This document shows, in pieces, positions 1-57,872 of a stretch of 57,872 nucleotides of DNA (positions within the stretch are counted from its first letter, which is position 1; each line of letters opens with the position of its first letter). Origin of the DNA: Heterotrichella gracilis (taxonomy: Eukaryota > Sar > Xanthophyceae > Tribonematales > Xanthonemataceae); the NCBI GenBank assembly GCA_032358255.1, contig JAULBX010025652.1, positions 1-57,872 on the forward strand. Reading direction: 5' to 3'. Position numbers and translations under genes: made by a program. The notes beneath the pieces are model-generated. The model made no database searches. It saw only the letters and a list, made by a program, of their open reading frames with translations, and was not told the origin of the DNA.

Positions 1-439
1 AAACCCCACTTTTGAAAAATCACAAACACCTGAGAAAGCGCTGTTGCCACCTCCAACTGGGATCCACAAACCAGGGTATGTGTGGTGCTGGGCATTGAGG
101 GGTACACCAACGACGCTGCGTGGCGCTGAAAAAAGCCTAGACATCCTACAGCTATACAATCTGAAAAGGGTTCCTGGGGTGGTTTCACATGTGCAGCTGA
201 GGATCGAGGGGTGCACCCCCATGATGGTCCGTGGCTAAATCCGAAGTGCTAAACAGGGCGGACAGGCAGGGCTGAAATCCTAGATCCTGAACAGGGTAGG
301 AGGGCCTGCCTTGCTGACCTCAGCCATGCAATTTCTAATCCCAGCTCAAACCCTCCCCACGGTCATTGGCAGCAGATCTACCCATTTCCAAAACCCTACC
401 CAAACCCTCACCCTGATTTAAAACCCTACCCCCGTGCAG
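1..439 (+). other. 5' flank or upstream intron of the kinase gene
   Basis: No confident exon was found. An open stretch ends near position 75 at a possible donor (CCAG followed by GTATGT), so an extracellular exon of the kinase may lie here or before the window. Positions about 345-432 hold degenerate CCCTAAA-type heptamers that run up to the exon acceptor at 438-439, a setting that recurs through the window. Confidence 0.4.
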
Positions 440-3400
440 TCGTCGACTGGCAGCAGACCTTCCCCATCGAGACCACCAGCACCAGTGGTGGGGGCTCCTC
501 CTCCACCGGCATCATCGTGGGGGTGGTGGTGGGGGTGGTGGCGCTGGCGGCGGTGGCTGCCCTGGGCTGGTGGTGGGTGTCCAGGCGCAGGGCGCGGGAT
601 GCTGCGGCGCTGGCGGCTCAGAAGAAGGCGCTGGATGTGGAGTATGCGGACTCTGCGCGCCTCAACAGCAATGACAGCGGGGATACGATCAAGAAGGCGC
701 TCAAGGTGAGTGCTCCTAAAGATGTTGGCGGGGGGGAAATTCGGAGTTAAGTGCTTGGGCTTTTTTGTTGAAACTTCATGTGCAAATCCCTGACATTATC
801 AAGAAGGCACTCAAGGCAGAAGTTTTGCAGAATACCACTGGTGCAAACCCTAGTTGTGCCCGGGGTTCTTGATGTCCATGGACTCCTGTGCTGTCGGAAA
901 GTGAACACCCTCACCAACTCACCCTCCCCCACACCCCAACTACCCCAGGAGGGCCTATTCGCCAGCGGCACCACCACCACCCCCGAGGGCCTGGCTGCAC
1001 ACGCCGAACTCAAGGCAATCATGCTGGATGTGCCCCCCGACAGCGTGCGGGATGCGCTGGACACCCCGCTGCCCAACGCTGCGTGGGAGGACGGTGTTAT
1101 CAAGGGGGATGACCTGCGTGTTGCTACTAATAGTCAGGGCAAGGAGATGGTGCTGGGCGTGGGAGGCTTTGGAAAGGTGCGGGTCTAGGGTTTTGATTTT
1201 TGGGCGGTAGGGTTTTGCATGGTATTGGTGGCGAGGCAGGGCAGCATGCAGGGGATGGTTGGTGCGATAGTGATTACATGCATTCCAGCAAATTCCTGTT
1301 TTGAAGGGGTCAGCAGCCCAAGCTCCTGCACAAATCCACACTTCTCAAACAAGTAAGTAACCACAAAGAAAACATTAAAAAAGACCATCCAATTCCCCCT
1401 CAACCTCTCCCATACACCCCGCCACCACAGGTGTACAAGGCCATCCTCAACGACACCATGCCCGTGGCGGTCAAGGTGATCCACACCGAGGACCCCAAGT
1501 ACTACCGCAAGTTCCTGCACGAAATCGCGCTGCTCAAGAGCCTGCGCTCCAACTACGTGGTCCAGTTCATGGGGGTCTCCCTCAGTAATGACAACAAGCT
1601 GATGCTGGTGACTGAGTACATGGCGGGTGGGGATTTGTCAAGGGCAATTGAGAACGGGCTGGTGGAGTGGAGCAAGAGGTGGGTGGTGGTGGTGGCGGTG
1701 TGGGGGAATGAGGAGGTGTGTGTGGTCTGTCTGGGGTAGACGATGGGTGGGCAGGTGTGGAATTGCATCTCTGTACACTGTAAACCGCACTGCATGTCCA
1801 AATCCTTCCTGGCACGGGTCAGCGCACTGGACACGCCACGGGCATGCGCTTCAAAACCCTACTTTGTCCTCAAACCCTAACCGTAACCCCACCTCATTGC
1901 GCAGGGGCCGCCGCATCTGCCTTGACATCGCCATGGGCCTGCACTTCCTGCACTCCAAGAGGGTCATCCACTTTGACATGAAGTCATCCAATGTGCTGCT
2001 CACGGCGCAGTTTGCGGCAAAGCTGGCGGACGTGGGGCTGGCCAAGGTAGGGTGTTAGGGATTGGTAGGGTTTTCACGTGCTGCTCACGGCGCAGTTTGC
2101 GGCAAAGGTGCCAGACGTGGGCATGGGCAAGCTGGGGGTTTATAGGGTCTTCGTGGAGGGATTTGAGGGGTTTGCCCTGTTACCTTCATGCCTTTGCCCC
2201 TGCACGGCGCATGGTGCCCCTGTGCCCCCACCCCTAAACCCTGAACCCTCATACGGCACGCGCTGCATGGGATGGAATCAGGTCCACCCCACCCTCCCAC
2301 CCGCACCACAGCATCGTCTGCCCCCTTCTCCCCGCCACACACACATTGCATGCCCTTGCAAAAACACCGAGCCCACAATTGCCAACCACCTGCCCTCCTC
2401 ATGCCCACCCTCCTCACCCCTGCCACCCTACCCCCCACAGGTGGCCGGCACCACCCGCGTGACCGGCACCATCGGCACCCTCCCCTACATGGCGCCGGAG
2501 CTCATCGACGAGCGCAAGTGCGATGAGAAAGTGGACATCTACGGGTTTGGGGTGGTGGTGTGGGAGGTCATCACGCGGGAGAAGCCACAGAGGGGCAACA
2601 TCCGCGAAGTCATGTAAGTTGCGCTTGCCAAGTGATGTTTTACCCTAAACCCTAGAGATTACGCCCCAAAGTTTGGGCCTGAAATCTGTGCTCTAGGCTT
2701 GGCATCCTAGTGTCAGCCCTGAACCCTACAAGGGTTTGGGGTTGGTGGTGTGGGAGGTGATCACGCGGGAGAAGCCGCAGAGGGGCAACATCCGCGAAGT
2801 CATGTGAGTCCATGTTGTTTGTGTGAACCCCATCAGCACCCTTGCCAGCAATTGCTTTGGAACCAACAATTCCAGCTTGTGCCGGCCTTGTGCCCCCCGT
2901 CCCAACCCTGGTTACCCTTAACCACACACCCGTGCAGGGTGGCTGAGGACTGTTTTGAAGGCATTGAGGCACCGACCCAGCTGTGCATGAATTGTGACCC
3001 TGACACCCTCCCCCCATTCCCGCCCACTTACACTTTTGCGCCCCACCCCCACCCCCCACTCCCCAGCCCCCAGCCCTTGCCTGGCATCCAAGGGAAACCC
3101 TGAACCCTAAACCTTTACCCTTCAAACCCGCAGCGTTGGCGAGGAGTGCTCCGAAGACATTGCTGCACTGATCCAGCTGTGCATGGACCGAGACCCCGAC
3201 CAGCGCCCCTCAGCCAAGGACATCATCGACTTCCTCAAGACCCAGGGACCGCAGCGCTCCAGCAGCTCCAACTCCTCCAGCTTCATGTCATCCAGCATGG
3301 TGTCCAGGCTGAGCTCGCGCGGGGGGTCCAGCCAGGTGAGACTTTGGATGGGAAGAGTGGAAATGGACGGTGGGAGCTGCCAGTATATGCTCCTTTTTGG

Positions 3401-3980
3401 GATTCCTACTAAGATACTGAAAATCTAAAGTAAGTAATGAAAATGGTGTTTTTTGTGGTGGCGGTGGCGGTGTAGCGGCCCCCCTAGCAGCTCAAACTCG
3501 TCTGGCTTTATGTCATCCAGCATGGTGTCCAGGCTCAGCTCGCGGGGGGGTCGAGCCAGGTGCGATTTGGGGGGGGATGTGGGTGGGGAGGGTGGAAATT
3601 GACATGGGGAGTTGCCCCATGTACATGCTCTTTGTGGGGCGGCGGGTGGGCTTCAAATAACACTGCATTGTGAATGGACTCGGAAGTTTCCACGATCCCC
3701 AAGCGCCACCCTCCATCCCTGCAGGGCTCCGGCAGCACCCTCCTCATGAGCCCCTCCTTATACCCTAAGAAGATTTTACAATCCTAATCCCAACCCTCCA
3801 TCCCTGCAGGGCTCTGGCAGCACCATACCCAAGAGCAACCAGCCCTCGGGGAACAGCACAATCCCCGAGGACGCGCCCCTGATGCCCATGCCACCCCTGG
3901 CGCAAGCGCCACACGACTCGGGAGCCAGCGTGCCCGACACAACCCCCGGGATGAGCCCATTCGGGGCGCCCCCCTCATGA
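440..3980 (+). CDS. Membrane-anchored Ser/Thr/Tyr protein kinase (non-RD, Raf/TKL-like), 3' part of gene
   Basis: Seven exons are read: 440-705, 949-1176, 1431-1678, 1905-2046, 2441-2613, 3134-3335 and 3810-3980 (TGA). They give about 475 residues with all phases closing. The visible N-terminus is a Ser/Gly/Thr-rich linker, then one membrane span (about residues 24-46, ending WWWVSRRR), so the kinase should be cytosolic on a receptor-like protein; the start and any ectodomain lie upstream. Kinase motifs in order: glycine loop GVGGFGKV (split between exons 2 and 3), VAVKV lysine, HFDMKSSN catalytic loop, DVG in place of DFG, YMAPE, and DxYGFGVVVWE. The catalytic Asp, Lys and Asn are present, but Arg of HRD is Phe (non-RD) and DFG is DVG, so activity without activation-loop phosphorylation, or reduced activity, is possible. 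The tail is Ser-rich then Pro-rich. Introns carry at least six ghost copies of exon ends. The family call is firm; ligand and substrate are unknown. Confidence 0.9.
792..819 (+). repeat. Ghost copy of kinase exon 1 end
   Basis: A decayed copy of 682-707 (the end of exon 1 around the ATCAAGAAGGC motif) lies about 110 bases downstream in the following intron. The donor GT is changed to GC. Confidence 0.75.
2077..2136 (+). repeat. Ghost copy of kinase catalytic-loop exon end
   Basis: A direct copy of 1991-2051 (the exon encoding NVLLTAQFAAKLADVGLAK plus its donor) begins 86 bases downstream inside the intron. It has several substitutions, and the donor region is degraded. Confidence 0.9.
2732..2810 (+). 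repeat. Ghost copy of kinase exon 5 end with intact donor
   Basis: A copy of 2542-2620 (encoding GFGVVVWEVITREKPQRGNIREV) lies about 190 bases downstream and still ends in a consensus donor, GTGAGT. It has no obvious acceptor of its own. Heptamer-like AACCCTA sequence lies between copy and parent. Confidence 0.92.
2929..3003 (+). repeat. Ghost copy of kinase exon 6 start with intact acceptor
   Basis: A copy of 3128-3200 (acceptor plus the start of the exon encoding ALIQLCMDRDPD) lies about 200 bases upstream of the parent. It retains a GCAG acceptor but the reading frame has diverged. Confidence 0.9.
3480..3565 (+). repeat. Ghost copy of kinase exon 6 Ser-rich end
   Basis: A copy of about 3255-3340 (encoding the SSFMSSSMVSRLSSRGG region) lies in the next intron and ends in a GCCAG-GTGCGA donor-like site. 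Confidence 0.9.
3709..3740 (+). repeat. Ghost copy of kinase last-exon acceptor
   Basis: This is a copy of 3797-3828: the pyrimidine tract, CTGCAG acceptor and first codons GSGST. It lies 88 bases upstream of the real acceptor and is still a plausible splice site. Confidence 0.85.
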
Positions 3981-6180
3981 AACCCTAGGTGAAAACCCTT
4001 GGGATGGCCTACCAGCTGCAAGCCTCCCCAGCGAAAGACCCTAGAATTGGAGGCCATGGGCGTAGGGTGCAGGCCCCTGTGGCGAGCTGGCGATGGAAAC
4101 CCTAAGGGTTGCAGCAGGGTGGCTGTGCGCTGGAGGAACTGGTGCAGGGATGGGGTCCTGGGGTTTGGCAAGTGGAGATAGCAGCAGCAGCCATCATCAG
4201 ACAGTGACAGCCCTCGAGCTGTCAGCAATGCCGCTGCAGAGGATGGTGTACAATTACGCATATTGCAGGCAAGGGGCAGGGGTGGGTATGCCCCGGGCAA
4301 CGCTGGAGCAGCGTTTGAGGAGCGTGTTACGGACAAAACATGGCGAGGAGGTTGAGAGATGTGCGGGCACTTGCGCTCGCAAGGTGTGAGGCAATGGCAT
4401 CGGCTGTGGGTGCGATTCGATTGGTCCCCTTTTTACTTTTTGCACACGGCCTGGCGCCGGCGCTGGGCGTGTCTGTTTATTTTAAGTTTACCCTAGCGAG
4501 GGGTTCCCATCCGCACGAGTGTGCACCCATATACAAGCTCCCCACCACATGTGGCGACATCCTAGAGGGCTTAGCAGCGACAGTGTACACGCACTACCAG
4601 GTGCATCACAGATTTTTTTGCAAGCTTAGGGTCCAGATGAGTATGTGTTGCCAAACCTATCACAAGTAGGACTGGTGCTCAAATGGTTTTACCCTACAGT
4701 ACCCTCTAGCAGCTCCCATCCCACCAGGGGAATCGGCGCACACACGACAGCCACCAATAAACAGCCAATGAATAAATCGCGTGGTTGCCGCGCGCAGCCG
4801 CCTCATCACACCCGCAGCTGTCACTTTCTTTTGGCGCACTATGTAGTTCCACTTTTCGCTTTGAAGGCCCGCCATTGTGCACGCTTTTGGGCCGCTCTCG
4901 TCGAATACCCTCTTTTAGGGTTTGCGGTGGCTTATGGGGTACCCCTTTGGCTGGAGGGGTGCCCTCAATGCACCACCGCCACCAAGCGCCACTCCCCACT
5001 TTTGCTGGAGCGGTGCCATTTACCAGTCCACCACCTTTTGATTGTTTTCTCAACCATGTTATGTTGCTGCTGTGCAGCCTGGGGATTCTGGTCTAGTCGG
5101 CCGTACTAGGATTTTCATTGCATGCTAGGTTTTTTCCTCTGGCTGATCCTAGTCGGGGTTGTAGCCCTGTAGGGCATATGGCGTGGTGCATGGCTGCTCT
5201 GCAGCTCCACTGGAAACGTTTTGCATTTGCGGCATGAATTTGGCTCCCCAGTAGTTGGATTTGAAAATTTGGGAGCTTCCATTGCAGCGCATGGTCGGCG
5301 TTGGTTGCATGGTGCTGGCACTTGATTGTCTAAGACTTTTTTTTCATTCGCTGACAAGTATGTGTGGGGTGCCCATAATACAAGTTGCTTAAACTTCGTG
5401 TTACAGTATTTGCGCTAGTTGCTTTTCTTACTAAGTCTTTAAAGAATTTTACCTTGGTTTGAGCAGGTTCTTGCCAACGCTGGTCTACACCCAGCATGGC
5501 CCTCTGAGGCTTAGTTAATTGTGGTTGGATCTGATCTGATTGATTATGCTCCCTGTCTCAGTGTAAATGTCATGAGCTGGTCTGACTCAAAATATTTCAA
5601 AATTTGTAAACACTTTTTCATTGTGCTATCATAGTGGCACAAACTTAGACCAGCCTGCATGATGCATGGTCACTGTGCTGCACAACGTGGACTGGCCAAC
5701 TCAAAGATGGGTATATTGACATTCAGACGGCCTCGTGAGGCGGTGTCACACAAGTGCAACAGCTTGTTTCCATGGGAAAGTAGGGGCTCGAAAGAACAAA
5801 GCTGTCACGCACTTCTGGTTTTACCTGTCCCCCAATCATCTAGAATAGCAGTTTGTTGTTTGTGGCCTAAGCAAGGGCACGTGGCTGGTGTGCTTCCAAC
5901 ACTATCTGCCCTTGTAATTGTGAAATCAAAGAACAAAAAAAAAACATATTAATCAAATGTGGTCTTATTATACCCCTCGTGAAGCTAAGCATCTCAATGG
6001 GATAGATGAATCAAATTCAGAAACAAACCCTCTCATGTCAGGTCCGTTTGACAATGTCCTTTCTTGTGCTAAATACCTGTCTGATTGCCTGGTTGATTCC
6101 ACAAGCCTTGTTTGCATGCTCCAATTGTTTTTGACATTCTACCCTGTGGCTATGTCTTGCAGTTATCAACCATCTTGGAA
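3981..6180 (+). other. Kinase 3' untranslated region and downstream spacer
   Basis: No gene is recognised. Scattered AACCCTA-type heptamers occur just after the stop codon. TGTAA motifs that could serve as algal poly(A) signals are at 5562-5566 and 5605-5609. Several short open frames (for example 4340-4669) show no recognisable domain and are probably chance. Confidence 0.5.
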
Positions 6181-6189
6181 GCAGCGGTG

Positions 6190-7440
6190 ATCAGGCACTC
6201 GAGTCCTGAAGGTGTGGACTGGCACCACCTGGGAGTACAGACGGTCTTACTCGTTGCCATTTTGGGACACTCCCATTTGGCGGCTGTGCAGTGTGACCAG
6301 GGACACCATGCACCACGCAAAGAATGACCTGAAGTAACTTGCAAGATGCCGGCTTGCATGGCACTGTACGGTACTTCAGATCATCCTGTTTGCGTGATCC
6401 ATGATGTCTCTGATGGCCCTCCGCAGCCTCCAATGGGAGCGTCCTATATGGCGACAAGGGAGAGCGCCTGGCCACCCTGCATGACTGCCCTGAGGGCAAG
6501 CAGGTGGGTTGATGTGGTGCAGGGGGGTGCGGCAATGCTCACGGTGAGGTCCACGACGCTCTAGGGTTTGTAGATGTAACAATAAATACGAAGAAGCACA
6601 TTGAGTTGTATTTTGCTGATAAAGCATCTATTTGAAGTTTAGTAGATTACGTGCGGACCTCAAGCGCTAGAGTTTGTAGGTTTTTGGCATGGCTGCGTCC
6701 CTCCTGGACCACTTCAAGTAGCCTGTTCTCACACCGCCTCAGCAGATTACTGACACTGTTGCTGGGTAGGTGTCCATGTTGTGCTCGATTTTATGGTGCA
6801 CTATGTTCCTCAGCATGGTCTGTGTGCACTGATGCTCATGCAGCAGAGGTCCACTATGGTGGTGTCGTGTGACATGCTCATCAGCAGTAGGCAATAAGTT
6901 GGCGGTGTCATCACCCTTAGACGATGTCATCACCTTCGAATGAATTTCAAGAATATGTGTGTATGGCACCTGCAAGACCATGACCTTCACACTGCCAGAA
7001 AATCAAAGCCAATAGTATCACATGTTACTGGTACCTATAGGTTTTGTTTTTCCACCAGTGTGAAAGCCCTGTGTTAATCTTACAGGTGGCGCACACCTGT
7101 ATTCTTGAAAATCTTAATTAATTTGACATCGTGTGAAGCATACTTCATGGCCACTGGTGCCGTGTGCCCTGCACCGCCCCAGCCTCTTCCCACACCCAGC
7201 AGTTCCATAGCCACAGTGGATGCACCCCTCTGAGGCACGCATGCAAGTGCAACTGCATGGCTGGGCCCACCGTTACACGCGCCCACCTGTTGTTTGATCG
7301 CTGTCCCACCTTGCCCTTGCCCTCAGTCATCTCCTTTGAACTTGCAAGTTCTGAAGCTGCTGCTGCTCACGCTCGCGTGGTCACCTGGCCGTCAGCTCTT
7401 CACAGTTTGCTTGATCCTGTTCACTTTATCCAAAGGTATG
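6190..7440 (+). repeat. Copy 1 of a degenerate repeat of about 1.8-1.9 kb, with foldback arms
   Basis: Blocks here recur in the same order in copy 2 at about 8066-9410 and partly at 9420-10010 and 11440-13010. Shared landmarks are the segment at 6651-6770 (matches 8461-8580 and 9782-9900), the block at 7080-7200 (matches 8981-9120), and the segment around 7290-7380 (matches 9285-9380 and 11445-11560). 6248-6349 and 6352-6462 are inverted copies of each other. No intact transposase, terminal repeat or target-site duplication was recognised. Confidence 0.75.
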
Positions 7441-8065
7441 TCCTGGTGGTTTGGTGAGGTTGACAGGGGTATTTACTGTGGTTATTATATTAGTTAATTA
7501 TAATGAAGAATCAAAGGAGCTAAAGCAGCAGGGCGCCATATTGAACCCAGCCTGTTTCTTCGTTTATGTACGCCTCTACCTGCGTCTTCCACCTTGCTGA
7601 GCGGTGTGTGACCCAGTTGCGTCACCCTCCATTGAGATGCATTTGAAGTGAGGGTGATTCGACTGGCCCAGACACCCATCAGCAAGCTGGAAGTTGCTGG
7701 GCTTGGATTGCCGCCTGGCTGCTTTGGCTCCTGAAACCACTCATGGTAAGCTGCCCTGTCAGGCTTGCCACGGGTGTTCCGTGTCACCTGTTATGAAAGG
7801 GAGTACCCAGTCCCCTGCCACTTTGCCACATCTGCACCTGCAAGCCATACCTTTAATATGGCATGCACAAGGTAAGAAAGTGCAGGCCATATTATGGTCA
7901 CCGAGAGGCTTGAGGGCTTGTTCAGGGGGTAGTTGGCAATTGGGACTGCTGAACAGGACGATGAACAGGACGATGAACGGCATTGTCCGCTCCAGCAGTG
8001 GCCTTCAGCTCTTTGCATGTCTTTTTCATCCTGTCTACCTTTCTCCTGGTCCGATTGCATCTTGG

Positions 8066-9418
8066 AAGCAGCGGCGAAATGCGCTCTGATCGCCATTTTT
8101 GGGATGCTCCCACTGGATGCTGCGCAGTGCAATCAGGGATATCAGGGACCATGCCAAGAATGAGCTGGAGTAGCTTGCAAGACGCCAACTTGCTGGTGTT
8201 TCAGGTCATCCTTGCTGTGGTATCTGATGTCTCTGATGGAACTCTCCAGCCTCCAATGGGAGCGTCCCACAATAGCGACAAGGAAGAGCGCCTGGCTACC
8301 CTGCATCAGCAAAGAGGGCAAGAAGGTGGGATGATGTGGTGCAGGGGTGATGCGGCAGTGCTCATGGTGAGGACCTCCAAGCACTAGGGTTTGCAGATGT
8401 ACCAACAAATATGAGAACAAGAATTGATAGTACAAAAAATATTTGAATTCAGTAGATTTGGTGAGGACCCTTAGCGCTGGGGTTTGTAAATGCTTGGCAT
8501 TGCTGGTGCCTCCTGGACCCCTTCAACTCACCTGTTCCCACACCGCCTCACCAGATGCTAGCAAATTTGTTGGGTGGCAGTCCATCGTGAGTTCAACATC
8601 ATCGTGCATTGAAGGTGGACACCTGCCCAGCAAGTTTGCCAGCCACTGGTGAGGCGGGGAGAACAGGCTGCTTGCAGGGTAGGATGGTGGTGCATGTACG
8701 TTGTGAATATGGTGCACTGCGCTCCTTGTCTAAGAGGGGTCTGTGCGCACTAATGCTCAACAGCATTAGGCAACAGGTTGTGCGATGTCATCATCCGTAG
8801 ACAATGTCATCACATTTAAAAGGAGTTTCAAACAGGGGTGTGTGCCTCCTGCAAGACGCACGCCGGGCACTCTCACACCCAGCCAAACCAAACCCAATAG
8901 TATCCAGATTTTGTTCAATTGGTACCTATCGGGTTTGTTTTCCTGGCAGTGGGAAGGCCCTGTGTGAGTCTTGCTGGTGCCACACACCCGTGTCTTGAAA
9001 TTGTTTTAGTTGATGACATCATGTGAATTTGATTACAGTACATTATTATAGCGACCACTTCATGGCCACTGGTGCCGTGTGTCTTCCACTCCCCCAAGCA
9101 TCATCCCACAGTCAGCAGGTGGGATTAGGGCATTTGGGTTAGATTTCATACCCTGAGCTCTTTGACCCTAAACCCGTGAACCCTAAACCCCAGCCCCATT
9201 GCCCACGGTGGATGCACCCCTCCGGGGCACGCATGTTGATGCAACTGATGGCAGGGTCCACCATCACATGCGCCCATCTGTTGCTTGATTGCTGTCCCAC
9301 CTTGACCTTGCCCTCAGTCATCATCCTTTGTGCTGTTGAACTTGCAGGTTCTGAATCTGCTGCAGCTGCTCACGCTGGCGCGCTTACCTGGCTGTCAGGT
9401 CTTCGCAGGTTTTTCTGA
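8066..9418 (+). repeat. Copy 2 of the degenerate repeat, with foldback arms
   Basis: Collinear with copy 1 at an offset of about 1.8-1.9 kb. The arms 8088-8180 and 8185-8283 are inverted copies. Each arm, read in the proper strand, gives a peptide resembling SHWRLRSAIRDIRDHAKDDLK, so the element probably derives from a coding sequence. Confidence 0.75.
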
Positions 9419-10015
9419 TCCTAGGGAGCGTCCCAGCACGGCAACAAGGGAGAGCGCCTGGCCACCCTGCAGCAGAGGGCAAGCAGGTGGGGTGATGTGG
9501 TGCAGGGGGGGCGCTGCATTGCTGACGGTGAGGACTTCGAGCGCTCAGGTTTGCAGATGTACCAACAAATATGAGAACAAGAATTGATAGTATAATTTAC
9601 CCAGTAGCCCAGTGGGCAACCCAAAACCTGTGTATTTACTAGATGGCGCTCCCTCAATTACCCTTACTCCGCACAAGTTGTCTGAGGCGGAATCAAGAGC
9701 CCAGGGCTATAGCGGCTTCAAGGATTTGCAATAACTGGATCAGTGCTATATTTGGATTTAGTACTACCAAATCTGAGATTTGGTGAGGACCTTTAGCGCT
9801 GGGGTTTGCAAATGCTTGGCATTGCTGCGTGCCTCCTGGACCCCTTCAACTCACCTGTTCCCACACCGCCTCACCAGATGCTAGCAAATCTGTTGGGTGG
9901 GAGTCCATCGTTAGTTTAAGATTGTCTTGAATTGAAGGTGGACACCTGCCCGGCAGGTTTGCCAACCACTGGTGAGGTGGGGAGAACAGGCTGCTTGCAG
10001 GGTAGAAATGCGTAC
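9419..10015 (+). repeat. Copy 3 (partial) of the degenerate repeat
   Basis: 9423-9595 matches 6436-6600 and 8260-8430. 9782-10010 matches 8461-8685 closely, including the stretch that ends in a TGCTTGCAGGGTAG motif. The block in between is missing relative to copies 1 and 2. Confidence 0.75.
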
Positions 10016-11440
10016 ATACTGCGCCGTGTACCCTGCATGACCTGCGTGAGAGGCCCCTACTCCCTAAATCCAAAACCCAGCTATTGGACACCCTTTGGCT
10101 GTGGCTGCTACAGGAGGTTGATTGCACTGTCAACCTCGCCAACCACCATATGCAGCAGAAGCGTACCTCACGGTAAGCTGAAGGCCCCTCTGGCCCCTGA
10201 GCCCTCATGCACATTATTCCACCTTGAGCCCTGTCCCTACCTGCAATAATCTCTTGCGGTGTTTGGTGATATTTTGCTGAATAAAGAATGTCTCTTATCT
10301 TGCTTTTAATGTCTGCATGAAAATGTCAAGCACTAATGACAGCCTCTCCTTGTCTGCTGAATACCCAACCCCCAAAGTGAAGGCCACCAGTTGGGTGTGC
10401 ATCGTTAATGTCTGCATTTTATTTTTAAGGCAGACGAGGATGACATGCAAAATTGTCCTCTGATACTGGAACGCTTCCTACACATATGCTGCGCGTGCAC
10501 ATTGGTATATATGTACTGTAACAGGTAACTGCACGCCCTGCGTGGCATCACACTTGCTTGTAATTGTGGTTGCAAGCACTACACTGCACACCTCACGAGG
10601 ATAAAGCAATTGATGTATACATAGGTAAGTGCTGTAAGCACAGGTTTGAAACATGATGTACAACCGCATGCCCCCCTACTCCAGGGACGGTGCCTTCAAG
10701 CCGGAGTAGTCAGCAATCTTACTTGGCTTCACACGCCTGTCAGGGCAGGCAAACTGTAGACAGACGTTTTTTTGTATCTAAGGTGGTCATGCCGCATGAG
10801 GTTGTGCCATGCCTCATCGGTTTGTCTACCTGGAATACAATGACGCCTGTCTACAATCCTACTTGCCCTCGCGGGCGGGTGGAGCCAAGCAAAATCGCTG
10901 CCTGTTTCTGTTGAAGGTACCGTCCTTTGAGCTGGGAGCCGCACGGTTGTGCACTGTACCAGTGGTGTGTACCAGTGGTGTTTATATTGGCAGACAGGCT
11001 ATCCCAAGCGGGGTTTGTGTTTCAGCTAGGTATTGGAGGCGGCGAGGAGCACCCAAGAATCGTAACTGGGGACCGTGTGTCAGGGGAGCAACAGGGACTG
11101 GGGACCCCAAACCCTAAATCCTACATCTTAAACCCTAAAGATGACCCTGTGTGTGGTGAGCAACGGCGCCCGGGGCCACTCTTGGCACTGCTTTAAATGG
11201 TGGCAATGGCAGAGTCCTGAGGTTGGAATCTGTTCAGAGTACATTTGTTGCTTACAATGGTGTCTGGTGAGGGTGTGACATGGGCTTTCACAGACCAACA
11301 AGGGTCAGCGTCTCGTTGTTCAGGGGCGGCCACCTGGCAGTAACTTGCGTTGGCCCAGGACATGAATGCATGGCATGCGGCTGCTGTTGGTGGATGTTTG
11401 TGTCTGGGACACGCAGGTGACGGTTATTTACATGGGCCCA
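10016..11440. other. Gene-poor spacer
   Basis: No gene is recognised. The spacer contains an imperfect palindrome at 10727-10895 and heptamer-type repeats near 11105-11145. Confidence 0.5.
10727..10895. repeat. Imperfect inverted repeat
   Basis: The left arm (about 10727-10800) and right arm (about 10805-10895) are inverted copies with several mismatches and indels; the GCCTGTCTAC element in the right arm pairs with GTAGACAGACG in the left. It is a possible foldback element. Arm borders are approximate. Confidence 0.55.
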
Positions 11441-13015
11441 TGGTTTGATCGCTGTCCCATCTTGACTTCCTCTCAATATCTCTAAGAGGGCCTTTTTTTA
11501 TCATCCAATGGGCCGCCAAAGCAGTTTATGTGCAGAAGCTGCCGGAGCTGCTCCTTCTGGCCCGCATATACTTTTTAATTTATTCTGATAAGTTCCATTG
11601 TTTTGACTTAATTTATATATATATATTTAGTTTTTAAATAATCAAATGTGCACAGGCTGCCGGAGCTCTTCCACCTGGCGCATTGGACCCAGAGACGGCT
11701 GCCAAGATCAGGAAAATCTGCCACAAGCTGAGGGCCAGTCACAGCACAAAGGTGGGCAACAATTTATTATTATACCAGATGGCTTGCATGATTTGTTTGC
11801 ACATCTTGCTAGCAACCAAATTTAAATCAATCTCCCTCTTAATAAGGAAGACCATTTAAAAATGCTAGGTTAAATTGGAGCTAGCCTGAGGGTGGGGCTC
11901 AACCATTGCTCCTGATCAGCGGGAATTGGTCCTTCTTCTGGCTTGTTTTGTCCTCTGGGCCTTGTCATTTTGTCAAGTACATAGGTGCTTGCCAAGTACT
12001 TAGGTGTTTGCCATTTAGGTGCTTGCCGGTGACTGGTGCCCAGCTTCTTTGCAGCTGCTCCCTTCATTTTTTGCTTGTACTTCTTGTACTGAAACCCTGG
12101 CCCGCAACCACCAATAAACTGTGGGCAGCAATCAACCCGTCTTGCAGCAATCACCCAGTTGTGTGTCAACTTGCAGGGCTCACCCCTCCAGGTATGAATG
12201 CATGCAGAAGTTTGGCCATCCGTAAGGGGTCCAGCACCACGGTGATATTGGATCCCAACGCCTGGCCACACCACTGCTACGCATGCATGCCAGAGCCTCG
12301 CCGCAGACCCTGGAGGGGCCTGTGCATCTGGAAGCGCCTCAAGATGGCGATGAGGGAGATCATCAAAGAGCCTCCAATTTGTGTCGGATGCCATCCTTGT
12401 GGCACAAACTACCACTGCTTCCCACGGAGCCTGTTTGAGGCTGTTGAGGAAGCACTGGAGTCGGTGCCTCGAAGATGTCGTCGGACACCAACTGGAAGCT
12501 CTTGCTGGTCTTCCTTGTCGCCAGTTTGGGGCGGGAGGCTGCGGAGCGCCATCAGGGCTATGCGCAGGACCATGCAAATGGCCCATTGGTCATCGGATGA
12601 CCTCAAGCATATCGAGGTTGTCCTGGCTACGTTGCAGGAGAGGGCAAGAAGGTTTGGGGAGGGGCTCCAGCAGGACCCCAACGATGTCAGAGCTGGAAAC
12701 CGTGGTCCTTGAGGTCATCAACATGGTTTAATGTTTAGGGTTTAGGGTCACTGTGCTGCGTGATAAGGCAGTCGAAGTTTTTTGCGCTCCTCAGAGGGGT
12801 TTGTGCGGAGTGACGCATAGGAAATAGATGTGCAGATGCTCAACATAATGCTTGGGGTGAACCTTTAGGCTCAGATTATGGATGATCGGTCACCGACCAT
12901 GATGGATTAATTCACAACGGATTTTATGATGGGCTCAGTTTGATCAAATGATTGTTTTTGCTGTCAGTGTGAGGCTTGCAGGTGGCACACACCGTACTCC
13001 TGAAATGCGGTGATT
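11441..13015 (+). repeat. Copy 4 (divergent) of the degenerate repeat with a decayed open frame
   Basis: Blocks at 11445-11560, 12500-12680 and 12971-13000 match landmarks of copies 1 and 2. One frame stays open from 11906 to 12712. Its last third (RLRSAIRAMRRTMQMAHWSS, then DDLKHIEVVLATLQE) matches the peptide implied by the foldback arms near 6.3 and 8.1 kb. A fragment at about 11659-11751 can be read as LDPETAAKIRKICHKLRASH ending at a donor, preceded by a related sequence at 11531. I do not recognise the family. It is treated as a relic of a multicopy gene, since no complete gene structure closes. Confidence 0.45.
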
Positions 13016-13685
13016 GATGGCTCAGGGTGAAATATGTGTGCTTTACAAAGACAGTGTGTGATTTCGAATTCATCGTCCACCCCACTGACACCCTTGCTAT
13101 TAATATCTCAGCCTTTGCATGACAGCTAGGTGGGTGTATCTTTCTATATTCTGTATCCTGTGAGAGATATGCTGGCCAGGCTGCCTGGCCTGGAACGTAT
13201 CAGATCTGGCAGACTCCTCAGGGCCTGGCTCAAAATTGCTGACCACATGATGATACCCTCCAAAGATGTCATGTGCCCATAGTATTACTGATGTCCTTCC
13301 GTGAACACTGGCAGAATAGCTACCAATGTCTGTGGAGGCAACTGCCTGGCAATGGGCAGTGGAGGCTGCCACTGGCAGGCATCATGATTGATACGGATGG
13401 TAACCGATCAAAAGGAGACCATGATCACGATCAGATTCTGCCCAATGGCTACAGCGACCACTGTATAAATATTTCCATCTCAATGATGGGCCGGCGAGGC
13501 TGTCAAAGAGTAGCTGACATAGCCAGTGTATCATGTAAGTATTTAATACCATTAATATTTGCTGATAATATCCATTACTATTTGCCGTGGTCCATTTCAA
13601 TGTACCATAATCACTGCGGCAGTGCCCCCCCCCTGCAATCCGATTCCTTCCATTGGATGATCACCAATGATTAATTCAATCCGAT
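13016..13685. other. Spacer downstream of the SDR gene
   Basis: No gene is recognised. It is AT-richer than its neighbours, with short repeated GATGATCACC-like elements towards 13660. Confidence 0.5.
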
Positions 13686-13727
13686 AATCACCAGGGCACC
13701 TCCTCCCCTTTGTAGTCGTACCAGCAG
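13686..13727 (-). repeat. Copy of the SDR C-terminal codons beyond the stop codon
   Basis: A near copy of 13819-13861 (encoding WYDYKGEEVPW and the stop, in antisense) lies about 133 bases into the 3' untranslated side, with matching flanks. Here the duplicated edge is the stop-codon end of the gene rather than a splice junction. Confidence 0.85.
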
Positions 13728-13822
13728 TGGGGCCCCATGCAATCCAATTGGTTTGAACAATCAGATGATCGCCAAGGCTTGATTCAATCGGATGATCACC
13801 GATCATCAATTCCATCCCACGA

Positions 13823-16800
13823 TCACCAGGGCACCTCCTCCCCCTTGTAGTCGTACCACCGCCCGTTGAGCGGCCGCCCATCCTCCAGCACCCCCACCAG
13901 CCCCCGCACGCACTGTTGGGTGCTGATGAGCCCCTGGTTGTTCACCATGTCGGTGCGCACATAGCCGGGGTGCAGCAGCACGCACGTCACGCCCTCACTG
14001 CCCAGGTCGATGGACAGCGACTTGTTGACTGCAGGCCAAGGAGGGAATATGAATTTACGGTTACGTAGCATAAGGTTGAGGGTTTGAGGATTGATACAAC
14101 ACTTAAAATGAGCCCTAAAAATGGAGCGCTAAACCCTAAAATTTAACAACCCTACACCCTATACCCAAATCGGCACACAGCCGAGGTGCAGCAGCACGCA
14201 TGTCACGCCTTCGCTGCCCAGGTCGATGGACAGGGACTTGTTGATTGCAGGCAATGAAGTTCGAGGGTTTAGGGGTACGGGACGGGACTGTTTAGGGTTT
14301 AGGGTAGGGTTTTCTCGCTGCCCAGGTCGTTGGACAGGGCATAAAGTGCATGGTGTGGCCCACTCTTTGGTCCTCATCAACCAAAATTTGCTCACTCACC
14401 CACCTGCATTGCGCGCTGCATGTAAATCCTAAACCCTAAACTCTGCTCACACAATGATGGTATAAACAGTGGCAGGACAGAACTGCTTGGCGTCGCATGT
14501 GCAAGACTGGCTGCTAATCTGGTTGTGATGCCGGAAGGCATGCAACTAATCATTTGATCATCAATAATAAACCGAAACCCTACACGTACCAACGTTGCAA
14601 CGCGTGGAGCGCTGCCTTGAACCCTAAACTCTGCACCCACCTATGTTCAGCGCTGCCTTGGAAGCTCGGTATGCGTAGCAGCCCCCAGATCCATTGTCAT
14701 CCACTGAACCCATCTGCGGGCATGGCACAACGTTGTCATTGCAAGGCATTCACGACATGTGGTCATTGTCAAGTGCAGTCACGCAACTAACTCGTTGTTG
14801 CCTGATGAGGCACCTTTGTAATGATTAGCATCGCCAGCGGACCCTATACAAAATTTCCACATTTTTAACGTATTTCAAACCATTGATTTTTTCGACAATT
14901 TGAGCAATGGTTCCTTTGTGATGATTAGCATCACCAGCGTCCTCAACTTACTACATATGATTTTCCACAATTGCTTTTTCAACAGGCCTATACCTTTGAA
15001 GCCATGCTTTAATGGCCTCCCTTATACCATGATTGTTGATATTGCCTTGATTATACCATGCCATACCTGCTCTTACACATATCATTTATGATTTATGAAC
15101 AGCATGACTTGCACCACCTAATCCCAGAATTGTGTGGTATACTCTCTGCCCCTCATATTGCATTTGGGATTATACTACACTTTTTTTCCGCATCATTATA
15201 GCAGCTAAAAGAGCACACCTTTGAGGTCATGTTTGCCACCACTGAGCCCCTCCCCAACAGCCCCCGCTTGTGGATCTGCTGCGTGACCAGCAGGGGCCCA
15301 ATGGCATTAACCGTGAAGCAATGCAGCATGTCGCGTGTGGACACCTCCTCCATGTCCTTCCACCCGTCAATCACACCCGCGTTGTTCACCAGGTACTGCA
15401 TGGAACAAGAGCACGCCGTTTAATCCATTATTATTATCATTTTTGATTTTTTTGGGTGTGTTTACCACATGCGTTGTTCACCAGGTACTGCATGGAACAA
15501 GAGCACACCGATTAGATGTGTCATGCATGTTTATTTTTCTATTTTATATAAGAATATGCAGAATTCAAACAGTCAAGAGGGAGCCAACACGGGTTCATCA
15601 GAAATTTAAACTTTATGCAAAGCTAAGAACCAAAATGGATATCACAAGGATTACTTGACTTCACAATCAGGGATCCAACCCGAGCTCGCAAATACTGATG
15701 AAGGAAGACATCCATGATGGGTGGGTGCTGCTGCAATTGACTACATGCAGCAGACACATACACGCAAAGGGTGCGGGTGCATAAGGGGGAGGCACTCACG
15801 TCGATGCGAGGGAATTTCCCAGCCACCGCCTCTGCAAACGCCTGCACCAGCAACCACACAGAAGGGTCACACAAGGGGTCTTGAATCGCCATGCGTCACT
15901 GGGGTTAGGGTTTAGGCCACCAAGCGGCTGCTGATCTTGCAGCATGGCTGAAATGCCCTCGTCACACCCTCATAACCAGTTGACAAATCTAGCAAATGTA
16001 GCAAATATAGCAAATCTAGCAAAATTTAGCTAAATTTAGCAAATCTAGCAAACTTAGCTAAATGGGCACCTCAATGGAGCCTTCATCCGCCACATCCAGG
16101 GGCAGTATGGTCAGCCCGCTTGCTTGCTTGGCCAGCTGGTGCAGCTTGGTTGCCTTGGCCACGTCGCGCACCCCCGCCACCACGCTGTTGCTCTTCTCAA
16201 GGAGCTGCCTGGTGAACTGGAGGCAGCCGGCGGAGAAAGGGTGGTGAGGGTGGGTACTCAAGGTGGAGGGGGTGGTACTCAAGGTGGATGGGGTGGCGGT
16301 GGGGTTAGGGTATGCAAGGGGGAGGGACGCGGGTGCGGGAGCTGGCTGTTCCTGGCGCGTCGCGCACCCCAGTCACCACGCTGTGTGCAACCCTCCAGCT
16401 GTTGCCTGGTGAAATGGAAGCAGGTTGCGGACAAGGGGGTGAGGGTTTCTCACTAAAGCTGCCGAATGATGTGGATGTGGGTGTGGGTGTGGGGTTTACA
16501 AGGGGATGGAAAGAGGGTGCGGAAGGGTGCTGCCGTTGCCACACTGCGGGGATCATGCCCCGGACTGATGCCTGTGGTGGGGACCATCGCGGTGGTTTAG
16601 ATACTGAAGCCAGGGTTCAAACGCAGCTGTGTCAGGGTTACTGGGTGCCTTTGTGAACCTCTAAGCCAATCCCCCTGTTGGCCCCAGTGACAATGCACGT
16701 CTTGCCGCTGATGCTGACCCCTGCCATCACCACACCCCTGCGCCTGACCAGGGACTTGGGCTGAGGTCTGGGTCGGCTGAAGACAGCTGTGTGGGTGAAG

Positions 16801-16829
16801 GGAGCACTGTTCACTGCCTGTACCAGCAT
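13823..16829 (-). CDS. Short-chain dehydrogenase/reductase (SDR), probably organellar
   Basis: Six exons on the minus strand: 16829-16659, 16216-16070, 15841-15800, 15395-15219, 14713-14641 and 14028-13823 (TGA). They give 271 residues, a normal classical-SDR length. Family motifs in order: cofactor loop TGANRGIG, the LDVADEGS acidic position, VNNAGV, a Ser of NGSGG, and catalytic Tyr and Lys in YRASK, then the LHPGYVRTDM segment. The protein should be an NAD(P)H-dependent oxidoreductase of the C-factor/sniffer-like subgroup; the substrate is unknown. The first 40 or so residues are basic, rich in Arg, Pro and hydroxy residues, and precede the Rossmann fold, so a plastid or mitochondrial transit peptide is likely. 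The start chosen is the first in-frame ATG (16829); a TTG eight codons upstream is not used. Ghost copies of four exon edges lie in its introns and 3' flank. Confidence 0.93.
14171..14251 (-). repeat. Ghost copy of the SDR last-exon start
   Basis: A copy of 13951-14034 (acceptor and the codons for VNKSLSIDLGSEGVTCVLLH) lies in the preceding intron. A shorter third copy is at about 14312-14341, attached to a TTTAGGG run at 14291-14312. Confidence 0.92.
14595..14616 (-). repeat. Short ghost of the SDR YRASK exon
   Basis: A short decayed copy of the exon end around 14650-14663 (CAAGGCAGCGCT on the minus strand), immediately fused to a CCCTAAA-type heptamer. Confidence 0.6.
15464..15508 (-). repeat. 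Ghost copy of the SDR NNAG-exon acceptor
   Basis: A copy of 15373-15418 (acceptor plus YLVNNA codons), offset by about 91 bases and nearly identical, so probably young. Confidence 0.9.
15976..16063. repeat. TAGCAAA-type short tandem repeat
   Basis: An array of variants of a 7-9 base unit, AGCAAATCT / AGCTAAATT, in the SDR intron next to the donor of exon 2. Confidence 0.85.
16349..16440 (-). repeat. Ghost copy of SDR exon 2 start
   Basis: A decayed copy of about 16160-16242 (acceptor plus the codons FTRQLLEKSNSVVAGVRD) lies about 190 bases upstream of the parent in transcript order, in the intron. Confidence 0.85.
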
Positions 16830-16859
16830 GGGTAGAGCCCGGATGGTGAGCAAGCAGGT

Positions 16860-17834
16860 GGTTTGATTGCTATGCCTAGGCTAGCAGTCAAGCAGGCTAG
16901 TAGACCTTGGTGGCTATGCAGAGAGGTGGTGGGTACGGTGGCTGTGCAGGCTAAGTCGACAATATTAAGGGGCTGCAGGGTCGTCCGGTGCAGAACGGTA
17001 GCAGGATGAGTGGAGACAGGTTCGATAGAAGTGGATGAAGGAGGTGCTGGGCTAAACCCCTATGTATGCATGCTCAATAGGTGGTTTGGGCTCAATGGCT
17101 CGTTAAGGGGGCGGAACCAGCTTTAAACAGGGCGCAGACGGTGAGACAACAGCAGATCGTGTTTATCAGGTAGAAAACAAGGCCTGCTTTCCTTGTCCAG
17201 AGCAGCGCCATCGTGGGTGATTTGCAACCTGCTGCTTGCCTGACCGCCACGTGGCATCTCTACTGCCTGCAGGGTGCACTGGTTGACGTTTCGAAGTGGT
17301 GTACACGTCGGGAACCACGTCTGTTAACCGGTTGGTACAGCCGTGTGCACGAAAAGGGAGCTTTTGTCGCCACTACGCCACAGTCGTTGCTGAGTGTTGA
17401 GACCTTGCATGTTACCAACCCTCCCATGCCATCATGCCAATGAGGCGGGGTCATGATAAGCCCTCCCGCCCAGGCTCAAGTGGACGCAAGGGACGCACAG
17501 TACTAGGTAATATAACACGTTGATACTAGTTCGTTGAGACACGTGTTGGTTGCTGCAGAGTGCTTGCTGGTGTCGGAACTTGTCAGCTTGTCTGTGGGTG
17601 CATGCATGGTGTCTGCTGGTGCATGCACTATCTGCGTCTGCTGCAGCGCAAACCCAACACCCAGAGACCTCTCAGTCAATTTATCCGGTGTAAGCCTTCC
17701 AAGAGGAGTGAATAATGACCTGTGCTATACATCAAACACTTGTGTGTCACTGCCATGCCAGATCCCGTTCGAATCAAGTGCAATCCACTGCCATTCGCAT
17801 GTACATTAAAATTTACCAAATGCGACAATTGCAG
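16860..17834. other. Spacer between the SDR gene (-) and the MYND gene (+)
   Basis: It probably holds the SDR promoter and the upstream part of the MYND gene. I could not place upstream MYND exons, and no promoter element is distinctive. Confidence 0.4.
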
Positions 17835-18299
17835 GCAATGCTTCCACGCCGGGCACCGAGAATGCAGAACCCTTAGGGTCTGGTGGCGGCACAGGGCTTG
17901 GTGCCGCAGGCTGGGGGAGCAAGAGGAGCAGGAGGAGAAGAAAAAGGGGAGGAAAAAGGAAAAGGGCAGGATGTGCAGCGGGTGTGCGATGGCAGCAGGT
18001 GGGGAAATGGCTGGATGGGTGATTCCACACACGTGCTTGCACAAGTGAAATCTAGCATGCCTGCCAACCATTACTGCGTTGTTCCTTCCCTCTGGAAAGA
18101 GTCTCTTATGTGCACTGTTTGGACCTGTATGTACTGTTTTGACTTGTGTATAGGTGGGGCTGTTTCCCTCAAAAAGTGCAAGTGCGGGCGGGTGCGCTAC
18201 TGCAGGAGCGAGTGCCAGCATGCGCACTGGCCCCAGCACAAGCAGGCATGCAAGGAGGCGCGGGCAGGGCAGGGAGGGGAAAGGGTGGAGGTTGACTAG
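17835..18299 (+). CDS. MYND-type zinc-finger protein (3' end of gene)
   Basis: Two exons are supported: about 17835-17998 and 18154-18299 (TAG). Across the junction they read CSGC, then KKCKCGRVRYC, CQHAHW and HKQAC. That is the Cys/His spacing of a MYND zinc finger (C-x2-C, KKC-x-C-x4-YC-x3-C, H-x3-C), with the third Cys pair one residue closer than usual. A Glu/Lys-rich basic linker (EEKKKGRKKEK region) precedes the finger. MYND fingers bind proline-rich partner peptides, often in chromatin or transcription proteins; what the rest of this protein is cannot be told. The upstream exon border at the AG at 17833-17834 is a guess and the start codon is not located. TGTAA at 18402-18406 is a plausible poly(A) signal about 100 bases past the stop. 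Confidence 0.6.
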
Positions 18300-19249
18300 C
18301 TATAGCCACAAGAAAGAAAGAATATGATTTTAGAGGTTTTTCAAGGGTGCACCCAGCACCCTGGCAAATCGCTGGAATTTTTGCCACCCTGGGGCTGGCA
18401 TTGTAAGCGTGTTGTGCAGGGCCAACCAGCGGCTGGTCCCTTATGGCCAGTTCAATTTTCTCGTGAATGAGCATCCACCTTTGAAATCATGCTGACACAC
18501 CCATGCCAGGCAGTGGGCCCCATGGGGCCCCGGGGCCAGCGCGCATTGGCTACGAGTGTCGCAGCGTTCAAGGTGTGCACACAGTGTCAAGGTATCTGTG
18601 TTGCAAATATCTATATGGCCATGTCGGTAGAAGACTCTTCTCTGAGAACCCTGGGCCAGTTGAAACCTGCTCTGAGACAGCAGGCGCGTATACATATGTA
18701 ATACATACTTCAAGTGACACTTTAAATCTTGTGGGGGCTACAAGTCCTAGACCAAAGTCTGCTGCAGGCTCATCTGGCCGTATCTCGCGACTGGTCGTAA
18801 TGAATTGTCAGGCCCAAAGTTCTACGTTTTATTCACCCGGTAACCAGTTCTGCATTTCCAAATTGGTTGCCACCCCTGTTTCCTGCGTCAAACTAGAATA
18901 AATGACATAGCAGCAACAAATGAGTGAACTCGGGAGTCAGATTGACAGAGCCTGCTGTGAAAGAACCCTCTTGAGTTGAAACTGATTCCCAAGCGCGAAT
19001 GTCACTAAGGGGGACCAGTTACGGAAGGACCGCACAGGAACACCTGCACCCCACATGCCCACCTCGCGGATAAAAAATGGTCACGTCTCTCACTCAGGCC
19101 CCTGTCAGGCAACAGAAAGTGCAACAGTCTCGGGAATGTGCAACTCGTGTGACCAGCAAACACCCCCACTGTCCCCCGGCTGGCACCCATGCGTGGCGCT
19201 GTGTGAGAGAACCTTGGTGGGTGCGGCTACACCCCCGCGCAGCACCCCA
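18300..19249. other. Convergent spacer between the MYND gene and the PP6 subunit gene
   Basis: It holds the two 3' untranslated regions. No other gene, repeat or telomere-type motif was recognised. Confidence 0.5.
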
Positions 19250-22200
19250 TCACTCCAACCCCATGACTGGGGTCTTCCAGTAGTTGAAGCTGCTAAACTC
19301 GTCATCAGCAATCCCCCCAGCAGATGGCTGCTGCTGTTTACCCCCCACCTCAAGCCCCACCCCTGCCCCATTCTCCCCTTGTTCACTGCCGCCAGATGGC
19401 GACCCCCGACCCAGCTGCGGTTGGAGGGGCGAGGGGGCGGGCGCGGGCGAGGGGAACGCGGGCGGCGCCATTGCGGGCGGTGGCGATGAGAATGCGGGCT
19501 CCACCCACCACCCGCCATTTGTGTGATCAGCCAGCGCCGCGGCTGCGCTGCCTGGCTCCGGGCTGTACACCTGAGAGAAGGGATGCAATGGATGAGGGAC
19601 GGGGTCCGACCACAGCTATCGCAGAAGGTTTGAGGACCACATGACAACTCCATCAACATACGTATGCTGTCAAATGTACCTGAGACAGCCACAGAAATCA
19701 AACCAAAAATCATGAGATTATCACAATTTCATGCATTCCAGCGAAATGCAGCATGTACCTAACATACAATTGTTGTTGCGGTAGATAGATAAATCAGTCG
19801 ACCAGCTTGGTCCTGCCACTGCCTATACCATTCACTATTTAAAAAACTGCGACAAGGTGAATACTGCCCCACGCGGTCCCACAATTGTGTTACTCTGTTA
19901 TATTTTAAATCACCAAAATCTCACTTCAAGATAATCGACTACATATTCGACTACACAATCAACTTCTGAATTACATTATTGTTACCCTACCTCGTCGTCT
20001 GCGCTTGTGATGACCATCGCGTCGCTGTCCAGCGAGTTCTCGCGCTGCCTGGCGGCCGACAGCAGCGAGAACGCGTCGTCCTCAAAGCCTGGGCCGCCGG
20101 GCGAGGAGGAGGGGGAGGCCTGGGACTCGGGCGAGGGCGCGCGGTTCTCAAGGTTGAGGTTCTTCAGTGCCTCGGTGGCGTCCTGGGAAGGATATAATGC
20201 ATAAAATCAAAAACATTAACATTTAAATGGTTGGGTAGTCACAATCTATGTGTTGATCTGTCTCTCTACCGTATACACACATCCCAGATCGCTACATTTA
20301 CATGCAATTGTGTCGATGCTGTTTTCCTTTCATCACCCCATGCAGGTATTATTGCAGCAGTGCCACTTTTAATAGTGAGAACAAAAATTGCAAGGGCGGT
20401 GACACCAAAGCCACCCTTGGGGGTTTCCCCCCCAGTGTAACGGACTTGCATGCAAGCGAAACGCAGCATTACGTTCCCAACAGCACCATGGGCCCAGCAG
20501 GAACAAGCATGCACATGCAGGTGCGGCCCCCCACCCCACCCACCAGGTACCTGGTACCCTAGCAATCTAAAAAGCCCCACGGGACCAGCAAGACAAACAT
20601 GCATGTACAGGCAAGGTATCCCTGCGCCCCGTCCCCTCCCCACCATCAAACCCACACCCACAACCACCATCCCCACCTGGAAGTACAGCTCCTCATCTGT
20701 GGTTGCCTTGTCCTCCTCGTCCAGCTCCATGTCGTTGTCGTCAAAGGCGCCGTACCTGCACGGGGGTCAGTACATTAGGGTTTAGGGTATACTGCTTAGG
20801 GTTTATCGGTGTACTGCTAGTCAATAATTTATTTACAAGCATTCCGACTCCATATTGTTGTCATCAAAGGCGCCGTACCTGCACCTGGGATGGATGGATT
20901 GGGGTGAATGGTACTTAGGCTTTTACACTGTGCACCAGCTGCACAGCCAGGCGAGTAGCCACCCTTGCACAGCTTGCCCAACAGACAACGCAGTGGGCCA
21001 GGTCCATGTGCAGTGAGATGAGATTTTTCCCAGTGCAATGAATATTGCAGTGCCGCCGCCTGGCTTCCTTCCAAACTGTAATGTGTGTGTGAGCCTCGCC
21101 CAGCCAAAACTTGAATCATAGGGGGTTTGCCAGCATGCAAGACCTAAACACTAGCACCCGCCTGCCATACGTCTCCCGGGGAGTGCACCCGTCGCCTGCC
21201 CCAGCTCCAACTCTTTGCCCAGGTCATTGCACGCCCTAAAACCCTAGTGCACCGCCACACCAGCACCGATCCACGACACAAACCCTAGCTGCCACACCTG
21301 CGCCACTCCATGCCATAAACCCTAGCACACCCTAGCACACCCTGCCACCCACCTGCCATACGTCTCCCGGCTGAGCGTATCCGCCACCTGCTCAAGCTCC
21401 AACTCCTTGCCCAGGTCATCGGCGTCGCTGTCCATCCCCGACATCTCATTGGCAGAAGGCCGCCCGCAGGCCCAGCTAGACAGGTTCTCAATCGCGTTCC
21501 TTGGCTGCAGCACTGACTCTAGGAAATTGGCCCACCCTGCGTGGCCCGCCAGCCGCGCCGCGATGCCCTCCCGCACTCCTGCCAGGTGCACAATGAGGTT
21601 GGCGAGCTGGGTGACATGCCCGCTGTACCCCGCCCGCAGCGCCTTGCGCCCCGCGGCGTGCTTGTCGTGCGGCGCGGGGGTGGGCGTGATGAGGAGCGGG
21701 ACGGCTGTCAGCCAGTCCAGCAGGTGGCATGTGTCAAAGAGGTGCTCCAGGAGCGTGTCTGAGCCCGTCTCGATGGCGCCCAGCATGATGGCCACGTGCC
21801 TGTGCAGGATGTTGTTGAAGGGGAAGCGCAGGAAGAGGGCCATGCACTTGGGGATGGCGTCGGACTGGATGAGCGCCTCCTCTGCCTGCGGGAGCGAGGT
21901 GCGCAGGAACACCGCCAGCAGCTCCACCACCTTGAGCCGCGAAGACCCTAGGGGGGGTTGCAGCAGGCCGTAGGAGGTAGACTGGCTTTGGCTCTCGGGG
22001 TCCACATCCAGTAGGCTGACCAGCTTGGCAACGTAGTGGGACACCCCCTGCACCGCCTCCTGCTTGATCTTGCGGTCCAGCACTTCCACTTGGGGGTCGG
22101 GTGGGGTGTTGCATTGGCCCATGAGGTCTTGGGGGCGCGGCTCCAGCAGCGTGATGCACACCCCCAGGGACCGGACCAAGTTGCTGCTCTCCCCAGCTAG

Positions 22201-22980
22201 GGCATTGGTGAAGAGCTGCTCCAGGAACTCTGGGCTGGCGAGGGTGCGGGCAAGGGGTGAGAGCTGGGATTGGGAGATGGCCTTGAGGATCTCGGCTGCG
22301 TTGCCCTGGGCTTCAGGCGGGTACTCTGGCTTGAGCCGGTCCAGCATCTGGTACATGAGGTCCGTTTCTGACAGCCACTGGAGGTAGGTGGAGTTAAGGA
22401 ACATCCTGGTTTGGTCGTCCGCCCCCGTCATGCGCACCAGGACCTCTGCCACTGAGGTTGTCTCCAGGTGGTGCACCAGCCGGTCAGTGATCCCCTTGTG
22501 GTCCTGGATGTACTGCATCAGCTCGCTGCCCTTGCGGACCAGCAGGCTGGTCATCACGCGCGCAAAGTAGCCCGCGAGCATGCAGTTGACGGGCTGGTCA
22601 GCATCCAGGAGAGAGAAGAAGCGCCTGGCTACATCCTGGTCCTCTAGAAGCACCGACAGGATGACCTCCACCTCGCAGCAGAAGATCTCGCAGGAGGCGT
22701 AGGGGTACTTGAACTGGCGTTTGGGATCTTCGCCCTCTTTAGGAGGCTCGACCAGGTACTTCACCAGGTCTAGGATGGTCTCCTTTTTCCTCAGGTACGC
22801 GATCAGGCGCCCATTGAGCGACTTGCACTCCTGTATCAGGTCCTCCTCGTCGAGGAGCTCTTGCAGGCTGAACTTGTCCTTGTCTAGGATGGTTTCTATG
22901 GGTGATGTTTGCGAGTAGCCTGCCACATGCATGGGAGGTTGGTTCAGTGGCCGATCAGCATGAAGCACCCAAAACACCAT
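19250..22980 (-). CDS. SAPS-domain regulatory subunit of PP6-type protein phosphatase
   Basis: Four exons on the minus strand: 22980-21353, 20755-20677, 20182-19991 and 19570-19250 (TGA), 739 residues, with phases closing. The long first exon carries the SAPS domain. Diagnostic stretches are SPIETILDKDKFSLQELLDE, LIQECKSLNGRLIAYLRKKE and the helical-repeat core with LLDADQPVNCMLAGYFARV. Later exons give the acidic YGAFDDNDMELDEEDK segment and a Ser/Pro-rich, low-complexity tail ending near DDEFSSFNYWKTP. The family (yeast Sap proteins, animal PPP6R) scaffolds Sit4/PP6 catalytic subunits and so affects cell-cycle, nutrient and DNA-damage signalling. The start at 22980 gives MVFWVL, which may correspond to the family's MFW start with an insertion; a separate 5' exon spliced at the GCAG before GYSQTSP is an alternative. 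Ghost copies of two exon edges lie in intron 1. Confidence 0.95.
20846..20886 (-). repeat. Ghost copy of PP6-subunit exon 2 acceptor
   Basis: A copy of 20724-20764 (acceptor plus YGAFDDNDMEL codons), about 121 bases away. TTTAGGG heptamers at 20776-20800 sit between copy and parent. Confidence 0.92.
21158..21230 (-). repeat. Ghost copy of PP6-subunit exon 1 end
   Basis: A copy of 21349-21424 (donor plus the codons around ETYGR) lies inside intron 1 with several substitutions. AAACCCTA heptamers flank it at 21236-21250 and 21279-21290. Confidence 0.9.
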
Positions 22981-24158
22981 TCAGCGCCAGACGGCCACCT
23001 TGGCTTACCTGCAACCCGCCAAAACATCTTTCCGGGCTATTGGACTCGTCCCAGGGCTGCTGAAGCCAAACTGTGGAGGTGTAACCCGCTTTGTAACCAG
23101 GTTGTACAATGCCTGTGGAATTGCAACGTCTTCAAATATCGCACCAACCCAAGCCCGTTATGTCATGACGGGCCACCGGTATATGGACCAAAGAAGGTAT
23201 TAAGTATCAGTACAACGCTTCTTACACTGGGTCATGTGACAATGTAACTGGGTCACAGTAATGACGAGGGCACCAGTACACAGCAGGGGATACCAACCAA
23301 AACTGCCCCATATAAAGGGGATGAAAGCTAACAAGGAAACAGCCGTTGAATTCTTTTCTGTGTGGCAGCAGCACCAACGCCTTGCCTCAAAAGCACTTGG
23401 GCGAATGCATGAATGACCCCTCGCAAGGGGTCATATTATACAGCACTATTCGAACACGAGGTGAACATGTGTCACAGGCGAGGGGTCTCTTGTCCAGCGC
23501 TGCTATGAGCGTCTAGTACTTATGAGTAGCAGTACTTGACCTCATATTGCACCTTATTGATGTAGAGCGGTGGTCAACCACCGGTGGCCGTCCACCATAT
23601 ACCTCGTTGTATCGATGGCATGGCCATTTAAGTGAGGTCTTTACTTAACGAAGGAGAACTATTAGCCACTTATGAAGCGTTCTCTTGCAACCCATTGGGT
23701 GGAATAATAACCCGCGAACGTTGCCTGCAACCTCCCGCACAGAGCGAACCTTGTGAAAAGGGCACTCAAACACCGTGTGACTGAGTCGGGTTTGCAGGTA
23801 GCAACACTGGACCCTTGACCCGTTTCAGTACTGTTTTGGGAACGCGATGCAACGCAAAATGTGTCCATTTGCTTGTGTTACAGTCTGCACACTATGACTT
23901 ACGCTATTAACACCAGATCGAAGTTGTCGGTCCGTCATTCATATGCATGCATATTGAGAGCTCACCAAAAATTATCTAGGGCGTGACGAAAGTGTGTGCT
24001 TCAAGGGTTCGAGTGCATACCAAGCCATACACCAGGTCACACACTCATGTTCGGTTGCTGTGCAGGTCGCAGCAAGCACTTCACACACTGTCCCCACACT
24101 GACCAGATCCTAGGCAACTCTAGCTCGGGTGAACAGGTGGGCAACACCAGAGGGCAAA
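22981..24158. promoter_or_regulatory. Divergent intergenic region between the PP6 subunit and MORC genes
   Basis: A 1.2-kb shared upstream region. A TATA-like TATAAAGGGG is at 23311-23320 on the plus strand, but about 840 bases before the MORC start codon, so an upstream untranslated exon would be needed. No open frame here is recognisable. Confidence 0.4.
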
Positions 24159-27100
24159 ATGGAGGCAGACGACTCTATCCTCGACCTTACAGCGTCGCCA
24201 ACAGCTGATAAGCCTCAACCTACACAGCCAGAGTCCCCTGACTCCCCTACAGCAGCACAATATAACCCTTTCCCTGGCCAGAACCACACCCCGCAGGCCA
24301 CCATACTCCAGCCCCCCACACAGCAACCACCAGCCACTGGGCACCCTCCCACAGGCCACCCTCCACCCGCAGAACCTACAGGCTCTGGAACCAACCAGCA
24401 GTCGGCGGGGACATCAAACCCTGGAAGGGTAGGGCAAGGGGCCGATAGGGCAGGGGAGGGCAACCATGGCGTGGACCATACCCCTCAGCCCACCGCTCTG
24501 CAACCTCCAAGACAGCAAGCACCGGCCACAAGCCAACCTCCACATGCACACCATGCCACAGGCTCTGGAACCACCTCTGTGCTGCAGCCAGGCAGCACAT
24601 CGGACCCTAGGGGGGACGATAGGGCAGGGGAGGGTGCCATAGCGGGGGGCAACCCGGACCAACAGCGAGTGGGCGCCGCGGAACCGCCACTACAGCCCAG
24701 TCAGGCTGCTGGAGGGTCTGATAGCAGGTGCGCCAGCGGGTGGTCTTGTAAACCCCCTAGCCAGGTTGCACCTAGAACCCTACAAAGGTTGCAGTGTGCC
24801 CAATACGGAGCAATCTGCACCAGCCACCCCATGCTCCCCATCCCCACCACCATGTCCTGCATCCCCCACTACACAACCCACACACCCACTCGATCCACCG
24901 CCACCGCAGCGCACGCAGGCCGCCCCGCCGATTCTGGCAGGCAGGGGAGTACAGCGCGGCCCGGGAGGGGGGGGATGTGGCGCAGGCGGGGGTGGACAGG
25001 GCGCGCATGCACCCCAAGTTCCTGCACTCGAACGCCACCAGCCACAAATGGGCGCTGGGCGCACTGGCTGAGCTGCTGGACAACAGCATCGATGAGATTG
25101 CGACGGGTGGGTGGGTCGGTGGGTCGGTGGGTGAGGGTGCAGATCTGGAACGGGATGGTTCCAAATGCAACGGCAGTTTTGGGATACTACCATGTTATGC
25201 CATGCCATGCCATGGCATGCCATGCCAGGGTTGCCATGCAGGCATGCCAAGCCAACCATTGTCCCACCCTTTCACCCGCATCGATGCGATTGCGACAGGT
25301 GGGTTTGCTGAGTGGGTGAGGGCGCAGATCAGGCAGGGGGATGTTGACCAGTGATCGCAACCCATAATATGTGATAACACACCATGGAGATGTCTTACTG
25401 CTACGTTTCTGTAGTTTCCATGGAGCGTATCCTGTTGCCATATGTGAAGCAGCACCGATGTAATTGTAATTGGCCAGCGGTGGTTTACGAGTATTACCAT
25501 GTTATGCCATGCTATGCCATGCCATGCCATGCCATGCCATGCCATGCCATGCCGTGCCATGCCTGCCAACCCAGCCATATTACCCACCCCTTCACCCGCA
25601 CTCACACCCACCTATGTTGCACAGCACCCTTTCCCAGTCCCCACCACCACCCACCACCACCACCACCCACTCCCCACAGGCGCCACCCACGTGAACGTGG
25701 ACGTGGTCCCCCACCCCCTGCCAGGCGCCCCCACCCCCATGCTGGTGGTGCAGGATGATGGGGGGGGCATGTCCCCCACCACCATCCGCAGCTGCATGTC
25801 ATTTGGCTACAGCGAGAAGCGGGGCAAGGGGAACGTAATAGGGCAATACGGGAATGGGTTCAAGACCTCGACCATGCGCCTGGGGGGCGATGCGCTGGTG
25901 GCCACAAAGTGCAAAGGTGAGGGGTGGGGTGGGGATGTGGGCGCGTGCACAATAGTGAATAAAGGTGTTCAGAAGGTAGCCATTGAATCATGGTCGTAAT
26001 TATGTGGTAGTCGAACCACAGGGGAACCGGGTTCAAGGCCTCCACCACAGTGTTGGGGGGTGCCTGGTGGTGCGTGGTGGGGGGTGGCGATGGGACGGGG
26101 GTAGGATTGGGATGGGGATGAGGATGGGGATGGGAATGGGGATGTTGCGCATGCCACACACACACACACCAACAGTTTACCCCCTTCCTTAACCCCCATT
26201 CCCTATCCCCGCAGCCTCTGGCACCATGCCCCTGGGACTGCTGCCCTACACCATACTCTCCTGTCCCCGCGTTTTGATCCCCACTTTCCCCCCTATCCCC
26301 GCAGCCTCTGGCACCCTGTCCCTGGGACTGCTTTCCTACACCTGGCTGCAGAGCACGCGCGCATCGGACGTGGTGGTGCCAATCGTAGATTACAAGATGG
26401 ATGGCACAAGCACATTGGACCTCATCACAAGGTGCGGGTGATCACACTAGACCTGATCACTCAGGTGGGCATGGTCACATTTGAAATGGGTGTGATCATA
26501 CTAGACCCGATCACAAACATGCATATGATCATGCTAGACCTGATCACCAGGCGCGTATGATCACATCTGATCACAAGCTGGGCATGGTCACATTACACCT
26601 GATCACAGGGTGCAAGATCATGTGTGACCACAACGGTGTGCGTGACCACATCCTGTGCAGCCACACCAGGTGGACACAGGGACCTGCGAAAAGGTGGATG
26701 GTACACCCTATGAGTACACCATAAAGCCTCCTAACCCCCTCCCCTCCCAGGATCATCCGCACCTCTGACCAGGATTTCAACGCCAGCCTGGACATTATCC
26801 TGAAATGGAGCCCCTTCCAATCAGAGGCCGCACTCCACCGCCTGCTGCAGAAGCTGGGGCCCCAGGGGAGCGCGGTATATATTTTCAACCTGTGGGAGAC
26901 CGACCAGGGCAGGACTGAGCTCGACTTTGACTCCGACCCACACGACGTCAGGTAAGAGTTTTGGTGAACCCTTATCAGGGTTTGGGCAGCGGTTTCATGC
27001 CCTGGTGGAAATGCTCGGGTCTAGGGAGCGGGGTATATATTGTTACTTTGTGAGAGAACGACCAGGGCAGGATTAAGCTGGACTTTGGCTCTGGCCCACA

Positions 27101-30100
27101 TGCATGTAAGTAAAGGTTGGGTGAACCCTACTGTGGCGTTTTGTAACCTCTGGGTCCCCTTGGCGCCAGGTGAGGTTTGGGTGAACCCTAGGTATTACCC
27201 TGGTGTGGGGTTACCCTGTTCAAGGTTGTTGGGTTGGGGCCAAACTGATGGCTTGAACTGACCTTGATGAGAGGTATCTTTCCCTTTACAAATCATCACA
27301 TGTACATGCGCAACCCCCTCCTCCCTCCCCAGGCTGCGCGTGACGGACAGTGACGTCAACCCCTTGGAGCTCAAGGACGCAGGCTTCAAGCGCTACATGG
27401 GGTACCGCCACTCCCTGCGCGCATACGCAGCCATATTGTATATGCCCTTTGCACACCCATTTTCCATCGTGGTGCGGGGGGTGGCGGTTGTGCAGCAGCA
27501 CATCAGGTGGGTGGGGTGGGGGGTGGGGTGGGAGGTAGCCCTTTGTGGTGTGGGGGTTGCCGGTGGTGCAGGGTGTGGGTGGAGTTGGGTGGGTACCGGT
27601 GGGGGTGTGGGGATGATTTGTGATTGGAACTGTGGTCCTCAGTTCCACACAATGTATTGTGATCCTCCTCGCCCCTTTTGACCCCCTCAGCCATATTGCA
27701 TTACCCCCCGCTTTCCCCCGCTCCAACGCCCCACTTTCGTTGCCTCTCCCCCCCTGCTACCCACACCCTCTTCACCCCCTTTCCCCCCTCCCAGGAACCC
27801 ACAGGAAGTGTAGTGTCAAGGAGGGGTACCAACCCCGAGCCTCCTGTTACACGAGACTACTCCTCTCCCACTTTGACCCCCCCTCCGCCCTATATCACCA
27901 CCCCACCTCCCCAAGAGTAATAAGATAATAATATAAATATCTTATTACCCTTGACCTCCCTCAACCCCAATGCCTATCGTTTGTGCCTCTTCCTCGCTGC
28001 TCCCCACACCCCTCCCCCGCTCCCTCCTCCCAGGAACCACATGAAGTACATTCACAAGGAGGATTACCGGCCCCGGGCCACAGGAGAGGATTCCTCCTCC
28101 CCCACGTCCCCCAAATCCGCCACGGGGAGCCCTGAGTCCCCACAGCCTGTTGTGGAGGTGAACGTGGGCTTTGCACAGGAGGCGCCCAACACAAGCGTCA
28201 TGGTAGGGGCTAGGAAATCCCCTGAACAATGCTTGGAAAAAGCACCCCCTTGTAGCACCCCCCACAAACCCTTGTGAAACCCCACGCCCAACACCCTTGC
28301 GCAGGGTTTCTGCATGGACCACTGCAACCGCCTGATCAAGTCCTGCTGGAAGGTGTACAACTTGTCCACCCACAAACCCTTGTAAAATCCCACCCCTAAC
28401 ACCCTTGTGTAGGGTTTCTGCGTGTACCACCGGGGCCGCCTGATCAAGCCCTACTGGAAGGTGTACAACTCGCCCTCATCCACCGGCAGGGGGGTCATTG
28501 GATACCTGGAGGCAAACTTTGTGGAGCCCGCACACGACAAGCAGGTGGGATCAATTAATAACAGAGTAATATAAGACATTTTTTTAATATCCAAACTGCT
28601 AGCGCATTTGATGGTTGGTGTTGTGCCATTCCAGCTTTGGATCCAGGTGGCATGTCGGAAATTGAAGATTCGCAATTTGAGTTCACCAATCCCTCTCATG
28701 TGCCTTGCACCTGGAAAGTAAACTACCGTATGTTTTTCGAGAATAAATTAGAAACAAATTCCAGAGTTCAAGATGAAATACGGTTTCAAACCCACCTATC
28801 CCTCTCCTGCACCCCGCAGGATTTCGAGTACACCTACCTGCTCCAAAAGCTGGAGAATTTTCATCTAACCTGAAAATAAGAATTCAAAACTAGAATTCCA
28901 CCAATCCCTCGCCCATGCCCCCCAGGAATTCGAGCGCACCCACCTGGCTCCAAAAGCTGGAATGTTTTTAAAAAATAATAGCGTTAAAAAACACTGAAAA
29001 TCCAACATTCAACATTCAAATCCACCAATCCCTCGCCCGTGCCCCCAGGATTTCGAGCGCACCCACCTGCTCCAGAAGCTGGAGAACTTCCTCAAGCGTC
29101 TGGTGCCAACCTACTGGAAGCAGCACGCGCAGAAAATAGGGTACAACATAGGGAGCAGCAGCAACAACAGTGCACAGAATGGGAAGGACAGGGCCTCCAC
29201 CGCCCGGGGGGTCCCCTCGGGCCCCTCAAATGTGACCACACGCCAGGCGGCCGTGGGGGGTGGAGTGGCGGGGGTGGAGCAGGCGGGGGTGCGGCCCCCA
29301 CCACTGGTGGTGCAGACCCCGCTAGTGGTACCACCACAACCACAGCCGCACCACCAGCCACAGCCACAGTCCCCACCGCAGCCACAGTCCCCACTACAGC
29401 AGCACCAATCGCCGCCACAGTCCCCACGGCAGCAACAAACCCCACCACAGGCGCTGGTCAGGCGGCCGCCACAGGCAGGGACCACCCACAATCCTGCATC
29501 CCGCCAGCTGGCGCAGCTTCTGCCCAATCAGCTCGAGCAAATCATTTCGGAATATGTGGTCAAGGCTGTGCCCGAGGGGGAGTACCGCGACAAGGGGCTG
29601 GACCTGGCGGGGAGGGTGAAGAAGCTGATTGACACGTGCGTGGGTGGTTAGGGTTTAGGGTGAATAACATATGAAGCTGGTTGACGTGTATGTGGGTGAA
29701 GCATGGAGGGTGGTTGTGTGTGCTTGGGGGGGATGAGATTCGATGTGTGGGTATCACGATACAGGGGCGGGGTGGGTAGGGTGGGGGGAAGAGGGGTTAT
29801 CATGCAACCTCTGTGGGTGGGCTACCGCTTGCAGGGTGTGTGGAAGGATACAAATGACATGGGTGTGTGTGCATATACTGCCTGGTGTTGTCCTTCCGAG
29901 CACACAGTGATGTAATGGAGGTGTATGTGGGGGTTGCCACAAGAAAATATTATAAACACCAAACAAAATCAAAAATGCCATTGTCACCCACCATAGCAGC
30001 TGACCCCCACCCCTTTAACCCCCAACCCCCAACCCACCCGCAGCGCCTTCTCCATCGCTGACCCTTTCATCCCCTTTCGAATCCCCTTGTAATCCACCTT

Positions 30101-33100
30101 GTGATCCCCCCGTCCCCACCCACTAGCAGCGCCTTCTCCATTGCTGACCCTTTCATCCCCTTTCGAATCCCCTTGTAATCCACCTTGTGATCCCCCCATC
30201 CCCACCCACCCGCAGCGCCTTCTCCATCGCGGACCGCCGCACCCTGGACCCCTCACCCCAGGCCGCCCAAACCGAGGCCCGACTGCGCGCCCAGCTGGCG
30301 GAGAGCCAGCGCCAGGAGGCGGCATCTGACGGCGAGCTGGCGCGCACACGTGGCGCCCTGGCGGAGGCCGAGGACAGGGTGAAGCGGCGCGAGACGGAGT
30401 TGGTGACGGTGGCGGGGCGGGTGGGGCGGGTGGAGGCTGAGCTGGCGAGGGCGCAGGCGAGGGGGAACAAGGTGGGTGGTGGTGGGGAGGAAACTAGCGC
30501 GGGCGTTTGGGGTGGTGGTCCCACATGCGCGGGATGTAGTTGATAGGGTTAAGGGCTAGGTTGGGGCGGGTGCTGTTGGGTGGAATGCTTCAGTGTGGCC
30601 GCCAGGGAGACATTTGAAAGTTCAGTGGCTCATGGTGGTTGTAATGGTTACACAGCAGGATGACAGGCAGGTGCAAGGCTTGCCAGCGCACATGCGAGGG
30701 ATAACAAGGTGTGTGGGGGAGGGGTCGCATGTGGTCTGCAATTAAGGATTTGGGATACACATCCGGCAGCTGTTTATGACTACTGGCAGCCATATAGAGG
30801 TGCTGATTTTGCCAACTCTAGATCACATTCCCACGCTCTGCACACACCTCCTCCCAACCTCCCCATGTTCACACACACATCCGCCTACCCTTCCACATTT
30901 TGTTTGCAGCTGCACACACACCCTCCCCCTCTCCCACATTCACCCACCCCCACCCTTGTGCAGTTTGAAGCCGACCTGAAAGCCAGCCACGTTGCCCACA
31001 GCCGCATGTCTGACCTTGCCATGCGGGGCGCCAACCACGCCACGTCCCTTGAGAAACAGCTGGCGCAGGCGCAGGGGGAGGTGGCGAGGCTAAGAGGGGC
31101 GGTGGGGGCCGGGGCGGCGGATGGGGGCGTGGTGGCGCAGCTCAACGCTGAGCTGGCGAGGGCGCATGCGAGGGAGGAGATCCAGCGGCAGCGGGGGGTG
31201 GTGGGGGGTGGGGATGGTGGTGGAGGGGGGATGAGTGCGGGTGAGGTGGAGCAGCTCAGGGGGAAATTGGCGCAGGCGCAGGGGGAGTTGCGGCGGGTGC
31301 GGGGTGCGGAGGTGGAGGAGGTGGTGCGCCTGAGGGCTGAGCTGGCGCACGCGCAGGCGGAGGTGGCGCGGCTGGGGCGGTGGGGGGTGGGGGGTGTGGG
31401 GGGTGCGGGGGAGGTGGAGCGGCTGAGGGCTGAGCTGGCGCAGGCGCAGGGGGAGGTGGCGCGGCTGCTGGGGGTGGTGGGGGCTGGAGGTGGGGAGGAG
31501 GTGGAGCGGGTGAAGGCTGAGCTGGCGCAGGCGCAGGCCATGCTGGCCAAGCAGGCATCGGCGATGCAGGTGGGTTGGAGTCGGAGTCTTAGGGTTCGGT
31601 TGCGAGGAGGCGAGGAGGGTCTGCGCAGGCAGTGTTGGGCACAACAGGGTAGGGCGTGTTTCCCTACAACGACCTGGCTTTCAACCACTACAGCTGCCCT
31701 GTCCACCCCCCATGTGCATCTACCACATAAGATGAGGTCCTCCCATGTCGCACCGCTTCTAGACCTGCCAGCCCCTGTAAGCTACCTCTGGGTTTCGTTG
31801 ACACTACACACGCTTCACCCAAAATCCTCATCCCTACCTATGAGGGCCTTGCTGCATCCAATACCCTACACTCTACCTATACGCCATCCACCGCTGGTCC
31901 TATCCATCATCTTTCTGTACTTCCACCCCCATACCCTATGCGTTCCCCTTACCCCTTAGCTCCTCGCTAATGCACCCTCAACCCTCAACCCTAAGCATGC
32001 CCCCCTCCCCCGCAGGCCATGTCCAGCTTCATCTCCCCCTTTGGGTTTCATCCAATCCACCCTAAAACCTGAACCCCTAAGCAGGCCCCACCTTCAAGCA
32101 GGCCATGTCCATCGCAGTTTAACCCTAAACCCTAAGCAAGACCCCCTCTTCTACAGGTCATGTCCAGCTTCATCTCCAGCGCCCCCGAGCTCGCTGACGT
32201 GGACACATCCTGGGTCACTGCCATGCTGGCAGCCACTCGGGTGGACAAAACGGGGAGGTCGCCACGAGCCAAGCCAACCCAGGCGCCTGCAACCTCACCC
32301 TCCACCGGCGCACCAGCACCGGCACCAGCACCAGCACCAGCGCCGGCACTGGCATCAGCAGGGCCGCTGATGAAACAATTCATGGCAGGTGGTGGTGGGG
32401 TGAACCAGGGTGCGCAGCCTATGGTGGCATCCGCATGGCGTGTGGCGGGCACTGGCGCCACGGCGAAGGAGGCGCAGCCGGTGGGGCGTGGGGCTGGTGA
32501 TGGGCAGGCAGGGGAGGCGGGCCGCCAGCCGCCTGGTTCCACCGGTGGTGTGGGGATGGCGCAGCCCCATACGGCGCAGCCTGGCGGTACTGGCGGTGGT
32601 GCAGCGGACAGGGGTGGTGGGGGAGCTGCGGCAGGGGGTGCGGGTGGGGTGCGGGCGGTGCGCTTGTCGCAGCCCACCCCCCACCCCACCTTGCCTGCGC
32701 GGCATTCTGGCCAGGGGACAGCAGCACTGCAAACTTCAAACAACACCCAGCACCCCACACGGCAGCCTGCGGGAGCGGCGATGCCCAGCCTCCCTTCCCG
32801 GACGTCCACGCAGGCCTCCACTCCAACCAATAAAGGGACTACATCTAGTGCAGCTGCCACAGCCCCACCCACGTCCAGCAGCGGCGGCAAGGGGGCGGCG
32901 CCCTCCCCTGCGGCCCATGGGGCCCACACGCCCCCATATGCGGTACACGCGGTGAGCGCGCGGCCACAAACGCCGAACGCGGTCTCAAGCGCGCCGTCGG
33001 CGTCTGGGGCGCCCACCCTCCCCGCCAGGCCCGGGGGGCTGAGCATGGCGCCAGGCAGGGGAGTTTCAGCCATGTCAGCCCCGCTAACCACCAGCCAGGC

Positions 33101-33620
33101 TGCGCCAGTAGCCATGGGTGCATCGGCTCCAATGGGCGCAGCTGGGGGCGTGGCGGGCGCGGTTGCTGTGCAGAACCGGTTCATGGCGGCCAAGCAAGCC
33201 CTTGCCGGGCGCGCCACTCAGCCGCCTGCTGCTGCTGGTGATGGGAAAGCTGGAGCAGGGACCGCTGGTGGTGGTGGCGGTGGTGGTGGTGGTGGTGCTG
33301 CTGCTGCTGCTGCTGCTGGTGGTGGTGGGCGAGGTGCTGGTGCTAACGGTGGAGGTGGTGGTGTCGGGGTCTCACAGGAGCGGGCCCCTTCAGCCACGCA
33401 AGCCCCCACCGCGCCTGCGTCCCAGCCCGCTGCTACTGCTACTGCTGCTGCTGCTACTGGTACTGTGGTGGTGCGCGGGGGCCTCCAATCGGGAGTCCAA
33501 TTGGTTGCTGCGCCTGCCAGTGCGCCCCAGGTGCAGGTGGTTAGGAAGCGGCCCATGCCCATGGCGGAGGGCATGGCCAATGTGGCGCTGAACCTCATTG
33601 CCAAGCGGCTGCGGCAGTGA
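24159..33620 (+). CDS. MORC-family GHKL ATPase with long coiled-coil and low-complexity tail
   Basis: Twelve exons: 24159-24727, 24910-25106, 25680-25916, 26305-26431, 26751-26951, 27333-27506, 28034-28202, 28413-28544, 29049-29635, 30216-30471, 30964-31569 and 32157-33620 (TGA). They give 1572 residues, longer than typical plant MORCs. Residues 1-189 are Pro/Gln/Thr-rich. The ATPase follows: FWQAGEY, HPKFLHSNATSHKWALGALA, the Asn of ELLDNSIDE (Mg/ATP), QDDGGGM, and GQYGNGFKTSTMRLG; then the S5-like part with SLGLLSYTWLQST, GYRHSLRAYAAILY, GFCVYHRGRLIKPYWKV, and GVIGYLEANFVEPAHDKQDFE. Residues about 800-1085 are heptad-like coiled coil with repeated RLRAELAQAQGEVARL units; 1086-1572 is Ala/Pro/Gly-rich with Gly and Ala runs and a basic end (KRPMP, AKRLRQ) that may be a nuclear signal. 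MORCs act in nuclear gene silencing and DNA compaction. Nearly every intron holds ghost exon copies. Start: first ATG of the frame. Confidence 0.95.
25085..25341 (+). repeat. Parent and ghost of MORC exon 2 end
   Basis: 25277-25341 is a copy of 25085-25155 (the end of the exon encoding SIDEIATG, plus its donor). The codons around the junction remain readable. Confidence 0.88.
25190..25595 (+). repeat. CCATG pentamer arrays duplicated within a MORC intron
   Basis: Two related blocks, about 25187-25275 and 25490-25595. Both begin with a TACCATGTTATGCCATGC-like start, expand into GCCATGCCATG runs, and end in a CCTTTCACCCGCA stretch. The second array is longer and cleaner, so the pentamer expanded after the duplication. 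Confidence 0.88.
26018..26085 (+). repeat. Ghost copy of MORC exon 3 end
   Basis: A decayed copy of about 25845-25905, which encodes the GQYGNGFKTSTMRLGG ATP-lid motif. It is out of frame and diverged. Confidence 0.82.
26206..26252 (+). repeat. Ghost copy of MORC exon 4 acceptor
   Basis: A copy of 26290-26344 (pyrimidine tract, GCAG acceptor, and the codons ASGTLSLGLLSYT), about 91 bases upstream of the parent. It retains a usable acceptor. Confidence 0.92.
26411..26648 (+). repeat. Minisatellite seeded by the end of MORC exon 4
   Basis: The last codons of exon 4 (CATTGGACCTCATCACAAG then the donor) are followed by at least four diverged copies: CTAGACCTGATCAC near 26447, CTAGACCCGATCAC near 26501, CTAGACCTGATCAC near 26534, and a TTACACCTGATCAC form near 26593. 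Spacing is roughly 35-60 bases, with GATCA-rich linkers. Confidence 0.85.
27023..27115 (+). repeat. Ghost copy of MORC exon 5 end
   Basis: A copy of 26865-26958, which encodes GSAVYIFNLWETDQGRTELD through the donor. The ghost still ends in ATG-GTAAGT-like sequence but has frame-breaking changes. Confidence 0.93.
27787..27871 (+). repeat. Ghost copy of MORC exon 7 start
   Basis: A decayed copy of about 28023-28105 (CCCAG acceptor plus RNHMKYIHKEDYRPR codons), about 236 bases upstream of the parent. Confidence 0.85.
28260..28372 (+). repeat. Ghost copy of MORC exon 8 with intact acceptor
   Basis: A duplication unit of about 110 bases. 28260-28369 repeats at 28370-28479 and covers intron end, acceptor and the codons from GFC to WKVYN. 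The ghost keeps a GCGCAG acceptor and stays open for some codons before a stop, so it could be mis-spliced as a poison exon. Confidence 0.93.
28815..28963 (+). repeat. Two ghost copies of MORC exon 9 start
   Basis: 28815-28862 and 28918-28963 both copy 29030-29093 (pyrimidine tract, CAGGA acceptor, DFERTHLLQKLEN codons), at offsets near 100 and 125 bases. The first copy retains more of the downstream codons. Confidence 0.93.
29670..29700 (+). repeat. Ghost copy of MORC exon 9 end
   Basis: A copy of 29613-29643 (the codons KKLIDT plus donor) that follows directly on a TTAGGGTTTAGGG heptamer pair at 29648-29661. Confidence 0.85.
30038..30216 (+). repeat. Tandem repeat of MORC exon 10 acceptor, unit about 86 bases
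   Basis: Two nearly identical units (about 30042-30127 and 30128-30215) each carry a branch/pyrimidine region, acceptor-like AGCAG or CGCAG, and the codons SAFSIAD. The coding exon starts at 30216 right after them. Both upstream units retain plausible acceptors. Confidence 0.93.
30690..30726 (+). repeat. Ghost copy of MORC exon 10 end
   Basis: A copy of about 30453-30489 (codons around RGNK plus the GTGGGT donor) lies about 237 bases into the next intron. Confidence 0.7.
32014..32118 (+). repeat. Two ghost copies of MORC exon 12 acceptor
   Basis: 32014-32038 and 32099-32116 copy 32153-32182 (CAGG then ATGTCCAGCTTCATCTCC). A CCCTAAACCCTAAG run at 32122-32136 separates the last copy from the parent. 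Confidence 0.9.
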
Positions 33621-35183
33621 CGTGGGGGAAGACAGGGTGCCTTGCGGGGCGAGGAGTGGGGGTTGCGGTGCAGGGCTACGCGGGAAGCAGGGTTGGCTTG
33701 GGGTTGTGATTTGCTGCTCTGGGGACGCTTCTTGTATCTTGCAGTTGCAGTTTTCTTGCTGCCCTTGGTATTTACACCCCTTGCGGCACGACAACTGCAG
33801 TTGGGATGTCGATGATTTAAAACCTTGAAGCTCTTGACAGACCCTTCATGTATCCCGGTGTGGTATTATATCGCATCGCACTCGAGTAATTTTACGTGGG
33901 TGGGAACCAGCACTATGTACCAGACTGGGTGGGTGATGTGTAGTTTGACCTACACCACCCGCTACTACCCCATCTGCACCTGCAAATTTCGTTCCAAGGG
34001 ACGGGCTCCTGACTGACTGTCCATGAGGGGTCGCCACGCCGCCTTAATCACGCCTTTGGCGTTTATTTCTTTTCTTTCTTTCACACCAGGGAGACTACCA
34101 CAGATAGTACCGGATACTCCTTGTGCTGATATGTTTGTGACTTGACTGAGGTATATTGGTAGTAATAGACGGCTGCCCAGTAAGAAACTGTAGCTTAGCC
34201 TCAGCGTTTACTGGGGCACAGCGCTAGTATATCCTGCACAAGTGCATCCCCTGGTGGTCGAGCTGATACGGCAGAAAACTTGTAAGGCAGTAAACTGCCC
34301 AATAACCGTTCAAACGTTCAAGTAGTACTCAAAGGATCCAGCTGCCGAAGTCCATACCAAAAGACTATCTCGGGATAGGCCTCGATAGTTTCCTGTCTCG
34401 CCGCTGTCTCTTTGCACCCGCGTGGCTAAGCAGTACCCTTGCATGCATGGCATGTGTGTCACCTCGTTTGGCAGGTAATGCGTGCCGCCGCATCCCGGCC
34501 GTGCCTGTGATATTTGAATTGGTGCAGTACGCTCGCGGAGCCTTCATTTTCGACAGTGCGTGCACTAAAGCCAAAAGCCCCGGTGATGGTGGCTGTACAT
34601 CACCCAATGCGACATGCGCAGGCCCAAACTGGTTTGAACCGGCAGTGACTCCTACGACACATCAACAAACACAGCTCACCAAAGAGGATCCGTTGCATCA
34701 ACTGCTGCTCGATTGCGCTCCGTATTGAAAGGTTCAAACCCTTTGGGCCGATGGCGGGAAAAACGGAAACTCGATTTGGTCCCTCAAAAACACCACATTT
34801 ATCAGACGCATTTAGGTCCCTTTTTGGCTTTATCTGGTTGAAGCTGTCGTTGAACCCCTTTTAATTTGGACGCATTGGCACAAATGCGGGGGCCTCGTGT
34901 GACAGCCTCCAAACCCGTTTTGAACGTTCAAAACGGTTTAGCTTTAAGAAGCAGTTTTCATGAAGCCATTTCAAACCTGGTTCACCGGGGACGATCCGGT
35001 AGACAAGAAATAGGCAAACTGTCCATTCTTTAGCAGTTTCTTACAGTTTCTGGGGACGGGGCGCGCTGATTGCGAGGGGCGATGGTCTGTGGACAGGTGC
35101 CGTGCTGTTTCGAGGCGCCAAGGGCTGTTTGACTTTTGAATCTTGCAAAATCCTGAGCAGTAGAGCAGCAGCACAACGCAACG
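33621..35183. other. Spacer between MORC and the LIN54-like gene
   Basis: It holds the MORC 3' untranslated region, with TGTAA at 34281-34285 as a possible poly(A) signal, and the LIN54-like promoter. The open frame at 34447-34728 has no recognisable domain. Confidence 0.45.
34752..34763 (-). promoter_or_regulatory. Candidate E2F/DP binding site
   Basis: GGCGGGAAAAA (TTTTTCCCGCC on the other strand) matches the E2F consensus TTTSSCGC. It sits about 420 bases upstream of the LIN54-like start codon. E2F and LIN54 belong to the same DREAM/MuvB circuitry in other eukaryotes. A single 8-mer match can arise by chance. Confidence 0.45.
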
Positions 35184-38100
35184 ATGAAGGTCTCAGAGCT
35201 AACAGATAACATTTTGGACGCTTTGAACTCCCTGGAGCTGCTACGGGTAGGGGTATTGCACGCTGTTGACAGGCACGGTTCATGGCCGTCCTTACACCCA
35301 AGTACAACCGGGAATGGAAGCCTCTTCTTGCGCCTGATACCTGTGTAACGGCCTCCTTGGTGTTGCGTTATGGTTTATAACCACTTCTGTCCACGATTGT
35401 GGCTTCCCACTGTCCTAGCGTTCGGTAAACCTGCTGATGCTGCACCCACTGGTTCACACCACCTGCTCACGAGCTGATGGGTTCAAATGCAGGATGAGTT
35501 CAGCAAGCTGCCCCAAAGCGCCACTGAAGTGGTCCAGCCCTCGGTCGTGACCGATACGTTGACTCTGTGCAACCAAGTGCAGCAGAGGGCGCGCTTGGTT
35601 CAAAGTCAACTGCCTGGGTCAGCTGCACCTTCCAGCTCCCATCTGGTGGGTTATGTGCTGCGTTTGAAAAGCAAACGTCGGTCGATGCGCCGCCTGCTGC
35701 AGCAATTGAAACTGGCGTGGTATGTTTCTCGTGCAGGCAACTTCTGATGAAGAACGCGTCATCACCAGGCCGACTAGCCAAGGTGGGTTTCAAACTTTTC
35801 ACCAAGCATGACGGCATGACCCCACCCAGTGGGTCCATCGATGCACTGCACTCCGCGTTGACGCAGCTGTTGGTGCAAGCTGGGTCCAGTGTTCCTTTGA
35901 TCCGGTATTTTTGTGGTCCATCTTGTGACATCAAGCCTCGATGCAGGGCTGTACTTGGTCCCAGCCAGGAAGAGGACCACCAACTCCAAGGGCCCAGAAA
36001 CCTTCTCCAAGCCACTGCCTCTGAAGACACCTGCGGTGGGTACTGTTTGGCTCCTCACATTCAGACCTAATAACAAGCCAGCTGTCACTGAGCAGTTGAG
36101 TTGTAGTGGCATCAAGTCTCACTCTTCACAAGTACTTCACACTTTGTAGGGACGAGGGAAGGTTGAGCTACCTGCCTCCACACCAGTGGCAGCTGCAGCG
36201 CTGGCCCTGCTTGGGGTCAACCAGGGCAGGCAACGACACGAACAGTGAGTTTCAAATCTGGCCAAGTGGCATTTTCCTGGGGTTCTGTATGTTATGATGC
36301 ATAGGTCAAACTGCAGTGCACAGTAGCTCAACCCCTCATCCACTGCACCTCCAGGACTGCTGACACTCCACCCACCGAAGATGCGAGGGCAGCGCCGGCC
36401 CGGCCAACAGGTTTGGCTGCCGCGCGCTTCGACATGAGTCAATCTGGGAGCCTGGATGAGGTGGGGGTCTTTGGCTTGCACCTGCTTTTGAACACTACCC
36501 TGGCACCCCATCAGCCGCCTCACAAATGGGCTGGGTCACCGATTCCTTACCCTTGTTGGCTTGTGTGCAGATGTTTGCGCCTGTGGACCTGGGAGCTGGT
36601 ACCAAGAAGTGCAACTGCAAGAAGTCGGGCTGCTTGAAGCTCTACTGCGAGTGCTTTGCTGCTGGTGGGTTGACTCTACCGCCCATTCCTCACAACCACC
36701 CTGTAGTGGCGTCCCCATGCCTGGTGCATGCACTTCAACTCTGCTTGGCGGTTGCACTCAATTCACTTCTGCTGTCTCACGCAGGTGTCATGTGCGATGG
36801 CTGTGCGTGCCTCAACTGCCACAATACCTCTGACAAAGCAGAGATGGTGACCAAGACCCGGCAACGGATCCTTGCCCGCAGCCCAACTGCTTTTGACCCA
36901 AAGGTACGCCCTTACCCCCACAACAACCTGGTCATGTCACCTCCACAGCAATGCATGCAGGATTTTAGCAAGCAATGCCTCGTTTTAGCTAGATTTGCAG
37001 CCACATCTACAATCCACAACCTTCTGAGCTTGCGCTTGACGCAGTACCTGTTGTAACTCGGCTGCCATGTGCTTGCCCCACAATGACGCAAGTGACGTCC
37101 TACATGTGTGTTCCAGTCAGTGCTGCTTCAATGCTGTGTCTCTCCATTGCTCATGCCCCTCCCCGCTCCGCCCCATGCAGGTGTCCAGCAGCGTGGGCCA
37201 CCGCAAGGGCTGCCGCTGCCGGCGCTCCCACTGCCTTAAGAAGTACTGCGAGTGCTACCAGGCGGGGGTGCCCTGCACAGACGCATGCCGCTGCGAGGGG
37301 TGCAAGAACTGCCAGGGGGGCGATGGGCGCAGCAAGCCAAGCAGGCGGGGGGCCACCGCCAGGGTGCGCGCCTCGGCCCGCTCAAGGCTGCGCCAGGTGG
37401 GTGACCTGCTGGACTGAAAACCCTAGAGCAGGGTTTGGCAGGCGCAGGTGGCAATTTTCTTGCAGTGTCGTTCTAAGGGTATACACCCGTATGTGTATTG
37501 CCAGGTGCCAGCGCCTAGGCGCCAAAGCTGCGCACTTGGTGCATGTCGCTGCGCTGTGGCCATACTGACGTATGGTGTGTGATTGTATGTGCAGGAGGAG
37601 CAGGAGGTGTCCCATGCAGCCAGCAGCGGCGAGGATGATGACGAGTATGAGAGCGAGGAGGAGCTCACCGCCAATGACAGGGCACAAACAGCGGCGCAGC
37701 AGTACGGTACGCATTATATTACTGTAAAACAAAAATATATAACCATTTAATTTTATAGGTTTTGAAATAAATCCATGTATCTCAGTAGGGTAACTCAGTA
37801 CCAAGACGGCCAATTTTCAACGATATAGCAGGACTGTGCATATTGAATGCATCGTGATGAACTGCGTTCCTGCGCCTGAATCATGTTCATGTTGCGCCTC
37901 AGGTGTGGAGGTGACAGGGAGCCAGCACACCTCGGGTGGCCTTGTGACCCAGTCCTCTGGTGGGGGTGGCCCAGGCCCTGCCGGGTCAGCTGCACCTGTG
38001 CCTGTAGTGACTCCAGCCCTGTCATGCATGACAGCGAGCGCGCCAGGTGGGTACAGTCTGTTTTGATGCAGTGCAAGGACTGATGATTAGCTGCCACACG

Positions 38101-40217
38101 AGTCCCGCTTTTGGCACAGTAACATGCAAAATATGGCATCCTGTGAATGTGGCCTGTGCATGCACGTAGCATGGAGACATTTGCAACGGCTGATTGCAGT
38201 CTGCCACCCACCCACCGAGTGCCTGCTTGTAACATCACGAGTGTGCACACCACTCTGGCTCGCAGCGTGTATACATTACACATTACATGTGTGGCCCCGG
38301 GGAGCTGCGTGCATGCCTGTGATTCAAGCTGATTGTGATATGCAGGCATGGGGGGCTCTCTGGCCTACCAGCAGGCGTACCTCATGCGCAACCTCGTAGC
38401 TGCGACCCGCCAGCCCTACGCGCAGCAACAACAGCAGCAGCACCTGCCCGCCTCCGGCCGTGCAGCCGCCAGCGCCACCCCGCCCACCTCCAACCCCCTG
38501 CATGACCTGTCAACATCGCCAGTGGCGAGGCTCATGGCGCTGGCAGAGGTGCCCCCCTCCGCCCAGCAGGTGCTCTCCCAGCTCAGCAACCACCAGCTCA
38601 CATCCTCCCTCACCATCCAGTCCCTGGACACCCGTCAGATCCCCAACGCACCCAGCTGGGGATCGCTGCCACCCCCAGCGCCTGGCGCGCAGTCCCTGGC
38701 CGCACAGCTGTACACCACCCCTGAGGCGGGACCGGGCAGCGGCCAGATTGGTGTGGCGGCGGATGGCGGCATGGCCCCCGGGAGCAGCTACCAGGGGTAT
38801 GCGGCTGAAGGGTACCAACAAGGGGAGCTGGGCGGCGGCCCTAGCCTGGTGGGGCAGAAGAGTGGGTCGGATGCGGGGAGCGGGGCCCTGCACGCGGCCT
38901 GGCAACAGCATGTCGCAGGTCATGCATACGGTAAGTACCCGCAGGGGGTGTAACCCTGCAAGGCATTGTTGGCATGTGCACATGTGGCGCCATATTACCA
39001 AGGCACAGACATGGCTGGCGTTGGCCATGGCCATGGCCACGCCCTATGCACGTGGTGCACCAGTCATACACAATGCACTGAACGTGCTGGTCACACAAAG
39101 TGCACATAAAGTGCATCAAAAAGTTGTGCCAAGGTGGGGATACAACCTTGCCTGCATGATATGCCACCAAGTTTTCTGATCAAAATGGAAACGCCATCAC
39201 CAATTCAACCCCCATTCCATGCAGGCTCCCCTGCGCATGGCCTACCCCACCCAGCCTCAGCTGGCCACATCACCATGGCGCACCAGCAGCAGCCAGCGCC
39301 TGGCGTGGACCCCTCCAAGGGCCTCATCCCCAAGAAGCGCGCGGCAGGAGGCGCCCTGCTGCCGCTGGAGGACAGCGTGAGCAAGCTGTCTGGCATGCCC
39401 GCTGGCCCCGACGGCTTCAAGAAGCAGCGGTCGGGCCTGTCTCGCCCAGCGCTGCGCAACCTGGGCAACCTGGCGGGCGATGTGTCACCCCAGGTGCGCA
39501 CATCCACAGGGGGGAGGATGATAAATTTGTATTTATGCATTATTTATGATAAATGTAAATAAAGTTTTTTCAAATTATTATTATTCCATTTATCACAAAT
39601 TGGAACAAAGGGCAGGTTCACAAAACACATAAAAATTGAAGCAACGTATAGGCTTCCTGCTGCCTAGCTCTGCCTCTGGGACTGTACTATTCCTCATGCA
39701 CTTCGCCTAGCTTGCACGTGCACAGGACACCACTAGACCGCACAGCATCAGCGTACTGAACGACCCTTCCCTGGTGTGTGTGTAGGTGGCAGAGCCTCTG
39801 GATGTGTTGCTGGGCTGCCCAGAAGCCATGGCGGACTCTGGTGAGTGCACTGATGTGGCAATGGGTTCTGCTCCCTTGGTCCTGCTCTGCATGCTGAACA
39901 GACTGCCATAACTGCTTATTTTCTTGTTCATTCATTGCGATCATTGTCAGTTTATTAAAATGAATGTTATTTTTATACAAAAGACTGTTGCTGACTTTTG
40001 GTAGTGCACAATGCTATGGCAGAAAAATGTGCTCAGCTTGGAGTTTGGTAAACGCATGTGCGCCCTTTCCTGAAGGTGTGTCCTGTGGTGTGCAGCGCAC
40101 AAGCCGGCTACCTGGTTGGCCGCCAAGGAGAACCTAGTGGCCAGCAAGAAGGATGGGGGCGAGGCCAGCGACATGGCAGCAGTCCTCATGGACCTCAGCC
40201 AGTCCCAACACGTCTAG
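35184..40217 (+). CDS. LIN54/TSO1-like CXC (CRC) domain transcription factor
   Basis: Fifteen exons: 35184-35246, 35493-35645, 35737-35782, 35947-36035, 36150-36244, 36355-36460, 36571-36664, 36785-36903, 37181-37396, 37595-37706, 37903-38046, 38346-38930, 39225-39493, 39786-39840 and 40096-40217 (TAG). They give 755 residues with all phases closing. Two tesmin/TSO1 CXC modules are visible: [20 protein letters not shown] with [12 protein letters not shown] (about residues 197-235), and [20 protein letters not shown] with CRCEGCKNC (about 265-295), joined by a linker with the RNP-like core replaced by [15 protein letters not shown]. This is the DNA-binding fold that reads the CHR element. Animal LIN54 is the DNA-binding part of MuvB/DREAM; plant TSO1/TCX proteins repress cell-cycle genes. 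The rest is acidic ([11 protein letters not shown]) or Gln/Ser/Pro-rich. Introns show no ghost exons and almost no telomere heptamers, unlike MORC next door. Exons 3-6 rest on phase and composition only. Confidence 0.92.
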
Positions 40218-41333
40218 GAGCACCCCTTTCGGTGCTCAACTCAGTGTGCTTGAGTGCCAGTGGGGCATATTTTCCACAGGTTTTGCTGGTTACGGTGCCT
40301 TTTACAAACAGCTTTTAGAGGGCCCGTGCACTAGAGGCACGTGGCAGATAGCATAGCTGGTAGTCGATAGCTATTGGCTCCCAAATAGACAGGCTCTAGT
40401 AGAGCAACGAACTGCCCAGGGTAGGACTCTTCTTCTGGTAGGACACTCTGCAGATGCAACCCCCCCAATGGTAGACAAACGGTTCCCATAGTTACAAGGC
40501 CCTGCCTCATTTTGCGTCTGTTGCAGCAACTGTGCCGTGACATGTATGGGTTCCACGCTGGCACCTGAGGCCAAAGTGTGCGCCTGCTTTTCCCCTACCT
40601 GTTGCAAGCCATGACTGGCTTTAAAAGTTTGGTGTTACTCCAGTTGTGCTGCCCTTCTCAGTTTTGCCTGTATATCAGGTGGCCAGAATAGGTGCAACAG
40701 TGGTCAACATACCTTCAACTTATTATGAACAGAGTGAGTGCTTTTACCTTTCATTTACCTTGCTTGCAAGTTGCAACTACCCTCCTGCCTTATTTCAACC
40801 CCAAGGCATGTTCGACCCAGAGGTCAGCCATTCGTGTTAAATGAGTGTGCAGGCTTGGTATCAAGGCTTGTGACAAGTAGGAAGGTCACCCAACAGGTAT
40901 ACCAAAGTAAAACCGTGCTTCCAAGTTGACCAGGTATGCATGCATGCATATGCCATGCTCCGAGCAATGCTATGATGCCATCAGGCATGCTTGCCTCAAC
41001 GCCGTCCGCCGCTTGCCTAGGACGGTCCTGGAGAGGTTTGCTGCGCCAACAATAAGGGCAGTAGGTTTCAATTGTCTCGACCCACGTTTTGAACGGCTTG
41101 CACTTCAAAAATAAACAAAGTGCGGTGCAAAAAGATCTCAGACATGCCACGTCAGCAGTGGAGCCAAAGTGGCCGGTTGTCATTTGTTGCGGTGCTTTGC
41201 ACCCTGCAGCGCTGACTAGCTACGATTGTCACGGCCTCGCTACGCTCATAAAGCTCGCAAGCATACTGCGTCGTCCCCTGCATACCTCGTTCCTACCCTC
41301 TCCAACCGTCTCCCTCCGATCACAACCGCCACA
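40218..41333. other. Spacer between the LIN54-like and ACP genes
   Basis: It holds the LIN54-like 3' untranslated region and the ACP promoter. A short perfect hairpin is noted separately. No other gene is recognised. Confidence 0.5.
40219..40238 (+). other. Short hairpin directly after the LIN54-like stop codon
   Basis: GAGCACC and GGTGCTC form a perfect 7-base stem with a 6-base CCTTTC loop, one base after the stop codon. It is shaped like a histone-type 3' stem-loop but the sequence does not match that consensus. Function unknown. Confidence 0.5.
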
Positions 41334-42912
41334 ATGCAGTCCGCTCGCACCGTCTCCCTGCGCCCGGTAAGCTCGGTTTCGACACCATCCTAGTTCAGTA
41401 GCCAACACACTGCCTAGGCACGCAGCATGCCGATCTGCAGCTTGGTTTCCGGCAGTAATCACCAAACCCATACTCATAGTCGTGGATGCGGCCCGTATCA
41501 GCTTGCATAACGGGCAGGCATCCTTATCCCTCCTCCCATGTCCCTGCAGGCCTCCATCAGGGGCACCCCAGTGGTTGCTCGCGTGTCGGCAAACAGGTCG
41601 ACCCGCGCCGTGCGCCTGATCACCCGTGCTGCTGCGGTAAGCCATAGCATGCAGGCCACGCCGTGGGTTGCTGCTCCTGGTTTTGGTGTGCGTGCCCACT
41701 GACCTGGGTGCATGGTGCAGGATAACGCAAAGGTGCTGGCTGATGTCAGGTCCATCATTGCCGAGCAACTAGGCGCAGACCTTGACAAGGTGGGTATTGA
41801 CTTTGCTGTAGATACAACGGTGGGCAGGGGGTTGGGGGTGTTGAGGTGTCCTTTCAGGATTGCAATGCACAGACCACCTGCTGGGCATTGGATTGCCTTG
41901 GCTAGGTGTATGGCACCACTACTGCAGTAGAGCAGCATCAAGGTCATCAAGGGGTGAAGTATGCTGCATGTGTCCTTATTTTGTCAGGCAGATCCAAGAC
42001 AATAGGTCTTTTGCATATATAAACCTGCCAGCGGCTGTACCTGATGCCCCACCGCATGCATGCAGGTGACCCCAGATGCCAAGTTCGCTGACCTGGGCGC
42101 AGACTCCCTCGACACAGTAAGTAGCAACTCCCTTACTTCATGACAACCTCCTTGCCCCTTTTGCTGTGACAAGTGTGCGCATACAGTGATATTCCAACAG
42201 TTGCCAGTGCCTGACTGACACACCACTGGTTGGAGTCGATGCCAGCAGAGCTGCAAAGAGTCCAACCACTGGTGTGCTGCCAGTTACTGGCAACTGTTGG
42301 TGTATCATTGTATGCACACACTTGTCACAGCTGCGGTAGCAGATTCCGTGGCTTGCACTGGGCGCACAACCACCTGCTAGTCCCTGAATGTAGCTTGTGT
42401 CACTCTGCAGGTGGAGATCATGATGGCTCTGGAGGAGAAGTTTGACATCACCCTGGACGAGGAAGGTACGGGTCACGTGTGATGAACACTCATAACAGTG
42501 CAGTGTACAATCAATTCTTCCTTGGCAGCACCGATGGTTTGCATGCTGCTACATTGCCGACTGGTTGGCCACCATCTGCCACACTGGAAACAGTGTCAGT
42601 TAAGCCTTGGCTCTAGGACTGGGGTGAGGCATACCCAGACATGCTAACCTGGCTTCAAAGCTGGAAACCAAATACTTACTTACATTGCCAAGGGGTGTAG
42701 CGTTGCCCAGGTATGGGGTATGTATGATGAACACCTCTCTTCAGGCACTGCAGGCACTCGATTGAGTGCTTTGTACAGCCAATCTGCCCATGGGTAGACC
42801 AATGACCTGCATGCTGCTAGATTGCTGAGAAGGTATTTTTATGTGCCCAGGTGCTGAGAAGATCTCCACAGTCCAGGAGGCCGCCGACCTCATCGCCGCA
42901 GCCATCCCGTAA
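41334..42912 (+). CDS. Acyl carrier protein, plastid fatty-acid synthase type
   Basis: Six exons: 41334-41366, 41550-41636, 41721-41789, 42066-42116, 42411-42465 and 42851-42912 (TAA), 118 residues. The first 40 residues (MQSARTVSLRP, then ASIRGTPVVARVSANRSTRA) are rich in Arg, Ser and Ala without acids, typical of an algal plastid transit peptide. The mature part carries VRSIIAEQLG, FADLGADSLDTVEIMMALEE with the Ser of DSL that receives 4'-phosphopantetheine, then EEKFDITLDEEG and TVQEAADLI. The length of the mature domain is normal. It carries growing acyl chains for type II fatty-acid synthesis in the plastid. Intron 4 contains a long hairpin and intron 5 a dispersed repeat. TGTAA at 43107-43111 is a likely poly(A) signal. 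Very secure. Confidence 0.97.
42164..42330 (+). ncRNA. Near-perfect intronic hairpin (candidate small-RNA precursor or MITE)
   Basis: In ACP intron 4 (42117-42410) the left arm, about 42164-42237, pairs with the right arm, about 42258-42330, with a loop of about 20 bases. The outer 40-odd bases of the stem pair with only about four mismatches (for example CTGTGACAAGTGTG at one end with CACACTTGTCACAG at the other). Long near-perfect hairpins in introns are a known form of miRNA precursor in Chlamydomonas. A foldback MITE is the main alternative; no clear target-site duplication was seen. Confidence 0.6.
42556..42685 (+). repeat. Dispersed repeat, intronic copy
   Basis: About 125 bases in ACP intron 5, from GACTGGTTGGCCACC to AATACTTAC, nearly identical to 49451-49575. 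No coding capacity. The CTTCGAAGCTGG element of the other copy vaguely resembles an RNA polymerase III B box, so a SINE-like element is possible. Confidence 0.88.
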
Positions 42913-43484
42913 ATTATTGTGGCCGCTTTTGCAACCTGACAAGCAGTAGGCAGTGTGTGTTGGTGAGGGGAAGGAGCATCACCTTTTTTTCAAGGCTGTG
43001 TCTGTTCCGAGTTGAGAACGAGAAGGGGTTGTGGGAGATGTGTGCGAGGTTTCTTTTTTCAGCCCAGTTGCTTGCAACCCTTGTGCAAGCAATGGGTCTT
43101 GGATCATTGTAACTCTTATCCAATATCAATGTTCTGCAAGCAACACGCGCAGGACCAGACCATGGGCAGCTGCCACATGGGGGTGCACCAGCGCGCGCCA
43201 TTGCATGAGTGTCAAGGTGCCAATGCCCACGATTTTGGGCTGCATAGCTTGCAACTTCGTGGCTGGCTGCCCTTGGCAAAGGTCAATGGGATTGGCAACA
43301 CCAACGGCCCTGCAAGTACAGCATATTTGAGCCCGGGTACAAGCAACATATTGGGGCTCAACTTCCGGCCCCACTTGATGTGTGAAAAAATCGGGGGATA
43401 AGGTCTGCTCAACCTTGTCATTTAGAGTCTAAGCACAGTCTTTGCACTGCTGACTGTCAGCTAAACGCGGTGCTTTCCTAGAAG
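42913..43484. other. Convergent spacer between ACP and DTD
   Basis: Two 3' untranslated regions; nothing else recognised. Confidence 0.5.
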
Positions 43485-44496
43485 CTACACATCGCTGTTT
43501 CCGTTTGTGGATTCTGAGTCCAACAGGAACGTCACAGGCCCGTCGTTCACAAGGGAGACGTTCATCATTGCCCCAAACTCCCCATCGTGGACCTTGGCGG
43601 GTGTGTATGCCTTCCTTACACTGTCCACAAAACCATGGTAGAATTCACGTGCCTGCAAGCCAAAAGGGTTGTGTCTCAGCGACTGCCCACAGCTCCCATC
43701 TCAGGTCTTGAAAACCAGTCCCCATAATCAGCGGTGGCTGTTCTCAAAACCACACTGGCCAATATGTATGCGGGACACCAGTGACTGGTAAGTCTAACAC
43801 TGGTAGACGCCAGACAACCAGCAGGACCTTACCTGCTGGGGCGGCATTGCCCTGCTGTAGTCAGGTTTATTCCCATTGAGCCGCCCATACAATGTGAATT
43901 GGCTGACTAGGAGTACCTCGTACTGTTGTTGCATCACCTGATATGCACAGAAGAATGAGCTTGAGCAGCAGCAGTCTTGCCAGAACAAGCAGTGCAGGTG
44001 AGGAGGGGGCACAGCTGGGGAGTTGCAACTCTTGCTTTTCGTACGTTTTTGTCCCATTGTTTGCCTGGAGAGGGCCACAACCGGCAGTTCAGCAGCTTGC
44101 GACACCTGTGGAGCAATTGTGCACTGTCACCACCACCTCGTGAATAGGCCCCAGTACCAGACAGTAAATGCACAGCGGTAGCGAACAATAGGCATACAGT
44201 GTGGGGGTTGACACCTCCACACCTAGAAATGCTGTGCATTCCAACGAAGCAGATATAGGTACAGATGGGGCCCCTTACATGAACTCCGCGTCCTTTTGTT
44301 GGTCTGTGCTTCTAACGCCAACCAGACAAAGGAGGCCTGGACCTGTTGACGAGATGACTTTGCCTTCCACCTAAAGGCAGAGCAGTGAAGTTGCTCAATA
44401 GCATAGCATGACTGATTTGTGGGCGAAACAGCAACGTTGGCCACAAAGCTTTACCTCCACACTGGCTGACTGAACGCGTTGCACAACCACCCTCAT
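43485..44496 (-). CDS. DTD1: D-aminoacyl-tRNA deacylase
   Basis: Five exons on the minus strand: 44496-44455, 44370-44279, 44105-44045, 43937-43833 and 43652-43485 (TAG), 155 residues, the normal length. Motifs: start [54 protein letters not shown], and [12 protein letters not shown], which carries the conserved Gly-cisPro element of the active site. The enzyme hydrolyses D-amino acids (and Gly) mischarged on tRNA, an RNA-aided proofreading step. The start is the ATG that begins the conserved N-terminus. The gene is compact, its introns are short to moderate, and no ghost exon or telomere motif was seen. Confidence 0.95.
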
Positions 44497-45699
44497 TGTA
44501 CACAACTCCGGAGAGACACGTGAGACTGAAACAAGCTCCTGGCAGCCTTACTTCCACATCGCTGGCAAGATGCATGCATGCATGCGGGTTTATGCATGCA
44601 TTACAGTTCTCGCTTTCAGGCGAGGAGACTTGCGCAAGCAGTGCCGAATTTCAGGCTTAGTGTCAAGCCATGCGTAGCTGCAGTTCAGTTCGTAGTTGTG
44701 GCAGTGGTGCTAGTCACCTGGCTTTATCAACACTTCCTGAGTCTGACTGACCCGCCACTAGGGTGTAGTGGGGATACTTCAAGATCCCTTGTTTGCAGCA
44801 GAACACAAATCTTGAACAGATGTGCCACAGATCTGACGGTGTGCTTCAAGACAAAAGCGTTGGAGTCACGTCTGCTTTCGCCCCACTCCGCCCAGCCTGA
44901 ATTCAAGTGTGTTCGTGGCAGGTGAGTCATTGCGACGCCAGCCCAACCCGTTGCTGAACCAGGGAGGAAGCCCAACTAGACGGTGGCTATTGGTAATCAC
45001 ACTGCACTGTTCGCCTGCCCTTGTTAACTGCTCGACACCAAACACATGTGTGTAGCACGGTGGCCAACCGACGTTATGCGAGGTGGGAGTGCGAGGCTTA
45101 CCACGACATGTTTAAAACTGGGCTGCAGTCGGGAGCACAATAACGCACTTGGTGGTGACCACACAACGCTGCCTTGTGGGTTGGAACCTCTGCAACGGCC
45201 TAGTCTTGTGCATCACGTCCCATAGTGCCCAGCTCTATGCCTGGTTAGCACACGGTTCGCAACCTTTAACCCCCCTGACTCTACGCAGACGGGCGGAAAC
45301 TACTGCACCGATAGGTGAAGATCTGGCGCCTGGGTGTCTGTACAAGTGGTTGACTGTATACTCTCCAAGCGTGGTCCAGCAGGGTACCCAACACAGCGTG
45401 ATTCAACTGTCCACTACTGAAGCTTTGCCTGCCTGTAGCAGGTACCTGGTACGCTACATGCTTCTCCAACGCGCTGGCTTGACAAGGAACTACACGGATT
45501 GAACCCAAGTCACCCTACCTGCCGGGCGCTGGCCACGCATAGGTGCCAAGCCTTGCCAGCTATGCCTCGCACACTGTGTGACACAGCGCTTCCTGAACGA
45601 CAGTAGTGTACCAGTCTGAAGGCGCTTCTGTACCAGCAGACAAGAGGGCGTGGCAGGCACATAGCGTACCAGAAACCAGGCCAGTGCGGCTGGTCTACG
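44497..45699. other. Divergent spacer between DTD and the SGNH hydrolase
   Basis: The shared promoter region. Frames at 44578-44925 (with a hydrophobic stretch, ending near a GCAG-GTGAGT donor-like site) and 45149-45502 are open but match nothing I recognise and do not join into a convincing gene. Confidence 0.4.
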
Positions 45700-48600
45700 A
45701 TGCCTAGGGCCAGCTTGAGTGGGGCGCTGCAGCCAATGGCAGCCGTGGTGTGGCCACTCCTCCTGCTACTCCTTAGTGTACAGCTAGGGGGCTGTGCTGC
45801 GCCTGTCAAGGCCCCCATGGTGCCCTGGGCCGCCAGCAGGCCCAACAGCTGGTGGATGGACCTGTACTTGTCCTTTAAGAAGACTATCAACAACGACCTG
45901 GCGCTCGGAAAGGTAAGCGAAGAAAGAAAGGAAGAAAGGGGACGCACAAAGGCGTGGTCAGGGGGCCACTGGCTACAGTACCAAAAGCTTTGTCTCCGCC
46001 AGCTGGGGTTTTACCTGACCTGTCCTAGATGTGTGGAGTTCGGTAGGGTAGCGGGGGCAAAGGGTGTAGCCTGGGTTTTCTGACCTATCCTGCCCCTGCC
46101 CTGACCTGCATATCCGTACTGAACAACTGTCCGGCACCTGCATGTTCCCACCCTGCAATTGCAGCGCAATGGAGTGCCTTTGCATGGAGTGCATTCTGCT
46201 GGACGCACCCTGGACTTGTACCAAGCACTGGTACTAACACAGTGCACAGTGCCTTTCCCTACTGCTTGCCCGCTTGCACCCAGCAGGACGTGCCCTGGAC
46301 TCGAGTGTCACGCACTGCTGTAGCACCGGTAACTAACATGGCGTTAATTTGTATCCGCAGAAATTTGATCTGGTGCTGTATGGGGACTCCATCTTTAAAA
46401 TCCTGCTGGGGACCAACCAGGGCCGCAGGGACGCCATGAGCTGGGACCTGCTGGGCGACCGGAACGTGTACCAGGAGTGCGTCAAGAAGTATCTGCCCAG
46501 GACCCAGGTGTTTGGCATCGGAGGTGAGGCACGGGACTGGCAATGATAGATGAGTCGCAGTCAGAGGCGCAAATTCAGCTAGCATATATAATATGTGCAA
46601 TATATGATATATTGCTTTTTGTGTCCCATACAATCTTCATGAACAATACTGGCAACAGGTCATAAATGCACCCTGCTGTAGACTTGAGGGCAACTTGAAA
46701 AGTACCTTGTTTTATGTCAGGGTTGATTATGTAGCAGGAAAGGTGCAGTAGGCAACTGGTGTGCAATCGCCTGCCACTGTTTAGGGTATCAGCAGTGCAC
46801 CACCTGGATGCATATCCTGGATGCACATCCCCACACGCGGATTGCATGGGCTGGGTACATGTCGGGGGTGGGGCATGCCGGTTAATTGCAAGTGCACCGG
46901 GTGGCGTGAGCACATCGCTGGTTTCCTGCATTTTTAGAATACCAATATATATTGCTGTTCATGTATTGCTCCTGCTGCGTGTTCGTGCAGGTGACACCAC
47001 CAAGCAGCTTGCCTTCAGGCTGCAGCACGGGGAGCTCAACACAATAATTTATTGATTTACTGCAATTTTAATAAAGACATCAATATACTGCAGGCGACAC
47101 CACCCAGCAGCTTGCCTTCCGGCTGCAGCACGGGGAGCTCAACACACAGATGAAGCCCAAGGCAGTGGTCATGCTCAGTGGGGCAAACGACATGCGCCTG
47201 CTCAAATGGGTGGGTGGCCATGCCTAAAACCCTAAACCCCAAACCCTAAATGACATGTGCCTGCTGAAATGGGTGCGTGCCCTGGGCTAAACCCTTAACC
47301 TTAAACAACATGCGCCTGCCGAAATGGGTGCGTTCTCATGCATGTTAGGGATAGGGTTAATGGGCGGTGGTACCACAGACAGCTGCCTTGTCCAAAAGCC
47401 ACATCTGCATTGCCCGATTCAGTGCCGCTGCATGCGAGCCACGCCCTAGACCTTGCACCCTAATCCACATGATGAGCCACGCAGCGGACCATCCCAGGCC
47501 TGAACGGCACCCTGTTCCCCCACATCATGAACCCTAAACCCTAAACCTGAGAATATGCCACGCAGCGGACCATCCCAGGCCTGAACGATACTAAAAGATA
47601 CCCTCTTCCCTGCATCATGATCCCTCAACCATATTTCGTATCATGTGCCACGCAGAGGACCATCCCGGGCGTGAACGACACCCTCACCTCCCGCATCACC
47701 CAGCTGACGCACCAGCTGCGGGTGCGATCAGCTAATGCCAAGGTGTTTGTGGTCAACATCCTGCCACGTGGCACCTTTGACCTGGATGTCACGGCCAGCA
47801 AGTGCGGCACAAACCCTAAACCCTACCCTACACCCTACATCTTAAACCCTGAACCTGGCGTCACATAGCAAAGTGCGGCCTGAACCCTACATCCTGAGCC
47901 TGGAACCTGCATGGATGCTGCATGGATGGATTGTGCATGGACCATGCATGGATGGAACCACAAGGTATACCACAGTTGGTCGGTCGCAGGAGCTGAGCGC
48001 TTTGCACACCCTGCAGGTACACACCCACCATCTTGGAGGTCAGGCGCCGAGTGCTTTGTGAACTCTAAACCCTAAACCCTAAACCCTGCAAGTACACACC
48101 CACCATCTTGGAGGTAAACAAGCGGTTGCGGGCAGGCGCCGCCAAGAACGGGTACACCTTTGTGGACTGCTACGACGAGTTCTTGTATGTCAAAGGGGTA
48201 AGGAACATCCGCCAGTGATCGTAGGAAATTATTTGCAGCATGCCATGGCCGCGATCCGATGCATTTGTTCACATACTTACACATTTAAATATCTCTCTGG
48301 TAATTTTCATTGATTTTCATGATGTAGATTTCACTACATATTTTGTACTATTTGTTTTTTATCGAATTGATTAATTTTGGAGGTGTTGTTTTTTTTCATT
48401 GTTTTTTTTCCATGGAGTCCTGGATGTTTGACACCAGCTTCCTTCCGTTGATTATTACATGTTAGTTTACACATGTATTTACCCCTTGTCGCACAGGGGC
48501 GCAGGTACGTGAAGTCCAATTGGAATCCTCCCTTTTTTTCTCGCATGTACATGTATCAAAATAAAAAGTCTTCCTTTGCCACCCCAGGGCCGCACGTACA

Positions 48601-49267
48601 TGAAGTCATGGATGATTGATAGCAGCTTCCTTCCCTTGCTCACTAGGATTTAGCTTATATGTGTAACCCCACCTTGCCATCACAGGGCCACACCTACATG
48701 AAGTCTTGGATGTTTGACAGCAGCTTCCTACACCCCACCGCCTCCGGCATGAAGCAGCTCTTCAACTGCCTGCTGCCCACGCTCAGCCGCGTGCTCCCCT
48801 CCCTGCCCACCACCTGCAAGTACGATGACACCACTAAACCCTAAACCCTAAAGCTGCAAGTACGATGACACCAAGTACCTGCCCCCACACCTGGACCCTA
48901 AAACCTAAATCTGCAGCTTTAATGACGGCAAGTACCTGCCATCAACACTAAACCCAAACCCTGCAAGGTCGGTGACAGCAAGTACCTGCCCTCAACCCCA
49001 AACCCTAAAACCCTAAGCCTGCAAGTATGATGACAGCAAGTACCTGCCCTCAACCCTCAACCCAAAACCCTAAACCTTGAGATTTGATGACAGCAAGTAC
49101 CTGCCCTCAACCCTCAACCCAAAACCCTAAACCTTGAGATTTGATGACAGCAAGTACCCGCCCTCAACCCTCAACCCTAACGCCTAAACCCTACACCCTT
49201 AATCTGCAGCTTTGATGACAGCAAGTACCCGCCCCCAACCACCACCAAGATGGCCCGGGCTGGGTAG
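45700..49267 (+). CDS. Secreted SGNH/GDSL-type hydrolase
   Basis: Eight exons: 45700-45912, 46361-46523, 47094-47209, 47656-47801, 48017-48038, 48114-48197, 48686-48819 and 49210-49267 (TAG), 311 residues, phases closing. The N-terminus has a signal peptide (AAVVWPLLLLLLSVQLGGC; the ATG 12 codons in also fits). SGNH blocks: I, DLVLYGDSIF (Ser nucleophile); II, GIGGDTTQQLAFRL (Gly); III, VVMLSGANDMR (Asn); V, DSSFLHPTASG (Asp-x-x-x-His, one residue longer than the usual DxxH). The family comprises esterases, lipases and carbohydrate deacetylases such as PAF-acetylhydrolase-like enzymes; the substrate is not readable. Every intron from exon 2 onwards is full of ghost copies and CCCTAAA runs. 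Exon 5 is split by a 75-base tandem duplication. The last exon choice (49210) is one of several similar acceptors in an array. Confidence 0.85.
46987..47042 (+). repeat. Ghost copy of SGNH exon 3 start
   Basis: A copy of 47090-47143 (acceptor plus GDTTQQLAFRLQHGELNT codons), 103 bases upstream. It keeps a GTGCAG acceptor and the correct phase, then runs into a stop, so inclusion would give a truncated product. Confidence 0.95.
47190..47340 (+). repeat. Ghost copies of SGNH exon 3 end, with telomere heptamers
   Basis: The exon end at 47190-47215 (NDMRLLKW plus donor) recurs at 47250-47280 and 47308-47338. AACCCTAAACCCC-type heptamers lie between copies (47228-47249 and around 47290). Confidence 0.92.
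47478..47612 (+). repeat. Two ghost copies of SGNH exon 4 acceptor
   Basis: 47478-47518 and 47555-47612 copy 47647-47695 (CCACGCAG acceptor plus RTIPGVNDTL codons). Both retain an AG acceptor. CCCTAAACCCTAAACC lies between them at 47530-47546. Confidence 0.95.
48011..48115 (+). repeat. 75-base tandem duplication that forms a 75-base intron
   Basis: The 30-base segments at 48011-48040 and 48086-48115 differ at one base. Frame requires the acceptor of the first copy (AG at 48015-48016) and codons YTPTILE to 48038, then a GT-AG intron 48039-48113, then VNKRLRAG from the second copy. The difference, CAGG to CAAG, destroys the second copy's in-phase acceptor. Three CCCTAAA units at about 48064-48087 fill the middle. 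Confidence 0.85.
48411..48640 (+). repeat. Three ghost copies of SGNH exon 7 start
   Basis: 48411-48447, 48495-48517 and 48582-48640 copy parts of 48681-48740 (CAGGGCC acceptor, TYMKSWMFDSSFL codons). The third is the most complete and keeps a CCCAG acceptor. Confidence 0.9.
48812..49250 (+). repeat. Exon-junction minisatellite with telomere heptamers
   Basis: Seven or eight units, mostly 55-75 bases apart, each containing a CTGCAAGTAC or CTGCAGCTTT junction, then GATGACAGCAAGTACC-like sequence, and ending in CCCTCAACCCTAAACC-type heptamers. The first unit is the end of exon 7 and the last is the start of exon 8. The units near 49075 and 49135 are nearly identical, so the array is still turning over. 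Confidence 0.95.
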
Positions 49268-49450
49268 TACAGAGCAGAGGCTGCCGACCCATGGTCTAGC
49301 AGCGGGTGTGGTGCAAGGCTGGCGGGTTTGGCTAGCCCATGCGCAGCACCCACAAGACCAAGCGCAGGTTTGTGCGGTGATTGCGCACGGGTACGTGTTC
49401 AACCTTTGCGACGGGATGAAATGGGGAGCACGAAAGTGCGGTAAGCGGCA

Positions 49451-49575
49451 CGACTGGTTGGCCACCATCTGCCACACTTGAAAGAGTGTCAGTTAAGCCT
49501 TGGCTCTAGGACTGGGGTGAGGCATACCCAGACATGCTAACCTGGCTTCGAAGCTGGAAAGGAAATACTTACGTA
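49451..49575 (+). repeat. Dispersed repeat, intergenic copy
   Basis: Nearly identical to 42556-42685 in ACP intron 5, same orientation, about 6.9 kb away. It ends in a TTACGTACTTACTTACG short repeat. Confidence 0.88.
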
Positions 49576-50218
49576 CTTACTTACGTGTTTAACCCAAAGA
49601 TGGTGTGACAAATACGGCGTGTCAATTTGATGTATTTGTTGCATTGGTCAGTGGGGGCTGCAGCCAGCGGTGGTCACATTTGAAATGGGGTCCTCTCGAG
49701 GGCTCCACATGAGTGATTTCTCACCGGATGCTCTCCGGCAAATGACTTTACAGAGTCACACACGCGGGGGAGTTTTTCAACACAGAAATTCTTACCACGC
49801 CAGTGTTAACAACATTGTCGCTTGAGAGTTGACTGATTAGCTAGCTTTGGGTTTTGCCATTTGCATCTCTCCATTCTTTGTCATTGGGTATAATTTAAAG
49901 TCTGCGTTTCAATTCCTTTGTATGTAATAAGTTATGACTCATATCCCATCCATTTATTTTCTAGCTCTTATGCACCTGCATGGGTTGTATGCGGTCACCC
50001 AGCAATGGTTGCTGTCCAGTTTGGCTTCTATTTGAACTTTATTTCCAAGCGGCGAAACTGGTTTGCGACACTCCAAACTAGTGTGTTTGCCTGGTGCGGT
50101 CCATGGGGTTTCTCTGGTTGCACTACGCATATCTATGGTTAGTAGCCCTAATTGCCACCCGCATGCCGCATAGGCTAGCTTCTAAAGCCTAACTTAGGCC
50201 TGCACGCACAACAGAGAG

Positions 50219-50242
50219 CAAGAGAGAGAGAGAGAGAGAGTG
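50219..50242. repeat. GA dinucleotide microsatellite
   Basis: A run of AG/GA dinucleotides interrupted once near its start. Confidence 0.95.
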
Positions 50243-50741
50243 AGTACACAGCAGGTGCCCTGATTACGGACACGAAGGACACTGTAACATGTGATCAAGT
50301 TGGGATTGGTGGTACTGTGATCCATGCCCTGTGATGTAATTTATTATTACAAAAGGCAGAACGCCGGCTAGAAAAAGAAAAGATAATACAGAAATGAGAA
50401 TAGATATACCCAAAACGCCCCTGGTCTGTGATAGGTCCCATAGCTGCCTAGAACCCCTGGTCTGTGTTGCACTTGTTCAGAAGGCTCAATTTGGTGGTGT
50501 GCAATGTGGTGGTGCAAGGGCCATCAGGCACATGTGTCAACTTCAAGCACAGCATGCCATGCCACTGCCAACCGCAGGGGTTACCACACAAGGAGTGTGT
50601 GAAAAACCCTTTTTCAACAAAACCCTTACTCCATGTAAGAAGCAACCTTCAGTTGATCGCGAGCACTGAGATAGGCACCATGCACGTTCCCCCCACTTGT
50701 GCATCGGTCAACACTGCAGTGGCTGCGTGACACGTGTACGT

Positions 50742-50873
50742 GACACCTGCACGTGCAACCCGAGTCCCGAAAAGCATGTGTTTTATCAAATAGGAAAGAC
50801 AACGTTGACACCTGCACGTGCAACCCGAGTCCCGAAAAACATGTGTTTTATCAAACAGGAAAGACAACGTCGA
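50742..50873 (+). repeat. 66-base tandem duplication
   Basis: Two adjacent units that begin GACACCTGCACGTGCAACCC and differ at a handful of bases. No coding sense in either strand. Confidence 0.93.
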
Positions 50874-51557
50874 CGATCGGCTATAGATATATCCTTGCAG
50901 CGTTTTCTTCAGTTGGCAGATGACATAAAGGCCGCTATGGGGTCAAAAAATGGTTACACAGGCAGCGAATATTATTTAAAATACTCGTGTGACATCAAGT
51001 CCCGCCTCGCGTCGACTTCATAAAGGCCGGACTGCTCTGGACTGCTTGCGCTCCTTCTCGGCGGAAACTGGCGTGCATCACCAGGTGAGTACTGGCAAGA
51101 GTGTCCGGGGAGGCATAAATATGCGCGCCCATTTACGCATGCGATATGCGCACATGCATGCATGCGATATGCGCACATGCGTGCCGAGGCGCGCCGCCTT
51201 GCTTGATGCGCGCGAGTGCTCAGGCGATGCACCCAGAATTTTGCAAGCAAAGTCATGGCAGGCCATCACCAGTTGTGGTGTATCGACTTCAATTTAAAGC
51301 TTCGCATCGGCACCCTGTGGGCTGTCGACAAGATAGCGTTTAGGCCACTGCATTGAGGTAAATGAGGTTGACCCACTGATATTCGCCTCTGTTATACTTC
51401 GAGGAACGATCGAAAGTACTATCCACTCCATCAGGGAATATTTCCGCCACATGCAACCCCGTACCCTGGCCATATCGAGCCGGTCTCTGTTCATCCTTAC
51501 ATGATCTGGCATTATACCAACAGAAACTCACCTGTGCTGCTGCCAGGTCGCGAAGAC

Positions 51558-54500
51558 ATGGCTATTACGATGGCCAGGCGGGTTCGACCTGCCATGCTGC
51601 TGCAGCTTGCAGCAGTGGTGCTGCTGTTCCTAAACCCTGCTGAGCTCCCAATGGCAGGTGGGGTGTTGAACGAATGCATATATGCCAGTGTATTTATAGT
51701 GCACTCGCAAGGGCCACACACCGCCCACCTGGCTGCCAAACCTTATACCCTACACACCGCCCACCAAGGCTGCAAACCCATATCCCTCAACTGTCCATCT
51801 GGTTGCAGTATCCTACACCGGTGGTACCCTACACCCTTCACCTTGCTGCAAAACCAGGTGGCAGGTTTCACGGAGCTGGTTGGAGTGACAAGTCCAACTA
51901 CATCAACATTTGTATTTCCACCAACCTTGATAATTTACGCTTTGTCTTTCTCCGTGTCAGACGCTACCAACTCCCCACCACCCAAGAAGTCCCCCCCTCC
52001 ACCCAAACCGTCCCCCCCTCCACCCAAGCCACCCAAGTCCCCCCCTCCACCCAAACCGTCCCCACCTCCACCCAAGCCAGCCAAGTCCCCCCCTCCACCC
52101 AAACCGTCCCCCCCTCCACCCAAACCACCAAAGTCACCCCCGCCGCCCAAGAAGAGCCCACCACCCAAGAAGAGCCCACCACCAACCCCACCACCACCAT
52201 CGCCACCACCGTCCCCCTCGCCACCACCACCACCATCCCCACTGGCCCCCTTCAAGGTCACCTTCCTGCACATGAACGACATCCACGGCAGGGTGCAGCC
52301 CCAGTCCTCGTCCTTCTCCACCTTCAACAACGGGGGGCAGTGCGGGGCGAGCGCCACAGCTGACGTGGCTTGCTATGGGGGCTGGGCGCGCGTGGCGGCA
52401 GCGGTTGCCTCCGAAAGGGCAAACGTGGCGGTGAATGGGCCAGACGTGCTGCTGTTGGATGCAGGTACTGTTTACTTGTTGTACTTAAAATCAGATTTTA
52501 GATTTAGATTTACAATTAAAATTAAATTTCACTTACTGTAAAAAATGCACACGTGCCGGTGAATGGGTCAGATGTCCTCCTAATGGATGCAGGTGAAGTG
52601 TCCATTTATTTGGTTTCTTAATTGAATAAGTACTCAACTTTTTAATCATTATTTATGTCAATGTCCTTCTGTTGGATGCAGGTAACAAGGGCCTGCATAC
52701 CTTTTCAACCCTGCCAGACCAGGGTACCTAGGTGATACCCTAGGTGCCTGACATTGGGGTTCACAGCATCGGCACCCTGAACCCTAAACCCTAGGTACCT
52801 GACATGTGGTTCACATGCTGTCCCCCAGGTGACGTCAGCATCGGCACCCTGTGGGACTTCATCTACAAGGTCTCACAGGAGCCATGGTACCAAACCACAT
52901 TCGGATTCCAGGCAATGGTGAGTTTGCACAAAAGTTCCAAAATAAATAAATAAATATCTACGTAGCCTTGAACAGGCGCGTTGGTTAAGGAAGAGGATTG
53001 AGCAAAGACAAGGGCATTGCCCTGCTGCCGACTGTTTCCCCTACCATATGCAAAAAGTTCCACTCTTTTCCCCGTACATGGTACCAAACCATGTAGGGTT
53101 TGCAGGCACTTGTAAGTTCAGGAAATTCCAGCGATTTCCCGCACGTGGTACCAAACCATTGCTGGGCTTTAAGGCAATGGTGAGTTTACATGAAAGTTCA
53201 ACTCGGTGTCATTAGCGGTCAGGGTGTTCACACTGAATCCTAAACCCTAAAACAGTGGGAGTGGGCGCCTGTCTCGTGTCCTGTTGTGTGACAGATGTAT
53301 AGTGTAAATATTAAAATGCAATGTACCCATTGCGGCGCTGTGCTTGCAGACTGGGCAACCACGAGTTGTCGGCAGGCCAGGCCTCCTGGCCAATTATGCA
53401 TGAAACCCTCAACACCTAACCCTGAAACCCTAAAGACCCTACGGATGAAACCCTAAACCCTGATCTTTTATGCGTGCAGACGCTGGGCAACCACGAGTTT
53501 GACGGCGGCCCAGCACACCTTGCCAACTACATCAAGCAGGTGGGCAAGCTTGCAGGAGCAAACTACAACGACAACCCCAACGGCACCTACCCCCTCCCCC
53601 TGCCCTCCCTCGAACCCGACGCGGGCGCGCCACCTGTTAAGATCCTGGCAGCCAACATCATCACCACCGATCCGGCGTTCACCCAGGACCTGATCGCGCC
53701 TTACATCATCATCCCACTCAGCAACGGCATCAAGGTAGGGATATCATATATGCAATGGCACACGCCCTCTCGCTCCTTAGTCATACTCTACCCCTTTAGT
53801 GTTTTCCACCGGGGACACTCGCTGCATGCATCAGCATTGTCCAATCGCAGCTCGACTTAAATTGGAAGAAATGTGTAGTGCCTGGATGCACTCAGTGTGC
53901 TCGTTTTACAGAAACTGCAGTTGTGCTTGAATTCCAGTGCAGCCTGTTGCAGCGCATTCATTAGAATTGCAATTGCAACTCTCTGCAACCCCTTACCCTG
54001 GCCACTTGATCACATCCGGACGATGCATCCCCCATGCAGGCAGGAGTGTTCGCACAGAGACCCTGAATCTTAAGCCTTAAACAGCCCTGTACGTGTACAC
54101 CCAGTTTGGGCCCCCTGCAAGTGGGTGTGTTCTGAGTGGTCACCACGGAGACCCTAAACCCTAAACCACAACTCCACAAAGCTGGAAACCCTTTGGCCAC
54201 AACTGGTTTGGTCTTCGCTGCAGGTGGGTGTGTTTGGAGTGGTCACCACCGAGACCCTAAACCACAACTCCACAAACTGGAAACCCTTGGCCACAATTGG
54301 TTTGGTTTTCCCTGCAGGTGGCTGTATTTGGCCTGGTCACCACCGAGACCCCCGGGATCTCCTCTCCCGGACCCTTTGTCACATTCATGGACCCCATCGC
54401 AACAGCCCAGGCCACTGTCGCCAATTTGACTGCCATGGGCATCAAGCACATCATCGCGCTAACCCATCTGGGTACGGACCTGGAACTCTAAAACCCTAAA

Positions 54501-57500
54501 ATAAAACCCTAAACCTGAAATCTTGAAAGCCTTGGACATCAAGGCTTGAGAACATGGCACTCTCGCCAGGCATGCATGCAGGGGCAGCCTGGGACCTATA
54601 TAGACATGCGTAAGGGGGGTTCAACCTGTATATACTTTAACGTGCACAAGATTATAGAAAAGAGTTACTGATGCTTACTGGCTGCAAACATAGCACATTC
54701 ACAAGGCCATGTAAATATTCCTGGTCTGCGTTTTCCCTTTTTCCCTCCAAAAGCAATACATTTTTATACCATAAAAGTAAGGAGGGTAAAAGGCATTGTT
54801 TTTTCCCCTTCTTTCATTATCTGATGTATTTGTTTACTTTTACTCACTCGGAGGCCAATCGGTTTTTGCAGGCATGGATGATGACGTGAAGCTAGCACAG
54901 GCAGTGGATGGCATCGACCTCATCATCGGCGGCCACTCACACACATTCATCGCAAACGCACCAGTGGTGCTCAACGTAAGCCTTGCAGCTGTGTGCGTTC
55001 ATTTGCGCACTGTATGCACCTGCCTGTAGGGTTTGTTTGGAGGGTGTTAAGGTTTAGGGCTACACTAAACCCTTGATTAAGATTACTAAGATTAAAAATA
55101 TCTTAGTACCCTTGGCATGGTGCACCGCTCCTGCCTCTGCACCCACTATGTAGAGCAATGCATGCACACAGCTCCAGCCATGGCATGAATTTATGTAGAC
55201 TAACCATCCATTACATGCAAACCCCCAAAGGGATGCATCCACCGAAAGGCTGGCAATTAGACCAATAGTTACTTACATGCATTCCAGCAATACAGCTAGA
55301 GTACCGTAGCAGTCAGCCTTGCACATCCGGCGCCACGCAGCTCTTTCCTGGCATAGGTTTGCAATTATAATACTCGCTTTGTTGGGGGCTATGCGTAGCT
55401 GCTATGCCGCCTTATGCACGCCTTTGGCGTTTATTTTATTTTATTTTCTTTTCCATTGGTTGCCAGCCGCTGTTATAGCCCTTGGTCCCCCCTGTGGTCT
55501 GCGACTTGACATATGCCAATGACAAATGCACCTGTTTATCAATGTTTATGTGTTTTACATCATGCAGACGGTCAGCTCCACTGTGACCCGCGACTTCCCC
55601 TTCACCAAATCCTACACCCTACACCCTAAACAGTTTTATCAATGTTTATGTGTTTTATATTATGCAGACTGTTGGCTCCACTGTGACCCGCGACTTCCCA
55701 TTCACCGTCAAGGGCACCACCAACCAAACCTACAGCTACCCCTACGTGGTCAACAACACAGCCACAGGCAAGGGAGTGCCCATCGTCACTGCCTACTGCT
55801 ACTCCAGGTGGGTGGTGTAGGCTCGAAAGCTTGCTTGCCGGCAGCAATCCTGCTTTTCTGGCAGCAGTTGGATTTGTTCAAAAGTTTTACTACTACCATT
55901 ATCATCTATATAGACTTTTTATTTTTTATTTTATCTTGGTAGCCCACACGCCATGCAGATGACTGGGCAAGCTCATGTCCACCTGGGATGCTGAGGGCAA
56001 CCTGCTGGGATGGGGCATTCTAGCAGCAAGAAAATAAGGGAAAAACCCGGGATTATACCAGAAAAGAGAAAGGAAGAAAGACAAACCGCATGCGAAAATT
56101 GCAGTACAAATAGCAATGGCTGCGGTGTGACTCACTGCAACCGCTGGGCCATTCTTGCAAATGTAATTTTGCTCCATGCAGGTACCTGGGCAAGCTGATG
56201 TCCACCTGGGATGCTGATGGCAACCTGCTGAGCTGGGACTCTGGCAGCGGTCCCATCCTGCTTGGTGGCACCAACTCCTCCAACCCAGTGGCCAACGACC
56301 CCTCCATCAAGGCGCGAGTGGATGTGCAGTTCCAGCCCCTGGCGGCGCTCAGCGCGCAGACTGTCGGTACGTTTAGGGTCTAGGGTTTACTATGCCTTAA
56401 GGCTTTGGATTACCGGTGCCAGCCTCTGTCGGCGCAGACTGTCAGTACGCTAACCAGGGTATAGGGTTTAGGGTTTACGTGCTTCTGCCGTGCCCCTGGT
56501 GACTACTACAATATGTTGCAAGTCCCTACCAATATAGTGATATCCAATTTTAAGTATTTTGTTTATTCACTGACCCCACGGCCAGGTTCTTCTGCCGTGG
56601 CCCTGGTGCGCGACTATCACAATATTATATATCACATTATATATATCTTATTTGCTTATTTCTTTTGTGGCCCCACCGCCAGGTTCTTCTGCCGTGGCCC
56701 TGGTGCGGGACTACTCCAACGAGTCCAACATCGGCAACTCCATAGCAGACAGCATGGTGTGGCTGGCGCAGAAGCGATTGGCTGCCAACCTATACCCAGC
56801 AAACATCCCGATCATCGGCATGCAGAACTCGGGTGGCATCCGTGCCAACCTGGCAGCGGTGAGTGGAAACCCTAAACCCTAAACCCTAGGCGCAGACTGG
56901 CACAGGCACTCCAAACCGTAAGTACCTCCAAGCGTACGCGCACAAACCGCACAGAAACCCTAAACCCCTTGCTTGGACTGAGCACAGGGAACCTCCCCAT
57001 CGTGCAGGGCACCATCACCTATGGGTCGGTGGTGAGCGTGCTGCCCTTTGGGAACACACTTGCCGTGGTGAATGTGAGCGGTGCTGCGATCAAGCCCGGG
57101 ATGGAGTTTGTGGTGGGGGATACCAACGGCGCCTCGCCCAAATTTGCACAGGTAGGTCTGCCAAATACTGTTGGTCGTTTTCGAGCGTTTCAGCAGTCAT
57201 TTGAGTGAGCACTGGGCCAGTTTGGCACGTGGCGCAGGGACTGCCACCCTATGCACTGTGCATGTGTACCAGCATGGGTATGTGCGTATGTGCATGGGTA
57301 TAAATGTATGTGTAGAAAGAATGAAAGAAACAAAACGCCCCCACACAGGGCGGCAAACCACAACAAAGCAATGTTGGAAAACACAGACAGGCATGTGTGT
57401 ATGTGCATGTGCATGGCCCCACCATTCTGGGTGGCATGGCATGGCATGGCACCCATTATGCACGATCAAACATCAAACACCAAACACCAAACACCAAACA

Positions 57501-57872
57501 TCTTGATGTTTGAAAACATCAAACATCAAACATGCTGCCGAGGCGCCACTAGTGGACAGCAACCACTCACAGCACCTGCCATGTGGGCCTGCAGCTGTTT
57601 TAATTGTACTTATACTATAAGCTTATATTTTGTACAGTATAAAGTGTGATCGTAGCTGTATCTTGGGTTGTTCCATGTGCCCGCTGTCCAACATGCGCGT
57701 TGGCTATTTTAGTTGTACTTATCTAAAACAAATGTCATTGTAACGGTACTTGTAACTAGTTGCATCAGAGGCTCAATCTGAGGCTGCTCCACTCCCCCCC
57801 GCAGCTGTCCAACATGCGCATCGGCTACAACCCCACCGCACCCTCCGGCTCCCGCATCTCCAAGATCGAGGT
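51558..57872 (+). CDS. Secreted 5'-nucleotidase / metallophosphoesterase with Ser-Pro-rich cell-wall segment (3' truncated)
   Basis: Eleven exons are read: 51558-51657, 51961-52464, 52829-52917, 53480-53734, 54318-54471, 54872-54975, 55668-55807, 56182-56366, 56683-56858, 57008-57151 and 57805 to the window end, about 639 residues so far. Residues 1-34 are a signal peptide (MLLQLAAVVLLFL core). Residues about 38-125 are SPPPPKP/SPPPKK repeats, as in hydroxyproline-rich algal wall proteins. The enzyme follows: metal ligands in LHMNDIHGR, LLLDAGDVSIGT, LGNHEFDGG and GGHSHTF, then the C-terminal nucleotide-binding half with NSGGIRA and ITYGSVVSVLPFGNTL. It should release phosphate from nucleotides outside the cell, anchored in or near the wall. 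AAACCCT occurs inside the coding sequence of the signal peptide. Most introns hold ghost exon copies. The end of the gene lies beyond the window. Confidence 0.95.
52541..52690 (+). repeat. Two ghost copies of 5'-nucleotidase exon 2 end
   Basis: 52541-52595 and 52657-52687 copy 52420-52469 (VAVNGPDVLLLDAG plus donor). Each keeps a GATGCAGGT junction. Confidence 0.93.
52735..52828 (+). repeat. Ghosts of 5'-nucleotidase exon 3 acceptor with telomere run
   Basis: CAGCATCGGCACCCTG, part of exon 3 at 52838-52853, recurs at 52766-52781 and is fused at its ACCCT to GAACCCTAAACCCTAGG. A CCTGACATTGGGGTTCAC element is also doubled (52746 and 52798). Confidence 0.88.
53078..53190 (+). repeat. Two ghost copies of 5'-nucleotidase exon 3 end
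   Basis: 53078-53118 and 53138-53190 copy 52880-52926 (CATGGTACCAAACCA, then the CAATGGTGAGTTT junction). The second keeps the GCAATGGTGAGTTTA donor. Confidence 0.92.
53345..53402 (+). repeat. Ghost copy of 5'-nucleotidase exon 4 start (metal-site NHE)
   Basis: A copy of 53473-53535 (TGCAGAC acceptor, TLGNHEFDGG codons), 128 bases upstream. It lacks CG of ACGCTG and other bases and so is frameshifted. CCCTAAA-type heptamers fill 53404-53460. Confidence 0.93.
54115..54317 (+). repeat. Tandem ghosts of 5'-nucleotidase exon 5 start, units about 104 and 93 bases
   Basis: Units 54115-54218 and 54219-54311 each carry CTGCA(G/A)GTGGGTGTGTT, the VTTET codons, and then switch from GAGACC straight into CCTAAACC; the coding copy at 54318 continues GAGACCCCCGGG. 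The first unit has two heptamers, the second one. A weaker fourth relic may lie at 54035-54065. Confidence 0.94.
55528..55667 (+). repeat. Ghost copy of 5'-nucleotidase exon 7 start
   Basis: 55529-55606 copies 55632-55707: the intron tail (TTTATCAATGTTTATGTG), GCAGAC acceptor, and TVSSTVTRDFPFT codons, offset about 103 bases. The ghost ends in CCTACACCCTACACCCTAAAC heptamers. Its acceptor looks functional. Confidence 0.95.
55950..56020 (+). repeat. Ghost copy of 5'-nucleotidase exon 8 start
   Basis: A copy of 56172-56237 (CATGCAG acceptor, LGKLMSTWDADGNLL codons), about 222 bases upstream. Confidence 0.93.
56367..56460 (+). repeat. Ghost of 5'-nucleotidase exon 8 end between telomere heptamers
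   Basis: The junction GCGCAGACTGTCGGTACG of the parent (56354-56371) recurs near 56433-56450. TTTAGGG-type heptamers follow both the parent (56371-56389) and the copy (56457-56478). Confidence 0.88.
56476..56640 (+). repeat. Two ghost copies of 5'-nucleotidase exon 9 acceptor
   Basis: 56480-56510 (short, decayed) and 56571-56622 (near-identical, with a CCAG acceptor in the correct phase) copy 56670-56720 (SSAVALVRDY codons). Confidence 0.92.
56868..56892 (+). repeat. Interstitial telomere-type run
   Basis: Three consecutive CCCTAAA units start within ten bases of the exon 9 donor. It is one of the cleanest such runs in the window. Confidence 0.95.
57470..57533. repeat. Seven-base AAACACC / AAACATC repeat
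   Basis: A short array of AAACACC and AAACATC units with an inverted portion (GATGTTTGA), in 5'-nucleotidase intron 10. The unit length equals that of the telomere heptamer but the sequence differs. Confidence 0.85.
57681..57712 (+). repeat. Ghost copy of 5'-nucleotidase exon 11 start
   Basis: A copy of 57801-57830 (GCTGTCCAACATGCGC, codons LSNMRIGY), about 120 bases upstream. The acceptor has decayed (CCGC in place of CGCAG). Confidence 0.92.

Follow-up and report, generated by a model that had tools for sequence, protein, structure and literature searches.

Duplicated exon edges separated by telomere-like and other filler within introns of Heterotrichella gracilis

Introns of Heterotrichella gracilis contain numerous direct copies of the exon edges that adjoin them, a pattern seen both in the window – the whole of the 57,872 nt stretch analysed, contig JAULBX010025652.1 of assembly GCA_032358255.1, forward strand – and across 26 further pieces of that assembly, 298 kb in all. 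The local direct repeats in this sample form 109 clusters, in 71 of which an exon–intron edge is copied into the adjoining intron, compared with a permutation mean of 14.7 and a highest value of 38 in 1000 permutations. The usual unit is X-F-X, in which X is a direct exon-edge copy (median 39 exon plus 26 intron bases) and F is a filler. As far as tested, these intronic copies, or ghosts, enlarge existing introns and do not create introns.

Exons were predicted by a self-trained HMM, and all nine window proteins, built from HMM models or from hand-chosen parts, have Pfam matches. Genes scoring below 25 were left out of the counts, including a D-Tyr-tRNA deacylase gene in the window, and 45 predicted exons were dropped because they were shorter than 20 nt or were ghost-like copies of a longer exon; as the latter rule uses the repeats themselves, some edge-crossing calls depend on it. 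The draft assembly comprises 903 contigs, bacterial-looking ones among them; two bacterial-looking pieces (L004 and L005) and a duplicate of the window (L001) were excluded.

The initial annotation of the window described more than forty intronic copies of exon edges in six genes on both strands. That pattern is confirmed: in 32 of the 41 window repeat clusters an exon edge has a counterpart within the intron beside it (mean 4.5 and range 0–15 in 2000 shuffles), and together with array members they amount to 39 merged ghost tracts, in four genes on the forward and two on the reverse strand. The edge copies are listed below by gene, percentages giving identity to the source, followed by two genes that provide an internal contrast.

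440..3980, +, protein-kinase gene: HMM exons, Pfam Pkinase; 5' end outside the window; 5 edge copies
2078..2137, +, kinase gene, donor-edge ghost: source 1993-2052, junction 2046, 87%
2732..2809, +, kinase gene, donor-edge ghost: source 2543-2619, junction 2613, 95%; 112-nt filler with CCCTAAACCCTA
2912..3004, +, kinase gene, acceptor-edge ghost: source 3115-3200, junction 3134, 72%
3486..3638, +, kinase gene, donor-edge ghost: source 3261-3401, junction 3335, 77%
3683..3751, +, kinase gene, acceptor-edge ghost: source 3769-3836, junction 3810, 80%
13823..16829, -, short-chain dehydrogenase gene: Pfam adh_short; 3 edge copies
14173..14252, -, dehydrogenase gene, acceptor-edge ghost: source 13957-14036, 91%; 136-nt filler with telomere motifs
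15471..15514, -, dehydrogenase gene, acceptor-edge ghost: source 15379-15422, 95%; 48-nt AT-rich filler
16358..16446, -, dehydrogenase gene, acceptor-edge ghost: source 16162-16251, 78%
19250..22919, -, SAPS-domain gene: Pfam SAPS; 2 edge copies
20848..20884, -, SAPS gene, acceptor-edge ghost: source 20725-20761, 92%; 86-nt filler with telomere motifs
21155..21227, -, SAPS gene, donor-edge ghost: source 21346-21419, 85%; ghost GT now GC
24562..33620, +, MORC-like ATPase gene: Pfam Morc6_S5, HATPase_c_3; 8 edge copies
26537..26594, +, MORC-like gene, donor-edge ghost: source 26418-26481, 78%
27024..27129, +, MORC-like gene, donor-edge ghost: source 26866-26972, 80%
27741..27841, +, MORC-like gene, acceptor-edge ghost: source 27984-28079, 76%
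28258..28362, +, MORC-like gene, acceptor-edge ghost: source 28366-28470, 86%; 3-nt spacer, effectively a plain tandem duplication
28792..28961, +, MORC-like gene, acceptor-edge ghost array: source 28898-29083, 74%
30028..30149, +, MORC-like gene, acceptor-edge ghost array: source 30114-30235, 93%; 86-nt period
30678..30724, +, MORC-like gene, donor-edge ghost: source 30441-30487, 79%
31980..32036, +, MORC-like gene, acceptor-edge ghost: source 32121-32177, 86%; telomere-like motifs between and within copies
45700..49267, +, GDSL/SGNH hydrolase gene: Pfam Lipase_GDSL_2; 5 edge-copy clusters
46986..47043, +, GDSL gene, acceptor-edge ghost: source 47089-47146, 95%; 45-nt AT-rich filler
47248..47333, +, GDSL gene, donor-edge ghost: source 47185-47278, 77%; overlapping copies (63-nt offset), telomere-like motifs within the unit
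47457..47591, +, GDSL gene, acceptor-edge ghost array: source 47538-47681, 74%
48576..48631, +, GDSL gene, acceptor-edge ghost: source 48674-48729, 88%
48814..49240, +, GDSL gene, array of eight related stretches (CTGCAAGTACGATGAC...) by alignment: CCCTAAA-rich fillers between them; donor 48820 to acceptor 49210
51594..57872, +, 5'-nucleotidase-like gene: Pfam 5_nucleotid_C; continues beyond the window; 9 edge copies
52547..52594, +, 5'-nucleotidase gene, donor-edge ghost: source 52419-52466, 83%
53146..53199, +, 5'-nucleotidase gene, donor-edge ghost: source 52885-52937, 80%
53341..53396, +, 5'-nucleotidase gene, acceptor-edge ghost: source 53471-53529, 80%
54115..54257, +, 5'-nucleotidase gene, acceptor-edge ghost array: source 54218-54351, 86%; CCCTAAA within the unit
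55535..55606, +, 5'-nucleotidase gene, acceptor-edge ghost: source 55635-55706, 92%; 28-nt telomere-like filler
55951..56027, +, 5'-nucleotidase gene, acceptor-edge ghost: source 56174-56248, 86%
56432..56470, +, 5'-nucleotidase gene, donor-edge ghost: source 56354-56389, 82%
56571..56616, +, 5'-nucleotidase gene, acceptor-edge ghost: source 56668-56713, 93%; 51-nt AT-rich filler
57683..57706, +, 5'-nucleotidase gene, acceptor-edge ghost: source 57804-57827, 92%
35816..40217, +, CXC (tesmin/TSO1-like) gene, contrast: Pfam TCR; 12 introns, 0 edge copies
41334..42912, +, acyl carrier protein gene, contrast: Pfam PP-binding; 5 introns, 0 edge copies

The enrichment extends to other introns of the genome, a test put forward in the initial annotation, although at lower density (0.072 events per splice junction in the other 26 pieces versus 0.258 in the window). 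With the window set aside, 39 of 68 clusters still cross an edge (permutation mean 10.1, highest of 2000 permutations 21), and 15 of the 26 pieces hold at least one edge event. Chance is ruled out as the cause by these permutations and by the inverted-repeat control, with 169 direct and only 4 inverted local repeats in the 298 kb, which supports the earlier proposal that the copying is local and on the same strand, with the survivors located at splice junctions. The claim that the unit spans the junction and seldom the middle of an exon also stands, since exon sources that include no splice junction, a number of which lie at gene ends, account for just 8 of the 109 clusters overall and 2 of the 41 in the window.

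The position of the copies bears on the suggestion that they are only tolerated at junctions. Of the 72 edge-crossing clusters, 71 have their copy on the spliceable side, upstream for acceptors and downstream for donors; the single wrong-side copy gives a binomial p of 9e-7 against the permutation ratio, and as a bare count compares with 3.9 on average in the permutations (sd 1.8). Repeats between coding segments tend to keep the frame, with 6 of 8 offsets divisible by 3, and edge copies have no such preference, the ghost–source offsets being distributed 22:22:27. Tolerance at junctions is thus supported. That the process actually prefers junctions is supported in part: outside the window edge events exceed intron-only plus intergenic events after detection weights of 1.6 or 2 (p 2e-8 or 1e-6), and less strongly intron-only events alone (p 4e-4 or 0.004). 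In simulations exon-anchored pairs were 1.3–2.0 times easier to find, too little for detection bias to be the whole cause of the excess; tolerance and easier detection together account for much of this concentration at exon edges but leave a remainder.

Masking bias was likewise discarded: a rerun with dust off, in which simple and telomere-like pairs and offsets below 40 were dropped, still yielded 73 edge-crossing clusters out of 114, with 11 intron-only and 9 intergenic. GC content does not act as a driver, exon-edge GC being 0.633 at both hit and other edges (p 0.74), and the arms of intron-only and intergenic events are near background at 0.50–0.51. CpG density at hit edges is slightly higher on the exon side (p 0.017) and lower on the intron side (p 0.0015). 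Hit edges lie in genes whose per-residue coding score is higher (p 3e-4), and detection may therefore depend on the quality of the gene model.

The exon part of the copies ranges from 13 to 105 nt (median 39) and is far shorter than the exons that are hit (median 177 nt); duplication of a whole exon with both flanks, as in tandem exon duplication, was not found. A filler of at least 12 nt separates the copies in 52 of the 71 events, and in 19 the spacing is below 12 nt. TTTAGGG-type telomere motifs occur in 30 of the 52 fillers, compared with 9.8 (sd 2.8, maximum 18 in 200 draws) for length-matched windows of ghost-free introns. Telomere hexamers reach 8.3 per kb in fillers; the remaining sequence of those introns has 1.8, the other introns of ghost-bearing genes have 1.95, introns of genes lacking ghosts 1.0 and intergenic DNA 0.56. 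Without length matching the contrast is weaker. Among ghost-bearing genes 64 of 115 whole introns free of ghosts contain the motif, as do 50 of 155 introns from genes lacking ghosts, and these introns are several times the length of the fillers.

TTTAGGG is the telomere repeat of this genome: perfect 42-base arrays of the C-rich strand begin within 7 bases of the start of six contigs, and on contig C460 a perfect G-rich array extends to the last base; a few perfect arrays are internal to contigs, and the reversed control gives none. The telomerase RNA-binding domain has two matches, both on a single contig. Telomere tracts number 88 per 100 kb in introns, 14 in intergenic DNA and 1.4 in coding sequence (70, 14 and 1.8 outside the window). 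They are not strictly edge-bound; 50% lie within 50 nt of a junction versus 34% of random intron positions, a modest tendency (rank test p 0.07).

In most cases the filler has no detectable relation to the flank; it often carries the telomere repeat. Among 50 spacers of at least 20 nt, ungapped identity to the flank predicted by a plain tandem unit is 27–29%, and X is 88–97% alike in 18 of these events. Flank-to-filler local scores (14.4 and 14.5) are somewhat above shuffled means (12.5 and 12.6, sd 0.4), and decayed remnants of older units may therefore be present in some fillers. Of three fillers searched genome-wide, two are single copy and the third includes a dispersed repeat roughly 70 bases long; comparison of fillers of at least 25 nt with each other (E 0.01) gave 20 matches, every one telomere-like. 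Fillers at donors are mostly G-rich in the sense orientation (20:5) and those at acceptors C-rich (17:6; p 4e-4), which fits splice-signal selection as well as end extension; the first quarter of ghost-free introns, where both orientations are common (32 G-rich, 42 C-rich), fits neither account simply. Insert length is bimodal, at about 97 and 200 bases. The longer inserts were considered as double events with a decayed middle copy and this was rejected, as only 5 of 21 fillers match the exon arm (shuffle p at most 0.02), 4 of them beating all 100 shuffles. The initial annotation mentioned neither the fillers with their telomere repeats nor the two classes of insert length, nor that introns are enlarged and, as far as tested, not created.

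Differences between ghost and source by codon position are 0.096, 0.093 and 0.186, which fits neutral decay of the ghost and constraint on the source exon. A net frameshift is present in 16 of the 71 ghosts and an in-frame stop in 7. Ghost splice dinucleotides are intact in 35 of 39 cases for AG and 22 of 29 for GT, kept rather better than two other intron-side positions, which agree at 0.79 and 0.74 each; judged without a formal test, this is near the expectation for neutral decay against a frozen real site, and neither purging nor keeping of ghost splice sites was accepted. The copies differ from their sources by 3–30%, and the earlier view that the process is continuing finds no support here, no event of the 71 exceeding 97.5% identity.

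Among 287 introns of at least 140 nt, in-register similarity of donor and acceptor at an ungapped score of at least 20 was found in none (0.5 expected by chance), by a search that misses worn or shifted cases, and neither an introner-type origin of new introns nor tandem genomic duplication is therefore borne out. The GDSL-gene array at 48814-49240 is the sole candidate for a whole intron of this origin.

We think it somewhat probable that staggered breaks are filled in and their ends joined over telomeric or other filler, with selection keeping those duplicates that contain a whole exon edge. Breaks with long staggered ends would occur within or beside coding exons, fill-in of both overhangs would double X, and the ends would be joined across filler that is often telomeric, through telomerase extension of an end or capture of telomere DNA, and otherwise AT-rich or random. 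The same event within a coding exon would destroy the gene; where X includes a whole exon edge and its splice site, one copy could yield the correct mRNA and the remainder become intron. Selection would favour whole-edge duplicates because splicing then restores the mRNA, the intron would grow from its border, and the spliceable copy would then decay neutrally. The order of these events is inferred. The 19 events with less than 12 nt between copies may be plain tandem duplications, and 22 of the 52 fillers lack a telomere motif. A bolder version, possible but doubtful, is that telomerase and CST fill-in at breaks preferring coding-exon borders form a standing genome-wide engine of intron growth by inserts of about 97 or 200 bases, each a spare edge plus telomeric DNA, with the filler supplying splice context: C-rich CTAA beside acceptors and G-runs beside donors.

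Plain tandem duplication by slippage or end joining, in units of 60–240 bases at a uniform rate, with the intron half decaying twice as fast and selection and detection making the pattern, seems unlikely. Several of the closely spaced events are 84–93% identical over the full unit, exon-anchored pairs are easier to detect and flank-to-filler scores are slightly raised, but filler–flank identity stays at 27–29% even where X is 95–97% identical, fillers are richer in telomere motifs than matched intron windows, and edge events remain in excess of intron-only plus intergenic ones after both weightings. It is quite improbable that breaks in introns were mended by copying a nearby exon edge, with old intron as filler. 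Such pasting would leave the real junction untouched, and repair-mediated duplication of nearby DNA is described for vertebrates in the passages cited (PMC2671141); yet exon-middle sources would also be tolerable and number 8 versus 71 at edges, where uniform placement predicts 13.8 versus 14.7, wrong-side copies should be common, and fillers exceed ordinary intron edges in telomere motifs.

Birth of new introns, whether by introner insertion or from a tandemly duplicated exon stretch containing AGGT, has its one candidate in the donor-to-acceptor GDSL array and is very unlikely given the lack of a register signature in the 287 introns, the two single-copy fillers among the three searched and the purely telomere-like filler–filler matches. 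Most ghost dinucleotides are intact, which would fit functional alternative or poison exons, but the 1:1:2 pattern of codon-position differences is that of neutral copies, and with the frameshifts, stops and unbiased offsets it makes a functional role highly improbable. An assembly artefact, for which the fragmented draft with its bacterial-looking contigs might speak, is scarcely credible when copies differ by 3–30%, local repeats are direct by 169 to 4 and placement tracks splice sites; the two bacterial-looking pieces have none, a weak control in that 4 of 18 nuclear pieces (window aside) also showed none in the same round of screening.

Fill-in of staggered breaks with joining over filler, the reading we prefer, has parts in described systems. 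In mammals, short interstitial telomeric sequences (ITS) arise where the host telomere repeat is inserted at double-strand breaks, and the flanking target is sometimes directly duplicated (tabulated for 6 of 130 loci in rodents, 4 of 25 in primates and 3 of 66 in the horse, where 2 complex loci also have it), the horse paper invoking staggered breaks (passages cited of PMC2246262, PMC7215372). The repeat in the H. gracilis fillers, which are degenerate in sequence, is likewise that of the host; unlike the mammalian loci as there described, where duplication is in the minority, telomere motifs here sit between long coding-exon-edge duplicates, and telomere tracts are about sixfold denser in introns than in intergenic DNA. 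CST-Pol alpha-primase fill-in of staggered break ends produces small tandem duplications, in which the DNA lying between two nicks is directly duplicated by a fill-in complex that is the telomeric one (PMC8355091); dependence on Ku and CST-Pol alpha is expected of such duplications. Our copies are similarly direct, local and on the same strand, but differ from the duplications in that account in that filler usually separates them and they concentrate at exon edges. Paired nicks in plants reportedly give a related case of small tandem duplication.

Intron gain by tandem genomic duplication or break repair, in the portion cited, also involves direct repeats beside introns and duplicated coding sequence that bears splice sites (PMC3443670); here, unlike that account, existing introns are enlarged at the border and the in-register signature was found in none of the 287 introns. 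Capture of proximal DNA in repair-mediated duplication yields similar short nearby copies with filler, with splice sites and exons among the donors (278 of 824 donors intronic, and 8 partial or full exon classes, in the part cited of PMC2671141), whereas here coding-exon edges predominate and exon-middle donors are rare. Introners share genome-wide insertion linked to splicing, with duplicates of 3–9 bases named in the part cited (PMC9860276); the duplicates here are tens of bases long, the register test gives no new introns, and the fillers share nothing found beyond telomere motifs in the three genome-wide searches and the comparison of fillers of at least 25 nt. The titles and abstract openings listed in searches of open PMC, with subscription papers mostly outside that set, gave no description of exon-edge copies with telomeric filler in introns. 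The repair ingredients are already known; the combination and its scale are new.

Countable scars in one genome thus connect telomeric break repair with intron evolution. If the one-step origin of the X-F-X unit is true, the ghosts would preserve a natural archive of how staggered breaks in coding DNA were repaired, each event still showing its overhang length and filler, and would illustrate how introns can lengthen from their borders without damage to the protein. Genomes of relatives or populations could explain the two insert lengths and why events are scarce in the interior of introns and between genes.

Local repeats in Heterotrichella gracilis are predominantly direct, with 169 direct and four inverted repeats of at least 34 bits in the window and 26 other pieces of the assembly. 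The direct repeats form 109 clusters, and in 71 of these an exon edge is matched by a decayed copy, or ghost, in the adjoining intron; we refer to these as edge events.

Placement of the 109 clusters of direct local repeats (window and 26 other pieces)
Exon edge and copy in adjoining intron: 71
Intron-only: 11
Intergenic: 9
Coding sequence twice: 8
Exon sequence without junction crossing: 8
Junction crossing with copy on the wrong side: 1
Mixed: 1

Shuffling of the pairs along each piece predicts 14.7 edge-crossing clusters, with a maximum of 38 in 1000 shuffles that permitted near-zero shifts, and the enrichment at splice junctions proposed in the initial annotation is thus borne out, as is its description of a unit that spans the junction and seldom the exon middle (71 edge-crossing clusters versus eight non-crossing exon clusters). 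It also extends to other introns of the genome, since 39 of 68 clusters cross an edge when the window is excluded, compared with 10.1 expected (maximum of 2000 shuffles, 21), and 15 of the 26 pieces outside the window contain at least one edge event. The events are unevenly spread among genes (chi-square 101.9, 56 df, p = 2e-4), and the window's CXC and acyl carrier protein genes are ghost-free despite having 12 and five introns, respectively. Per junction, the window has 0.258 events and the remainder 0.072, a difference of about 3.6-fold. We note that ghost-bearing introns lie nearer the 3' ends of genes (mean relative rank 0.50 versus 0.39, p = 0.008, all modelled genes).

These counts derive from a 68.5-Mb assembly of 903 contigs, the window being bases 1-57,872 of one contig; for the test outside the window, 28 more pieces of the assembly were taken. 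On reading, the genes and intron style resemble those of a green alga. Two pieces, L004 and L005 (contigs C100 and C145), were left out as bacterial-looking at 35% GC, leaving 26 nuclear pieces that total 298,465 bases with the window. Both have long unbroken reading frames of bacterial appearance, presumably Bacteroidota-like, and are probably bacteria from the culture; neither has any local repeat of the ghost type. Genes were modelled with a small purpose-written HMM gene finder, seeded with hand-read exons and retrained on its own output, and once 45 doubtful exons had been discarded the final set comprised 59 genes with 393 exons and 668 splice junctions. The learned donors (approximately AG/GTGNG) and acceptors (approximately GCAG/G) are conventional splice signals, and all nine window proteins, from models or parts of models, have Pfam matches: protein kinase, short-chain dehydrogenase, SAPS, MORC-like ATPase, acyl carrier protein, GDSL hydrolase, 5'-nucleotidase, CXC/tesmin and D-Tyr-tRNA deacylase.

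Acceptor-edge copies are found upstream and donor-edge copies downstream, on the side where ordinary splicing would excise them and yield an unaltered mRNA. Only one of 72 crossing clusters is on the wrong side, where uniform placement predicts about one in five (p = 9e-7), and six of the eight repeats within coding sequence are in frame, while the offsets of edge copies modulo three show no in-frame bias (22:22:27). This is the outcome expected of selection acting on random local duplications, and it agrees with the earlier proposal that duplicates are tolerated only where they fall in a removable intron. Duplications confined to introns or to intergenic DNA ought to be no less tolerable, though they are scarce. 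An exon-anchored pair has a simulated detection advantage of 1.3-2.0 fold, and outside the window edge events still outnumber intron-only and intergenic clusters together at weights of 1.6 and 2 (p = 2e-8 and 1e-6); counts are hardly altered with dust masking off. Coding borders therefore seem to be struck more often than tolerance and detection predict. The suggested preference for splice junctions accordingly holds against the combined class, but is weaker against intron-only clusters alone (p = 4e-4 and 0.004 at the same weights, outside the window). Hit and other edges are not distinguished by the GC content on the exon side; the hit ones belong to longer exons (177 versus 140 nt) and to genes with higher coding scores, and model quality may therefore contribute.

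The events have a characteristic architecture, X-F-X, in which two copies of the exon edge (X) are parted by a filler (F) of at least 12 bases in 52 of the 71; this was read from alignments of the better matches and then confirmed by counts. A plain tandem duplication would give a filler similar to the sequence flanking the opposite copy, and no such similarity is seen beside the arms, where ungapped identity is 27-29% (50 events with fillers of at least 20 bases). Fillers are unlike even where the X copies are 95-97% identical (window 46986/47089; 704/891 and 8788/8992 in pieces L002 and L016). Local flank-filler scores are slightly raised (14.4 and 14.5 versus shuffled means of 12.5 and 12.6, sd 0.4), and older, worn units may thus be present in some fillers. 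In 18 of the 22 events of at least 88% identity, X contains more exon than intron sequence (p = 0.004). A dispersed repeat, about 70 bases long, occurs within one filler (window 55385-55456; piece L009 8551-8620) and has at least 40 scored places in the genome, its own included. A young intergenic tandem duplication at window 50741-50874 (65-base unit, 96% identical) has no filler.

The fillers are rich in telomere-like sequence, with TTAGGG/CCCTAA at 8.3 per kb compared with 1.8 in the remainder of the same introns; the density is 1.95 in other introns of ghost-bearing genes, 1.0 in introns of ghost-free genes and 0.56 in intergenic DNA, and a reversed control motif occurs in fillers at 1.0 per kb. 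The motif is present in 30 of 52 fillers, where length-matched windows from ghost-free introns give 9.8. That TTTAGGG is the telomere repeat of this genome follows from perfect 42-base arrays (63 overlapping matches, with no match to the reversed control): C-rich-strand arrays start within seven bases of the first base of six contigs, a G-rich-strand array extends to the last base of contig C460, the one reverse-strand case whose contig end was checked, and a few such arrays are internal. The triple repeat occurs 834 times and its reversed control not at all, and a telomerase RNA-binding domain has two matches, both on contig C626. Counted independently of exon similarity, telomere tracts of at least 14 bases number 88 in introns (100 kb), 18 in intergenic DNA (128 kb) and one in coding sequence (71 kb), or 55, 15 and one outside the window. 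Fillers at donors are mostly G-rich in the sense strand (20:5) and those at acceptors C-rich (17:6). Either extension of the end on the exon side or selection for splice context may account for this, the latter because AACCCT reaches its highest density 25-50 bases upstream of acceptors, at the place where we would expect the branch site. The rule does not hold generally, since near the donors of ghost-free introns the two orientations are both frequent (32 G-rich and 42 C-rich in the first quarter).

Ghost and exon differ by 0.096, 0.093 and 0.186 at first, second and third codon positions, the 1:1:2 ratio predicted for a freely changing ghost and an exon that varies only at third positions (0.060, 0.026 and 0.116 in the high-identity subset). 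A net frameshift is present in 16 of 71 ghosts and an in-frame stop in seven, and splice dinucleotides are largely intact (AG in 35 of 39, GT in 22 of 29), making mis-splicing possible. The earlier view that the process is continuing is not upheld, as none of the 71 events exceeds 97.5% identity. Copy offsets, which under the X-F-X reading equal the length added, are bimodal at about 97 and 200 bases across the 71 events; offsets of 126-178 account for none of 39 events outside the window and four of 32 within it, and the BIC outside the window is 41.4 for one component and 12.6 for two. Five of 21 fillers tested resemble the exon arm, and a decayed middle copy can account for no more than about a quarter of the longer class. 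Any connection with nucleosome spacing would be conjecture.

The ingredients of a suitable repair process are already known. Fill-in between two nicks is described as an established source of direct duplications, guided in mammals by the telomeric CST complex and Pol alpha-primase (PMC8355091), and mammalian breaks are described as acquiring telomeric repeats, in a minority class with direct target duplication from staggered ends (PMC2246262, PMC7215372). We propose that the ghosts arose by the same kind of repair, combining fill-in duplication with telomeric insertion at breaks, with selection sparing those events whose duplicate includes a complete exon edge; the order of events and the enzymes are inferred. 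Among the papers listed by searches of an open-access library, no title or opening of an abstract made evident that these ingredients come together at exon edges genome-wide. Tolerance would also allow the duplicate spanning the end of the dehydrogenase gene at its modelled stop codon (window 13648-13723/13783-13858), whose copy lies downstream. Repeats on a different scale, with offsets of 1.2-3.1 kb, occupy the gene-poor window segment 6256-10005 (for example 548 bases at 75% and 230 bases at 93%), and about 100 bases, near-identical by eye, are common to window positions ~42550-42665 and ~49455-49570, perhaps another dispersed repeat.

Donor and acceptor neighbourhoods compared in ungapped register reach a score of 20 in none of 287 introns of at least 140 bases (0.5 expected), and by this test ghosts enlarge existing introns only. 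A possible case of a whole intron built by edge copying, and hence a candidate de novo intron, is found in the GDSL gene at window 48814-49240, where an exon stretch is present in eight related copies (mean column identity 58%; in-register score 15, below the cut-off) that, with CCCTAAA-rich filler between them, fill the intron from donor to acceptor.
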